From NCBI GenBank assembly GCA_030248295.1, contig JASANH010001039.1, positions 1,302,001 through 1,366,000 on the forward strand: 64,000 nt of DNA, read 5' to 3'. A program made the translations under genes and the position numbers. Positions within the stretch are counted from its first letter, which is position 1. Every line of letters begins with the position of its first letter. This DNA is from Mesodorylaimus sp. YZB2_4. Its lineage: Eukaryota; Nematoda; Enoplea; Dorylaimida; Dorylaimidae. A model generated the notes under the pieces. The model saw nothing but the letters and a program-made list of their open reading frames with translations, was not told the DNA's origin and did not search any database. Shown here piece by piece: positions 1 through 64,000 of this stretch.

Positions 1-3000
1 TTGTTCAACATGCTCGTGCAAACAGGTGCAGAAGCAAAGCCTTGCAAACCGGCTCCTATGAAATCCATCAATGGGACGAATGCAGTGGTACGCACTCTGG
101 TGACTTGCCGTATTTCAATCATGGGTAAGACATTCACCCACCCTTTCCATCTCTTGGATGGCTTACCTGTTACTGTCATTGTTGGCCGCGACCTTATGGC
201 GAAGATGGGTAAACTTTCTTTTGATTTTGGCCAGAGCGTGCCTCTATGCGCGGCCATCATGGAGCAGTGCCAGCAGCTTTTATACAGCAATAAGGAGAAG
301 GCACCTGAATGCCTCGTGGAAGTTGCCGAACCAGTGGTGATCCCCCCGCGGACAGAGAAACTCATCTCGGGCCGCATTCTTTCGGATCAATACCGTGACA
401 TGGATGTGCAGTTTACAGCCGACTACCACCCTACCTGTACCGACATGACCGTATTGATAGCTCATTCTTTGGGCAGAGCCACTAGAAATGAGTTGGCTAT
501 TCGAGTCATGAACGCATCCCAGAACCCAGTGCGTCTGCCAGCAGGTACGCTGATTGGTCACGTTGATGAGGTAGCCGAAGTGCTTCCTACGGACCTGCAC
601 ACCATACAAGGAAAGGAGGAAAAGAAAGATACTTTGCGTCAAATCGAAGAGATAAAATTCGACAACCCCGCACTGGCAGAACATCAAAAGCGGGACATGA
701 GAAAATTCCTGACGGAATGGGCTAAAAAGGGTATATTCGCAACGACCACACTGGACTTGAAGCCAGCTAACGTTGAGATTGAGCATACCATTGACACGGG
801 AAATCACCCTCCCATACATCAGCCGCCACGTAGGCTACCTTTCTGCCAGCGAGAAGTCGTAGACAAAATGATTAAAGATATGAAGCAAGGTGGCCAAATC
901 GAGGATTCACGCAGTTCCTGGGCCAGCCCCATTTGCCTGGTACGGAAAGCAGGTACATCGGAATTGCGATTTACCGTCGATTATAGAGCCATTAATGCGA
1001 TTACCTCACGGGATGAATTCCCGTTACCACGCATGGATGATATTCTTGATTCCTTATCTGGAGCAAAATTCTTCACAAGCCTCGACCTCATTTCTGGGTA
1101 TTGGCAAATAAAACTAAAAGAAGGTGACAAGGAGAAGACAGCCTTCCGTGTCCCAGGGGGAGGCCATTACCAGTTCAAGGTCCTTCCTTTTGGACTGACC
1201 AATGCACCAGCAGTGTTCATGCGACTGATGAACGCTGTTCTCTCGGGACTCACGTGGAATCAGTGCTTAGTCTATCTGGACGACATCTTGGTCTTTGCAT
1301 CTAGTTTTGAGGAACACCAAGCAAGGTTACAAGCTGTCTTCGAGCGCTTGCACCAAGCCAATCTGAGAATGAAGTTCGCCAAGTGTAAATTCCTGAGGAC
1401 AGAAGTCCCGTTTCTAGGCCACGTTGTCAGTGCTGACGGACTAAAGATGGACAATACGAAAATAAAAGCAGTTCTGGACATGCCAGTTCCGAAAGATCGT
1501 AAAGCTGTGAGAAGGTTCCTGGGGATGTGCACGTTTTATCGGCGATTCATCCAGAATTTCTCAAAAATTGCACGACCATTATTTGAACTGACAAAGGAGA
1601 ACGTGAAATTTGAATGGGCAAAGAGCGCGGAAAGTGCATTTACTGAGCTTAAAGAACGAATGACATCCGCCCCAATCCTTGCTTACCCGAACTTTCACAA
1701 GCCGTTCATCATTTACACGGATGCCAGTCGAGAAGGTTTAGGCACTATATTAGCGCAAACTGACGATTACGGTCATGAGCACCCGGTTGCGTTTGCTAGC
1801 CGTACTCTGCTGCCAAGCGAAGCTAAATACCCTGTAACCGAACTGGAAGGTTTAGGCGTATACTGGGCAGTCAAATTATTCAAACCTTACGTCTATGGTC
1901 AGAAGTTCACAATCATAACTGACCATTTGCCATTGGTTTACATCTTCAAAAACAAAACACATGATGGCCGTTTCGCTAGGTGGATCGCACATTTGGCTGG
2001 CATGCATTTTGAGATACGTTATCGTCCTGGTAAGAAACATTCTAACGTGGATGCCCTTTCTCGAGCTAGCTTGGACGTGAATGAATTAGCAGCAATCGAG
2101 AGGGAAGTTTCGCAACTCGATTTGGAAACATGGGAGGAGCACGCGAGGCTAGCGGACCTGGCTCTGCAACAGCGGAACGACCCGGTTTTGAAAGCTCGAA
2201 TAGATTTCCTGGAAAGTGGAACTCTACCAATCAATGAACACCAAGCTAAGCAGTTCATGCTGGAGAAACCACGCTATGCGTTGAAAGAAGGTATCTTGAT
2301 TCACTTGATGCGTTGGAGTAAGAGCACAGAGCCAGTGTTACAACTTGTGATCCCGCATAGCATGAAAGGTGATATCTTACATCAGTGCCATAGCGATACT
2401 TTTGCCGCACATTGCGGTATTGGTAAGACTTTCGACAAAATCGCACACCGGTATTATTGGGACGGATATTTTCAAGACGTAGAACGTTACGTGAAACACT
2501 GTTCTTGGTGTGCGAGATTCAAGGACCCAGTGAGAAAGCAGGTGTCCCCACTACAGTCGATGCCGCCAACGGCCGCCCCATGGGAACGTGTTGGAGTGGA
2601 CATACTCGGGCCCTTGCCACCGACACCCAGTGGAAATCAATACATCATCGTTTTCACTGACTATTTTACTCGTTGGGTAGAAGCCGTACCATTACCTGAC
2701 CCCACAGCGAAGACAGTGGCACGAGCATTTGTTCGCGAGGTCATTTGTCGTTATGGTAGCTGTAAGGAGCTCTTATCAGACCGTGGAGCAGAATTTCTCT
2801 CAAATATGATGAAGGAGGTGTGCAAAATGTGTGACATCCACAAAAAGAACACGACGGCGTACCACCCAGCTTGCAATGGCCTGACGGAGCGTTTTAACAA
2901 GGTGCTTGGAACTATGTTGGGTATCTACATGAAGCAGTATACACAATCATGGGATGCTGCACTGCCCTTTATTTTGTTCGCATACCGCTCCTCGATCCAG

Positions 3001-3636
3001 TCCACTCTGAAATACTCGCCTTATCGCGTCTTGTTCGGACGTGAGCCATGCATCCCAGGCGAGTTGTCTGTGCAGACTGGAACCAGCTCTCACCCTAGCA
3101 CTTATGCTGAGGAGGTGGCGGCAGGACTTCAATCCATGAAAGCCATTCTAAGGCGGAATTTGCTTGAAGCGCAGGAGCGACAGAAGAAGGACTACGATCG
3201 AAGTGCGAGAGATCACGACTTTGCGGTGAACAGTCTAGCTTGGTTGCGGATGGTACCAAAGGGTTTGGGGGCTAAGTTACAGCCGAAATGGGATGGCCCA
3301 TACGTCATTGTTGCTAAGCCTTCCCCAGTGGACAGTGTCGTTCGGTTGTGGACATGTCCAACAGCAGAACGAAAATTGGTGCACAATGACCGTTTGAAGC
3401 CCTGCTATGCCCCTTGGCAACCGGCACCGATGGACGAAAGCCCCGACGAAACACCGCCTGGACCTCAAACGGAGGAGCCAAGTCGGTTACCTCAGCCGGA
3501 GCACATGAGTGCATTGACACCAGCTTTGCAGCAGTCGCAGATGCGAAACCATACAGTCCCACCCACTGTACAGCCAGTATCATCAGCTCCTGAAGACGTC
3601 CCTCTCCCTGTAAGTACCTTACGCCCCGCCCCGTAG
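1..3636 (+). CDS. Ty3/Gypsy retrotransposon pol polyprotein, 5' end outside window
   Basis: The reading frame is open from the window edge for 1211 codons, so gag and the 5' LTR lie to the left. Domains in order are: a retropepsin-like segment (about residues 5-70, with LVQTGAEAK and VIVGRDL), reverse transcriptase (about 260-470, with YLDDILVF), RNase H (about 560-690, with IIYTDAS), a zinc-binding HHCC integrase head (about 800-840), and an integrase core with the expected acidic residues around DILGPLP, FTDYF and LSDRGAEF. The order RT-RNaseH-IN is that of Ty3/Gypsy elements. The protease motif reads QTG where families have DTG, so the catalytic aspartate appears replaced. The tail is Pro-rich and stops at 3634-3636, after which a second frame of the same composition takes over. 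The copy is young enough to stay open but is probably not autonomous. Confidence 0.95.
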   Translation: MFNMLVQTGAEAKPCKPAPMKSINGTNAVVRTLVTCRISIMGKTFTHPFHLLDGLPVTVIVGRDLMAKMGKLSFDFGQSVPLCAAIMEQCQQLLYSNKEKAPECLVEVAEPVVIPPRTEKLISGRILSDQYRDMDVQFTADYHPTCTDMTVLIAHSLGRATRNELAIRVMNASQNPVRLPAGTLIGHVDEVAEVLPTDLHTIQGKEEKKDTLRQIEEIKFDNPALAEHQKRDMRKFLTEWAKKGIFATTTLDLKPANVEIEHTIDTGNHPPIHQPPRRLPFCQREVVDKMIKDMKQGGQIEDSRSSWASPICLVRKAGTSELRFTVDYRAINAITSRDEFPLPRMDDILDSLSGAKFFTSLDLISGYWQIKLKEGDKEKTAFRVPGGGHYQFKVLPFGLTNAPAVFMRLMNAVLSGLTWNQCLVYLDDILVFASSFEEHQARLQAVFERLHQANLRMKFAKCKFLRTEVPFLGHVVSADGLKMDNTKIKAVLDMPVPKDRKAVRRFLGMCTFYRRFIQNFSKIARPLFELTKENVKFEWAKSAESAFTELKERMTSAPILAYPNFHKPFIIYTDASREGLGTILAQTDDYGHEHPVAFASRTLLPSEAKYPVTELEGLGVYWAVKLFKPYVYGQKFTIITDHLPLVYIFKNKTHDGRFARWIAHLAGMHFEIRYRPGKKHSNVDALSRASLDVNELAAIEREVSQLDLETWEEHARLADLALQQRNDPVLKARIDFLESGTLPINEHQAKQFMLEKPRYALKEGILIHLMRWSKSTEPVLQLVIPHSMKGDILHQCHSDTFAAHCGIGKTFDKIAHRYYWDGYFQDVERYVKHCSWCARFKDPVRKQVSPLQSMPPTAAPWERVGVDILGPLPPTPSGNQYIIVFTDYFTRWVEAVPLPDPTAKTVARAFVREVICRYGSCKELLSDRGAEFLSNMMKEVCKMCDIHKKNTTAYHPACNGLTERFNKVLGTMLGIYMKQYTQSWDAALPFILFAYRSSIQSTLKYSPYRVLFGREPCIPGELSVQTGTSSHPSTYAEEVAAGLQSMKAILRRNLLEAQERQKKDYDRSARDHDFAVNSLAWLRMVPKGLGAKLQPKWDGPYVIVAKPSPVDSVVRLWTCPTAERKLVHNDRLKPCYAPWQPAPMDESPDETPPGPQTEEPSRLPQPEHMSALTPALQQSQMRNHTVPPTVQPVSSAPEDVPLPVSTLRPAP

Positions 3637-3974
3637 TGTCCCCTTCGACGCCGACCGCCACGACGCCAATGCCTACTGTATCGTCAGCGCCGACTCTCGA
3701 AACGCCGCCTTCGACTTCCATTCTTTCGCCTCCTGCTCCGGTTTCCTCGGCCCCGTCAGTGACCACAAGCTCAGCAAGCCAAAATCAAGCCCAAACACCA
3801 AGCCAACAAAAAGATCAAGCGATGGCTCGGCCGACATGGACCCGTGGAGCTGGATTGCGCGCCCGACCGAAGCAGCCTCAACGTTACCAACCGGACGATT
3901 GGACAACCAAGCAGCCAAGACGAGCGAGGACGCTTTCGTCTCAGGACCCCGGCGTATGTGATGTAGTTACTTGA
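3636..3974 (+). pseudogene. C-terminal tail of Gypsy pol in a shifted frame
   Basis: This frame begins where the pol frame stops and has the same Pro/Ser/Thr-rich composition, then a basic stretch (ARPKQPQRYQPDDW) typical of the extreme C-terminus of Gypsy pol proteins. There is no start codon at its beginning. The simplest reading is a small indel near 3620-3640 that split the tail. The stop at 3972-3974 lies just inside the proposed LTR, a common arrangement. A programmed frameshift is possible but unlikely this far downstream of integrase. Confidence 0.6.
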
Positions 3975-4405
3975 CAGGGTCAATTTTGAATCACGCGCCG
4001 CGCCGTGCCTGTCCGCATATCAGTTTTCTAGACAGAGATCCGTATTAGCATAGACACTTAATATCTGCTGACTATTTTGCATGATGATTTATTTTCTGCC
4101 TTGACCTAGGTTTTGATGGCGATCATGTTTATTTTCTGGCAGGTTTCTAGGATTTTTGGAGTTATGCAAATGCTATAGGCCAGTGCTGTAGGACAGGTAT
4201 ATAAGGGCCGCGTCTTGCAGTGTTAGGGAGAGTAAGAGAGTGTGCGGTGTACTTCGGTAATGGCTCATCGATTTAACTCCCGTCGTAGATTCCAACCATA
4301 TTCCCGTACCATCGGTAGGTACTAATTCGATGTGGTGTGATCGGTTTCCTGGTGGCTTCTGACATCCCCTAGACCCATCTCGCGCTACCAGGGACCCTCA
4401 TCACA
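3957..4405 (+). repeat. 3' LTR of the Gypsy element
   Basis: The proposed LTR starts TGTGATG and ends CATCACA, a perfect 7-base inverted pair with the canonical TG...CA termini. It follows the pol tail directly. A TATA-like box (TATATAAG) sits at 4198-4205, where an LTR promoter would be. The 5' LTR is outside the window, so the ends are inferred from the inverted termini only. No clear polypurine tract is visible just before 3957. Confidence 0.65.
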
Positions 4406-5439
4406 GTAAGATCGAGCGGTGGCGCCTAACCCACTGCGCTACACACAATATCGGAAATGGGCACTCTTTCCGACACTAATGGTAGTTCCAAAAATTTGAA
4501 TTCGTACCAATGCTGTCCGTACTTATTGCCTTTTTAACTCCGCTGTTTGACAAGGGTGCGTGGAGAGTGGGGACATATAAAATTTGAAGCAAATTGCTAA
4601 AGTGCTGTAGTCCAGTCGCACGAATTTCATTTCAAAGACGTACTGGATAGACTTTCACAGGTCTCGTGAATTCAGAAATTCTGTTAATTCCCTTTTTTCC
4701 ACTAGTAGCCATCGGATCGGGTGGGGTTCAACTCAACGGGGCTTTCGCGTCGGGTTGACCCGAATTTGCCATAAGCAGCTGAAATTGCCCTAAATGAAAG
4801 CTTTGCTCAATTTCTTTGCATTTTGCTAATAATCAAGACAAAATCGACTTTTTTATAGGACGCCAGTGTAACTTGCTCTAGGCTGGAACAGTTGCTGGTA
4901 ATAATGAGTCAACACTGTCTTGTTCTTTAGAGCATTGAAATACTTGCAATGGCAGTTTATACCGCTAAGGTTGTAATCATTTTCCAACGCATTGTTATTT
5001 TGCATTATGCTGTATTATTTTGTACTTAGAAGTTGACTTTTCGAGAAAATTTTAGTGGATATTTGACGATGCCCCTGATATTATGACAATTTTTTCTTAG
5101 AAAGCATCCCGTGTTTCCTACCTTCCATAGACGCATCCCTTCGCGAGGCAGCCTTCTGCAACCTGGTATCGGTAGGCTCCAGCTGTATCTTTGTAAATAG
5201 CTCGAAAAGCCTAGACAGCCTTTCACGCTTTTCCCTGTTGCCCGGTTTATAGCTTACTTGATTTTTAATACACCTGCTGGTAACTAAATACATAAAACCC
5301 CTGCTAGCCTTGCATAAATAGGATTAGCTACCTTTCAAGGTGAACTAAGCGCCCAGCAGTCGTAGGCGTCGGAGCATTCTTTGTCAGCCAGCCATCCCAG
5401 AAAGCCGAGTTCCGGCGATCTTTGCGAGGATTGAAGAAA
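4406..5439. other. intergenic, no gene recognised
   Basis: Short frames here show no domain, and no splice-consistent chain was found. Around 4420-4446 the minus strand resembles a tRNA A-box region (GTAGCGCAGTGGGTTAGGCG), possibly a SINE scrap. A GGGTT-rich patch at 4715-4775 resembles the arms of repeats at 17.1, 18.5 and 24.3 kb. Confidence 0.5.
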
Positions 5440-6244
5440 ATGGTAGCAAATTTGAAACAAGAATTTGCTGTACTCGACTACTTCGCACCATTCATTGTCT
5501 TCATCCTGTTCGGCACACTCATGTTTATTCTATCTGCCACTGTCATTTTGTGGGTGTGCGTTACTGAGGCCGATGCAGAGACACCGCATTGTTTCAGTAA
5601 TGTAAGTCGTTTCTGGACATGACAGGGCTATGAAAGAGGGGCTAAGTTTGAAAAAGAATGGGATCAGCAGGTTTTCTATTCACACACTCGATTTTAAACA
5701 AAAAAGAATTGCCACAGTTGTGTCGGAAAGCTGGTCGAAAAGTGTGATAATAACTGACCTGACCTGATATGGTAGCTCGCCCGAGACCCGTTGTTGATTT
5801 GATAGATTTTCACAAATATGCTTCATAGATTCATGAAATAATTTTATTATAGTTTTGGATTATGATACAAAGTTAGTTTTGAAGACAGAAAAGATCCTAT
5901 GTAAGGAAGCAAGGCCAGGATGTGACTGGTTGAAGTAAAAGATTAGCTGCAAGCCAAAATTTCCAGTAGAGTTTCAAAACAATTACATGTTTTTCTTTTT
6001 GCCTTTGCTGGCAACATAGCTCGCAGTTATTACTCCCCTACATACATTTTTTAGGTTTCCCACTTTAGAAATAGGATACTCAGTTTCCTGACCAGAAATC
6101 CTGGGTGGAACATTTCCTGTGTTTCAGATTAGAAGTGTCAGCCTTGCAACGAACTGAAATTCAACTCCTTCTTTTCAGTTCCGTTTGCCAAGAGTCAGAG
6201 GAAAAGAATACGATTTGCAATTAGCTGAGAAAACGAAGCTGTGA
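5440..6244 (+). CDS. small single-span membrane protein, two exons
   Basis: Exons 5440-5601 and 6179-6244 join in phase 0 to give a 75-residue protein. The donor is GTAAGT at 5602 and the acceptor is CTTTTCAG ending at 6178. The first exon codes a soluble N-terminus (MVANLKQEFAVLDYFAP), a strongly hydrophobic segment of about 22 residues (residues 18-40), and then an acidic stretch. The second exon adds 21 residues rich in Lys, Arg and Glu. The exact frame match and immediate stop after the join support a real gene. I do not recognise the family. By composition it could be a small regulatory subunit of a membrane complex, but that is inference. The 577-base intron shows no clear repeat. Confidence 0.55.
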
Positions 6245-6789
6245 CGAGAGTTTCGATTCCCTTTCGGACGATGATTTGGTAGTCTAGATTTTATATATGG
6301 CTTTGGTGTAGCTTTACAACGTCTGCGCTATAATTTTTTGCGGAACATTTTTTAAAATGCTTTTGTACTTTGGGGGATGAAACATGTCGGTGCTTTACGG
6401 AGGACAACCTTGCATTCTGTGATTCACTACGCATGCGTAGCATCGTCGCCACTCACGTCGTTCTTTCCTAACGGGCCATGTATAAAGGTCGACCGCAGCC
6501 TAGGGGGGGGGGGGGGGGGGGGGGTTGGCAAAAATTGGTAACCTGCGGTCGGGGGAGGGGTAGCGGCCAATGGTCGACCGCAGCAAATTTTTAGACTTTT
6601 GATGACAAAAAAAACACCTTTTATCTTCACCAGTAGTGCGCGTTCAAACCTTCAAAACTTTTTGTCTTCTCTTCTCCTTGGTCGTTCATTCTCGATTATG
6701 CAATTTCGGCTTCATCAGGACCCTTATTCCCAACTGGAATGGCATCCGATCCGAATGGGAAAAATTGGGAGGCGATGGCCAAGCTGATT

Positions 6790-7100
6790 TAGGCGTTGGT
6801 TCGGCTTGCTGGCCCGCAACCCTGACTGGGAGGCCGAGGTTCTATTGCGACGGAGGACGGCAGTTAGTAGGTCGTCGCTGGCTTTGGACACCTGGCTACG
6901 GGCGGCACCACGTTACTGTCAAACGGCGGACGCCCACCCAAGGGGCAGAGAATTGGGAAACTGTCCTCGAACACCAGTCGGGAGGGTCCCTAAGCTTACG
7001 ATGAGCCCAAGCCCCTTCTGACCCAGTATGCCCTCGTGTTGAGGTGCTCCCAGTGAAGACCCAGGGAACCTGCCATGAGAGCTGGTCACCTCTAGGGATA
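6790..7100 (+). repeat. R2 dispersed repeat (SINE-like), copy 1
   Basis: The sequence ACCCTGACTGGGAGGCCG near 6820 followed by GGTTCTATTGC resembles a degenerate Pol III promoter B-box context. The 3' part carries GAACACCAGTCGGGAGGGTC and GAGCTGGTCACCTC. Related stretches occur at 41137-41247 plus 41685-41960, at 56500-56660 and at 57715-57940. The 41-kb copy is split by another element, while this one is not. Confidence 0.55.
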
Positions 7101-7290
7101 GGTCGGTATCACCTTTTTCCAGGATCGAGATCAGGGCAAGCCCGATCGGGATCGGGATTTTTTGTTTGAGGTCGAACAGTTTGCACGCACGAAGGAAATT
7201 AGTCTATTTTCCAGACTAAAGCACACTTTAGTCATCCAGGTTTTTTATCAGGTCGAGTTTCAGTCATTATAAATAAGCTGAAATTGATGA

Positions 7291-7459
7291 GTGCCGTATT
7301 TCCTCGAAATTCTCCCCGCGGGAGAAATTTTTCGAATGGTCCCAGACGGGGGAGAATAACAGAGGGGCGAGGATTTCCAGAGGGGGGAGAGTAAAGTTCA
7401 ATCGAGGTCTAGACAGGGGAGAATAACTAGAAGGGGAGGATTTCGAGGAAATACAGTAC
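7291..7459. mobile_element. MITE with GTATTTCCTCGAAAT inverted termini
   Basis: The left arm begins GCCGTATTTCCTCGAAATTC and the right arm, read on the minus strand, begins TACTGTATTTCCTCGAAATC. The arms enclose about 120 bases rich in GGGGAGAATAA-type repeats. There is no coding capacity. It sits inside the larger inverted-repeat element. Confidence 0.6.
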
Positions 7460-8083
7460 ATTCGCAGTTTCGATACTCGTCCAGCAAGGTCAGCCAAGGC
7501 TAAGTAAAATCAGTGTTGTTATCATTATCGATTTGAGCCGATGTTGCTGTTGCCTCTTCATCGCTACTGCTTCATGGCAGATATGATGGATCAGAGTGTA
7601 CCTGCCATGCTTATGCATATCATAATTATTAGCAGAATCCCGATGCCTCAATGTCAGGATCAGGATTGGGATCCCAGCCTATCCCTCACAGCCGCGCTTA
7701 TCATCTCATGCCTGCGTGCCAGCTAATACGATTGCAAGTCCCGTAGAGAACTGAGCCGGCGCGGCCCAACCCGCTGAACTTTTAAAAAATATGGGAAAAA
7801 GTTGTGGGAAAAGTTTGTGGAGGCTTTTACGAAATAGAAATCCGCTCCATAAATCAAAAACGATTTGTCTTCGAAGGAGATGGCATCTTGTCGAGCTCGA
7901 GAAAGCATAAGACGAAACATTTCACAAAACTGCGTTTGGAGGGGGAAGGGGGTATGGCTGAAGTGGTCGACCATTTTTGAGGGGGGGGGGGGGGGTTCGT
8001 GATAAGTGGTCGGCATGCGGTCAGGGTGGGGAAGGGGGTCAAAAAATCGAGATTTTGTGCGGTCGACCTTTATGGATGGCCCC

Positions 8084-10201
8084 TAAACAAGTATAACTGT
8101 GCAGCAAACCCCGACCCTCGCTGGGTAGCCTAAAAGACTTTTCTGTACGGAGCATTTTTGCTGAAATTGCTTAATATGGACCCCGCAGCCTGCATGCTTT
8201 ATCTAAACGCCAAGAAACGTTTGCATTACCTAGCCGAAGAGCGATAGAGGACAAGACTCATGAGGCATGTTTGCAAGTGCGGTTAGCTAAGAAGCCCCCA
8301 GCCCGCTAAAAAAGGGGCAAAAATTGAATCTCTCTGCAAGGCCAGGATTTGTCGAAAAAAATTGATGTGGAAGGAGCTGTGAATGGACACGCTTACGCAT
8401 TCAAAAGTGCTTTTACTCACTGTTACTAGGAAGAAATTCCGAAGAAATAAAAAAGTGGAAGCAACTGCCAAAAGTGGATCTCAGGTTGTCAGGGATCAAA
8501 CCATTGCAGGCTCAATGGGTTCTGAAGGCGTCCCAGATTCCACAATCCATCTGAATCCATCGTGGACCCACCAGAATCCACGTGGATCAGTTCCAATCCA
8601 GCTGGATAGCTTCTGGTCAGGTGAGTTGAGAACAGGTTGTTCTTTTTAGTACTGTTCAAGATGCTGGACTATAAATGCATCGCTATATTGATAATGTGAC
8701 TCATGTCCGTATTCTTTGATGAAGTGGTTTTGACTTTCCTGGCTACTGATCTGGGTTAAAGTTCAAGTAAATGTTATGAGCAGGTGGTTAAAAGCAAGGT
8801 AAAACTGAACCTATGCTCTATCTGAAAATCCAGGTTTTCTACATAAAAATTTAGCGGAAGGAAATTTCCGCGGTCAAGGCCATCCACGAAAACCACGAAA
8901 TTAAAGTGATTTACAGTATGCCATCATGAACAGGTTGACAATGGCCGGCAATGACCAGTGAGGAACAGATGCAACGCCAGAGCAGTTAGGTGACATGTGC
9001 GAACGTCCCCAGCGGAGCTAAAACCAACCTTTGCGAACGGCTGAAGAGCCTATAGATCGCATTCAGTCTGCCCGCTGGTCGAACTAACTACACCCGAAAG
9101 TTCGAGAATGGCCTCGGTCCATGATATGCACGCTGCCAAAGCCGTTCGGGGTACCAAAGAAGCTTCTAAATGGTTTCCAGCACCAAATCTTGGCGGGGAG
9201 CGTATGATTCTACAAAATGCTGCGTATCGAGCGGAATCATGTATGATCGAGAATGCCTGAAATCAAGCACTCTTTCGTCTGGGATTATGCAAGGCTTTGA
9301 GAGACATAAACAAGCGCGGTAGCTGCCTGTTTAGCCCAGCCACACAGACGCGCAACTTTGATCGTTTATAGCTCGCCAACAAATCGACAAAAATCGTGCA
9401 AAATTTTGTTGGAAATGGTTCAGCCGTTCACGACGACGAAGTACTTAAGGCAAGTCCACAGCAATAACCACTCAAGCTACGGACGAAAGAGTTGGTTTTT
9501 CTGAAAGCTCTGGCATGAATTATTCTTTTGAGGGTGTGATTTTAAGATTCGCGCTAATTAATTTTTTGAGCTCGAAAAACTGGATCTTAACGCATACCGC
9601 CAGCAGGCGGAATATTTTTATTAGCCGTGCGGCGCGTGAGTGCTGTTTCCGTTAGCCGTAGCTGGCCGAGATGAGTGTTCTGTTCTGTTTAGTTTGGTCG
9701 AATTGTTTGCTTTAGTTTGGTGGATAAGTTGGCTTGCTTTTCAATGTTTTGATTTCTAAGCCTTAAAGTTTTGAAAAGTCTACTTGCGATCTTTTGTACG
9801 TTCTCTGTAGCAAAGAATATTTGTTGCGAAAATTGAGGCCGTTTGCCACCAGAAAATATTATTTCCAGTAATATTTTCTGGTGGTAACATAGATCAATTG
9901 GTAATATCAATTCGTAACAGTAATATTAATTACGGCACCGCCGCAAACGGCACTAGAGTGCTTCCAATTGAAAACCCCCTGCCTATCAACAGCCACGATA
10001 GTTGCCTGTTTAGCCCAGCCATTGTGGAACTTATGCGCAATTGACTACAGTGACAGAACATAACGTTGCAACCTTCTTTGTACGAAATTTGCGTCAGCTC
10101 AAGAGGGACTAGACGACAAGACTAGACTAGACGAAAATTCTTCTATCAATTCTCAATTCCTAGCCGAAATGTAGGTGCGAAAAAGTATTATTATTTCTAA
10201 C
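8084..10201. other. intergenic, no gene recognised; perfect hairpin at 9846-9884
   Basis: No splice-consistent coding chain was found. At 9846-9884 two 15-base arms (CCACCAGAAAATATT and its complement) flank a 9-base loop, probably the relic of a small inverted-repeat element. The phrase TGCCTGTTTAGCCCAGCCA occurs near 9325 and again near 10001 as a direct repeat. Confidence 0.5.
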
Positions 10202-10987
10202 AAAATCTGTTATCAGACACCAAAAAGGTATCCCAGCCATCCTACTCTAATCAAATGCGGGGCAAACGAGGTTGGCAGGGCTCCCTCGGCGGCGTTCTAC
10301 AAACGCCGCCGAGGGAGCCTGGGGTGGGGGCGGCGTTTGTGGAGAGTGCGTTTGTGATCAAACAGAATTGCTATTGTCACTAAAAAATGTAACAGGGCGT
10401 CCCCTACCTCAGCCACTTCATTCAGCAGGCAATAGAGAGATGACAACACAAGGGCTGATGGTCGTTCTAGTGCTGAAGGTTGTACGCCTAAAGCTATCAG
10501 CATGCTGGCTACACAGAAGCTGAACTTCCTGTTTTAGTGTCACTGAGTAGGTGCTACACATGCAGTACTCGTGCTGTCACCACAGATGCAACCTTACTGC
10601 AGCAAGTCCTCACTGTTCCCCAAGTGAGTTCGAGGTAAAAAAACGAGACCGCATTCCAAAACTCCGAACTTCTGGACTTACTCCAAAATACGAATAAGTA
10701 TATTCATGTGGGTACTAGCCTTTGGAAGGATAAAATCCCGCAGGGAGTCGACCCCACGACTCCACGATGCACCAAGTACATCACAGAGACATCGCGTGGT
10801 GGGTGAGTGAGGGACTACGATTGTGAGCCTCGCCCTGACGGCAACATTAACGTAGATATTTCACGTCCACATAAATATAACCCACTTCAGCATGTGCCGC
10901 CGAGGGAGCCCAGCCAACCTCGTTTGCCTCGCATTTGGTTATAGTAGGGTGGCTGGGCTAACCTTTTTGTTGTCTGATAACAGATTT
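10202..10987. mobile_element. element with inverted terminal arms of about 92 bases
   Basis: The left arm is 10202-10293 and the right arm is about 10896-10987. Read on opposite strands they agree over most of their length (for example AAATCTGTTATCAGACA and GGCAAACGAGGTTGGC). At 10279-10319 an 18-base perfect stem (GGCTCCCTCGGCGGCGTT) with a 5-base loop lies at the inner edge of the left arm. The roughly 600-base interior has no transposase. This looks like a foldback-type or non-autonomous DNA transposon. Confidence 0.65.
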
Positions 10988-11109
10988 TTTAAAAATAAAA
11001 AATTTTAATTAATTATTTATTTTTTCTTATTTATTTTTTTTTTTTTTTTTTTTTTTTAATAATTAAAAATAAATTGTTGAGTCGTATGGACAACTGACTA
11101 GCGCTTGTT

Positions 11110-11286
11110 CGGATGCGATCATGTTCATGTTCATGTTTTACCACATCACCAAACGCTTATGCGCACTCGAGGGTGAAGGGACACATTTTACACGAAATGA
11201 TTTACTGGCCCGCGAGTCGAACACTCGCCTGTAACTGCGCACCTGGTGTGAGAGGCAAACGCCTAACCCACCAGGCCACGAGGCCC
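11110..11286 (-). repeat. tRNA-derived SINE (S family), copy 1
   Basis: On the minus strand the element opens with a tRNA-like head. It has an A-box-like TGGCCTGGTGGGTTAGGCG and a B-box-like GTGTTCGACTCG, followed by a tail with GAGTGCGCATAAGCGTTTGG. The same head and tail occur at 44876-45038 (minus) and 52458-52605 (plus). The stretch just before it (10985-11070) is an A/T low-complexity run. Confidence 0.7.
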
Positions 11287-11942
11287 CATGCGTAACTGGG
11301 CAGCCGCCACATGCGATTGGAAAAAGGCTTATATCATTGTCCCTCAAGCGCAGCATTATATTTACGGCCTGACACAGTACCGCAGTCTTCATGTTCTCTG
11401 CAGAAGGATTCTCGGTCTAGCGCTTCCTCCTGAATAAATTCTATGCTGCTCAATCCCTTAGCCAGTTGCCAGAATTTCAAGAAAAGTAGGAATCGTAATT
11501 ATAGCGCGTGCATTTGTGCAACCCCTGTTCTCCTTCTTACAAGTGTACCCTCCTTCTCCTTAAAGTGCCATAGTCTAAATTCGGTGATTCCACACTACCT
11601 CGTAGCGAAAAATAAACTTTGAAAAACAGCTTTTGTCTAGACGTCAAAAGAATCTGCAATCCCTAGCCGGAGTGGAGTGCCATAGCGGACTGGACTTATA
11701 AAGCTTGTTTGCAGAAATACTGTAGCGTCATTTGATGCGCAGGCGCCTTCGCGAACGCTTTTTGCGGACTTCAAAGGCATTGCGCGCGATACACCCTTCA
11801 AAATATGCTCTTTCGTGGGTAGAGGTATCGACTGAACCAAGAGTTCTGCTAGAAGCGCCTACGCCTTACGTAAACAATTGGGCGAAACTAGCATCAATCA
11901 AACGGGATAAAGAGCAAATTTTGTGATTTGTAGTTCTTCGCA

Positions 11943-14845
11943 ATGCCTGCTCGATATTTCGTCAATCATCTCGCCGATTTTGTGCCAGGTGTTGGAGAAT
12001 CGGCTATAAATCGCTTGAATCATGCCCGTCAACTATATAAAGAGAAATTACTAGAAACAGCGTTTTTGTGCATCAAAAAATTCCCAGCCACACCAGATAA
12101 TATTGATGGTGGTGTGTACGTGGGTATAAGCGGATTGGCTTATGCTTTATGGTACGCAGCTTCGAAGAAATCTTTGCTGGAACAAAATGAAAAAACCCGT
12201 TTGCTAAACGAAGCACGACGATTAATCGATTACAATTTGAGGTAAAAATTTTTACTAATTATCAGGTTCAGTGGTTTTCAGTCCTTGAATTTCTGAGTAG
12301 TCGAATTGAAAATAATGTGAAAGGACGTGCGTGTTGTTGCGGCAGGTTCGATCGGAATGTTCATGGCGAAGAAGGCGGATGTTTATTGGGAGCAAGTGGA
12401 ATTTATTTAACGGCTGCATTGATCTATCGAGAATTTCATGAAGAAGAAATTGTGAAGAAATATTTCGATAAAATTAAAATATTGGCGACAAAAGCTGCGG
12501 AAAATTTGAATTTTTTGGTAAGCTTTAGAAACTAGAAAAATCAAAATCAATACAGTTGTTTTAGCGTCACGGAAGTGATGAAATTTTTGTCGGCCGAGCT
12601 GGATATCTGTGCGCAATTTTAAATTGGCATCTGAAACTAAAACAGCATTTCGATGACGTCTTGATTCAATCTTTGATCAAAACTATTATCGATTCTGGTC
12701 ATCAGTACGCCAAACATCATAAATCCACTTCACCGTTGATGTATGCTTATTACAAAACAGAATATTTGGGCGCTGCTCACGGTTTAACTGGCATTTTACA
12801 ATTTGCACTCAGTTTCCCGAATATCAGTTTGGATTCAGAACGAATGAACTTGTTAAAAGGTATTTCACGTTTTTATGGATCTGTAAAATAGCTAGAAAGT
12901 TATATTTTTAGGAGCAGTCGATTGGTTGTGTTCAGTACAGTTTAAAAGCGGTAATTTTCCATGCGCTGCGGACGAATTGGGCGAAGAGTCGGATGAGTTG
13001 GTTCATTGGTGTCATGGGGCGCCAGGAACGATCTATTTGTTGGCCAGGGCCTACCAAATATGGCATGAAGAAAAGTATTTGAAAGTGAGTACGGATTTCC
13101 TGTCAAGGGCCACTGTCATCAAAATTTTTCGAGGAACCTATTAAACTGCGCCTGCAGAGAGAATCTGCGACACAAAATTCGCCTTCCGCCCCTCGTTTAA
13201 ATTCTAGAAAGATATTGACCATTCGAAAATTTGAATTCGCGCGGATTTCTTATTGCTCAGCAGGTTCAAGCTGCTTAATACAAAAAACCGGATCGTGAGA
13301 TTTGAGTAATTACTCTGCTTAATCTCTCCCGAAAAAAACCTCATTGTAGTGCTCTTATCTTTTTTACGCATGATTCATTCCTTTCCAGATTTTGTATTTT
13401 TTAAGGATCACCAATGATTTTTCGAAATTGTTGTCGCACACTCCACACGCTTTTCGGCGTATTTTGTTGTAAGCGGCTTACCTGCTGAGCAATCAGAAAT
13501 CCGCGCGAATCCAAAAAATTGACTTGACGATGTGTTTCTAAGCCTTGAAGGGGCCTTGAGACATTTTTACAACAATTTTGTAGTAAGTCTAGTTTCATAG
13601 CATATTCTAGAAATTTCTGTTACAGTAGGCCTTCTAAGAAAAATTATCTCTATAAATTTTGAATGGGAAAATTTCCGCCTACTTTTAAACCATATCGCAT
13701 GGTCGCGTCAGACCATTAGACAAAAAGGTAAATTTTTGGAAGCGGATACCACAAATTTTTTGCAGCTGGTATTCCTAAAAATATGTGAATGCGGGAAAAT
13801 TCTTCGCAAATTCAGCTACATCTTTTAGCGTTCGTTCGGGATCCTGATCCCTATCCCGGTCGGGATCGCCCCTCCCGAACCCGATCCCGCTCCCGATAAA
13901 AAATGGTCGGGATTAAATGTTGTGGAGATGTGTGAAGAAGGGGAAGGGGAGAGGAAGGGAGTGTTCCCGAAGGGTAAGCTGGAAAAACTAGGGTAGGGTG
14001 GATGATTGAACTGGTGAAGATGAAGTGAGGGATTTGTTTGCTAATTGGTGACTAACTCTAGGTCTTTTTGCTTACACGATTCTGAATGCCATGATAAATA
14101 CTGCGCGAAAAAGTTTTTAACTCTATATTTGCTGAATGCTTGGGGCGGGTTGTACTGTAAGTTACCCACATCGAATTAAAAGTGGAAAAATAACACTCTA
14201 AAAATCCCGATCCCGGTCCCGATCCCGTCCGGGATTGAGCGAATCCCGATCCCGAAAAAAGTGATCCCGAACGAACGCTAAAATCTTTAAATCAAATTTT
14301 TAACTTTTTTGTTGAATCAGCGAATTTTGAAGGGATTTAGTATTAGTAGCTGCCGCACACCATGGCCTGCTGAACAACGTCCTTTCTCGCGGTTTCAGAA
14401 GTTTCTAATTTCTTGCTCGAAAAGTATCACGTTTTGAGTGCCTCGATCATATCGATTTCGCACAGATCAACGTTGTAGATCAGATTTCAAAAGGTTCGGC
14501 ACTTCTTTGCTGTTTCAGGCTGCTCTTCAGTGTGGAGAGGCAGTATGGGAACGTGGTTTGTTGAAAAAAGGCCCCGGTATTTGTCATGGTATCGCTGGTA
14601 ACGCTTATGTTTTCCTGACCTTGTATCGCATGACGGGCTATTCGGATGAGCGTCACTTGCATCGAGCGTTGCAATTCGTTGAGTTTATGGAAACGGATGA
14701 ATTCAAAAATGGTGCTCGTACACCCGATACACCATACAGTTTGTTCGAAGGATTGGCTGGCACTTTTTGTTTGTATGCTGATTTGGCTACAGGAGTCGAT
14801 GGGCGTGACGAATGGGAATATCCGTTGATGCCGGTCTTTTATTGA
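11943..14845 (+). CDS. LANCL: LanC-like protein (LANCL family)
   Basis: Five exons (11943-12241, 12346-12517, 12565-12859, 12912-13084, 14519-14845) join with matching phases to give 421 residues, the usual LANCL length. Family motifs appear in order: IDGGVYVGISGLAYAL, DEIFVGRAGYL, YLGAAHGLTGI, ELVHWCHGAPG and GPGICHGIAGNAY. The Cys of WCHG and the Cys-His of GICHG are the zinc ligands known for LanC proteins, so the metal site is intact. Animal LANCL proteins are cytosolic or membrane-associated, bind glutathione, and have been reported to add glutathione to dehydrated Ser/Thr residues. The start is the first ATG of the first coding exon. The first three introns are 104, 47 and 52 bases, but the last is 1434 bases and holds two inverted-repeat insertions. 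Confidence 0.93.
13233..13512. mobile_element. inverted-repeat element in LANCL intron 4
   Basis: The left arm contains TTCGCGCGGATTTCTTATTG followed by CTCAGCAGGT, and the right arm is its near-perfect complement (ACCTGCTGAGCAATCAGAAA then TCCGCGCGAA). The arms are about 35 bases and enclose about 200 bases without coding capacity. Confidence 0.6.
13824..14282. mobile_element. MITE with 20-base perfect inverted termini and ATCT target duplication
   Basis: The element starts TTTAGCGTTCGTTCGGGATC and ends with its exact reverse complement. The four bases ATCT flank it on both sides (13820-13823 and 14283-14286), or ATCT may be part of a chance match. Each arm continues into many GATCCC/GGGATC units, so the arms fold back further. 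There is no coding capacity. It lies in intron 4 of the LANCL gene. A GATCGGGATCGGGAT patch near 7142 may be a relative. Confidence 0.75.
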
Positions 14846-16186
14846 GGTGCTATTGCATTGATTTTTATTCATGAATTTAGGGAAAGGTCGCTGAACCCCT
14901 GAGATAATGAGATACTCAAAGGATTTTTGCAACGGGACTCGCTTGTGCGTTTTTTGCATGATGTAAAGTCTTTATTAAAGGTTTTTAAATGAAAGTAAAA
15001 ACAAATTTTATAAAAAGTTGGTTGATCCAGTTGGTCGTCAGAATTTTTGTTTGTACTGAGTCACCATCTAATAAATGGGCACCTGACCTGACGCCCCACA
15101 TGCCGCGGGTACTAAAGGCGGCATGCGAGAAGGGCAGTGGGCCCTAAGCATGTCCTCCCAGTTGTGATGAATCCAGTTTGACTGGGGGGGGGGGGGGGGG
15201 GTCTGTGGCTGAAATGCTTCGTCGAGCGCAATAACTTATCAGGGTTTTTGGCACTCCATAGGTACATAGTTCAGGCTAGTAAAGCATGCAATAGGGTTAT
15301 ATATGCCCTCAAAAAATATTTAGTTATGTTTCTTGTCCACAGTTTAGCTTCTGTTTTTTTTGCACGTTTCAGTGTCAGCGTGGTGTTCACGTCGCACCCC
15401 CGTCAGTTATCTGCCCTGTCTCGAGCATTCAAGGTTTGAAACGGTGAGAATGGGCCTGGTGAGATCTTCGACAGGGTCAAATGACCGCAAAACCTGACAG
15501 AAATCTGCGGCCAGCCTTCGTAAAGTAGTGTTTGGTTAGTCAGGCGAACTTGGGGAATATTTTTTAAAGCTTATAAAAAGGAGTGCGAGGAAGCAGACAA
15601 GGCTTGCCTGGCTATCGTGACATTAAACAAGGGACTAAGGCATTGTTATTGTGAAATATGACGTCTTGCGCACATCTGGCCTCGCCCGTCCGCGAAATTT
15701 AAGCCTCTTATACCCTTCTTTCGGAATCCCGTCTTGCCTAAATTCTTCGTCGAAACTCCCTTCTTTTGCATGACACCCACGCAAGGCTGTCTGCTGTCCT
15801 CGCACTCCTCTCCTAAGCTTATGAAGATGACTAGGCTCGTCTGACTGATCAGACGCAGCTGACTGTGGACTTCTGTCACAGAACATTTTCGTAGACTCGA
15901 ATCCGAAACTCAGTTTTACACATGTGCCCGCTGTCACTTCCCATTCATATTCGGTCGCCTTGGCCCAGACTCGCTATGTCGTAGAGAAAGCTTCGCTTCG
16001 AGTACCTTAGCCTGTAGACGACGGCTTTGAAATCCGCTTGGCACACGCCCTCCATCGAATTGACTCCGACTAGGGCGAGCGAGGAAAAACCAGTTTCTAA
16101 TGCCAATTTTTTTAGGCGGCGGGCTTAGATTCGATTTTTATTCTTGCCGACCTGCAACTCTCTGAAATTCTCACTTTACCACAACT
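14846..16186. other. intergenic, no gene recognised; 18-base G-run
   Basis: Nothing with coding support was found. A homopolymer of 18 G occurs at 15184-15201. Similar G-runs elsewhere in the window tend to mark ends of inverted-repeat elements, but I could not pair this one. Confidence 0.5.
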
Positions 16187-18851
16187 ATGATGACGCAAGA
16201 GGAATCCAACTCCAAATCGGATGACCCACCTCCGTCATATCCGTCCGCACCGCCTGTCCCACCACCGCCCTACACTTCAGTCGATGCGGACAACAGGCCC
16301 AACTTTGTCAATGCTCGACGAAGCAAAAAACTGGCCGTTATCGAAATGGCCTCATCCTGTTCTCTACTCATTCTGGGTATAATTTGCACAGCACTAGCTT
16401 CCGTCAGCCACTCAGATTACATTGTGGACACGGGCATACGGGTATGGATGCCGCTGATTGGAATCGTAGCCGCTGGTCTTGGATTAGCTGCACTGAAATA
16501 TGAAAATTACAACAAACATTGTTTACTAGGGGCTCATTTTTTCATGTGCATATTTAGTTCTGTAACGTTTGCTATTCTGGCCATCTTATTACCCAGGCGT
16601 TTATCGCTGGGCTCATATTCCTATCGAGGAGACAACCATAATTCATCTCGACGTATTCCAGTGGGCGTCCAGGAAGTATTATTTGCGTTCGAATTGATTT
16701 TTCTTGTCGTGGGATTCGCCCATAGTAAGCATCTGCGACTACTTTAGTGAATGCGGTCCATCTAGCCGATCTTAATCACATGCATGCAATGGCGCGCAAA
16801 ACACCACAAGGAAGCGATTTTTCAAGAATAAGGTTTTATCCTCAATTTCTCAACTGTTTGGAGTAGAATGTGGATATAGCGAGTGGCAATGTACCACCCA
16901 GTTGATTATGAAGGTAGAGTGTATTTCGCACACCCATTTTCGTCTCATAATTTAATACCCTACTGATATGCAAAATGAAATTTCTGACATTTTTGATGGT
17001 CACATCAATGCAATTGCGATGCATCTTTTGCATGGCTAACAGAAAATGATACTGAAAGCAGAACTGGCAGCACCTGCCTTGCTTAAATGTTTTCAAAAGT
17101 TTTCTCTAGAGCCAGGTCCAACATTGAGTCCCACCCCAGCCCGAACCATTTTTTTTTGGGTTGGGTCGGGTCGGGTTTCTTTGGCGGAATGGTTTTGGGT
17201 TGTGAAGGTCGACCTTTTTTCGAAACCAATCCAAAAAACCACTTTTGCACTCGGGTCAGCCTTACTCGGCAGCATGAGCATGTGCTTGAGCAGCACAGCA
17301 TTTTGAAGCCACTTCTGTGTGGTGTGCGCTGGTTTCGAATCGACGGATCCTTGTGTTATGAAAAACGCACCCATTGCCGGCTAGTCTAACTCGATATGTC
17401 AGTCTGACTGTGACGGAACTGGGAAATTGTCTATCAGAAGATGACATCGAGCTCTGATCTGATCTCTTGTCGACTTGCAGTCAGGTTGGCCAGGTCCTTA
17501 TTTTGAAAGTTTGAAAGCTTGGTCAGTCAGGATCCATGGAAAAACCTCTTGCTTTTTGGCACGGAAGGGCTCGAGTTTTCGGCTAGGTTTAGATAATGAG
17601 TTCTTGCCTTGAAACAGGTATATTCTGCAAATTTATTCATGGAGCACTAAATAATTCTGTCTCAAAGAGGCCATTTTGAAAAAATTTTCCCCGCCCCACA
17701 CCCCGCTCGGATGATTGGCGCTTATCCTTTAGTTCTAAATTAAAGCATATAAATGTAATTTCTTTTGTTGGCACCCTAGAACACCGAAATCCTGCGTACG
17801 CGAGCGAACTGACGTCAGCCGCTGCCAGGTCATTGGCGGGTGAATATAATGACGGGAGACCAGCATCTCCTTGTTCAGGGAACAGGGCTTGTAAAATTAG
17901 TGCCCTGGCGAAAATGGTCTTTACAGCCGGGGTCATGTTATTTGACACTTGCAGCTCGAGAAAGGATGGTCGTTACGACATGAGCAGGATGCGTCTCAGA
18001 TATCAGATTGTTTTTTGGAGTCCAAACACCTAATTTGGAAATGCAGTCAGATGCCAGTTTATTACCTGCTAGATAAGCTGCTTTTGGTATCCCTGGAGAT
18101 CTTTCTGGAGGTACAGTCGATGAAGATGCGAGTGGAGCACGACTCAATCAGCTGCCCAAAAATGTATTCATCGCTGGTCAACTTTCAGAGTTGGGTGCGC
18201 TGTCAAAAGGTGCTACCCGTTGCCTTGGGGAGGCTGGGGGAGGCTCATCCACTATCCTCACCACCTCTCTTTGGGGGAAGACTTTCGAGCAAAGCCTCTG
18301 TGCGAACAAAATTGCTTTTCCTGAGGTCGCTTAGCAAAGGATGGTAGCATTTTCACAAAAATGTGCGTCGTACTGATAATATACTTCACTGAGTAAAAGT
18401 GGTTTTATGGGTTTTAGCCAAATTTTTTCCAAAATATGTGTTTTATGGGTTGGGTTTGGGCTCACTTGCGAATGGGTCAAGTTTGACTCTCTAAAACTGG
18501 GTTTGGGTTGGGTTTGGGGTTTCAGGTTAGGGTTGGGTCGAACTGTGAACCCATCGTCGTACCTGGCTCTAAAAGCTTGTTGGCCTCGAAATACTGTATT
18601 TCTCATGTTTAAAAATTTTCTCGCGCTGCGTGCATTTTTCGTCATACATTTTGTACTTACTCTTTACAGTGATTGCTAACATAGTATCAGCCGTATTTAT
18701 ATTCCGATATTGGTCAGTAAACCACAGAAACCATGGGACGGGCACTTTTGTCTACATTGCTGGCCCGGATAGCGATAGACAGGCGTCGACTCTTACTTTT
18801 CCTGAAGGATCTAGGGTAAGGAAAAGAATGACAAGCTATCAAGCAATATAA
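16187..18851 (+). CDS. PPxY-containing tetraspan membrane protein, two exons
   Basis: Exon 1 (16187-16724) ends at a strong donor (GTAAGC) inside a codon. Exon 2 (18670-18851) follows CTTTACAG and completes the codon in frame, giving 239 residues. The N-terminal 45 residues are Pro-rich with PPSY and PPPPYTSV, which fit the PPxY ligand of WW domains. Four hydrophobic segments follow at about residues 52-72, 85-103, 112-134 and 163-195, the last one completed by exon 2. A short polar C-terminal tail ends the protein. Topology and size recall CD20-like/MARVEL-type or other four-span proteins, and I cannot choose between them. If the intron were not removed the fourth segment would be cut short and followed by a stop, which favours the spliced model. 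A second ATG is the next codon. Confidence 0.7.
17107..18575. repeat. pair of GGGTT-rich inverted arms inside the tetraspan gene intron
   Basis: The left patch (17107-17200) begins AGAGCCAGGTCCAACATTGA and runs into GGGTTGGGTCGGGTCGGG. The right patch (about 18405-18575) ends with ACCTGGCTCT preceded by GGGTT/GGGTTT units, so the outer ends are inverted with respect to each other. They could be the two ends of one 1.47-kb element or two solo copies. A similar, shorter pair lies at 24259-24617. Confidence 0.45.
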
Positions 18852-19209
18852 CTTGGGAAGAACATACAAACCGCTGGTTCAATTTTCAGGTGGTGGTTAT
18901 GGGCAGGAGCAACATGACCTCGCATCAAGCCCAGATGTTTCGCTAGCTGATGCCAAAATACCGAAGCTGCGAAGAGTTACTTCTCCAGATTGCTTTTATT
19001 TATGTGCACTATGAACTAAAGCGGACTTACAGTCATAGTGCATATAGTAGTGAGCATTTTGCATATATTTACCAGGTTCTCCTTTGATATCGGAAGTTGT
19101 TGGTTGTCAGCGCTAAGCATCATCATATCCCTTCCGTCACACTTTTGCATCAACGAAACATGCAGAAATGTTTTTGTGCCCGTCAAAACAGAATACAGAG
19201 AAGATTATG

Positions 19210-21426
19210 TCAAAATCCAGTACTTTCTCTCACACGCATGCAAAATTTGATAAATTCTGTCTTCATCATTGAACTAAAGCATAAATAGAAATAAAAATTT
19301 AGTGCGTGTGAAGCAGTCTCTAGCAAATCACTCAGACACCATACGGTTAGAAATAATTCTTGACTTTTGATACTGTAATGAGAGAATATTCGGTAGCAGA
19401 TTGATATCAATGCTGCACAATATCCGAGTTGATTTAGAATAAATAGAATATCTAGGACTAACAGCAGCGATATAAGAGATGTGACTGAGCTGTGGGGATG
19501 AGATACGAGCGTGCCATGATTGCTAGCGTCCCGTGCAAGATTCATATGATGGTGACCTAAAATGTGAAGCGTAACTGATTCAGGATAAGGTGGGGTTAGG
19601 AGAGGCTAATTATATAATCTCGTTCTAGGCATAATTGCATGAAATTATGTATTTTGGAAAATAGTTTAAAAACAAAACTTACGCAGAAAATGTTTAACTT
19701 GGAGTCTTTAATTATTTAAACCATCCCTCAGTGCGCTGCGCATGAGTTAGTTATTACTGTGCAATGCTCGGTTGCCACCGATATATAGAGTTGCATACTG
19801 TAAAGTATGAGGTCGCAGCATATATTACTTTGTGTGCAGAAGCTACATATGTGGAAGCTTAACGTTACAAGAGTATTCGTTGCGTAGCATATAATTTATG
19901 CGGCGATATACATAATTATAACTTGTATACGCGCAAACAGGTTATAATATAGTTAACATGATCATCATGCAGAACTTGTAATTTTCAAGTTATGTATAAT
20001 GATCACAAGTTGTACATCACATGTTTTGTATAATATATTACTTTCGATGTACAACTTCGAAAGTAAGCATTTTACTATATCCCAAATATTCTGTAAACTA
20101 AGTCTTTACATCTCAAAAATAGAATACGCCATCCAGTATTCATAGGGTATACATGCAGTATATGGAAGAAATATATGTACTTATATTTTTTATAATATGG
20201 CAAAACTGTGTGTGAGCGTAGTATATATATTTCTGCGTGAAACTGCATGTGCACATACGTAATACAAATGTTATATGTTATATATATGTGTCTGTGTATA
20301 TGTTTTCAATATGTATAAAATCCTGTACTCAGACATAATAAATACGACTAACGCTAAGTTATGTGTCATGCACAAATGTAATAATTATACGTATATATAT
20401 ATATATATATATATATTTATGTATACGAATGTGTATCATGGGGTCAATTCATTTTCCCGAATATCTCTCCAAGAATTAAAATGGCGGTTAAATTATGCGG
20501 TTCCAGTCCTTACAAGCAAACATCATTCCTAAACTTCCCTGTCGTTTGGTTTTGGATTTGCCTTTTCATTTCAAGCGAAGCACCATGCATTATGTCTGCT
20601 TGCTTTGCTTGAAACAACCTTGTTACTCAAAATATGGTACCAACTTTAAACTTGTAATCCATTATAATATTTTTAATATTACAGTACCTAGCAAAGTTTA
20701 TGCGCAGACTTCGGCAGGTATACTCTACAAACCTGTTTCGCCTGCTGTCTCGTTACGAGCAGAGCTGACTTCAACCATTGCTTTTTGGTTTATTTTGGCA
20801 TGGTTCTTTTTTCTTCTTCTTTCGCTCAATACGATCTTGGCTGAGAGAACAGAGACAACTATGACCAGGGTAAAAGGCAATACGGTATCGATAGTGACCG
20901 TGATGACAATATTGACGATATTCCACCATGATTTCCATTCTTCTGGCATTAGGCCCTGTAAATTGAGCGAGTCCAGACTCCATTGCAGTCTTAGCACACT
21001 CAAGCTAATGATCACGACACCTGATATCTTTTGGATAAGTTTCTTCTTTTTCATAGGCATGTTCCTCATTGCCAGTGGCCAGCAAATCATTGCATACCTT
21101 TCAACTGTGACGTAGAGCGTGCCTAGGTCAGAGGCTAGTGATATGGCGTAGAGTGGTCCCTCGGTGACTATACAAACCATGAGAGGACCCCACTTGCTCA
21201 GGAGATATAGTACCCCATAAATGAAATCTAGAACTGATATTGTAATCATAAGAGTAAAAAATGAATTATTTTCTAAACGAAATCGTCGCCATAATGTGCA
21301 AATAGTTAGAAGGGAGGATATCATACCGACGGGGCAGAGTACAATGCCGGATATACTCATCAGCTGCCACTGCCAGGTGTCAAATGTCGGGAACAAGGTG
21401 ACGTTAGTTGCACTTTTATTGGTCAT
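19210..21426 (-). CDS. rhodopsin-family G-protein-coupled receptor, two exons
   Basis: Exon 1 (21426-20733) codes the N-terminus and TM1 to TM5. Exon 2 (19556-19210) codes TM6, TM7 and the C-tail. They join in phase 1 (G then GT) for 346 residues. An N-terminal Asn-Xaa-Ser/Thr pair precedes TM1. TM3 ends in VERYAMICWPL, a variant of the DRY motif typical of peptide-type receptors. After TM5 there is a basic loop (SERRRKKNH). TM7 ends NFYFYLCF, matching the position of NPxxY with Phe for Pro. Peptide receptors such as the FMRFamide-receptor group look like this, but the ligand cannot be read from the sequence. The 1176-base intron is very A/T-rich and carries a TA microsatellite. Confidence 0.82.
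20392..20417. repeat. (TA)n microsatellite
   Basis: About 13 uninterrupted TA units lie inside the intron of the receptor gene. The surrounding 19.7-20.4 kb is the most A/T-rich stretch of the left half of the window. Confidence 0.9.
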
Positions 21427-22472
21427 GCTAAAGTGACGTGATTTGATGGTTCAGCTGAATAATGACTGGTGATCAGCCAACTGGTCAACTGACTGGCAAC
21501 CGAAATATCTAATATGATCAATGTCTCAGGCACACACAGCAGGACAGTGCCCCGCCACAGGTAAGATCTGGACTGGCAGAAATTGAGAATTTAGTGCAAT
21601 TAATAAAACTTATGAACCATTCAGGCGTGAAAATTCCACTTGCACTGAGAACATTTGGGAGATGACGCGTGCGAATGCACCAAGAAAAGGAGGCAAGGAG
21701 GTTGTGTCGAATTACAGGGGCTCTGCAAAAGAAAATTGAGGAACGATTGGCATTGGCGGAAAACAATGTTTGCATTGCGATGGTTCAATATTCGAGAAGA
21801 AAGCGAAAAATTGATTGTTAAGTGGGAACGCATTGTTGTGCGAGAAACATGATTCAAAACTTTAAAAGGCATAGGCGTGAAAATTATTGATTTCATGTTT
21901 CATAAAATTAGTGCTTGACAGTTTTCACCATATACACACATTTAAAAGCCAGCCATATGATACTGACACCACTGTTTTTGTTATCATAGCTCCACATGCT
22001 TGTGGTCATGTAGGAATGCGTTTCTGCAGCTGGCACGCACAATCTTTTAAATTCAATTTTCCCGCAAAAAATTGGTTGACAAAAGCATCAATGAAAAAAA
22101 GTAAAATTATACGTGCATATGTAATTTATCTGTTTACTAAACTCCGCAATAAATTAAATATTCGCTATCCATCAGCAAATGCGTTTCATTTTTCACCTCA
22201 AACTTTACTTTACCTCAAAATACTTGTGTGCGCAGTGAAAATTCGCATATCTGGGCATCCAGGCGAAGAAAAAGGGAAAATCGAAAAGTTGTTTAGATCC
22301 CAGAAGGTCGCACCGTAAACAGTTGGAGTATTTCATTCCATTTGTTTACCTTCGAGAAGTAAAATTTTTTGTGTCGGTAAACTGCTCGAATTCACTTGCA
22401 CCTTTTCAGCTCAAACGCGGTTCCGGGCCGGATGCTTTCATAAACTTTAGAGGACAGTGAATTACAGACGCA
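21427..22472. other. intergenic between receptor and mitofilin genes
   Basis: This holds the promoters of two divergent genes. An open frame at 21887-22318 has no recognisable domain and no supporting splice sites, so I do not call it a gene. Confidence 0.45.
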
Positions 22473-25400
22473 ATGTGGCGAAGTTCGGGGAATATCATTC
22501 GTAAAGTGCCGGTGAGTTAATCTTTAGATATTTTTTCTGACAAGTTTATTGTATGTAGAGCAATAAGTGGGCTTTGGGGGATTCTTCGCAGCTGGCTTAA
22601 TTGGCGAAGGTTCTTGAAGATTTCCTATTTCTAGACATCCGTTGGTCGTAATATTTTGCAACAACCACATCGTTGCGCCAGCGGTGCATCGACTAGCGGA
22701 GGCGGGTATGAAAAATATTGGTGCCATGGTCCTGAATAAAGGAAAATCGTTTCCTTGATTTTAGTGCGGCGAAAGCCTTTTTATACACAACAGGAGCTCT
22801 AACCGTTGGGGCCGGGGGAACTGTTGGCTATGCATGGTATGATCCGGAATTTCGTCGAACTGTCGAAAAGAATGTTCCACAAACGAAAGACATGTTTCAA
22901 AAACTTTTGGGCGATCCAAGGGATTCTTCGAAACCGATGTAAGTCTTCTGAAAACCTCTAGTTTTGTATTTCAAGGTTTTTTCTCGCGACTTTTTTGAAT
23001 TAGTTTGGTTTTATATTACTCGGTAATCGTAATTTTTTAGAGTCGATCTATCCGGGGTAAAACAAATCGGTGATAAGGTGACTGCCATTATTCCCGCAAA
23101 GAAAGAGCAAAAAGTTGGTATTTTTCATTAAAGTCATACCGATCTGATAAAAATCTGTGCTTTTTCAGGACTCCGTGCCATCTACGGCCAAACCAGCTAT
23201 TCAGGAGTCGAAACCTGCGCCGGCTACTTCTAAAAAGGAGACATCGGACAAAGATGCCGCAGCAGCAATTCAACTGAAGAAAGAAGAGGAGGGTCGTAAA
23301 AAAGAAGCGGAATTACAAAAACGATTGAAGGAACGCGACGAAGAACTAGAAAACATTAAAAAGAGTGAGTCTTATTAGACTGGCATTAAAAAATATGCAG
23401 ACGTGCGAATATTATATTTTTTAGAATTGGAAGTGCAAATTCAATCTCTAACATCGAAAATGGAAAATGCAGCCCAAGCCGCTATCGATGCAAAATTGAA
23501 GGCGGCTGAATTGATTGAGCAACACACGAAACGTGTGAGAGAGGCTGTAGAAGTTGTAAAAGTAAGCGCAAAGTAGGTTTTTCTCCTCAATGATGAAGCT
23601 CTCACATGATTCAGGCTGATTCGAACGATCCGCTTTGGAAAGCAGCCAATGACGCTTACGATTCGATGAAGAAAGCGTTAAAATTGGTTGAAAGTTACGA
23701 ATCGGAAGCCCGTACTCAATTAGATCGTTTGCGTAAAAGTATCAATGAGGCCTTGGCGTCAAAGAATACGAGCGATCATCCAATTTTGACTAAAGCTTCC
23801 GACACTTTGAATCGTTGGAATTATCAGTTGGAACAAGCCGCCTCAAGGGTAAGAGGCTTGAAATTCGGATTTTATGGTCTTGTTTTTGGAAAATCACAGC
23901 CACACTGCCTCCTTCTGGCAGTCTAAGCCCTGGCTCACTAGGCATCTGTGCGATCGCTGGTTCGATTGCTGGCGTGATCAACCGTTCCTCGCGCTTTTTT
24001 TTGCTGATTAGTGTGCCAAAGAATGTGCTTTGATGTCGTCTTGAGACGCCATAGGAGTGGTTTTCACTCTGATTGTTTGCCTATGGGGCCATACAAATAC
24101 GACGTCGTACGGCATGGGGGGGGAGGTCGCCTGAAAAACGATCTTGTACGACAGGGGGGAGGGGGGGTCAGGCCAAATACGACGTCGTTTGTGCACTGGA
24201 GATTCCAAGGTCATGCTGCCGGCTGTACAGACTGCAAGCTGCTGATAGAAACAGTAAGCAGGTCCTGCAATTGGTCCCAAACCCACCCAGACCCGGTGGG
24301 TTTTTGATTGAGTTGGCGTTATGGAGATGGGTTTGGGTGGGCTAGTAAATTCCTAGGCTGGACTGGGCCAAAAAGCCAAACCCAGATAAACCCAACTTTT
24401 TCAAATCTCGGCAAATTACGGATACGTCTCCCGCGGATACAATTGAAACTACAAAATATTTTCAATGATTTATTCTAATGATGGAAGAATGCAAATTGTT
24501 CAATTAGGTTTTTGACATTTAATTTTGAAATATTAGATCGGAAGATATTTGCTAGCAAAGTTGGGTTGGGTTCGGGTTAGGTTGGATCAAATTTCAGATC
24601 CAATGCAGGACTTGGACGCTAACCCTCTACAGTATGATGGTCTTTGCCTGGAATTCACGAATGTACTTCAAAAGTTTTTATCTCGTCAGAAAACTATACA
24701 GGTGATCTCCAAAAGCCTTTTCTGAATTGGAGATCAAAGTAGGAATTTTAAATACGCTCGCTACTAATAAGGGAACATCGTCCGTCAAGTCGAACTTTAC
24801 AAAACCAAAAGTTGTCGTTTGTACCTAGGAGCAAAATAAAGCTCTGCGGAAAATATAGGCGTCTGACCGCTTGGTCAGCAGTGGTCACCGTTTGAAGTCC
24901 GCCGGATATTTAAACTCTTAAGTAGTGAGGAACCCGAAAATTGATAAAAAAACACGCAGGGTTCTTTCCAAACTGGATTTTTGAGTTTTTAGGCTTCGAG
25001 TTTAAGCTCGGATTTGGTGTTTTTCCTTAAAAAAGAGAAATTCAAAAATTTCGCAGCACTGTAGGCGCTGGCCAGTTAACCATACGCCTAATATTTTGCA
25101 CTGATCGTGAGCTTTTTTTTGCACCTGGGAACACATTGCAATATTTGGTTTTGCTAAGTTCGACTTGACGGCTGGCGATGTTTCAGTCGGTCGGTCTTGT
25201 TTCCTTGTTAGTTGATCAGTTTGAATTGCACTTGGGCAGTCTTAAGTTTTACCAAATCTAATATTAGAAGGCGAGGGTGATTTTGGGATTGGTTTATCAA
25301 AAATCTACTGAATGGGGGGTGCTGCCCATACGACGTAGTTTTAGGCCGTTTTAAGGGGGGTCTATGAAAAAACGATTTTGCACGACAGGGGGGGGGGGGG

Positions 25401-27563
25401 AGGGGGTTCAAAAAACCACATTTTCATACGACGTCGTACAGTATGTGTATGGCCCCTAGTGAGCAACAAAAGTACGCGTGACCATCAGAAGCAGATATAT
25501 CTACTGGACTAATACTCGGTTATTTTAGGTGAAACAAGCCCAAACAGAGCAGAAGATTACTAGCGAATTCAGGAAATTGATCGAGCAAGGACGAGAGCAG
25601 TTCGCTAATGAATTGAAATCCATTTTGCCTAATGTTGATATCCATGCTAAAGGTAAGATGCAGCATGTGGCCTTGGATAACGTGGGCAACATATGACTCA
25701 AATCTTTTGCCAAGGCAGACTTCAGGTATTTGACCACCATTGAAGTAGACGCATGCCTGACCTTTAAGTCCAGGGTGACCACCCCTCAGCATCGACCGAT
25801 CTGACCCTTAGCCTGGATCCCGATCCGGATCCGCTTCAAAAAATGGAAGATAGATGGGGATGACATGTTTGGCATTGCGTCCTCGCACACTTGCCAAGGC
25901 TCCTCGCTGTCACTCTCTGCTGTACCACTCCAAAGGAGATAGGAGAGATAAGCAGCACCGCAAGCGGGATTAAATACTGATTTGAGAAAAGAAACGGGAT
26001 TTTCTCGTTGAAGTTTGTCACATTCTATTATTTCCCTGCAGATGAATCGCGAAAAAGTTGACTTGCCGATCCAACCGATCAAGCAGTTGGACCAGGAACC
26101 GATCCGCCCCTTGCCCCTCGGATCGACGGATCAGTTTTGCTGGATCAATGGATCAGTCGATGCTACGGTGACCCCCCCCCCCCCATCTATAGGCCCCCAA
26201 CCCTACAATTGATAACGACATGGCTCCAATTCTGTGCGAAATGGAGGCTTGATTATTTCAGGGAACAAGCTAACAGAAGACGAGCTCAACGCATTGATTG
26301 CCCATGCTCACGTTCGCGTCGATCAACTGCGTCGTCAATTAGCAGAACAGCAATTACGCGAACAGCAGCACATCGATCAAGCATTGGAACGTCAAAAAGC
26401 TGAATTCGCGCGTTTGGGTGATGAGAAATTGGAAAAGGCATTGGCTAATCGCAGTAGCTCGGAAGAAGTTCAATTGCGTGTAAAATTACAAGAAGCAAAA
26501 GCAGAGTTTGAAGAAGAACTCACCAAACAAATGCGACGTCAAGCGGCTGCCCATAGTGAGCATTTGGAGGATGTGTTAGGAGCGCAGAAAGCTCAATTGG
26601 AATCGCAGTGCAAAAGAGAATTGGATGAAGCAGTAATCAAAGAAAGAAACGCGTTTAATAGGGAAATCGCTATTTCGATTGCGAGATTGCAAGCTATCGA
26701 GAACGCTTTGGAAGGTAAGTTTCATTTTTTTCTGTATGAACTCAAGGCGATTGTATGCAGTGTTTCAGGCCGCGCCGAGCAAGACAGTGAGAATCGTCGC
26801 GCCAAGGAGCTTTGGTTGGCTTGTCAACATTTGAAAAAAGCTGTTTTGCACGGGCGAGCAGAAGGACGCGATTATAATGCTCGTAGGAAGCCGTTATCGA
26901 AAGAGGTAGGTACTGATTTGTTTGTTCTTAGTGTTATGAGTTTCACAAGTTTTTTAGGTATCTGCTATAAAAGACGCAGGTGCAGCGGATCCGTTCGTGA
27001 AGACTTTAGTGAATACTATCACTAAGGAGGCGGTTGCAGATGGTGTCTACACGCAAGACGATTTGGTGGAACGATTTCAAAAAGTAGGGAAGCTTTTGTT
27101 GTTTTCATTTTTAAGTGATATAATGACATTTGTACTTTTCTTGTGCATCCAGGTGAAAAAAGTGTGTCGTCGTACGGCCTTGATTGGTGAAAATGGAGGA
27201 ACATTGTTCCAATATTTTCTCAGTTTGGTTCAATCGTTTTTCTTGTTCGATCGTGTGAAACCAGATCAGAAACAATTGGAAGAAATCGATCCCTCGAATA
27301 TTGATACTGTGGGCATTTTGTGGCGCGCTGCTCATTTAGTCGATCAATTGGATTTCGATTCTGCGATAAAGTAAGAAAACTTTGGCGCAGTAATGAGCAA
27401 AATGAATAAATTTTTTTTTAGAATTATGTTATTATTAAAAGGCGAACCAGCACGTTTGGCATCGGATTGGATTCGAGATGCGCGTTTACATTTAGAAACT
27501 CGTCGAACAGCGGAATTATTGTTAGCTCACGCTTCGGCAGTGTCTATGAGAACGATTTATTAG
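22473..27563 (+). CDS. IMMT: MICOS complex subunit MIC60 (mitofilin)
   Basis: Thirteen exons join in phase: 22473-22511, 22635-22705, 22765-22938, 23041-23113, 23169-23364, 23425-23561, 23615-23848, 25529-25652, 26262-26714, 26769-26905, 26958-27083, 27153-27370 and 27422-27563. The product has 707 residues, against about 750 in vertebrates. It starts with a basic, Ser-rich presequence, then one membrane span (AFLYTTGALTVGAGGTVGYA, about residues 39-58), a charged linker, long coiled coils (about residues 110-480), and the C-terminal mitofilin domain with its conserved short helices and an ending near SVSMRTIY. MIC60 holds crista junctions in the inner mitochondrial membrane. Ten of the twelve introns are 51-123 bases. 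Introns 7 (1680 bases) and 8 (609 bases) are the exceptions and contain transposable elements. Confidence 0.94.
24259..24617. repeat. GGGTT-rich foldback repeat, IMMT intron 7
   Basis: The left arm starts AGGTCCTGCAATTGG and runs into AAACCCACCCAGACCC. The right arm has GGGTTGGGTTCGGGTTAGG and ends CCAATGCAGGACTTGG, the complement of the left end. It is related in style to the arms at 17.1 and 18.5 kb. Confidence 0.55.
24773..25180. mobile_element. GGGAACATCG inverted-repeat element, copy 1 (IMMT intron 7)
   Basis: The element begins GGGAACATCGTCCGTCAAGT and ends ACTTGACGGCTGGCGATGTT. The interior shows a further inverted pair around GGCGTCTGACC and GCTGGCCAGTT, and no coding capacity. A second copy with the same plan and much shared sequence is at 41248-41684. 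Confidence 0.65.
25787..26166. mobile_element. GATC-rich inverted-repeat element, IMMT intron 8
   Basis: The left end reads GCATCGACCGATCTGACCC and the right end ends GATCAGTCGATGC, its complement. GGATCC/GATC motifs are dense near both ends. It accounts for most of the 609-base intron 8. Confidence 0.5.
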
Positions 27564-28875
27564 AGATAATCCTGGTATTTGATGGTGAAGACTTTAGACC
27601 GTTTGACATGGAAGATAGGAAGAAATGCATTGGCTGTTTAAAGATAGCATGTTTGTGAGGCGAAATGGTCTACAGTAGTTCCTTTTTTGTTTTTGAATGC
27701 CAATGTGTTTAGGTAGATTGCGTTGAATTAATTGAAAGTCGGTTTAAAAATATTTTGTTGAAGCAGGTTTCAATCTACTGAAAACATGCTGATATAAGAA
27801 CTCTGCAGAAATGCGAAGTGTTTAGTGCTGCCTTGCGCAAATGTGCTTTGATGGCACTGCTAGCAGCGACAAGTTCATTATAGTCGAGTCCACTTATCAC
27901 ACCGGATAATGTCACACTCCGGTCATTATCACAGGTTGTCCCGAATTTTTTCCCTATACTTAGTGGGTGTTTTGAGTTCGCTTATTATCACACTGACTGT
28001 GGCCCAGTCCGCTTACTGTCACACAAATTTCTTGGCGGAGAAGGATAAGTTTTATAAAAGCGTCACATTTGTAGTCTTGACAGTTTAAAAAAAGCACAAA
28101 ATCGTCGAAAACTGATTTCTCGCGAGAAAACGCCCACAGTACGCATGGCACCTTTATGCTTTGGCTTTGATTTGACTAATCCTCATAAGCTTAAATTTCC
28201 TTGATCACAGAAGCTGCCTCAGAAGCGCTGCCTCCTTCGTAGGGTTAGGAGTTACGAAAATGGTCCGAAATAGCGATAAAACTCATAAAAGTCAAGTTTT
28301 GGCCATTGTAATTACATACTTTGGTTTAAGTCTCAGTCCAGTCCCGCGTTAGGTTAAAGCTTTCTCTAAACATTGTTTTATAACTGAATGCAAATGCAAC
28401 CAAAGGCTCTATGAAACAAACATATTCCAGAAATTAGCTCTCATGCAAGCCATACATTATCATATATCGCGTCTAGTGCCCCGCTTTCTGGTGCCTGCGG
28501 TTTTGTGCCTTTGATATTATCCAGTCATGATTGCCATGTCGATCGATTGTATGCACAAATCGATGACATTAGCTGATTAGCTAGGAAGTCATAAGCATGC
28601 TTTTATGTTGCTTCAAACTTCAGTATGGACTCGAAAAAACAAATCAAAGCGCGCATGTATCTAAACCAGTCCATTATTATTGCCCACCTGCCAAGTCACA
28701 CAGATCCCGACCAACACAAAAAGCATAAGAGGCATCTAAATATTTTCGTGACAAAAATGTGAGTCGTTTGAACCCACTACTAGAATGTCCTGGCTACCAT
28801 TAATGCCATTATGTATTTTAAAATATTGAACAAAACCTATCACACCAGTGAAATCTTCTATATAGTTTGCGTCCC
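27564..28875. other. intergenic, no gene recognised
   Basis: Around 27885-28025 short phrases such as CTTATCACACCGG, CATTATCACAGG and CTTATTATCACAC recur, possibly a decayed DNA transposon end. Otherwise I see nothing coding. The convergent 3' ends of IMMT and gene A face each other here. Confidence 0.45.
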
Positions 28876-30252
28876 TCAAGCGGTATTAGTTTTAGTCGTT
28901 GTTGCGCCATCTGAAGTTGTTGCTGTGCCACTCGAGCTCCCCGCTGTGCTACCTGAACTCGTTGCTGTGCCTCCTGAACTCGTCGCTGTGCCACTCGAGC
29001 TCGTTGCTGTGCCATCTGGACTCCCCGCTGTGCTACCTGAACTCGTTGCTGTGCCTCCTGAACTCGTCGCTGTGCCACTCGAGCTCGTTGCTGTGCCATC
29101 TGGACTCCCCGCTGTGCTACCTGAACTCGTTGCTGTGCCTCCTGAACTCGTCGCTGTGCCACTCGAGCTCGTTGCTGTGCCATCTGGACTCCCCGCTGTG
29201 CTACCTGAACTCGTTGCTGTGCCTCCTGAACTCGTTGCTGTGCCACTCGAGCTCGTTGCTGTGCCATCTGGACTCCCCGCTGTGCCGCCTGAACTCGTCG
29301 CTGTGCCGCCTGAACTCGTCGCTGCGCCGCCTGAACTCGTCGCTGAGCCAGCTGAATTCGTCGCTGTGCCGCCTGAACTCGTCGCTGTGCCTCCTGAACT
29401 CGTTGCTGAGCCATCTGATTGTGAGCTCGTTACTGTTCCATCTGAGCTCGTTGCTGTGCCACCTGAACTTCGTGCACCTCCCGCTGCAGTCGTTGCGCCT
29501 CCCGCTGCTATTATCGCTGCTGCACACGGCAGGCTGGAAATAATGCTGTCGAAACCGCTCTCCACTTCAGCCCAAGTCGATGTGCCTGTGTTATATGGCC
29601 TAAAAAAGCTGTCATTACTATAAAAAAGGGTGAGACCTATTCTATCTTACTGGGGTGCTCGTGTTCCAGGTTCAGCTTTATAAGTACATTTGCATGACAT
29701 TTCTAAATCTGCAGCTGTTTTACCACCATTGAGTCTCTTTAAATTTGTACACTTTATCTCCTTGACTGAAACTCCATCTTCGTTTTGCACTGGAGCATAG
29801 CATTTTGCAAACCAAAACACTTTCGCTGCTGGTATGTCCTTGCTAAACACGCCATTGCCTCTGAATTTGACATCTTTAGCTAAAATGAGTGAAATTATTG
29901 GAACATCTTAAAGCACAATTCCGAAGAAAGTTGGAAAAAGTTTTTGCTCGGTAGTTGTCTACTTACTTATCTCGCTTATTTCTCTCCTGCAAGCTATCGC
30001 CTTTTCGTTCATTCCTTTTGCATACTCTTTCCATTCTGTTGCTGTAAGAAAAACAATAACCCGTATTATAGCGTTTCACAGGTTTAAAATCTTGGTCTGG
30101 AGAGAATCTTGTCATATCAAAATGCACATGACAAGGTTACATGGATTTGCCAAAAAATTCCTACTTTGAAAATATGGTGCGCATCCAATAGCTTCTTCAG
30201 TAATAATCAATAATATAATCAGAGCTAGAAGCTGACAGTAACTAACAGCCAT
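28876..30252 (-). CDS. secreted Cys-module and Ser/Thr-repeat protein, paralogue A
   Basis: Exons (minus) 30252-30165, 30041-29967, 29879-29651 and 29599-28876 join with phases 1, 1 and 2 to give 371 residues. Exon 1 is a signal peptide ending near AIGCAPYF. Exon 2 (75 bases) codes a helical TTEWKEYAKGMNEKAIAC segment. Exon 3 codes the cysteine domain with FRGNGV, FAKC and LEMSCKCTY. Exon 4 opens with PYNTGTSTWAEV and LPC, then about 210 residues of Gly/Ser/Thr-rich repeats (GTATSSGGTATSS type) to a stop. The spacer should be heavily O-glycosylated, mucin-like. Two cysteines present in paralogues B to E are replaced (GNGVF, VFWFAKC). It has only one cysteine module. A TATA-like run lies at 30301-30311. 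I do not recognise the family, so function is unknown. Confidence 0.82.
28919..29480 (-). repeat. 84-base coding tandem repeat in gene A
   Basis: Near-identical 84-base units start at about 29012, 29096, 29180 and 29264 on the plus coordinates, each coding 28 residues (GTATSSGSTAGSPDGTATSS type plus SGTATSSG). Sub-units of about 27 bases sit within each. The units differ by only a few bases, which implies recent expansion or gene conversion. The periodicity keeps several frames open on both strands, which are not genes. Confidence 0.9.
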
Positions 30253-30300
30253 GCTGTTTGCTAGGGCTTTTTGGGCAGAATATTCGGACAACACATTCCG

Positions 30301-30311
30301 CGTATATATAG
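30301..30311 (-). promoter_or_regulatory. TATA-like box upstream of gene A
   Basis: On the minus strand the sequence CTATATATACG lies about 50 bases before the gene A start codon, a plausible core promoter position given a short leader. Confidence 0.5.
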
Positions 30312-31399
30312 CTCTCTTTCGAAAGACTGCAATGAATATTGTTCAGATCGGATAACTTGAATTCTATTCCTTTCATAGAATTAACACTCGTTTTAGCGGC
30401 ATGCATATTTTCCAGTAACCATTAACTCATACATTATGTTGGGCACTACCTTTAGATACAGCATAATTAAGAGCCTAAAAATCTGCCCTAAAATTTAGCC
30501 CTTTGACAAGCGTGTGTGAAAATGGTATGCACAAACTCCACATATGGATTTCACCCACACTAATGTTTTCACATTCTGAAAAGTACGATATTGTGCTTTG
30601 CTCTCCTGGCCAGAGGTGGAATTTCTTTATTCCTAAGCAAACATGGGGCACTGTATTTTTACAGAAACCAGTTTTTCTGTGCGTGAAGCTGAAAAATCTG
30701 AACGGTTGTAAGACACAAAAAATATACAAATGTTTTTTTATATCTTGCGTTTCAGAAAGCTGTACAGGTACTGTATTTTGTGTCACGCTACTGAATGTTG
30801 TTTTACAACGATGCGTCACAGATATGGCATTGTAAGAAGCGTGATTGCAAAGATCACATGATATGATGAGTAGCCTCGTGACTAAAGCTTCGCAAATGCG
30901 ATTGAATAAAGACAGTTGCTTGGTGCCATGAGTAATAACAGTGTGATAGCACTGATAATTTCAGTTGGAAAAATGTTTTCCATTTTTCACATCAGGTGAG
31001 CATGATAGCAAAAAATATAGGCTTGAGATACGTAGATTGGAGTGATATTTCAATCCCTCTCATTGTCAGTGTGATATAGGATAGCATAATTGCATTTGGT
31101 GTGTAACAACAGTATTGCGTGGGCTCAAGAATTATACTGTAAGGCATTTCATCGAAAGAATTGCAGTCAAGAAAACTGTAATTCTTAATCATATAACGCA
31201 GTCTTTATCAGCAGGACAAGTGAGCAACCCACGAATAGAAATCAAATCCAAACAAGACAGACTTTCACTTCGCAGACCCTCGCTCCTTGCCTTCGCTTCT
31301 TGATTCGTCATTGCTTGCACTGGCTAGCTCTTCACTGCGCAGGTCAGGAATTTTGCTGCTAGGAGAACTTTCATACTTCATATTTTATATTTTATATTT
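30312..31399. other. intergenic, no gene recognised
   Basis: Frames at 30475-30835 on both strands have no domain or splice support. Nothing else is identified between gene A and the LINE remains. Confidence 0.45.
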
Positions 31400-31800
31400 T
31401 ATTTGTACTCAAGCACTAAAGGCGCACTCAGAAAGTATGAAACACAAAAATACGACATCCGAAAGCACATTACTTAAAAACCAGCCGAGATAAGCCTTGT
31501 CGAAAAACCTTCCAGTCAGATAGAGCCACTTTCTCAGGCAACTGATTCCATAAAGAAACTGTCGAAAAAATAAAACTTTGTTTAAAACCATGGTAAAAAT
31601 ACATCGGGATAATTAAATGATGGGCTTCAGATGTCCTAGTGATCGAACGCAGTTCAGATCGATGCAAAAAAACGGATGTTTCTGAGTCCCGAAGTCATTA
31701 TTTCCATGATGGCCATGATAGAATTTGAAAAACTTGGTTCTTGGTTACTCGGTTCTTCGCTACACGCTGTAAACATGGCACGGAGATCACGATAGGTGAG
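31400..31800 (-). pseudogene. LINE ORF2 C-terminus, older copy
   Basis: On the minus strand a frame contains the typical end of a non-LTR retrotransposon ORF2 (SIFSTVSLWNQLPEKVALSD and a following Phe-Arg-rich helix). Upstream, LTYRDLRAMF and FFKFYHGHHGN resemble the matching region of related LINEs in a shifted frame. It seems to be a different copy from the twin-primed LINE next to it. Confidence 0.6.
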
Positions 31801-31849
31801 CGTTTCGAATTTTACTGAGCATAAACAGACGCAACGTTGCGCAAAAAAA

Positions 31850-32603
31850 TCATCGTAATCATTATGCTATGCTCTTTACTCTCTTGCCAAACACTTATTA
31901 GTGCACTCAAACGGCAGAGGACATGTGAAGAAAGAACAATAAAAGGAACTAAATATCTAGCGAATCACCTGAGAAACATGACGTCTAAACGCATCGGATG
32001 AACCAGAAGCAATATCTCTGGGTATCTTGTCAGTGTTCCAAAAAATCTTTAAAACAGAATATTCAAAACAATGCGCTTATGTGCTCTTGAAGACAACCGG
32101 ACTTTCGAGGAGTGCTCTTTGTTTAATCGCTCTCTAAAGCGTCTCCCTGAGTCCGATGTGTGGATAAAGCGATTATTTGGATAGCAAGCATGACCGTGGT
32201 AATACTTGTAGATAGAACTGAATTACCTTCAGCTGGTTACGGCGTGCCTCCAACGTAGAAAATCCAATTCTGCCATAGCCTCTTCATAAGGCTTGCTCCA
32301 GTCGTTAAGAATTGATCGAGCAGCAAGCTTTTGTACACTTTCAAGATCTTGGATTAGATTAGAATGGATTGGTGACCAAGCGCAGAATCCATATTCGAGC
32401 TTCGGAAGGACACACTGCGTGTAGACCACTTTCAGAATTTTACGTGCGAACTTCCCAAACTTTCTTCTGAACGCCCCGATCATCCTTCTGGCTGAGTTTG
32501 CAACTTCGTGACAATGCTCTGCGACTTTTTTTGGTGTGAGCCACAATAATTTGGAAACGCTTGCACTCCAAACTGATTCTGGTGCATCTTCCTTCATCTT
32601 CAT
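31850..32603 (-). pseudogene. LINE ORF2 3' part and 3' UTR (forward half of a twin-primed insertion)
   Basis: The minus strand codes ARRMIGAFRRKFGKFARKIL, then VYTQCVLPKLEYGFCAWSP, the thumb/C-terminal region of a CR1/Jockey-type reverse transcriptase. After frameshifts it ends with IPRDIASGSSDAFRRHVSQV. A 3' UTR follows with GAGTGCACTAATAAGTGTTT, which resembles the tails of the S-family SINEs. It abuts the oppositely oriented 5' half at 32603/32604. Confidence 0.75.
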
Positions 32604-34535
32604 GGTCGTTTATATTCCATCAAAAATCCAAGCAGCGGTTAATGCTTTGTCTAGTTGTTGTAGTCAGGAGTTTCGGACTAGCAGCAAGCGGCTGGTCATG
32701 GTCGGTGACTTAAATGTTGATTTTCTTCGCCCATCATCTGCAAAAAATCCCTTATCGATCTCGTCCCATCCATAGATGGAATACAAACTGTGGACAGCCC
32801 GACTAGATCAGTTTCTGGAACTCTACTCGATTTGGTTATTATAGGTGAACCTTGTCGACATATTTCAACCACGATAGACCCTCCTATTCACACTTGAGAT
32901 CATTGTTCGCCATCAGTCACCCTTCAGCGTGGTACCCTGCGGAAGCCGAAGGATCTTCGTTTGACATGGAAATTACGAAATGTAAATTGGGAACTGGTAA
33001 ATCAGGAAATCTCTGCTGATGTGTGTATTGATTTGGTTCAGTCTGCACCTACAGTAGACGCAGCATGTGATCAATTATTTTCACGAGTTATGAATGTGGT
33101 GATCAAGCGAATACCCCGTAGACAAGTTCATCGTGATAAGCAGCATCCATGGATAACTTCTGAGCTACTTCGTCTAATTCGAGAGAAATCTTCCGCCTTC
33201 CATAAATAGAGACAAAGCAAAGATCCACAGGATCACCAATGGTGTTCTCGTTTGCGACGACAAGTCAAGAAAAACGTAAGATGTGCAAAACAGCAATGCA
33301 TCGAGCAACAATTCAACGAAGCGCACTCCCCGAGTGAATTCTGGGCTACATTTCGACGATTTCAGCCCGAAAATCGATCTATTCCGACTCTGGTCGACGA
33401 CTTTGGCGGGTCATACTTTACCTCTGCAGCCAAGGCTTAATTGTTACAAGAATGTTTCTCCAAAAACTTTCAATCAAATCCAAACGAGAAGCAATTCCAG
33501 CTTCGATATCATGACCCAAACGACTATTTAAACTCAAGTTTTTCCGTCTCTGAGAAATTTGTCCGTCGTCAATTAGCATCCTTACGGCTTCGGGGCGCCC
33601 CTGGTCTGGATGGACTTACCGCACCTATTCTTCGCAATATTTCCTCTTCAATCGCGCCAGGCCTGACACTTGTAATAAACCGATCAATGGCAGAAGAAGT
33701 CTTTCCATCCGCTTTCAAAACGGCCCAAGGAGTGGCCAATCCGAAACCAGGGAATAGGTCTGACCCGAAGAATTACCGGCCGATATCCCTTCTGCCGCTA
33801 CTTTTTTGAAAGTTATGGAGGGCCATGTATTAAAATTACTGCAACGGCGTCTTCATCTATCGTATAATCAACACGGTTTCAGACGAAGATACTCTACCAC
33901 TACTGCTCTGATCAGGGCTACGCAAAGTATTCACGACTGGTTAAATTCTTCCACATACCGAGCTGTTGGTGGAATATTTTTCGACATAAAGAAGGCGTTT
34001 GACAAGGTTTCTCACTATCAGCTTCTCCAAACGCTAGAGATAGCAAAAGTTACCGCGAAAATTGTTGGCTAGGATCGCGTCATTCTTAACTGGGCGTTCT
34101 CAATTCACTTTATTGGAAGGCTGCGCCTCGCCAACGGGGCCTGTAGTTTCAGGAGTGCCACAAGGCTCCCAGCTGGCGCCAATTCTGTTTACGGCATTTA
34201 TCAATCATATCCTTGAAGATTTCACGAAAGAATTTCCAGATGTTCTCCTTCAGGCCTATGCTGACGATCTGGCACTGCTCTGCCCTGTGTTAAAAAATGA
34301 TATCCTCTGCAATGATTTCCAGGCTGCGATTGACTGGATAAAGAAGAAAGTGAACGATATCGGTCTTGAATTTAACGCTGTTAAAACTCAAGGCTGTTCA
34401 TTCCACTTTGGACGCTTGCAATCTAAACCGATTCTCAGGCTCGATGGGAAGCAGATTGTTTTCACTGACACTGTGAAGTACTTGGGTGTTCAGCTCTCCG
34501 CAAACATGCAATTTCGAGAACACTGGTAAAAGGCG
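32604..34535 (+). pseudogene. LINE endonuclease and reverse transcriptase (inverted 5' half)
   Basis: The plus strand codes the second half of an AP-type endonuclease (VVYIPSK, VMVGDLNVDF), a linker with WITSELLRLIREKS, and reverse transcriptase (GAPGLDGLTAP, NYRPISLLP, FFDIKKAFDKVSH, VVSGVPQGSQLAP, AYADDLALL, VKYLGVQLSANMQFREHW). It then stops abruptly where the thumb should follow. In-frame stops near 33207 and 33438 and frame changes near 32800-32960, 33805 and 34065 make it dead. The missing thumb is found in the opposite orientation immediately to the left. Confidence 0.85.
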
Positions 34536-34539
34536 ATGA

Positions 34540-34870
34540 AAGAACACGGTCGTCGGCGTAAGCTTGCAAAAGAAACTTCGGGAAGGCTGCACAAAATTTC
34601 ACTAGGAGCGGGTCAATCAGCGCCGCGAACAACCGGTTCCAGGACAGAACCCTGCGGCACACCAGACGGTACTGAAACGGCGTGAGAAGTTGCATTTCCC
34701 ACGACAGTGAACTGGGTGCGACCTTCGAGATATGGAGGCAGCCACCGCAGAAGACGAGGTTTAAGATGATGATACTGTTCCAGCACTTCTAACAGTCTAT
34801 TATGCTGGTCACGGTCGAATTATCATCATATCAGTCAATATGAACGTCACCATAGAAAATTACATGTTTC
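34540..34870 (-). pseudogene. reverse transcriptase fragment of another LINE
   Basis: On the minus strand, across two frames, I read LRWLPPYLEGRTQFTVVGNA, VPSGVPQGSVL and LLQAYADDRVLSS, the central motifs of a LINE reverse transcriptase. It does not match the neighbouring LINE closely. It is cut off at the boundary with the twin-primed insertion, so it was probably present first. Confidence 0.65.
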
Positions 34871-35017
34871 TAATTGCTGTGAAGATGATAGCTGATCGCG
34901 ACTCTGATGACATCATGCAAGCACGATAATGCAGTTCCTTTACTTATAGAAATGAATGGCATAGAAGGCGAACGAATATCTGCGTGAACTCTGCGATGTC
35001 TATTCTACAGTAGTTCG

Positions 35018-38000
35018 TTAAGCGCAGTCTAATTGCTCAATCGTATCTGTTATTTGATCCTCGATATCGTCCATCGATTTCCGTGGGGTTTCGAACCTAA
35101 ATGGAAGAGCACCTTTCCGCACTGGAAATTAGCCAGTAAATTTTAAACTTACGGCTCTTTATTTGGCGAAACGCATGTCCACCGCATATATATCTGTCCT
35201 GGTTCAATTCCTGGCTCGCTCACTTCGAATGTCGAACATTTAATACCAGTTACTGGTTCTTGGCTAGAAGCCTGTTTCTGGCATTCGTTTGCCGCGTAAT
35301 ATTGTATAATAATATGCTCTTTGCATATTGCATTTCCTTCCACATTAATTTTTTTTACTAAAGTTTTCAATAAGTTAGTAAGATGTTAGGCGGTCAAGAT
35401 ATATTGGACCAATACCTGTATCGTTAATGGAAACTTCGCACTTGTTATCGTGGTCTTTTATCAGGTCTAATTTTTCCTTCCAATCTGCGCCTAGAAAGTA
35501 AATTGTTATGTAAACTATATCTGCCAGAAAAATTATGCCAGAAAAATAAAACCTGCTAAAAGATTTCTAACCGTGTGTGACGCAGGAAAATCGCAAATTT
35601 GTGTAGCAGAGCCAAACCTACCTTGGAAATATTTTGCATTAAAATCAGTGCCAGCTGAACCAGTTGTTGTGCTTTCTTCACCCGCTTCACTGCTTGGACG
35701 TGTGCTACTCGGTTCTTCATTGCTTGCACTGGTTGGCTTATCACTGCTTGCAGTGACTGGTTGTTCAGTGCTTTCACTTGTCTCTTCTTCACTCCTTGAA
35801 CTGGTTGGCTTTTCACTGCTTTCAGTGACTGATTCTTTAGTGCTTCCACTTGTCTCTTTTTCACTGCTTGCACTGGTTGGCTTTTCACTGCTTGCAGTGA
35901 CTGATTCTTTAGTGCTTCCACTTGTCTCTTTTTCACTGCTTGCACTGGTTGGCTTTTCACTGCTTGCAGTGACTGATTCTTTAGTGCTTCCACTTGTCTC
36001 TTTTTCACTGCTTGCACTGGTTGGCTTTTCACTGCTTGCAGTGACTGATTCTTTAGTGCTTCCACTTGTCTCTTTTTCACTGCTTGCGCTGGTCGGCTCT
36101 TTACTACTCGGTTCTTCACTGCTTTTACTCATTGACTCATCAGTGCTGGGCCCCTTACTGATCGGTTCTTTATAGGTTTCACTGCTTGGACTACTTGCCA
36201 GCCGACTATTCGTAATTGCAGGCTCTTCACTGCTCAGACCCTCACTGCTTGGCTCTCTACTTCTTGGTTCGTCAGTGGTTCCACTGGTTGGTTCTTCATT
36301 GCTCGGCTCTTCACTGCCGGGCTCTTCGCTGCTATCTTCTTCACTGCTAGGTCCCGCACTAGTCTGCTCTTCACTGCTTGGACCTGCAGTGCTCGATTTT
36401 CTTGGATCTGTAATGTCTGCAGTGCCTGCAGCGCTTGAGCCTGCACTGCTCGATTTTCCATTGTCTGTATTGGTAGTCACAGTGACACTGCTATTCGTGA
36501 TGGTCGAAATTCTTTGTGATGCTTCTGGCACAGTGGGTGTGGTCATTGCAGAGCATGGCAAATCTTTCATTTGATCAATGAAGTTCTTCTCGACTGCTGC
36601 CCATGTGAACAGTTCTGTCCTGTAAGGCCTGAAATCAAGACGTCACAATTTAATACTGTGCTTAAACAACATAGTCCACCTAAGTGGCAGCAATTGCTGC
36701 ACTCACCTCGGTGTTCTCCTTCTATTTCCAGCCTGATAAACACATCTGCAACTCATGCGCAATTGCTCAGGTTTCTTTCCAGGCCGTTCGATTTTGAATG
36801 GTGAACAATTAATATCCCACACGAGTAATTCTGGATTAAATCCCTTGTGCTCCAAACAGCGTAATTTGCAATAAACTTTTGCAGCTGGGATTTTCTTACA
36901 GACTTGATTACCTTTGTATCTTGTATTAGAAACTAAAAAAATCACTTTGTTAATTGATACTGATTGCAGTGAAAAAACCATGAGCACCGCTACTTCAACA
37001 CAGATGGCCAAAAAAAATTTGGCCAGTGCGCAAAAACCATGATGCAGTCTGGTTTTCGAGATTTTGACGAATTTTAGTGAACAGAACCAAATTCAAAATG
37101 CGTTTATTAAATTCGGCATCCAGTTCTGAGCAGACAGATATGTATAAGGTGATAAATAAGCGCCAATTCAAGTTTTGCGCACTGGCAAATTTTTTTGGCC
37201 ACCAGTGTAGCAGCGAGTACAGTATGTATCATGAGATATGATGTATTGCGATGATCTGACCCATGATTTGTGACTTACCTGCGCCATAACAGATGGCCTG
37301 TGTAACTGACCAACCTGGGACCTACTGTACCTGATGATTTGCGACACCTGGAACTTGGGCACAGCACAAGCAGCGCTGCCCTGCAGATGCAGCAGAATGT
37401 CTGATTTGGACATAAAAAAATTGCTTACTGATCTGATTGAGTTCATTGTGGCACAGTTTCGCCCAATAATCGAATTTTATTTGCTTATATTTCCATTCAG
37501 CTGCTAAAAACCAGTAAAACTTGTATGCTGTGTAGCGTTGATATGGACTCGAAAGATATAGACATGATTTAGATATCTATATCCCAGAACGATATAGATA
37601 TACATATGAGTATTCAAATCATTAAAGCGTATCTTCGAAAAGATGTGAATATATATTTATTTGAGATATGGTTCTGAAAACTCCAAAATCCCAACTATTC
37701 GATGAAAATCTGAAAACGTTGAAGTCGAAAAAAAGACTTTACTTTTGACTTTTTCCCAGACACGGTGGCTCACATCGGCTGCGGTTGTTGCGGTAGCTGA
37801 TCTCACAGAGAAAGCTCCAGTGACCTGATCTAGTTAGGTTACATAACTTGCTAGCCTCATGCACATTAGAACTGCAGAAGCTGTGGGCTTGTGGTCGATC
37901 AGCTTGGCTGGCCAGGTCTGCGGGCTCCAGGTGATCCTAGTCCCCGCGCTGACGAAACAAGGCGGAGTTGACGATCCAGGAGATGTATGCCGGATTACAC

Positions 38001-39296
38001 ACGAATTAAGGTTACAGAAAACTCCCTACTCGTGCAATGAAAAGACGCTTTTTGCATGCAAAGATTTATAAGAATTCTTATGCAGTAAGTTCACGGCAAA
38101 AATCAAGGCAGCTGAAGTTCTTGTCAAGACTTGTCATACTTCTTACGAATCCAATGAGATTCTTCTCATTCATACGTGATGTCGTGCGAAAACTAGGTTC
38201 TTATACGGTTTCTTATCGGTCCTCATAACGTTAAGTAGTGCCAAGAAGTATCAGCGTGGGTACATTGCAGATAGAAAGAGGCACCAGTCAGACACTGCCT
38301 GCAAGAGGCTGGTGAAGGAAGACACGAGGTTGCCAAATTTTAATCATGAAATAATCTTTGGATATTTGAACAGTCACAGCTGCAAACTTTCAGACCATTC
38401 AGTGCACCTGTGCTCACTGGCTGGGAATGTCATCTGATGTTGGTTTTCTCGCCCGTGTGATAGAGTACGCCTCACATTGGTAGTTTACAGTACCTGCGGA
38501 TGGCATCATCAAAAGCGCAATATACGTAGGTGCTGTGGGATTCTGACAAGTTTTATAACTTCCTCAACCGCACGAGCTCCAAATCAGTGTGATTGCTGCA
38601 AACAGCAGCAACACTGGCAACCTGAGTCACAAATAATAGGTAAACCAACTTTCGAATTATGGGCTGGCTTAGCTACGGCCAGGTCACCCACCTCGCCGAG
38701 GTGACTCTATTTGCAATTTCTCTCATCCCAAACACTTATCACTGCACTCACAAGGGCGGTTCTCTGTTGGGACTCTGTTGGCTTGGTTTGACCTGTCAAT
38801 GTGTACCCGCCTTCAGCAACACGCCAAAGGCACAAAATAATCTTTCTGAAAATATCAAAACATTCGCTAAGCCGATGCAAACGGCGCGCACACCCTTGCA
38901 TTTGGGTAGCCGAAGGATTGTCAAATAATCATATCTCATTAAAAGATGATTGATATGGATATCCAAAGCAGCACTAAAACTATGCTATACTGCATTTGCC
39001 CTGAAGTTAAAAGTCTGGAGTGCGGTTAAAAGCTTTAAAAAACCGTTGGCTAAGATGTAGAAAAAATGTGACCAAGGATATATGGCAAATTTTAGCTGAA
39101 ATCTAAAGGTAGATGGCCCAAGAAATTTTTCATACTGGTAGCCTCTCCAGCAAAAGTGAGCACGCAGGGATATTTATCAGCACCTACAGCGGCTACAACA
39201 GTCCACTCGCTTACTTCTAAAATATGCCGCACATCCAGCTGCTTCTTTTGTCATTGCTAGAATTGAAATAACTAAAAGCCACTGGTAAGCAGCCAT
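35018..39296 (-). CDS. secreted two-module Cys and Ser/Thr-rich protein, paralogue B
   Basis: Seven exons on the minus strand (39296-39215, 37503-37429, 36932-36707, 36628-35622, 35490-35416, 35357-35153, 35096-35018) join in phase to give 582 residues. Order: signal peptide ending AAGCAAYF; a 75-base helix exon with Trp and Cys; a Cys exon (RYKGNQVC ... MSCRCVYQAGNRR); a long exon that begins PYRTELFTWAAVEKNF and continues into a Ser/Thr/Glu/Pro-rich spacer of about 300 residues with 24-residue repeats (KPTSASSEKETSGSTKESVT); a second 75-base helix exon (ADWKEKLDLIKDHDNKC); a second Cys exon (VEGNAIC ... WTCVS); and a final helix-Cys exon ending EQLDCA. The spacer should be extracellular and O-glycosylated. 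Intron 1 (about 1.7 kb) carries repeats. The function is unknown. Confidence 0.85.
35800..36090 (-). repeat. 72-base coding tandem repeat in gene B
   Basis: Four units of 72 bases (starting at about 35803, 35875, 35947 and 36019 on the plus coordinates) code 24-residue Ser/Thr/Lys/Glu-rich repeats. The middle units look identical. Shorter degenerate units continue to about 36470. Confidence 0.9.
37004..37206. mobile_element. short Tc1/mariner-like MITE between gene B exons 2 and 3
   Basis: The left end has TGGCCAAAAAAAATTTGGCC followed by AGTGCGCAAAA. The right end, on the minus strand, reads CACTGGTGGCCAAAAAAATT followed by TGCCAGTGCGCAAAA. The CACTGGTGGCCAAAA start and the TA after the right end fit Tc1-type termini. 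About 140 bases lie between the arms, so it is non-autonomous. Confidence 0.55.
38640..38790 (-). repeat. LINE/SINE tail fragment, gene B intron 1
   Basis: On the minus strand GTGAGTGCAGTGATAAGTGT followed by TTGGG matches the 3' tail of the LINE near 31.9 kb and of the S-family SINEs. The rest of gene B intron 1 shows no other recognised element. Confidence 0.45.
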
Positions 39297-39454
39297 GGTG
39301 AATCGGCGATAGTGAGATAAACTGCAGTCCAACCACTACCTTCTCAACAGACGGCCAACATAATACGCCTATGCTACGGCTTTAACACCTGGCTAAAATA
39401 AGCCGGGACTTACAGATTACATGCGATTTTGTGTGGTAATTTTGAGTTGTGGGT

Positions 39455-39511
39455 CAATTTAGTATGCTATTCGGACATGTTTATGACATCCTTTTGATGA
39501 TTCGGAAAAGC
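39455..39511 (-). promoter_or_regulatory. conserved upstream block of gene B
   Basis: Read on the minus strand this stretch begins TTTTCCGAATCATCAAAAGG and continues through ATAAACATGTCCGAATAGCA. It matches a block at the same distance (about 160-190 bases) upstream of gene D and, more weakly, gene C. It is a candidate shared promoter or leader element. Confidence 0.55.
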
Positions 39512-40363
39512 CTAACGATGACTACATTAGGTAGGTACCACTGCTTCAGGTTTTTGGATCCAATAAGCAGGACAGTATGTACAGTACTGTAGATACAAAA
39601 CGACTCGAAGACTGTGTGCTTTCACAGTATGCACTGTGTGCGATGGAAGAGAAAATAGGCTCATGGTTTGACGCAACTCGCATGTGGTTACCGACAGGAA
39701 CGATAGACGACACCCACTTGCATTGTTTCTGATATGATTAAAGGGCCGACCATCAAGACATGCCCCTCTGGTTTACCCCTATGATGTGAGAATTCTGTCC
39801 TGATATGCAGGTGTCATGCATATTTGCCGGACAAGGAGGGACGCGAATATCCAGTACTTGACGAAGCACCTCACTAATCTTGATCCAAACGTTGATGTTA
39901 TGCATGAGACTCTGATGCTATGCTCTCCTCTTTCCATCGCTCACGTTGTCATGCTTGTCTGCAGACCTGCAGCTAACTTGTCGCAGCTGATGGTACTTCA
40001 GAGATGTTGACTCAACAGTTCTATCTATTGTATTCTGCACGATCTTGATGTCAAGGAGTCATGAAGGTAAGATACTAGCAATAGTGGGGGAAGCAAGCAA
40101 ATTCAACCACTCTTGTAGCATTCGCCTCTTTTCATAAGCTGCTGCGGACATACCATGTCAGACAAACACTGCATCCCCAATTCATGCAAAACAGTTCACA
40201 ATTTCTATACATTCTACAAATTTCAGTAGGTCGACTCCCCAGCGGGTCTGATTGGGGGAAGCTGAATCAGAAAATTGCGGAGAAAGACCAAATAAATGAT
40301 ACTTTAGACGATCGTTAATTCAAATTAATGCAAACATACCGGTACATGACTGGTCGCTATTTG

Positions 40364-40420
40364 GTTTTCCCAAATTATCAACGGAATGTCTAGCATTTCA
40401 GAATAAATTCCATATTGCCC
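40364..40420 (+). promoter_or_regulatory. conserved upstream block of gene C
   Basis: It begins TTTTCCCAAATTATCAACGG and lies about 194 bases before the gene C start codon. The first 25 bases match gene D closely, and the rest is looser. Confidence 0.45.
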
Positions 40421-40613
40421 AACCACGTCAAGTTTCTGCACAAAATCGTGTGTTCGTAATAGTCGCGCATTATTTCGAATATGGGTGGAATTAAAATGCT
40501 AAGTCGTGTATTGTTGACAGCATGTTGATAAGGAAAACATTTGACGCAGCAGAAGGCGAAGGAGGGAGCAGAAGGCCGAGTGAAATTGTATTGTACCTCA
40601 GTCTACTGCTATA

Positions 40614-43425
40614 ATGGCTGCTTACCCTTGGCTTGTAATAGTTTCTTCAATCTTGGCTGTGATGAAAGAAACAGCTGGATGCGCACCATATTTTAGGAGT
40701 GAGTGAGTGAATACTGTAGCTGATGTGACGGGGAGAAAATAGTTGTTTACAGGGTCACATTAATTGTTTACCAAATAACGTTACTTATCGACCAGCTTAC
40801 CTGCAATTTTGAAAGATGCAGTGCAGCTTGATGAATTCACTTTCTTTTCTGTGTGTAAGTTTCCTAAATCTTAAATACAGTCTTCTGGAGAAGCTTAAAG
40901 AGTCAAAATAAGTCACAAAGTGTGTTTTGTCCTGGATCTTTTCATTTATTGAACACTTTTCAAGTTTTTTACACTTTTCAGCAGATCAATGGAAATTTAA
41001 GCAATCACAATTTGATTCCACGACAAAACAGTGCCAGCGAGAAGTCGATGAAATAGGTATGCGAGTTTTGTTATTTTTTGTTCCTCAGATATACAGAGCA
41101 AGTTTTAGACCCAAGGTACGTCAAAAGTGAACTGAGCCGCGGTGGCTCATTGTCAGTTGATAGACTTACAGTTAGCACCCTGACTGGGAGGCCGCAGTTC
41201 TAGTCAAGCTGAGGACAGCACTTTAGTGCCCTCGCTGGCCTTGCACGCGTACTAGGGAACATCGCCAACTGTTACGTCGAACTCTCGAAAACAAAAAATT
41301 GAAAGATTTTCCTTGGTGCAAGAGCAAGCTCTGTGCTAAATATTAGAGGCGTCTGGCCAATTGGTGAGCAGTGGTCAGTGCTTAGAAAACAGCGAAATTT
41401 CCCTATTTTGGTAGATGTTTTGGGGTTTTGCAGGAAAAAACACCGAACCAGAATGTTGGAAGCTTAAACTCGAAACTCCGAACTTAAAAACCGAGTTTGT
41501 AAAGAACTCTGCATGTTTTTCTCAATGCTCGGCTCCCTTACCACACAAAAATCTAGGACCTTAGACTCTGACCAGTTAGTTAGGCGCCTCCAATACAGTA
41601 TTTTGCTCAGAACTTTCATTTGCACCCAGGAACATGTTACAATTTTTCGTTTTGCAAAGCTCGACTAAAGAATTGGCGATGTTCCCTTGTTAGCTCTCAC
41701 AAAGCAAAACGAGTACAGAATCACGAAACTGGTTCTCGAGCACCAGTCGGGAAGGCCCTAACCCAACGCCCAGTATCATCCTGGGAGGCTGGTGCTGGCA
41801 CAGGATGCGCTCCTGTGGAGGTGATCCTAGTGGAGGCTCACAGAGGGAAGCTGGGTGAGAGCTGGTCACCTCACGGCCTCGCTCATCATAGCATGGCTGC
41901 TGGCCGGCTATAGGAAAAACGGGTTGGAAGTCCCGTGGGGAGCTTGGCCAGCGCAAGACCAACGCACAAAAATTTAAAAAAACAGCATAGATGAACAGTT
42001 AAGCTCAAAGTATAGTTCCATTCGATGCGTCGAAGAATCGTGCGATGCGACACTTATGCGTGAACTGACAATGTAAAAAGGTACCTAAAACGTCGCATCG
42101 CAAGCTTATTTGACGCATCGCATCGAGCTATATAGATACTTTGAGCTCTAAGTTATCACCACACAGATCATATTTCGACCTCTACAGATTCTACCTTAAT
42201 CACCAAACACTCACGATCAGTTAATTACAAAAGCACAGTAAATTTGCTTTTTCAGTTTCTGGTACAAGATTCAAAGGCAATCGAGCCTGTAGACAGATCC
42301 CAGCCGCGAAACTTTATTGCAAACTACGCTGCTTGGAGAAGGAGGGATTTAATCCAGAGCTATTTGTGAGAGAAATTTATTGCTCACCCTTCAAAATCGA
42401 ACGACCTGGACTGACACCTGACCAATTGCGTATGTCATGCAAATGTGTTTATCAGGCTGGAAATAGAAGGAGAACACCGAGGTGAGTGCTGAAGTTTCTT
42501 CAATGTAGTATACTTTGTCATTATGTGCTGTATATACTGCACATATGTAATGCGAGTAGAGTGTGGTACCAATACTGTAATTTTAGGCCTTACAGGACGG
42601 AACTGTTCACATGGGCTGAGGTCGAGGAGAAGTTCGTTGAGCAAATGAAAGTGCTGGCATGCTCTGCAACGACCGCAGCCACAGCGAGGCAAACGTCACA
42701 AAGAGTTTCAAAGATGACCACAAAAACTGAAGTCGAAACAAGCCGTGCAACCTCAAGCTTTAAAGCAGAAAGCACAACCACTGACTCATCCAGCAATGAT
42801 TTCAGTGCACCATATTTCAATAGTGAGTTCATCTGTGCTCCGTAAAACCTGTTGCCTTTATAGCATGAAGTATTTGAAAACCACGGTCGGTTATTTTTAT
42901 TATGACAGTTCTGCGGCTCACTTCATGTAAAATTCTGTTTTCAGGCTCAGACTGGGAGGAGGATTTAAATTCACTAAATAGCGTCGATGAAGACTGTGCA
43001 GATTTCTTTGATAAAACAGGTAATTGGCGATAGTGTTGTTAATTTATTTGCCGCAATGGTAAAAATTATTGAATTTTTAGTGAAAAATTTCAATGTGCAA
43101 GGAAATTCTGTATGCACACAGCATACGAGTCTACAATATTACGCAGCATATGAATGTGTCCCTTCTCATCCAGAATTAGTTACTGATATTGAATGCTCGA
43201 AATTTGAAATGGGCGCCACAGGGGAGGAACCTGGAGATTTATTTATTTTTTGGACTTGCGTTCTGCAAAATAAAGTGCCGTAAGTTCAAACTTTGAAATC
43301 ACTGATTGCCAACTCAGACATTTTCCCCATTTAGAGTCGAAATTCCAAAGAAATCAATTGACGATATTAGGGGCCGTTTCGAAACCTTATTTGGTGAAAT
43401 AAATTGCAAAGTAGAGATTGACTAA
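40614..43425 (+). CDS. secreted two-module Cys and Ser/Thr-rich protein, paralogue C
   Basis: Exons 40614-40698, 40982-41056, 42256-42481, 42587-42822, 42945-43019, 43081-43279 and 43335-43425 join in phase for 328 residues. Signal peptide ends ETAGCAPYF. First module: helix exon (DQWKFKQSQFDSTTKQC), Cys exon (RFKGNRAC, LYCKLRC, YCSPFKI, MSCKCVYQ), then PYRTELFTWAEVEEKF and a Cys. The Ser/Thr spacer is only about 55 residues with no long repeat. Second module: helix exon (SDWEEDLNSLNSVDEDC), Cys exon (VQGNSVC, AYECV, IECSKF, WTCVL) and last exon (SIDDIRGRFETLFGEINC). It is head-to-tail with D and divergent from B. Intron 2 (1.2 kb) is filled by repeats. Function is unknown; an extracellular structural, cuticle or saliva-type role is only a guess. 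Confidence 0.87.
41137..41960 (+). repeat. R2 repeat, copy 2, split by an inserted element
   Basis: 41137-41247 matches the 5' part of copy 1 (ACCCTGACTGGGAGGCCG) and 41685-41960 matches its 3' part (GAGCACCAGTCGGGAAGGCC, GAGCTGGTCACCTCACGGCC). Between them lies the GGGAACATCG element. It is in intron 2 of gene C. Confidence 0.6.
41248..41684. mobile_element. GGGAACATCG inverted-repeat element, copy 2
   Basis: It starts GGGAACATCGCCAACTGTTA and ends AATTGGCGATGTTCCC. The interior shares many phrases with copy 1 at 24773-25180 (GGCGTCTG, AGCAGTGGTCA, GAACCAGAATG-like). There is no open frame for a transposase. Confidence 0.7.
42001..42151. mobile_element. short MITE with AGCTCAAAGTAT termini, gene C intron 2
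   Basis: The left arm reads AGCTCAAAGTATAGTTCCAT and then CGATGCGTCG. The right arm is the complement (CGACGCATCG-type motif, then ATAGATACTTTGAGCT). Internal GCGATGCGAC units are also inverted. About 150 bases in total. Confidence 0.6.
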
Positions 43426-44304
43426 AATGCTCACAGTGTATAGACTGAGAGATGGTGTGAATATTTTCTAGTTCACGTGTTCTAGACTATTTCGCAGGCT
43501 TTGTGGATTGAAAAATTTAAATTTATCGCTTCATGCCGCTTGTGACCATTTTACATTGATGAAAAGTTCGTTACTTGCGCCAATGCGTCAGTCGTTCTTC
43601 ATTGTTATTTTTTGTTTTTCATTAGTCTTCCATCAGCCGCTAGTTGCACTGCAAAATTTTTTATTGACACTTTTCCTGATCTATTGCTTTAACTAACTGG
43701 TTATATTTTTAAAAAAGTGGCCAGAATTTGTTGTCTTTCTGTTTTAAAAAGTTTTTATGAGTTGGACGCGCGCAAGCTTAAAGTCAGAAACTTTTTATTT
43801 ATTTAAAACTGTAATAAGCCATAGTCTTCGCACCTTTGACGCAGTCAATTTCTGCAATAAAAAACATGCTTGAATTTTTTCGTACATTAGTTCATAATGC
43901 CGAAAATAAATTTGAGAAAAGTTGGCAATTCGGTGATATCGTCAATGCAGTCATGGCAACAGTCCAACCAGAGGTTGCCCCTGGTTTTTATTACGCTGAA
44001 ATAAATAATTCTTTAATTCAAATATCAAAAATGCAAAGCAGTGAAATTTGTTTATATCAATGCCACTGAAATCATTGCCGTTATCACGCTGCTGTTATTT
44101 CATACTTTTTTGGATAAATAATGACCATTTTGTGCATGCAAATATGCCTGGAAATAAAAGTGATTTTGCTATGTTCTAAATTCGAATGCTGCAATTTCTT
44201 AACAGGTGGAAAAAGTGTCTCTTACAAATGCGGAAAAAAGTTGCCCAATTCAAAATACCGTTATTCAAATTAATCCAAGCACATATGACAAGTCGTTGTG
44301 TGAC

Positions 44305-44359
44305 TTTCCCAAATTATCAAGGCAATGCCATAAACATGCCTGAATAGCATACTAATTTG
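44305..44359 (+). promoter_or_regulatory. conserved upstream block of gene D
   Basis: It begins TTTCCCAAATTATCAAGGCA and continues CATAAACATGCCTGAATAGC ATACTAATTTG. It matches the block upstream of gene B over about 55 bases and lies 191 bases before the start codon. Confidence 0.55.
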
Positions 44360-44549
44360 CACTACAACGCAAAATTCCTGCACTGAGTCACGTGTAACGC
44401 TTCTTTGTCATACTGGTTATGGCTTTTTCTTGACAGGAATAAGTCAGAATGGTAAAACAGGTATTGTCGGTCGATTAGTGGCAGCAACAGAAGGAAAAGG
44501 AGGGAACAGAAGCTAGTTTGAGCGTTTCATCTAACTCTATTGATCTATC

Positions 44550-47182
44550 ATGGCTGCTTCCAAGTGGCTTCTTGGTGTTTTTATCATCGCAATTATCAAA
44601 GAAGCAGCTGGATGTGCGACATATTTTAGAAGTAAGTGGGTGAAAGTTCTGTAGTCGCTGTGATAACAAAAAATTTTTGATGTAGGTTTACTGTAGAGGC
44701 AATCAGTTTGCTCATGTTGAGACTTTTGCCTCTTGAAGGTGCCTGAAACTCTTCAGGGGTGAGGTGAGGACAGTTGGCTTAGTGGGGCAGTAGAGGAACA
44801 GGCCGCTGAGTCAGATCAGCGATCTCTCTTCCAGTGGGACCACCCATCGCGTTGTCCATCCCATTCGGGAGAAGCGCAGACCAGGCTCATGCTCTTGTTC
44901 CTGGTCTACCACATCACCAAACGCTTACGCGCACTCAATATTGAAAGGACACATTAGACACAAGGCTGAGAATAGAAGATGCACGTTCCAGCGCACATGG
45001 CGTGCGAGGCAGATGCCCAACCCACCAGGCCAGGGCGACCAGCCAGTAGCCTCTGCAGTCGTCTTTCCATTTGCTTCATACAGGAGAGTCCGGGAATCGA
45101 CTTGTCTGGATAGGACTGTTAGTCGTGCATCGCCTTGCTCGAGAAGGATCCTCCCGGTGCTGAGTCTTTATTGTGCCATCGACAGTGGGACAATGCGCCT
45201 AGGCATCGTTGAGCCCGATGAATTCAATCTGCAGCCAAGCTACTGTGCTATTGCAAAGAGCAGCTGCAAGCACCTAAGGGAGGCACAAATGAAGGATTTG
45301 TTGAGGAATCGGGGTCTTAATGCTTGATACTATGCAAGATCCCTTCCTACTGGGCTTGGGCTGATGGGAAGATTTGCACCGATCGCTTGTAAGATCGGCC
45401 GAGTCCGCCGTCGCGTGAGCGTGGGATATCATACGCCACAACAACTATAACCTCTTGGCCCATATTACCTGCAACTTTCGATAAAATTGCGCGTATCACC
45501 AGCCCCAGATCTCGATTACTTTTTCATACGCTGCGCTTTTTTAATTAATCTTCAATAATGCATTGTAAAATGTCAGAATGCCAAAAGGCCTAATGCCGAA
45601 GACCTCTTAAATTATGGAACGTTTGCGCAAGCTTACAAAATTTTGCATTTTTAGCAGCTGAATGGAAACTTAAGCAATCGACATTTAATTCTTTGACAAA
45701 ACAATGCCAGCGCGAAGTCAATGAATTAAGTAAGCCTTTCTTTCTTTTTTTTCAAATCAAGAACTCGCACAAAACTCTTTTCATCTGAAGTCAGTTCACA
45801 GATGAGCAGCCAGGTCATCACATCACACACAGGTCATACTGTACATATTTTCTACTCTCAGCCTAAGAGACAGTTAGTTCCAAATAAGATAGGGTACATA
45901 GTGAATTCAAGAGGCACTAAGGGGACTGTATGAGTCCGTGAATTTGCTTTTCCAGTTTCTGGTACAAGATTCAAAGGTAATCGAGCCTGTAGACAGATCC
46001 CAGCCGCAAAACTTTATTGCAAACTACGCTGCTTGAAGAAGGAAGGATTCAATCCAGAGCTATTTGTGAGAGAAATTTATTGCTCACCCTTCAAAATCGA
46101 ACGACCTGGACTGAAACCTGACCAATTGCGTATGTCATGCAGATGTGTTTATCAGGCTGGAAATAGAAGGCGAACACCGAAGTGAGTGCTAAAGTTTCTT
46201 CAATGGAGTATACTTTGTCATTATGTGCTGATACTGTACATATGAAATGCGAGTAGAGTGTGGTAACAACACTGTAATTTTAGGCCTTACAGGACGGAAC
46301 TGTTCACATGGGCTGAGGTCGAGGAGAAGTTCGTTGATCAAATGAAAGCTCTGTCTTGCACTGCAACGGCCACTAGTGTATGGCACAGCGGTAGTAGCGC
46401 TATTACTAGCACGATAACTGGAATTGAAATAAGCAGTGTGGTCCCTAGCGGTCCTCAGACTAGTAGAACAAGCAGTGAAAAGCCTACCAGTCGAGTAGAA
46501 AGCACAACCAGTGGCACATCTGGCAATGATCCCGATATTCCATACATCAAAAGTGAGTTTCTGACCTTGCTTAAAACCTGTGCGCCGTTGTGGCTCGGAC
46601 AGCGTGATTGAATATAGTTGCTCTGGCTTTCTGTTTTCGTGTCCCTTGATTTTTAAGGCTGCATTCAGTGTATTTCTGTCTTCAGGCTCAGAATGGAATG
46701 ACACCTTGGACGAGATTAAAGAACAGGGCGAAAACTGTGCAGCTTCCATCAATGAAAAGGGTATTTGGCAATTTTTACATTGTGCCCTTATTTGGGTTAA
46801 AAGTACAACGGTTATTATTTTTTTAGCGAAAAATTTTAATGTTGAAGGGAATGAAATATGCAAAAAGTATAAACTGATACAATATTACGCGGCACTTGAA
46901 TGTGTTCCTTCGAATCCAGTGTCGGTTACTAATATTGAATGTTCGAAATTTGAAAAGGGCTCGACAGGAGAGGAACCAGGAGATGTGTATATTTCGTGGA
47001 CTTGCATTTCATCGAATAAAGAGGAGTAAGTTTGAAAATTAAATCTCCATAGATTATTTGTTGAATGACAACAAATAATTTATCTCGAATTTAGAATCAT
47101 CATTGCAAAGAAGTCAATTGACGATATTATGGATCGCATTCAAGATATGATTCCAGCATTGAACTGCGAGTATTTAAAATAA
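44550..47182 (+). CDS. secreted two-module Cys and Ser/Thr-rich protein, paralogue D
   Basis: Exons 44550-44631, 45655-45729, 45956-46181, 46284-46552, 46686-46760, 46827-47025 and 47095-47182 join in phase for 337 residues. It is the closest relative of C: exon 3 and the start of exon 4 are almost the same in both, including intron edges, which suggests gene conversion or recent duplication. Signal peptide ends EAAGCATYF. Module 1 has AEWKLKQSTFNSLTKQC, RFKGNRAC, LYCKLRC and MSCRCVYQ. The Ser/Thr spacer is about 65 residues. Module 2 has SEWNDTLDEIKEQGENC, VEGNEIC, ALECV, IECSKF and WTCIS, and the tail ends near ALNCEYLK. Intron 1 (1.0 kb) holds an S-family SINE and an R3 repeat. Function is unknown. 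Confidence 0.87.
44876..45038 (-). repeat. tRNA-derived SINE (S family), copy 2
   Basis: On the minus strand it has TGGCCTGGTGGGTTGGGCAT, then further down ATGTGTCCTTTCAATATTGA and GTGCGCGTAAGCGTTTGGTG. It lies in intron 1 of gene D and matches the copy at 11110-11286 along its tail. Confidence 0.65.
45177..45420 (-). repeat. R3 dispersed repeat, copy 1
   Basis: On the minus strand it contains AAGACCCCGATTCCTCAACA, also present at 49107-49126 and, diverged, at 60392-60410. The end near 45177 (CACTGTCGATGGCA) matches CACTGTCGATGGCT at 60533. I do not know what the repeat encodes, if anything. Confidence 0.6.
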
Positions 47183-48283
47183 TTCAAATGCTTATATCAT
47201 TTTATATTTTACGTTTATATCATTCATTTATATCATTCTTCGAGCTCGACTTTCATTTCTCAACGATTAAAAAGTAGCGAAGCGGGATTTTCGTATGCAT
47301 GGTATAATGTCTCCAAATCTAAGCAGCTCTAACATAGTTAATACCATAACAGCTATGAGAAACGACACCAAGCAGGCAGCCTAACGCCGTTTGAATTCAC
47401 TGTGTTATTCGAAATCAACTATCTCTTAGGCAGAGAGTATAAAGTAAGGTATGGCCTGTGATGTGATGACCTGGCTGCTTATCTGTGATTTCCCTGCGGT
47501 CTAAAACTTATTCCAGATTCAAAGAATTCTTGTGTGAATTCTTGATTTGAAAAAAAACAATAAAAAGCGCTTACTGTACGCATTTCATTGACTTCGCCGG
47601 CATTGATTCGTCAAAGAATTAAATGTCGATCTTATAAATGATCTCCGATCGACCGATAACCCCTTCCCCCCTTATTCCTGTGGTACACCATGGGGAGGGT
47701 GGGTGAGGGAATGTTCCTATGGGTGGTACAACATGGGGGGGGGGGGGGGAAGGTGAGGGGATGCTCTTCTGACGCCAGCCAGCCAGACGTTTCGCGGTTG
47801 ACAATGCCCCTGTTATGAAGTTGGCTACGGTTTAGACTGAACCTACGTAACCTGACCACACTACACTGTGACACTACTTTCTGACTGGTCCGAATCGTGA
47901 ATACGGACTGTATCGGCCACCGTTGCCCCTGCGACAGCCACACGCTCGATACATTGAACTCGGACTGAAAACCAAAGACGAATGAATCTACGTTTACTTT
48001 GCCGACTGCTCGAGAGTAACCGTGGTGATGACACCGGCCTTACACATAGAAACACGCCGCCTTTCATACTGAACCTAACGCACACACGTCTAGCCACTAT
48101 TTTACATGAATTACAGAAATCATCTTGAAAATCCAGTCTTTCTCGCAAGATCGAGCAGTCGGTGCACTGGAACCCAATGAACAACGATGAATGAGGTCTA
48201 CAGTATGCAGATGAGGTTAGGTCCAAAGTCAAGCCTATCGTTGATGAGGTCTGCACACCTTTCCAAGTGAAAGGGGAATAATT
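47183..48283. other. intergenic; degraded inverted copy of gene D intron 2 region
   Basis: 47428-47500 on the minus strand resembles 45790-45890 (GATGTGATGACCTGGCTGCT is shared). A G-rich inverted patch lies at 47690-47760. The frame at 47861-48256 on the minus strand has no domain and I do not call it. Confidence 0.45.
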
Positions 48284-48857
48284 CAGCTGCTAAAATGCAA
48301 AATTTTTTAAGCTTTGTCGTACTTGCGCAGACGTTTCATAATTTGAAAGGTCTTAGCCATCAGGCTTTCTGACGTTCTGACGTTTTTACAGAGTGTCTCA
48401 TGAGTTTTGTCGCGTGGTCGGTAGGCCACGGAAAATCGAATACATGTCTGAATGCAAAGATTTTTGGCAAAAACACTCGTCATTCACATAGCAACACATT
48501 AAAAAACCATTCACTCGAATCGGTTACCCCTAGCACGAATCACTGCCCTCAGTATCCTGGGCCAAGCATTGGTCGAGGCACGAACGTGATTCATCGACAA
48601 TTTGTCCCATTCTTTGATTAACTTTCGTCGAAGAGATTCCAAACTTCTGTGATAAGTAGCATTAACCCTTGCCTCGAGATAGCCCCAAATCGAATAACGC
48701 AGGGGATAAAGGTCCGGCGACGAGGATGGCCACTCTTCCTAGTTTTTATTCAGCTGCTAAAATGCAAAATTTTTTAAGCTTTGTCGTACTTGCGCAGACG
48801 TTTCATAATTTGAAAGGTCTTAGGCATTAGGCTTTCTGACGTTCTGACGTTTTTACA
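48284..48857 (-). pseudogene. two antisense copies of the gene D intron 1/exon 2 junction around a mariner fragment
   Basis: 48284-48391 and 48750-48857 are almost identical direct copies of about 107 bases. Read on the minus strand they match 45555-45665 in gene D: the end of intron 1, the acceptor TTTTAGCAGCTGAAT and the first bases of exon 2, after which both copies diverge. They are therefore non-functional gene fragments. The first copy is interrupted at a TA by the mariner end. Confidence 0.6.
48511..48738 (-). pseudogene. Tc1/mariner transposase C-terminal fragment
   Basis: The minus strand codes EEWPSSSPDLYPLRYSIWGY and then LESLRRKLIKEWDKL, ending AVIRARGNRFE and a stop. This matches the C-terminal catalytic region of Tc1/mariner transposases (WPPxSPDLNPLDYxxWG), with YPLR where the family has NPLD, so the last acidic residue is lost. 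The 3' end TACAGAGTGTCTCATGAGTT near 48389 looks like a terminal inverted repeat at a TA target. The 5' three quarters are absent. Confidence 0.75.
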
Positions 48858-48989
48858 ATGCATTATTGAGGATCAATTTTAAAAGGCTTAGCGTAGGGAA
48901 AAAATACAAAGATACTCGAGCTCTAGGGGTTAGTGATAATGTTCTGCGCGATTTTATCGAAACTTGCGGGTAATATGGGCCACGGTCGA

Positions 48990-49432
48990 TCCTATCGATC
49001 CTATTCTTTGCTCATGGCGAGTTCGCGGTGATCTTACAAGCGAGCGGTCCAAGGTTTCTTATCAGCCCAGGCCTTGTAGGAAGGCATCCTGCAAAGTATC
49101 GATCACTAAGACCCCGATTCCTCAACAAATCCTTCGTGCGTGCATGCCGTGTCTCTCCAACGGTAAGGTGCCTACAGCTGATCTGTGCGAGTTCACCCTG
49201 GCAGTTGAACTCACTGGGCCCCACACAATGCCTAAGCTGGTGGACAGTTCCAGTCGATGGTGAAGTAAGGACTTCAATCGACACCAGAGGATATCTCTGT
49301 AGTCCTAGATCTTATCCAGAGACAAACCAAGTACCTGCCTTGAGTCAATTCCTGGACTCTTCCGGCAAAACCAGAGGAAACGACAGCAACAGATAGAGTT
49401 CTCCTAGAGAGCATGCTGATCGAAGTCCCTGG
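48990..49432 (+). repeat. R3 dispersed repeat, copy 2 (host of the TRIM insertion)
   Basis: Together with 48858-48990 it is an inverted counterpart of 45177-45540 in gene D intron 1. It also resembles 60290-60760, including CCTAGATCTTAT and CTGATCGAAGTCCCTGG versus CTAATCGAAGTTACTGG. It is cut at 49432 by the TRIM. Confidence 0.6.
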
Positions 49433-50066
49433 TGTAACCCTCGTGCCTGGTAGGCCATGGCGAGTGGGAGAGAGTAATCGATACTCTCCCCTGGCTGGGA
49501 AACGTCAACCCCTCGGGTTGATGTTTCAGCCGTAGGTATAGTCGCAAGACTATCCTGCTCCAGTCGGAGTTTTTGTCCCGCCGACTTCGGTCGGCCGCCT
49601 CCCTCCTACGCCTGCCAGGCTTGGTTACATTGGCGTCACGGACCTTGGGGCCATCCATTATGGTGTAAGTCCCCGTCGGACCGCTGGGTGCGCCCATGTT
49701 CGTCACGGTCTAGGGCGTCTAGTACCGACACCTAGGCCTCGGTTAGCCACCGAGGAGCGGGTACCGTCCGCATTGCGAAGGCAGTGTAGGGTCGGCCCTC
49801 AAGAGAGGGGGAGGTCTTCCTTCCGGGAAGAGCGACGGGGGTCGTCGCTTCTTCTGTCGATGGGAGGAATGTAACCCTCGTGCCTGGTAGGCCATGGCGA
49901 GTGGGAGAGAGTAATCGATACTCTCCCCTGGCTGGGAAACGTCAACCCCTCGGGTTGATGTTTCAGCCGTAGGTATAGTCGCAAGACTATCCTGCTCCAG
50001 TCGGAGTTTTTGTCCCGCCGACTTCGGTCGGCCGCCTCCCTCCTACGCCTGCCAGGCTTGGTTACA
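49433..50066 (+). mobile_element. TRIM: miniature LTR retrotransposon with identical 197-base LTRs
   Basis: Two 197-base direct repeats (49433-49629 and 49870-50066) appear identical base for base, start TGTAACCCTCG and end CTTGGTTACA. The 240-base interior begins one base after the left LTR with TGGCGTCACGGACC, a possible tRNA primer-binding site starting with TGG. It ends with GATGGGAGGAA, a polypurine tract directly before the right LTR. CTGG flanks both ends (49429-49432 and 50067-50070) as a 4-base target duplication. There is no coding capacity. The element is far more G/C-rich than its surroundings. Identical LTRs imply a very recent insertion moved by another element's proteins. Confidence 0.85.
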
Positions 50067-51788
50067 CTGGCCGACCGCGGACAGGGGCCGCCGGTCGCCT
50101 AGTAGACCTGGCTTGGTTTGTTGGGAAAGGGCGAGTAGACCAGCCACCCTAAGCCCTGATTCCACTGTGGCATTATTATAACCTGGCTAAACTTTAATTG
50201 ATCTGTAATAATATAGAACACATATATAATAATATATTTAATATACAATAATATATAATAAATATAATTAATAATATATAATACATATATAATGAATATG
50301 ATATTTAATATATAATAATATTTTTGATGTGTATATGTGATATGTAGGTGATTCTGCGATAACAGGATTTTGGAAATAATTTGCTTTTCCTTGAACTTTT
50401 AGACTGCAATGATCTTTTATTAGCGTTTTTTATAATTTAATTTTATGTCTTGACCCCATAAGTCACTCAAAAAATGGTTTTGAGGTGCTCGGGGCTACTT
50501 GTCGTCCACAAGGAAGCCCAATATTTTGAATTCTCTGAATAGCGCGTAAGCTTCCTCGACTATAATAATTATACGAGATATGGAAGCTATAGTAGGATGT
50601 GGAAAATGATAGACTTTGTGTTGGCCTGAACAGCCATCTTGGCAAGATCTGTTTCAAAACTTTTTCAAACAAAGATCTTTGCAACAACATCAGGCAGATT
50701 TGACGAAAAAAATTGCAAAGATCTTGACAAGAAAAGAAGATTTGGGAAATATGGGATATGATTAACCAGACATAATCTTAGCAGCTCTGACGTAGTCAAT
50801 ACCATAACAGCAAGCGTAAATGTATGCTTGGAATTTTTATGGTAGATGCATTCATAATGACTGTTAAATATTATAACAGGCATATTAAAGTTTAGTTGGG
50901 TTTTAAAAATGCCACACTACTGGATCATACTTTACACTGACCATTCGTGCTGTGCAATCGTATTAGCTGATACTATTGCAATCACATGCTTCCTATTGAT
51001 GATTCTCTGATGATGGTGCTTTAGCTAATACTGTATGCTAGCTCGCAGACATTTTTGGTTGCCAAAATCAATGTCACTGATATCATCCTCGTTATGACGC
51101 CACTACACTTTTGCTACCCCAACTAATGTATTCCAGTACCGCACTTTGTTGTCAAAGCATTATTATTATATGACACATGAAATCACGCACTACATGTCAA
51201 TATTCTGGAGTTTACGATGCTCTGCTGTGAAAATACGTCTGGTTGGCGAGAGCAGCAAAAAATTTTGAGCCCTTAGCATTATCGTACAGTGTTTTGAGAA
51301 AGAGATGTGTAACAAAATGCGTTATGAAGACATTCTGATCACATGGCTTTAGAAAAGTGCACGGCTGATACTCACGCTGTGTATATATATACAGCATAGT
51401 ATAGCATAGGCTACATAAAGCATAGTTCTTAGTTGTACATTGGAAATATGCATACTTCCAAGTCGTTATGAATAAAATTGTGGTTGTTACGCGTAGTAAT
51501 AATAGTAAGCCAAGACTGAGGCACCCCCTGTCTTTCCCATCAACCGTACAACATTCATTCTGGGTATTTATTCATCTAATGTCACATACTGAAATGACAC
51601 AGAACCAAACGAAGAAAACACTGCTTTGAATACCATTATTTTGAGGTGGTCACTGAAATGAAAAAGTCTGAAAAATTAAACTGTCTAAGAAGACATACTG
51701 CATTCAACCTGGAGTAAGGACAGCCCCGATTTTTGGCTTGTGCCTACTGTAAATATGCTATTATAAAATTAAAAAGGGCAGAAGACAC
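50067..51788. other. intergenic, no gene recognised; A/T-rich tract
   Basis: 50195-50345 is an AT-rich run of TATAATA-type units. 51050-51090 faintly resembles 44045-44100 downstream of gene C (CACTGAAATCATT-like), perhaps old duplicated 3' flank. No coding chain was found. Confidence 0.45.
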
Positions 51789-53024
51789 TTAATACTGTCC
51801 GTCTCTGAACATACGAAGCCTCAAGGCACTTGTAGGGGGGGGGGGGGATTTTTGCTTTTGCAGTGCTGAGAAAAGAAAGCAATCCATAAGAACAACAAGA
51901 TCTGCCTCACTTTCCGATTTAGTAGACCCCGTTGTCGTTTCAGCAGCAGGACCGCTCGAAATGGTGCTTACATCAGTCGACTTGCTGTTAGTTCCTGGAA
52001 GCATACACGTGTTCTTCAAATATTGGTCAGCTCGCTTTTCCAATTCTATCCAAACGAATGGCCCAGCTTCGATAGGTCTAGATTCAAAAAGTACACCTTT
52101 ATGTTGTATCAAGATTTTTAAAGTTTAGGGAGGCTTACTGGGACAAAATAGTATCATCGGAGCTGAACGTGCATCTGCATGTCAGATGTAACTGCCACTC
52201 TGCCGTTCCGCGACCATCGATTTTCAAGGGTGGACAATTAATTTCACTCACAGTCACGCCAGGCAAGTATGGATCAGTGGGAGGCGCTACAGGAAATACT
52301 TTCACGCATTCTTGATGGCAAAAGAATTGTACAGCTTTATAATCCGTGCATACAGGATTGCCTGTAAATCTTGTGTTGCGAACTGAAAAACAAGGTATTT
52401 AGTCGCAGCTGCTCGATCGTACAGCTTTAATGTGCACTAATGCTGCAGGCTACGCTAGGCCCAGGTCGTTGTCTAGCGGTTAAGGCGTCTGCCTCTTAGG
52501 CTGGGTTTCCACTTACAGAGGAGGGTTCGACTCCCGCCTGGGTAAAAAATGATAAGAGATGCTTTTGTTAGCCCTCGAGTGCGCTGTACAGTGCTTGGCT
52601 ATGGATAATTATGACATGACAAGAGGCTCAGACATTCAGTATAAGTGAACACCAGACGGATGGAAGGGGACTCAGGATCAGAGCTAGGTAGATATGACTA
52701 CTTGATTTGCAACTAGCAACAAGATGCAAAAAAATTCTGTTCCGCTTATCTGAACCTTTCAACTTGAAAGCTGACCAATAACGAGCATTTTCTTCAACAA
52801 ACTCACGTACATACCTTCTTGATTAATTTCCGCGTAGCAATTTTTTTCCAACAAATTGAATTTTGCTTGTTTCTTTTTCCATGCTTCACCTTAAAGGTTT
52901 ATTACATTTAATCTTCAGTTTGCAAACCTTTTTTTTAAATTTTACTTTTGAAATATGGAGCGCATCCATCAACCATGGCGTCCATAAAAAACAGAAGTAT
53001 CCAAAAAAAGCATTTTAAAGCCAT
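51789..53024 (-). CDS. secreted single-module Cys protein, paralogue E
   Basis: Exons (minus) 53024-52946, 52889-52815, 52382-52139 and 52077-51789 join in phase for 228 residues. Signal peptide ends MVDGCAPYF. The 75-base helix exon reads EAWKKKQAKFNLLEKNC. The Cys exon keeps all six cysteines (RFTGNPVC, VQFFCHQEC, EINCPPLKI, LTCRCTF). The last exon opens PIEAGPFVWIELEKRA with a Cys, then a short Ser/Thr stretch, and ends in a tail that includes four Pro encoded by a C-run (the plus-strand G-run at 51836-51847). That homopolymer makes the last 20 or so residues uncertain, because one slipped base would change the tail. No second module was found downstream. A TATA box (GTATATAAAA) is at 53091-53100. 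Confidence 0.78.
52458..52605 (+). repeat. tRNA-derived SINE (S family), copy 3
   Basis: The head reads GGCCCAGGTCGTTGTCTAGC and GGTTAAGGCGTCTGCCTC, with a perfect B-box GGTTCGACTCC at 52524-52534 and a partial acceptor stem (CCCAG with CTGGG). The tail CTCGAGTGCGCTGTACAGTG then CTTGG matches the other copies. A clean anticodon arm cannot be folded, so it is a SINE and not a tRNA gene. It lies in intron 2 of gene E. Confidence 0.7.
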
Positions 53025-53090
53025 GACAAGAAATATCGGAGCTCGAGCAAGGTTGAAGCGAAGTGACCATTGGTTACAACTTTTATATAC

Positions 53091-53100
53091 CGCTGTCCGA
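53091..53100 (-). promoter_or_regulatory. TATA box upstream of gene E
   Basis: On the minus strand GTATATAAAA lies about 67 bases before the gene E start codon, a normal core promoter position. Confidence 0.55.
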
Positions 53101-53668
53101 AAATGCTGAGCATGCACAAATATTTTGCGCTTAGAAAAACATTTTTTGGCACACCAACTGGAAAAATTCGCTACTTTTCAGAAGTGTCAACAAAATTATT
53201 ATATACCTTGCATTTATTTGCTATAACGATATTTACAAAAACCTTGCGCCGAGATAAAAATACTTTAAGACTGGATTCTTTGGGAAAAATTTCTGGCGAA
53301 ACGAAAAATACTGATATATGACAACTTCTGTCAATAGACAAATAATACTTGCAGTGGCATTGGAGATAGGTAAACAGAGTATTTTAGTCGAAATTAGAAA
53401 ATTATGTAAAGAATTACGTAAATGAAAACTCTTTCCCAAAAACTTGAAGGTAATGTGGACCTTTTAAAAAGTGCGGGAACCTAAGTTGAACCTGCAGTTC
53501 AAGAATCACTGTAGTTTGAGACTTAATTTTACCACCTAGTGCGCGCTTTTTCGAAAATTGCGAAAGCAAGAAATTTTTTCTAAAAGCTGAGAGTCGAAGG
53601 GTCCCAAATAACATTTGTATTTCATCAATCACCTGTATTTTCTCGAAAAATCAATCCTCAGCCGTAAA

Positions 53669-55843
53669 ATGGGATCAGAAGAATTTCGAATTTCGACGTC
53701 GGGTCCAGCAATTTCATTTTTTCTTTACGAAGCTGTCAATCGACCAACTGATTTCGAAGGCTTAATTTTTGGTGATTATCATCGATCACTTCAGCGAGAA
53801 ATCAGTGATCAAATCGATGCCGGTGATCGAAATCGTCCAGCGACAATTTTGCACGATGTTTACGTCAGACGAATCGTTCCGACCGGTGTGAAATTTAGTT
53901 TCTACGATCGACGTTTCAAAGCGAAAGTTCCTGATTATGTTGGAAACATTGTAAGTAATTCTTTTCGACTTTCTGCGTTTTCTTTACCTTTAAATTTTTA
54001 AAAATTCAAAACTTTTTCGGGTCATTTCTTGTTCGTGTTTTTTCTTTTCATTTTTTGTTCGTGTTGATACCTTCAAGGTCCAACTTTTTGGTTTTAGGTC
54101 AAAAGTATGAATGAACAGCCGTCATCATCGTCTAGTCGGCGTCAATCGACTGGAACTGATTCGGGTGAAACATTAGTCCGTTCCGGTTTTCTCGGCTGGT
54201 TTCGTTATCAAAAGTGTCCACCACATTACGTCGATTCCGAGATGGCTATTTGTCGTCTTCTATCAACACCGGATGCTTTAAAAGGATTTCCGATTTTAAA
54301 CGACGAAAAACAACGTGCTGAAAACGAATTCAATTCATCCTTGTATTTTCCGTGGCCGGGAAATGGCTGTTTCTACTTATTCGCTTATCCAAGTTCGAAA
54401 GATAATATTTTAGATTGGAATATTCAATTGAAAGTATTCAATTCGGAATCGAATCAGTTGCGACCAGTTCGATTGCAAATTCGTAATTTGGGCGATACTA
54501 CTCACGTTGATTATTGGAAATTAGGTGAAAGCGGGAATTCAGCAACGGCTAGTGTCGATCGTTTATTGCCAGGAATTGTGCCTAATCAATTTACTCAGTT
54601 ATTAGTTCACGAAACTGATCAGATGGCGAATAATGCCAAGCAACATTTGGCTCAGGCTTATGATCAAGTAAGATCTTAAAGTTTTTTAAAGTTAAATTTT
54701 TCTAAAGTAGTTCAATTTTTACTGTTCAGGCACTCCAAGCAACGAAACAGGCGCTTAAGGAATTTCGCCTTTCTCAAAAGAATACAGCGGCTTGCTCGCG
54801 TCCGAAACAGAGTTCCTATTATGTCAAGTACGGGTATACGCCTTCGTCGAGTCAGGCAGTGGTGGCTTTATTGGATGATTTGGAATCAAGAATTGGAAAA
54901 AATGAAATCAAGGAACCGGTTAATATTGACACGATTTTGAATAATTCAAGCGAAAGTGCCAAGGATTTATTTGATTTATGCGAAGATGGCACGACATCAA
55001 CGATCGACAATAAGGAGGAAAGTGGCGATGAAAACGGCTGGCAGGTAGTGGAGAAAGAATTGAATTCTTTGAGTGTATCCAGGGAGAACTCGAATTATTT
55101 GGTAAGATGGTACTTGAGCTAAAAAATTTTTAGATGGAGGATAAAATCGATCCTATCAAAATCAGAGCGCGCGCCCAGCTTCGGCTTTGTTGGCTTTTAT
55201 TAGGCGACTAACAAATTTTGTGTTCTGATCTGATTGATCCTAAAAATTTTTTCCTTCCTTCAAGCACCTGATAAATTTTAAAGACAATTGCTTAAAAAAA
55301 AGAAAGTCCTTCCAGTGAACAAAGTTTTTCATGTCAGATAGGAAAATGAAATACCTATTTCAGGGCCAAGGCAACCCTACGAATTTTGTCAGTATCGATG
55401 CACGTGGTTGTAAACGATCGAAAAATGATACTTCTTCATCGTCGAGTGGTGCGACCAGTGATGAAACACCCGATCCACCATTGGCGGACACGTTTTCGAG
55501 ACCCGGCAACAATAAGCAAGGTGAGTCGGCTAAAATTTCGAGTCAACAAAATGTGGCCAAAACGGATCAGCAACAGAAGAAAAAAACTAAAAGTTCGGAC
55601 AGTGGGAGCAGTGGTGAGAATTATGATGTTTCACCTGCCGCCACGATTGTGCGTTCAATGGCTCCGACAATTTCTGCAATGCCACGAGGTATGGGTGCAC
55701 CAGGTGCAACGCCGAGTAGCACGATTGGTGGTCTTGGACGCGGAACACCTTTTGCTCGTGCCACTTCGACCATTCAGCAACGTCCGCCAAAAGGAAGAGG
55801 GGATCGTGTGGCTTCTGTGCCTGCACCGCCTGGCTTTGATTAA
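53669..55843 (+). CDS. Abraxas-family (FAM175) MPN-like scaffold protein
   Basis: Four exons (53669-53950, 54098-54667, 54730-55101, 55364-55843) join in phase 0 for 567 residues. The N-terminal 240 residues follow the plan of Abraxas/Abro1: a start with ISFFLYEAVNR and FEGLIFGD, then VKFSFYDRRFK, FLGWFRYQKCPP (the GWYRFRR position) and QIRNLGDTTHVDYW. The JAMM metal-binding residues are not evident, as expected for this inactive MPN scaffold. A helical stretch follows (about 265-300, short for the family's coiled coil), then a long low-complexity Ser/Gly/Pro-rich C-terminus. Known family members hold the BRCC36 deubiquitinase in the BRCA1-A or BRISC complexes. I cannot tell which. An internal GTGAGT at 55521 could allow further splicing inside exon 4. 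Confidence 0.72.
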
Positions 55844-56499
55844 TGAGGATGTAAATCAATGAGAATTTCTGATACTGGTATGATTTTGAATATATAATCG
55901 GCTGTATGCTATTCGTTTACTTGGCTTGGCTTGTGAAGATGGAGTAACTGAGTTCTTCGTGGCGTTCTTTTGCGTTCTGTTTCATTCGTATGCAATGTAC
56001 TGAATTTCGCTTATGTGAGTAAAATAGTGTTTCCGCCTATCGACAATTCATGTTAGGATCAAAAGCGTTTGTTTTTTTGTTTTGCTTAGAGCCGGCCAGC
56101 AGTCAAACCTAGGCAAGGCTGCACGGGGACCAGCATGGCAGCGCTCCCTGGACTGGACACTGGCTTCCTCGGACGATGGCGGGCGGGCTGAGAACCCTGT
56201 CGGTGTTCGGCAGCAATCAGGCCATCAGACATACAGCCTGTAAAATATAGTTTCAGATTCGAGTTCCATCTGAAACCATATTTCAAAATCCTGATTTCAG
56301 TATTCGCCTGTCTAAATCGACTCGAGCCGAAATAGGACTGCCACACCACCGCGAATCACAGCACAAACGCTTCTGATGCGGCAGCGGTTCGGCATTCGTC
56401 TTTCCGTATTGCTCGGGAGCGAGTGGCTGGACTTACCCCGGGTTCGATCACCGGTGATGGAGACTGGTTCGCAAACCGACTTCCAGGTTGCGCGGCCGT

Positions 56500-56660
56500 T
56501 GGTGACTCACCCGGTTCTGCCGAGGTGCTCCGAGTGGAGACACGCAGAGGGACGCTGCCGTGAGTGCTGGTCACCAAAGGGCCTAGCTTATCATATCATG
56601 ACTGCTGGCCCGCTATAGGTGAAGCAGGGCTCGCAAAAATTCAACAAAAAAACAGAAAAG
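56500..56660 (+). repeat. R2 repeat, copy 3 (3' part)
   Basis: It shares GAGGTGCTCCGAGTGGAGAC and GAGTGCTGGTCACC with the 3' part of copies 1 and 2. Confidence 0.5.
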
Positions 56661-56924
56661 CCTCACCCGCCCCCTCGGCTGCAAGGCCGGCGAGGATTTA
56701 TGCCCACTTTCTCCTATGCGTGCCTTTTTCGTCCGCCCATTTTTGCATGGGTCAATGAAGAAAAAAGTTGAAATGCTATAGACTGCTGGCGACAGCCGCG
56801 GAAAATTCTTAAGTTCAAGTTGCACAGTTTCTGGTAACTTGAACTTTTGGACTTCCCTGGTTGTGTACTCTTTTGGCGTCCGCCACTTGACCCTTCAGGT
56901 TGACTCGCTCAGAGCCAGGTGTGC

Positions 56925-57640
56925 AAGTCCAGCGGCGCACTTTTACGTTATGGACTATGCCAAGGGACTCGCGACCTCCGACTGTTTTTGCGACCGCAAC
57001 GAAACGAGGTGCGCAGCCGCTTGCGCCTAAGCCATGTTATTTCGGCTGTTTCTATCTCTAGTTTTACTCGCAGTCCGAATCTTACAATTAGGCCTGAGGT
57101 TCACCTAAGGCTTAGTCAATCCTTGGACCGCAAAAAAGGCTTCAAGCAAAAAAGGCGTTGGTTGCAGGTTCTTGCGAACTTGGGATTACATGAGAAGTCT
57201 TTGCGACTGATTTTAATGCCTAGGCTTTGGTGAATTTCTGGCTTAAAATTAGCTCAGGCTTAGTCTTGGCATAAATTTCTTCGGACAGCGGCAACAGCAC
57301 CAGGTGCCATTGCCGCCGCCTAAAAAAATTACCTCTAAGCCAAAGAGTTTTCGACGCCAAGTTTCCGCCTAATAAGCTGATGACTAAAATAGTCGGACAG
57401 GCCTTCCCCGAGCCTTATTCAAAAGTAAATTGGAGTAATTTGTTTCTAATCGATTTTGAAAACATTTTCATCACTAATTCGCTAATTTTTGGTAAAAAAT
57501 TACGACGGTCAATAACCCCAGCGACTGCGCACCTTTTTTGTTGTGGTCGAAAAGCATTCGCAGAGGGACGCGTGGTCGCGAGTCCCGTGGCATAGTCCAT
57601 AACGTAAAAGTGCGCCAGCGGCGGGCCCAAACTGCGTCCT
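56925..57640. mobile_element. inverted-repeat element with arms of about 100 bases
   Basis: 56930-57030 and 57525-57630 are inverted copies of each other. Both, in their own orientation, contain GCGCACTTTTACGTTATGGA, CTATGCCA, GGGACTCGCGACC and GGTGCGCAG. The interior of about 500 bases has no transposase. Confidence 0.65.
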
Positions 57641-57714
57641 CAGCAGGAAGAGAACTGCAGCTTTCCAGATCAGGGTAGCTGGCCCGAGCGATGCGTTCCT
57701 TGACACTATCTGGA

Positions 57715-57940
57715 AAGTCCAGCATCATCCTGCGACTCTGGTGCTGGCACAGGATGCCCTAGTGTGCAGGTGCTCCTAGTGGAGACACGCAGCGGGAACC
57801 TACGGTGTGAGCTGGTCACCTCACGGCCCCGCTCATGACATTCCTGCAAGTCAGCTATGGCAAAAACGGGCTGTGGGGGTCTCATGAGGGACTGGGGCGT
57901 CATGAAGGCCCGACTCACAAAAATCTATTTACAGAATGTT
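57715..57940 (+). repeat. R2 repeat, copy 4 (3' part)
   Basis: It contains CATCCTGCGACTCTGGTGCT and GAGCTGGTCACCTCACGGCC, matching the 41.8-kb copy (GAGCTGGTCACCTCACGGCC is identical in both). Confidence 0.55.
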
Positions 57941-58602
57941 TGGCAGTCATAAACAGTCTGGCTCCACGGATGTTCTGCCTTTCGGCCAGGTAACTCTGCT
58001 ACAATAATGAGCCTTAGAATCTTGGCAGGAAAATTCAAAGATCGTCAAAGAAAGAGTGTATTGTTTTAATAAACTGGAGACTAAAATGACTCGAAAATCA
58101 CTGAAAAATGTACACTTGACAATCCTTAAAGACTCTACGATGTTGCATTGGAAGGTTTTTTTAAAGTTAGGGGCCTGATATCAAGAAAACGCGTTAGAAC
58201 GCGGAAATTTCGTGGAAATGCGACTAATAAATCTACCAAACATCTAGAACAGGCAGAGATGGGGCGAAAACCCATCGTAACTTTCTCAACTCCATCCGGC
58301 TGAACATAGTTACGATGTCCTTTTGTAATAAAACATTTTCAATATTGCGCCCCCTTATCTGAAAAAGAAATCAACAGAAAAAATTTTCAAATTTTGCGTG
58401 CGGATCATGGTGGTTATGACATAAGAATGCAACTGAACCTGCGCAAGTAGTGCGCACAGGTCTATTACGTGAACCGAACGCATTGCATGACGCGGCACTA
58501 ACGAGCAGGATGTGTTTACTATCCCCGCACGCTTTAGAAGACACGGCTAACGGAGACACGCATTCTTTAGTCAGACGAATCTGCAAACAAGGAAGCGCCA
58601 GA

Positions 58603-58630
58603 CTAAGCCTAAGCCTAAGCCTAAGCCTAG
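58603..58630. repeat. interstitial (TTAGGC)n tract
   Basis: Four CTAAGC units in a row followed by CTAGG; on the minus strand this is (TTAGGC)n. The unit equals the canonical nematode telomere repeat. It is inside the span of a small inverted-repeat pair. Confidence 0.8.
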
Positions 58631-59216
58631 GATTACATAGAAAGTGATAAGACACGCAGAAATACACAAAGAAACGAATAGGGCAAGTTTAAGGTTGGAA
58701 ACACATCCTGCTCGTTAGTGCCGAGTCATTGGGAATGCAGTCAGACATTCGTGTCACGATTCCTGCTTGGGGTCACGCGGGAAACGGAAAATTTGAAAAT
58801 GATACAGCTTTCAGAAACCTATTGCATACTCGCTTTGCTTGGCTTGCATTTACTTAGAACCGGCCAGAATTCCTTGCTTAGGCTTTTTAAATTGTTGAAA
58901 CTTCTGAACTCTTGCCCAACTCCGCCAACATTCAGTACGCGCATAGTTGGCGCGACAATTTGAAGATATGATTTGGCTGTGCCGAATCAAGACTGGATTT
59001 TGCGGATGTACGAAAAAAGAAGTGAAATTGTGATGTCATTCAAGTCAAGTGTCGAATTGCATCTTCAATCATTTCTCGACGGAAAGTTAGTCCCATTCGA
59101 ACTGGTTATGATGGGCGTTTTTCAATTGTAACTAGTTGGCGCTGCACCTTTTCGAAAATTGGAGGGTGTTACAATGATTATTCATTGTTTATGTCATAGA
59201 AAAAGGGCGGTTGAGA

Positions 59217-59612
59217 ATGCTCGCCATTTTGCTCCATTTTCTCTCACCCTTGGGCCTATTTTTTTGCATTATAATATTGCCAAATATGCTAGAAAGTGCA
59301 ATTATTCAAAACGATATTGAAAAATGCCGACCAGAAGACCATGATGACTGCGATGACGGATGTAAATCAGCAAATTTTTGGTACGGTCAATGTCAATATC
59401 ATGATGGATATTCGGAAGTTATGTGTAAATGTTTCGAATATAGTAATGGATTGAATGCGGAGTCGGTGTGCCATCGAGCTGATCATGATCGATGTCATGT
59501 GGAATGTCAACGAAATTATACAAATAGTATGATTGGTGGATATTGTTATCCTGTTCCTACCTGGGACCAACCAACCGGAGTGGCCACATGTGCATGTTTC
59601 AAGCAATGGTGA
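59217..59612 (+). CDS. secreted protein with two CS-alpha-beta (defensin-like) repeats
   Basis: A single exon of 131 residues starts at the ATG at 59217. A hydrophobic signal peptide covers about residues 1-28 (LGLFFCIIILPNML). The mature part has two six-cysteine repeats: C-x7-C-x3-C-x9-C-x10-C-x-C and C-x7-C-x3-C-x12-C-x14-C-x-C, each with a Gly two residues before the fourth Cys. This CxxxC...GxC...CxC spacing is the signature of the cysteine-stabilised alpha-beta fold found in invertebrate defensins and related peptides. The repeats share CxxxDHDxC, showing internal duplication. The charge is mixed with many Asp and His, unlike classic cationic defensins, so antimicrobial activity is not assured. 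Confidence 0.7.
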   Translation: MLAILLHFLSPLGLFFCIIILPNMLESAIIQNDIEKCRPEDHDDCDDGCKSANFWYGQCQYHDGYSEVMCKCFEYSNGLNAESVCHRADHDRCHVECQRNYTNSMIGGYCYPVPTWDQPTGVATCACFKQW

Positions 59613-60289
59613 ATCATCGATATTTCATCCAAGATATTGATTGATTCCACCTGCAGAATCAATGTTGTTGTAAACCAGTGGACTGTAGTCTAATCTATGT
59701 GTACAGGTATGGATATGCATGATACACCCTACAGGGATATATTTGCTCGGGTATTGAGTGAAGTGTGAGTATGAATATGGGGGATTTGTGGAAACTGAGG
59801 CCCATGGAAAGTCAAATCACTGTCACGTTACAGCACTGACCATGGCATCATGCCATGATTCTGATGAAAATAAATGGTATCACGCCATGGTCAGCAGCAG
59901 AGAAATTGGAAGGAAGCCAGAGAGGCTCCGTAATTTTTAGTCATGTTACATAAAAACTTTATCCATGAGTAGGAATCGAACCCGCACCTCGCACCTCCCA
60001 CCACTCTAACGTGGCATGCTGCCATGTTGAAGCGTCACCATGTGAAGATGATTGATGTCATCAATTTCATTTAGGTTTTTTGTAGAATATACAGTCAAAA
60101 TCAAACGCAAAATCATCATGAGCCATTTTTCTGAAAATGCCTAATGTTTTTGCTTACAGATAGAGACTGGATTTTGTGCACACGCAAAATCTGGTAGGGA
60201 AAATCATCTTTCTGAACGAACCATTCGCCAATTGGTTTGTACTTGATTGCATGGTGGTGTTGTGTGAACGAGACATATTCTACGCTTGT
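59613..60289. other. intergenic; tRNA-like antisense patch
   Basis: 59960-60015 on the minus strand contains GGGTTCGATTCCTAC, a B-box-like sequence, preceded by a tRNA-like run, so it may be a SINE scrap. 59830-59900 holds a short inverted pair around GACCATGGC. No gene is supported. Confidence 0.4.
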
Positions 60290-60770
60290 GTGACGGCTGG
60301 TTTGGGTTGATCTCCCAAGGGAGCAGTCCTAAGTCTTGATAGCCCAAGCCTGGTAGATACTGTAGGCTTATTTTGCAGAGCATCGATCACCAAGACCCCG
60401 ATTCCAACAACAAGCCCTCGGGCGTGTTTGCCGCACCCCTGGGTGCCTGCAATGCAACTGTTTCGTGCACATATACACTAGCCTGGCTGTTGATCGAATG
60501 CACCCAGTGCTGACTAAGCTGGCGAACAGTTCCACTGTCGATGGCTGAGTCAGCACCAGAAAATCCTTTACGAGGCGAAAATGCATGGGCATGTCACAAC
60601 AGCCCTAGATCTTATTATAGAAGGACGAATCCACAGACAACCCAAGTACCTCCCCTGGAGTCAACGCCTGGACTTTTCCAATACGAACCAAAGGGAAACG
60701 ATGACCGCAAAGGCCCTTCAAAGTATGCTAATCGAAGTTACTGGCTAGCGCTGGGCACGCACCACAGGTC
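60290..60770 (+). repeat. R3 dispersed repeat, copy 3 (no TRIM)
   Basis: It matches R3 copy 2 in order: CATCGATCACCAAGACCCCG, CCCTAGATCTTAT, CCCAAGTACCT and CTAATCGAAGTTACTGG. The position where copy 2 carries the TRIM (after CTGG) is uninterrupted here (CTGGCTAGCG). Confidence 0.55.
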
Positions 60771-61786
60771 TATCATGACGAAGCGTCGCTCCCCACGAAT
60801 TCAGAACAATTGGATGAAGAAAAATAAGGAGAAAGAGAACGGGAGAGCCCTAATCTCTCCCAGCGCCCTGTTTTTCCACTACCCTGGCTGACCATACTCC
60901 GGGCGCTCCCAACAGGCAAAAGTCACAACAGCGGATAAAATGGAAACCACCACGGCGAAGAAGGCAAATTCTTGGCGCAGTAATAGTGCTTGTAGAGTGC
61001 CACTACAAAATCTCACGTCCGTAAAACTGGTGAGAAGAAAAGTAACAAAATTGGATGACCAAATCAAAATTTAAATTTCGCGGCTATAAAACCCACAGGT
61101 ACAACGCTTGCCGCTACATAAACCTGGCAGCTTATATCAAAACATCCCGCTCACAAGCAGACACAGCACAAGCTATGAGGTCAAACGTGGGCTATTAATG
61201 GTGCCAATTCAAAACAGCAGTCGAAAACTTTTTTAAATTACCAGGTTATCGATTTCGATTAAAATTTTTTGACAGTATCATTGGGCCTATAGTATTTTCA
61301 TGCCGCTGCAGGAAACATTAAATTCAAGATACACTCGCAATTGCAATATGCCGTAGCGTGGCTTTAAAAAAATGGTCGTTACCATACCCTAGAACCCATA
61401 GGAGGGCGCAGGGAGGTTGGAGCAGGAACAGACGAATCACCTGGGTCTTTTCCAAATATAAGCCCCGCTATACGCGTGAAACCTGGTTTCAGGTCGCCAG
61501 CACACTGCAAGTGCGTGATCTTACATGAAAATGTATCACATTCCATACTTTTTTAGAAACTGACACAAAACATAGATGCTGCTTAGAAAATACAAAAATG
61601 GAACAAGCAATACTTAAACTACCACTGTAATACCTAATATTTTAGGAGCATTGACGGAAAAACACATTCGTTGGCCCACCATCCTCTCAATAATATTGCC
61701 TCCACTCTAGCCATCCTTCATCACATGCAGCCATTAGCTCCTAACTTGGGTTTATATCAAATAGTACCAAACATGAAGAATACTTT
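60771..61786. other. intergenic, no gene recognised
   Basis: I see no coding chain or clear repeat here. This is the 3' flank of the PCCA gene. Confidence 0.45.
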
Positions 61787-63695
61787 CTATTCCAGCTCGA
61801 CCAACACTTCATCGGCATCCACTGTTTGACCCGCTTTTACTCTGACTTTCTTCACCTGAAAAATGATCCTTCTCACTGATATCAATGATTTCTAAGTGTT
61901 TTCTTCTTTTATATGCGAAGTAGAAAGTCCATACTTGAAACCATATTTTACACACGTCATGCAATAGCGTTATCGGAGGTCCTGCCCGGGTGTGAAAACC
62001 TTATTAATATGCTGTGACCACCCTCATTACACATACTTTCCTATACTCTACTCCCTGCCTGTGACCATCAGCTTGTGCACAAACTTTTGACCCATGAGTC
62101 ACCTCCACTCGTCATCTAGATAGGAACTACTGTAGAAAAAATGAGTAAATTATCGTTTCAGACCGAAGTTTTTTATGGTTACTAAGTGATAGGTGGTATG
62201 TTCAACAGGTAAGAAATACCCCGACTCATTCCTCACCTTTCCACTTCTGGCAGCTGTCAAACTATTCTGCATTTTCATGGCTTCAATGATGCACAACTCT
62301 TGTCCCTCAGACACATTCTGTCCTTCTTTCACGTCCACTGACTTTATGGCGCCCGGCATGGGTGCCATGACCAGTTTCGTCAGATCAGCCTGAAAAAACA
62401 TATTTTAGCGCGATTTTATCACTGGATATTTATGATTCACCTTCGGCTTAATTTGCATGTGTTTATTATATGACCAAGCCAAATCGGGCGTGACACGCAG
62501 TTTGAACGGCGATCCTTTGAATTGCAACGTCAACCAGCCAGCCATATCCAATTTAATTGGCTGAAAACCAAAATCTAACTTAAATGCAATGGTCGCCACA
62601 CTAACAACATCGAATCTTGTGACAGAAAAATTAGAAGTGCGCTGCTGCATTTATGCAATCACGTGAGGAGTACCCAGCCAAGTCATATCACTTGATCAGC
62701 CTCAACTGTTCAACTTCATCAAGTAACTAGCCCAGTCCATCCAGTCCAATCACGTGATCAGTCTACAGTGGTCAGACCAATCTCTAATCGCGTCAGATCA
62801 CGTGATCAGTACGAGGTCAGACCAGGCAGGCCACGTGATTAATGCAGACCCAATCACGCGATCAGTGCGATTGGTTAATGGCGCAGAGTGGAAGTATTAC
62901 CTGGCCATCCCTCAGCATACCTGAATCACAATCTGTTCCCCGCCAGCATTGACCACAATAACTTTACGCGACAAATTCAGATCAGCTTGCACGTTCAAGT
63001 CCATGCCGTCGATTCGAACCTGGAAATCAGCCCCCATATTAAGTTCAGCCCAATGGCCAATCAGAGTGCGATGAGTCATCAGAAGCCCCGATGCGTCATT
63101 TCAGAAGAATTTCTCGATTAGTCATACAAAAATACTTACAAGTCCTCAATCAATGGGAATCGGGTTGGGAAATTGCGTTAAAACAGAAAATGCCATGGCG
63201 TTTTTTTTGGGTATCAGCCCCTCCAGGACTGAATCCGCTTTGGAAACGCTATCAGAGGGCCCCCTTTGAAACGGGTTCCCATCCACTATTTCAAGGTCTG
63301 ACGATATTCAGTTACGCAAAAATCGCCATTTATCGTATCCGCCACTTTCAATACCTGAATCAAATTTCCACTCTTGAAACTGGTCAAGACACGATGCTGA
63401 GACATTTTCCTGTCGTCCATGTGGGGCACTTCCACACTCAAGACAGTTTCAGTAATGGCTTGAGCGTTCCACGTTGCCGAAAGAGGTGTATTGAGGAATT
63501 TAAAAGATCTCTCCTTATGGCGAGCGTACAATGCAGCCGCAATGGCAGCCAATTGTTTGGTTTCTTTTTCAGTCAAAATTATACCCTTGAAACCATCCGG
63601 ATAAGTTTCGGGTAAATATTTTGTCGTTATATTACCCGATCGAAAACGGGACTCCGTTACAATGTCACGCAACAAAGGAATGTTGTGGGTCACAC
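61787..63695 (-). CDS. PCCA: propionyl-CoA carboxylase alpha subunit, C-terminal half
   Basis: Five 3' exons on the minus strand (63695-63355, 63019-62921, 62560-62441, 62389-62237, 61855-61787) join in phase for the last 260 residues. Upstream exons with the biotin carboxylase domain lie beyond the right edge. The first exon here begins THNIPLLRDIVTESRF, then YPDGFKGIILTEKE, both characteristic of PCCA. The BT linker domain follows (QVRIDGMDLNV, MAGWLTLQFKG). The biotin-carrier domain has VMAPMPGAIKSVDVKEGQ and the biotinyl-lysine motif EAMKMQN, ending VKKVRVKAGQTVDADEVLVE. The enzyme carboxylates propionyl-CoA in the mitochondrial matrix with biotin, ATP and bicarbonate. Introns shown are 51-381 bases. 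The 62.6-62.9 kb intron is rich in CACGTGATCAG-type repeats. Confidence 0.93.
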
Positions 63696-64000
63696 CTAAA
63701 AAAAACAAACCAAATATGTCTCGCCTTTTCTTCACAGTGTCAGTTGTTAGTAGTTTCTTCGATGAAGTTTATGTCTACCCCCCCTACTATTTTTGACAGA
63801 CTGGGCGAAGAGCCCTTAAAAAAATGTTGGAAAAATTTTGTGAAGTGGGGGACCCTTCTAATGTTTTAGACCCCCTGTCCCGCGCGGCAAGGGTGTGCAG
63901 GTCACGCAGTCTGTGCCCTCCACCTTTACTGTGTTTGACCCCCTACTTTTTTTGGCAGAAGAAAATTTTTTTACACAGCGAAGACCCCCCTTCAAAGTTT
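63696..64000 (-). other. PCCA intron with duplicated C-rich segment
   Basis: About 63768-63850 and 63930-64000 repeat the phrase ACCCCCTACT followed by a T-run and GGCAGA/GACAGA, then GCGAAGA. This looks like part of an inserted repeat continuing past the window. Confidence 0.4.

Follow-up and report, generated by a model that had tools for sequence, protein, structure and literature searches.

The eight-cysteine CS-alpha-beta proteins, which include plant defensins, drosomycin and long-chain scorpion toxins, carry the cysteines C1, C2, C3, C4, C6, C8, C9 and C10 of the CS-alpha-beta array. In long-chain scorpion toxins, C1 and C10 form the fourth pair and a long arm lies between C9 and C10; C1/C10 is also given for plant defensins and drosomycin (PMC5116183). 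The ABFs of nematodes belong to the mollusc-nematode defensins (ASABF type), among which ASABF 6-Cys-alpha is described as having lost cysteines that do not form a bonded pair (PMC5116183). For atypical defensin-like peptides of Zymoseptoria, the gene plan has been described as conserved, with a cystine framework that is altered in some of them (PMC5234102).

Here, we analysed a window of 64,000 nucleotides from the nematode Mesodorylaimus sp. YZB2_4, which contains five genes (A to E) with one or two cysteine modules each. When comparing these modules to the eight-cysteine CS-alpha-beta proteins, we find the same cysteine order in the first modules of B, C, D and E (B1, C1, D1 and E1), a predicted helix followed by two predicted strands that would carry the CxxxC and CxC cysteines, an outer pair of cysteines, and a long arm running from C9 to the last cysteine (array as given in PMC5116183). 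In contrast to these proteins, the modules studied here have longer loops (C4-C6, 16-23; C6-C8, 18), lack GXC and have extra flanking exons; furthermore, two modules can share one chain with a Ser/Thr-rich linker, a cysteine pair is lost in module 2, and neither a profile match over a Pfam cut-off nor a Foldseek match at E<=0.001 was obtained. Like the ABFs, the proteins come from a nematode, are secreted (predicted here) and have the CS-alpha-beta cysteine order, and A1 resembles ASABF 6-Cys-alpha in that its lost cysteines would not be a bonded pair. However, the ABFs have C2-C6, C8, C9 and C10, i.e. an extra cysteine inside the core and none before it, and they are single small peptides without a mucin-like spacer. 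Genes A and B share Ser/Thr-rich tandem repeats with secreted mucins, whereas the low proline content (2-8%), the short spacers of C and D and the absence of any mucin-associated Pfam domain at its cut-off are unlike mucins. The Zymoseptoria peptides, which we liken by description only, show a similarly conserved gene plan with an altered framework in some members, but they are fungal, small and single-domain.

Gene models and exon plan of the cluster

We rebuilt the gene models from the raw sequence and obtained five genes within positions 28876-53024 (Table 1). This confirms the cluster and its strands, A(-) B(-) C(+) D(+) E(-), that had been proposed in an earlier reading of the DNA (the sequence-only reading). 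The joins proposed there are open and in phase: all 24 introns have GT-AG borders, and the length of each coding sequence is divisible by three, with one stop, located at its end. A signal peptide ending in GCAxYF had been claimed as a common feature and is indeed predicted in all five first exons. The 75-base phase 1-1 exon, also claimed to be shared, has exactly this length in A, C and E, and also before module 2 in B, C and D. Exon 2 of B and D comprises 75 bases with the acceptor TTTTTAG and 72 bases with the AG three bases further; as it can be read as 75 bases, a 75-base exon is possible in 8/8 modules, and the claim stands. One exon plan is common to all eight modules by sequence. The proposed module numbers were likewise borne out, with one module in A and E and two modules around a Ser/Thr-rich spacer in B, C and D. 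Genes A to E are supported as a real multigene family of predicted secreted cysteine-module proteins with Ser/Thr-rich spacers.

The 3' end of E is uncertain because its exon 4 contains a phase-1 GT donor at 51910, which resembles those of B, C and D. Scanning the minus strand at 47200-51950 for a phase 1-1 exon of 66-84 bases that contains W..C and might begin a second module of E yielded one unconvincing candidate; no second module of E was found.

Table 1. Positions of genes, exons and further features in the window
Feature	Positions	Strand	Remark
Gene A	28876-30252	-	4 exons, 371 aa
A exon 1: predicted signal peptide, GCAPYF	30165-30252	-	peak 9-residue hydropathy 3.89
A exon 2: 75-base phase 1-1 exon, outer Cys C1	29967-30041	-	
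A exon 3: Cys exon, 4/6 core Cys (two lost)	29651-29879	-	
A exon 4: outer Cys, Ser/Thr-rich repeat tail up to stop	28876-29599	-	
Gene B	35018-39296	-	7 exons, 582 aa
B exon 1: predicted signal peptide, GCAAYF	39215-39296	-	
B exon 2: 75 bases (72 with next AG)	37429-37503	-	
B exon 3: module 1 Cys exon, six core Cys	36707-36932	-	
B exon 4: module 1 end, 310-aa Ser/Thr-rich spacer with 72-base repeats	35622-36628	-	
B exon 5: module 2 75-base exon	35416-35490	-	
B exon 6: module 2 Cys exon, four core Cys	35153-35357	-	
B exon 7: module 2 end, stop	35018-35096	-	
Gene C	40614-43425	+	7 exons, 328 aa
C exon 1: predicted signal peptide, GCAPYF	40614-40698	+	
C exon 2: 75 bases	40982-41056	+	
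C exon 3: module 1 Cys exon, six core Cys	42256-42481	+	
C exon 4: module 1 end, 53-aa spacer	42587-42822	+	
C exon 5: module 2 75-base exon	42945-43019	+	
C exon 6: module 2 Cys exon, four core Cys	43081-43279	+	
C exon 7: module 2 end, stop	43335-43425	+	
Gene D	44550-47182	+	7 exons, 337 aa
D exon 1: predicted signal peptide, GCATYF	44550-44631	+	
D exon 2: 75 bases (72 with next AG)	45655-45729	+	
D exon 3: module 1 Cys exon	45956-46181	+	AlphaFold2 model of residues from 45958-46179
D exon 4: module 1 end, 64-aa spacer	46284-46552	+	
D exon 5: module 2 75-base exon	46686-46760	+	
D exon 6: module 2 Cys exon	46827-47025	+	AlphaFold2 model of residues from 46829-47023
D exon 7: module 2 end, stop	47095-47182	+	
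Gene E	51789-53024	-	4 exons, 228 aa when read to first stop
E exon 1: predicted signal peptide, GCAPYF	52946-53024	-	
E exon 2: 75 bases	52815-52889	-	
E exon 3: Cys exon, six core Cys	52139-52382	-	
E exon 4, to first stop	51789-52077	-	51911-52077 if phase-1 donor at 51910 used
Likely gene-conversion tract in C	42238-42671	+	versus D 45938-46368; 94% over 434 columns
Gene with two CS-alpha-beta frameworks	59217-59612	+	6 kb from E

Searches for relatives

The family had been called apparently undescribed, and our searches agree with this. Its sequences reached no Pfam or NCBIfam profile cut-off, and a sequence search of the PDB gave no match at E<=0.001. In a set of 5.8 billion proteins that includes nr and UniRef, no relative was found at E<=10 with D (843 candidates) or the eight-row module alignment (497 candidates) as query, in a search that covered proteins of 0.55-1.75 times the query length and would thus miss single-exon reading frames of relatives in metagenomes. 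In prokaryote genome contigs, none of 80 pattern matches was confirmed. In the full-text literature, none of the papers listed describes the family, as judged from titles and the starts of abstracts. No profile of a known defensin or toxin family matched over its Pfam cut-off, and Defensin_2 had no match over cut-off across the host genome (best E 0.489). The DUF19/T20D4.11-like profile (PF01579) matched none of the eight modules; its four matches elsewhere in the host genome include none on contig C5. Two Pfam families matched below threshold at E<=10, and SEA was not among them.

The COX1 of the host (78% to Longidorus and Xiphinema) and nematode protein families in its genome indicate a dorylaimid; a tardigrade or a mite as the source was considered but dropped in view of COX1 and of 27 matches to TTR-52. 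In the 145 Mb genome of the host, significant matches were found in this cluster only, where the search scored the best candidates and may therefore miss remote members. All matches fell within the cluster for D (18/18) and for module 2 of B (8/8). For E, this was the case for seven of eight matches, the remaining one being located on contig C39 (E 0.066), and for A for seven of nine, the others being on C68 (E 0.074, two TGA) and C393 (E 2.3). These three loci were rejected as further copies, as no module was present in the frames inspected.

Cysteine framework, predicted fold and spacers

According to the sequence-only reading, nothing in the motifs matches a known family. This claim is not fully supported: the first modules of B, C, D and E (4/8 modules; 4/5 first modules) show the CS-alpha-beta cysteine order C..CxxxC..C..CxC with an outer pair, placed in a predicted beta-alpha-beta-beta unit. 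The cysteine spacing is 18,9,3,16,18,1,36 in B1, C1 and D1 and 18,9,3,23,18,1,34 in E1. When the four inner cysteines were placed at random, CxxxC and CxC occurred together in 0.4% of draws (a post hoc estimate). The framework is broken in A1, B2, C2 and D2, which have six cysteines per whole module and lack two core cysteines each; in module 2 of B, C and D, C3 and C8 are lost together. The GXC gamma-core at C6 is general, though not obligatory, in the CS-alpha-beta superfamily. It is absent here, with I-x-C in 8/8 modules.

The two modules are homologous by sequence: with module 2 of B as query, the whole-genome search recovered exons of module 1 from B, C and D at E 0.0016-0.0057. The charges of the two modules are opposite, with a basic module 1 (B1 +13, C1 +8, D1 +13) and an acidic module 2 (B2 -10, C2 -15, D2 -8; Fisher p 0.010, 0.009 and 0.021 in tests that are not independent).

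The AlphaFold2 model of D exon 3 (pLDDT 82.5, pTM 0.66) contains the elements E4-7, H9-13, H15-29, E35-42 and E61-67. C21 and C25 lie in the helix, C42 ends strand 2, and C61 and C63 lie in strand 3. In this beta-alpha-beta-beta unit, CxxxC thus belongs to the helix and CxC to the final strand. The model agrees with CS-alpha-beta in element order and cysteine positions, the two features compared. The model of the D module 2 exon (pLDDT 80.8, pTM 0.64) has the same element order, with A21 (helix) and W57 (last strand) at the places of C21 and C61. Module 2 is predicted to keep the fold with one predicted cysteine pair replaced by Ala and Trp.

A search for a named domain family or a Foldseek match had been suggested in the sequence-only reading; no such match emerged, and Foldseek gave none at E<=0.001 for the models of the two D exons. 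The VIA re-alignment covered Foldseek's top chains; no defensin-fold chain was among the matches listed by either, an absence that we do not count as evidence. The look-alikes L22, pY/HPF, FtsQ, ToxR, NOS and others were rejected as weak and mixed, and a likeness to evasin or cystatin was dropped on cysteine spacing and element order. The cysteine module likely folds like an enlarged defensin, which we regard as moderately supported. We do not claim formal membership of the CS-alpha-beta superfamily because GXC is lacking, the framework is broken in four modules and Foldseek gave no structural match at the above threshold.

The label mucin-like, as used previously, best suits A (S+T 52%, 84-base repeat in 5.9 copies) and B (S+T 43%, 72-base repeat in 5.4 copies). 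It fits less well for C and D, with their short spacers (S+T 43% and 42%), and for E (tail S+T 27%); no tandem array with a score >=50 was found in exon 4 of these three genes, and their mucin character is weak. The dN/dS values are 0.23-0.43 for module 1 (10 pairs), 0.39-0.55 for module 2 (3 pairs) and 0.55-0.97 for the spacer (3 pairs), and show purifying selection among the paralogs. The tract of high identity between C and D likely results from gene conversion. This tract, the homology of the two modules, their opposite charges and the finding that C, D and E are only weakly mucin-like are additional to the sequence-only reading.

Possible functions of the proteins

We tentatively suggest, with a probability of about 0.4, that A to E encode secreted proteins with an enlarged CS-alpha-beta module, which act as microbe-holding defence proteins via basic heads spaced by a probably O-glycosylated linker. 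The CS-alpha-beta part of this reading is based on the cysteine order and on the placement of CxxxC and CxC in the AlphaFold2 model. We count as further support the module homology, the opposite charges, the dN/dS values and the gene 6 kb from E, in which a hydrophobic N-terminus is combined with two CS-alpha-beta frameworks that show the classic spacing and GXC. Secretion is predicted, O-glycans on the spacer would be expected from its composition, and from the above we infer a defence function. The layout of two modules with a Ser/Thr-rich linker would suit a microbe-binding defence protein. In the numbering of the published ten-cysteine array, disulfides would join C2-C6, C3-C8 and C4-C9, and the flanking exons would make an outer staple C1-C10. 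The replacement of the C3-C8 pair by Ala and Trp in module 2 would keep the fold and free the surface for change. The acidic module 2 may form a charge latch that covers the basic head of its own chain until a microbe displaces it, or it may attach to a basic head on the next chain, so that a mesh is formed; we prefer the latch. A and E would be single-headed forms.

The fold could also be unrelated to CS-alpha-beta, i.e. an alpha + beta-alpha-beta-beta + alpha fold of the ferredoxin, KH or SEA type that has disulfides of its own and forms a globular knob on a mucin-like protein. In favour of this are the sole structural look-alikes reported, ribosomal L22 and pY/HPF-type beta-alpha-beta-beta proteins, all of them weak; the broken framework in half of the modules, the missing GXC and the predicted helices of the flanking exons, which classical defensins lack, point in the same direction. 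SEA domains adjoin mucin stretches, and we count this adjacency in support as well. In the model, however, the helix carries CxxxC and the last strand CxC, module 2 has lost a pair that would be joined in CS-alpha-beta, and neither SEA nor another domain is found at its Pfam cut-off, which makes an unrelated fold possible yet somewhat unlikely. The opposite charges in B, C and D would likewise be expected of structural glycoproteins of the surface coat, eggshell or mucus, whose module 1 docks on module 2 of the next chain to form fibres, antimicrobial action not being the point. The repeat-rich tails of A and B and the faster evolution of the spacers fit such proteins, whereas the single-module A and E have no partner module, the spacers of C and D are short, and five clustered genes with a conversion tract look more like an interaction family; we thus consider a structural role unlikely. 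Lastly, the host likely is a dorylaimid, i.e. a member of a stylet-bearing group, and lineage-restricted secreted cysteine proteins are common among the feeding secretions of stylet-bearing nematodes. That the proteins are secreted by the feeding apparatus and act on the food organism is nevertheless very improbable, as no homologue was found in nr and UniRef, as far as these cover Longidoridae transcriptomes.

The defence reading has a more far-reaching form, which we consider improbable: the proteins may represent a new animal immune effector, two-headed defensin-mucins, in which a single glycosylated chain bears a basic head with four disulfides and an acidic head with three. Their charges would make the heads latch or polymerise, and contact with a microbe would open them. 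Homologous modules of opposite charge on one chain make a clear biochemical prediction. Xiphinema and Longidorus, which belong to the Dorylaimida, are assigned to clade 2 in PMC5664137. If true, two-headed defensin-mucins would fill a gap in clade I nematodes, whose set of antimicrobial peptides is sparse. The Dorylaimida lie within clade I, and the cluster, together with the tandem CS-alpha-beta gene 6 kb away, provides concrete and testable candidates for defence in this group.

The five-gene cluster and its modules

We rebuilt the cluster of five genes proposed by the sequence-only reading from the raw sequence and found that it is real, with 24 of 24 introns being GT-AG. The claim of open, in-phase joins also held, as all five coding sequences are open with a single terminal stop. 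The genes share the intron/exon phases 0-1, 1-1, 1-2 and then 2-x. Each Cys-rich module consists of a 75-base exon, a Cys exon and the start of the next exon. The claimed 75-base phase 1-1 exon precedes all eight modules, where its length is exact in exon 2 of A, C and E and ahead of module 2 in B, C and D; exon 2 of B and D has this length with the first of two adjacent AG acceptors and is 72 bases long with the second. The least certain piece of the gene models is the 3' end of E. Here, a phase-1 donor at 51910 suggests an extra 3' exon; a scan of the minus strand at 47200-51950 for a 66-84-base phase 1-1 exon with W..C gave no convincing candidate.

The N-termini are hydrophobic (peak 9-residue hydropathy 2.77-3.89), and secretion of the proteins is predicted. 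If the cysteine of the GCAxYF motif is kept in the mature chain, the total of cysteines is odd; signal cleavage after GCA would take it away. Within the modules, the count is even in all eight (six or eight).

Identity, dN/dS, a likely conversion tract and the homology between modules 1 and 2 lead us to conclude that the modules are not due to chance. Among B, C and D, module identity is 43-88%, and dN/dS is 0.33-0.37 for module 1, 0.39-0.55 for module 2 and 0.55-0.97 for the spacer. Across all 10 pairs of first modules it is 0.23-0.43, with dS saturated in pairs that include A or E. A tract of 434 columns with 94% identity between C and D, which takes in exon 3 and the following intron and reaches into exon 4, likely arose by gene conversion; the remaining matching pieces of these two genes have 79-85% identity. 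In the host assembly (145,146,385 bases, 1067 contigs), where the window is C5:1302001-1366000, a search with B module 2 retrieved exons of module 1 from B, D and C (E 0.0016-0.0057), and we consider modules 1 and 2 homologous on this sequence evidence. Eleven alignment columns are invariant in all eight modules, and five of these are cysteine.

Features of the window (positions from its start)
Feature	Position	Strand	Remark
Gene A	28876-30252	-	one module
Gene B	35018-39296	-	two modules around Ser/Thr-rich spacer
Gene C	40614-43425	+	as B
Gene D	44550-47182	+	as B
Gene E	51789-53024	-	one module
Tandem CS-alpha-beta gene	59217-59612	+	131 aa, single exon, hydrophobic N-terminus, two frameworks
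C/D tract	42238-42671 (C); 45938-46368 (D)		
202-base exact repeat	49433-49634; 49870-50071		between D and E, starts 437 bases apart
110-base repeat	48281; 48748		between D and E, 98%
tRNA-like sequence, by eye	52460-52545	-	gene E intron 2
Presumed Ty3/Gypsy-type pol-like open reading frame	1-3633		left edge
Presumed reverse-transcriptase-like frames	~32200-34600		between A and B, interrupted
Presumed Abraxas/FAM175-like exons, by eye	53670-55844	+	adjoining E

Host genome and surroundings

COX1 of the host assembly is 78% identical to its counterparts in Longidorus vineacola and Xiphinema rivesi, and identity to insects is about 60%. Six proteins without an organism name outrank the named matches (top one 83%). 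We found 15 COX1 matches on 11 contigs, many of them incomplete and, when read with the standard code, interrupted by stops; some are probably nuclear mitochondrial copies. TTR-52 and DUF19 are nematode-typical families; the host genome has 27 and 4 matches over cut-off, respectively, and 14 control genomes (prokaryotes, so far as named) have none. COX1 and these families point to a dorylaimid nematode as the likely host.

ARAGORN detected no tRNA in the window, including at the tRNA-like sequence seen by eye. Elsewhere in the genome, one frame of a locus on contig C68 reads like a membrane mucin, with a Cys-rich part, a long Ser/Thr/Gly-rich part, a hydrophobic span and finally a basic tail; it does not belong to the module family. 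A seemingly related copy lies on the opposite strand of contig C393.

Cysteine framework and predicted fold

Module 1 of B, C, D and E has eight cysteines at spacings of 18, 9, 3, 16 or 23, 18, 1 and 36 or 34. The inner six form C..CxxxC..C..CxC, which the cited part of PMC5234102 describes as a prerequisite of the CS-alpha-beta fold. The outer two match positions C1 and C10 in the reference array of ten cysteines given in the cited sections of PMC5116183. There, plant defensins, drosomycin and long-chain scorpion toxins have these two as a fourth pair, and in the scorpion toxins a long arm precedes C10.

AlphaFold2, given the contiguous Cys exon of D module 1 (one of the module's three exons) and eight family rows, predicted a core with pLDDT 82.5 and pTM 0.66: strand 4-7, helices 9-13 and 15-29, and strands 35-42 and 61-67. 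By position, CxxxC (21, 25) lies within the helix, C42 at the end of the second strand and CxC (61, 63) within the last strand. The Cys exon of D module 2 gave the same order of elements (pLDDT 80.8). At the sites of the two absent cysteines, all three second modules carry an Ala (in the helix) and a Trp (in the last strand). The single module of A is without C2 and C3; their expected partners C6 and C8 would lie on neighbouring strands and could pair.

We consider it likely that the module resembles a CS-alpha-beta domain in both fold and mode of action. We do not claim formal membership, because the framework is broken in four of the eight modules, the GXC core was found in none of the eight, the loops are long relative to CS-alpha-beta, the model is partial, no Pfam cut-off was reached, and neither PDB sequence search nor Foldseek structure search gave a match for the module at E<=0.001. 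Random placement of cysteines yields CxxxC with CxC in 0.4% of cases, for a likeness that was spotted post hoc. Profile comparison also found no relation between the module and the neighbouring tandem CS-alpha-beta gene.

Module charge and a possible role in defence

The net charge (K+R-D-E) of B, C and D is +13, +8 and +13 in module 1 and -10, -15 and -8 in module 2 (Fisher per protein, p 0.010, 0.009 and 0.021, for related proteins and with a test picked once the values were known). All second modules are acidic despite a mutual identity of just 43-50%. The modules of A (+3) and E (-1) are near neutral, and mature B is -26 overall owing to its spacer.

Our preferred but tentative reading, to which we give a probability of roughly 40%, is that the cluster encodes secreted defence glycoproteins. 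The basic head (module 1) would bind anionic surfaces of microbes, a probably O-glycosylated Ser/Thr-rich linker would keep the heads apart, and the acidic head (module 2) would latch the basic head until displaced. In this scheme, the sequence itself shows the architecture, the module homology, the cysteine order and the charges; secretion and the core fold are predictions, and we infer the disulfides, glycans, latch and target.

About 6 kb from E lies the tandem CS-alpha-beta gene, whose two domains are classic-spaced (C-x7-C-x3-C-x9-C-x10-C-x-C and C-x7-C-x3-C-x12-C-x14-C-x-C) and both contain GXC. It reached no Pfam cut-off and had no further copy in the host genome at E<=1. Antimicrobial peptide genes are described as scarce in clade 2/I nematodes in the cited part of PMC10506718. 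Given this scarcity and the tandem gene near E, the region is a candidate innate-defence locus, which we regard as a lead and not as a result.
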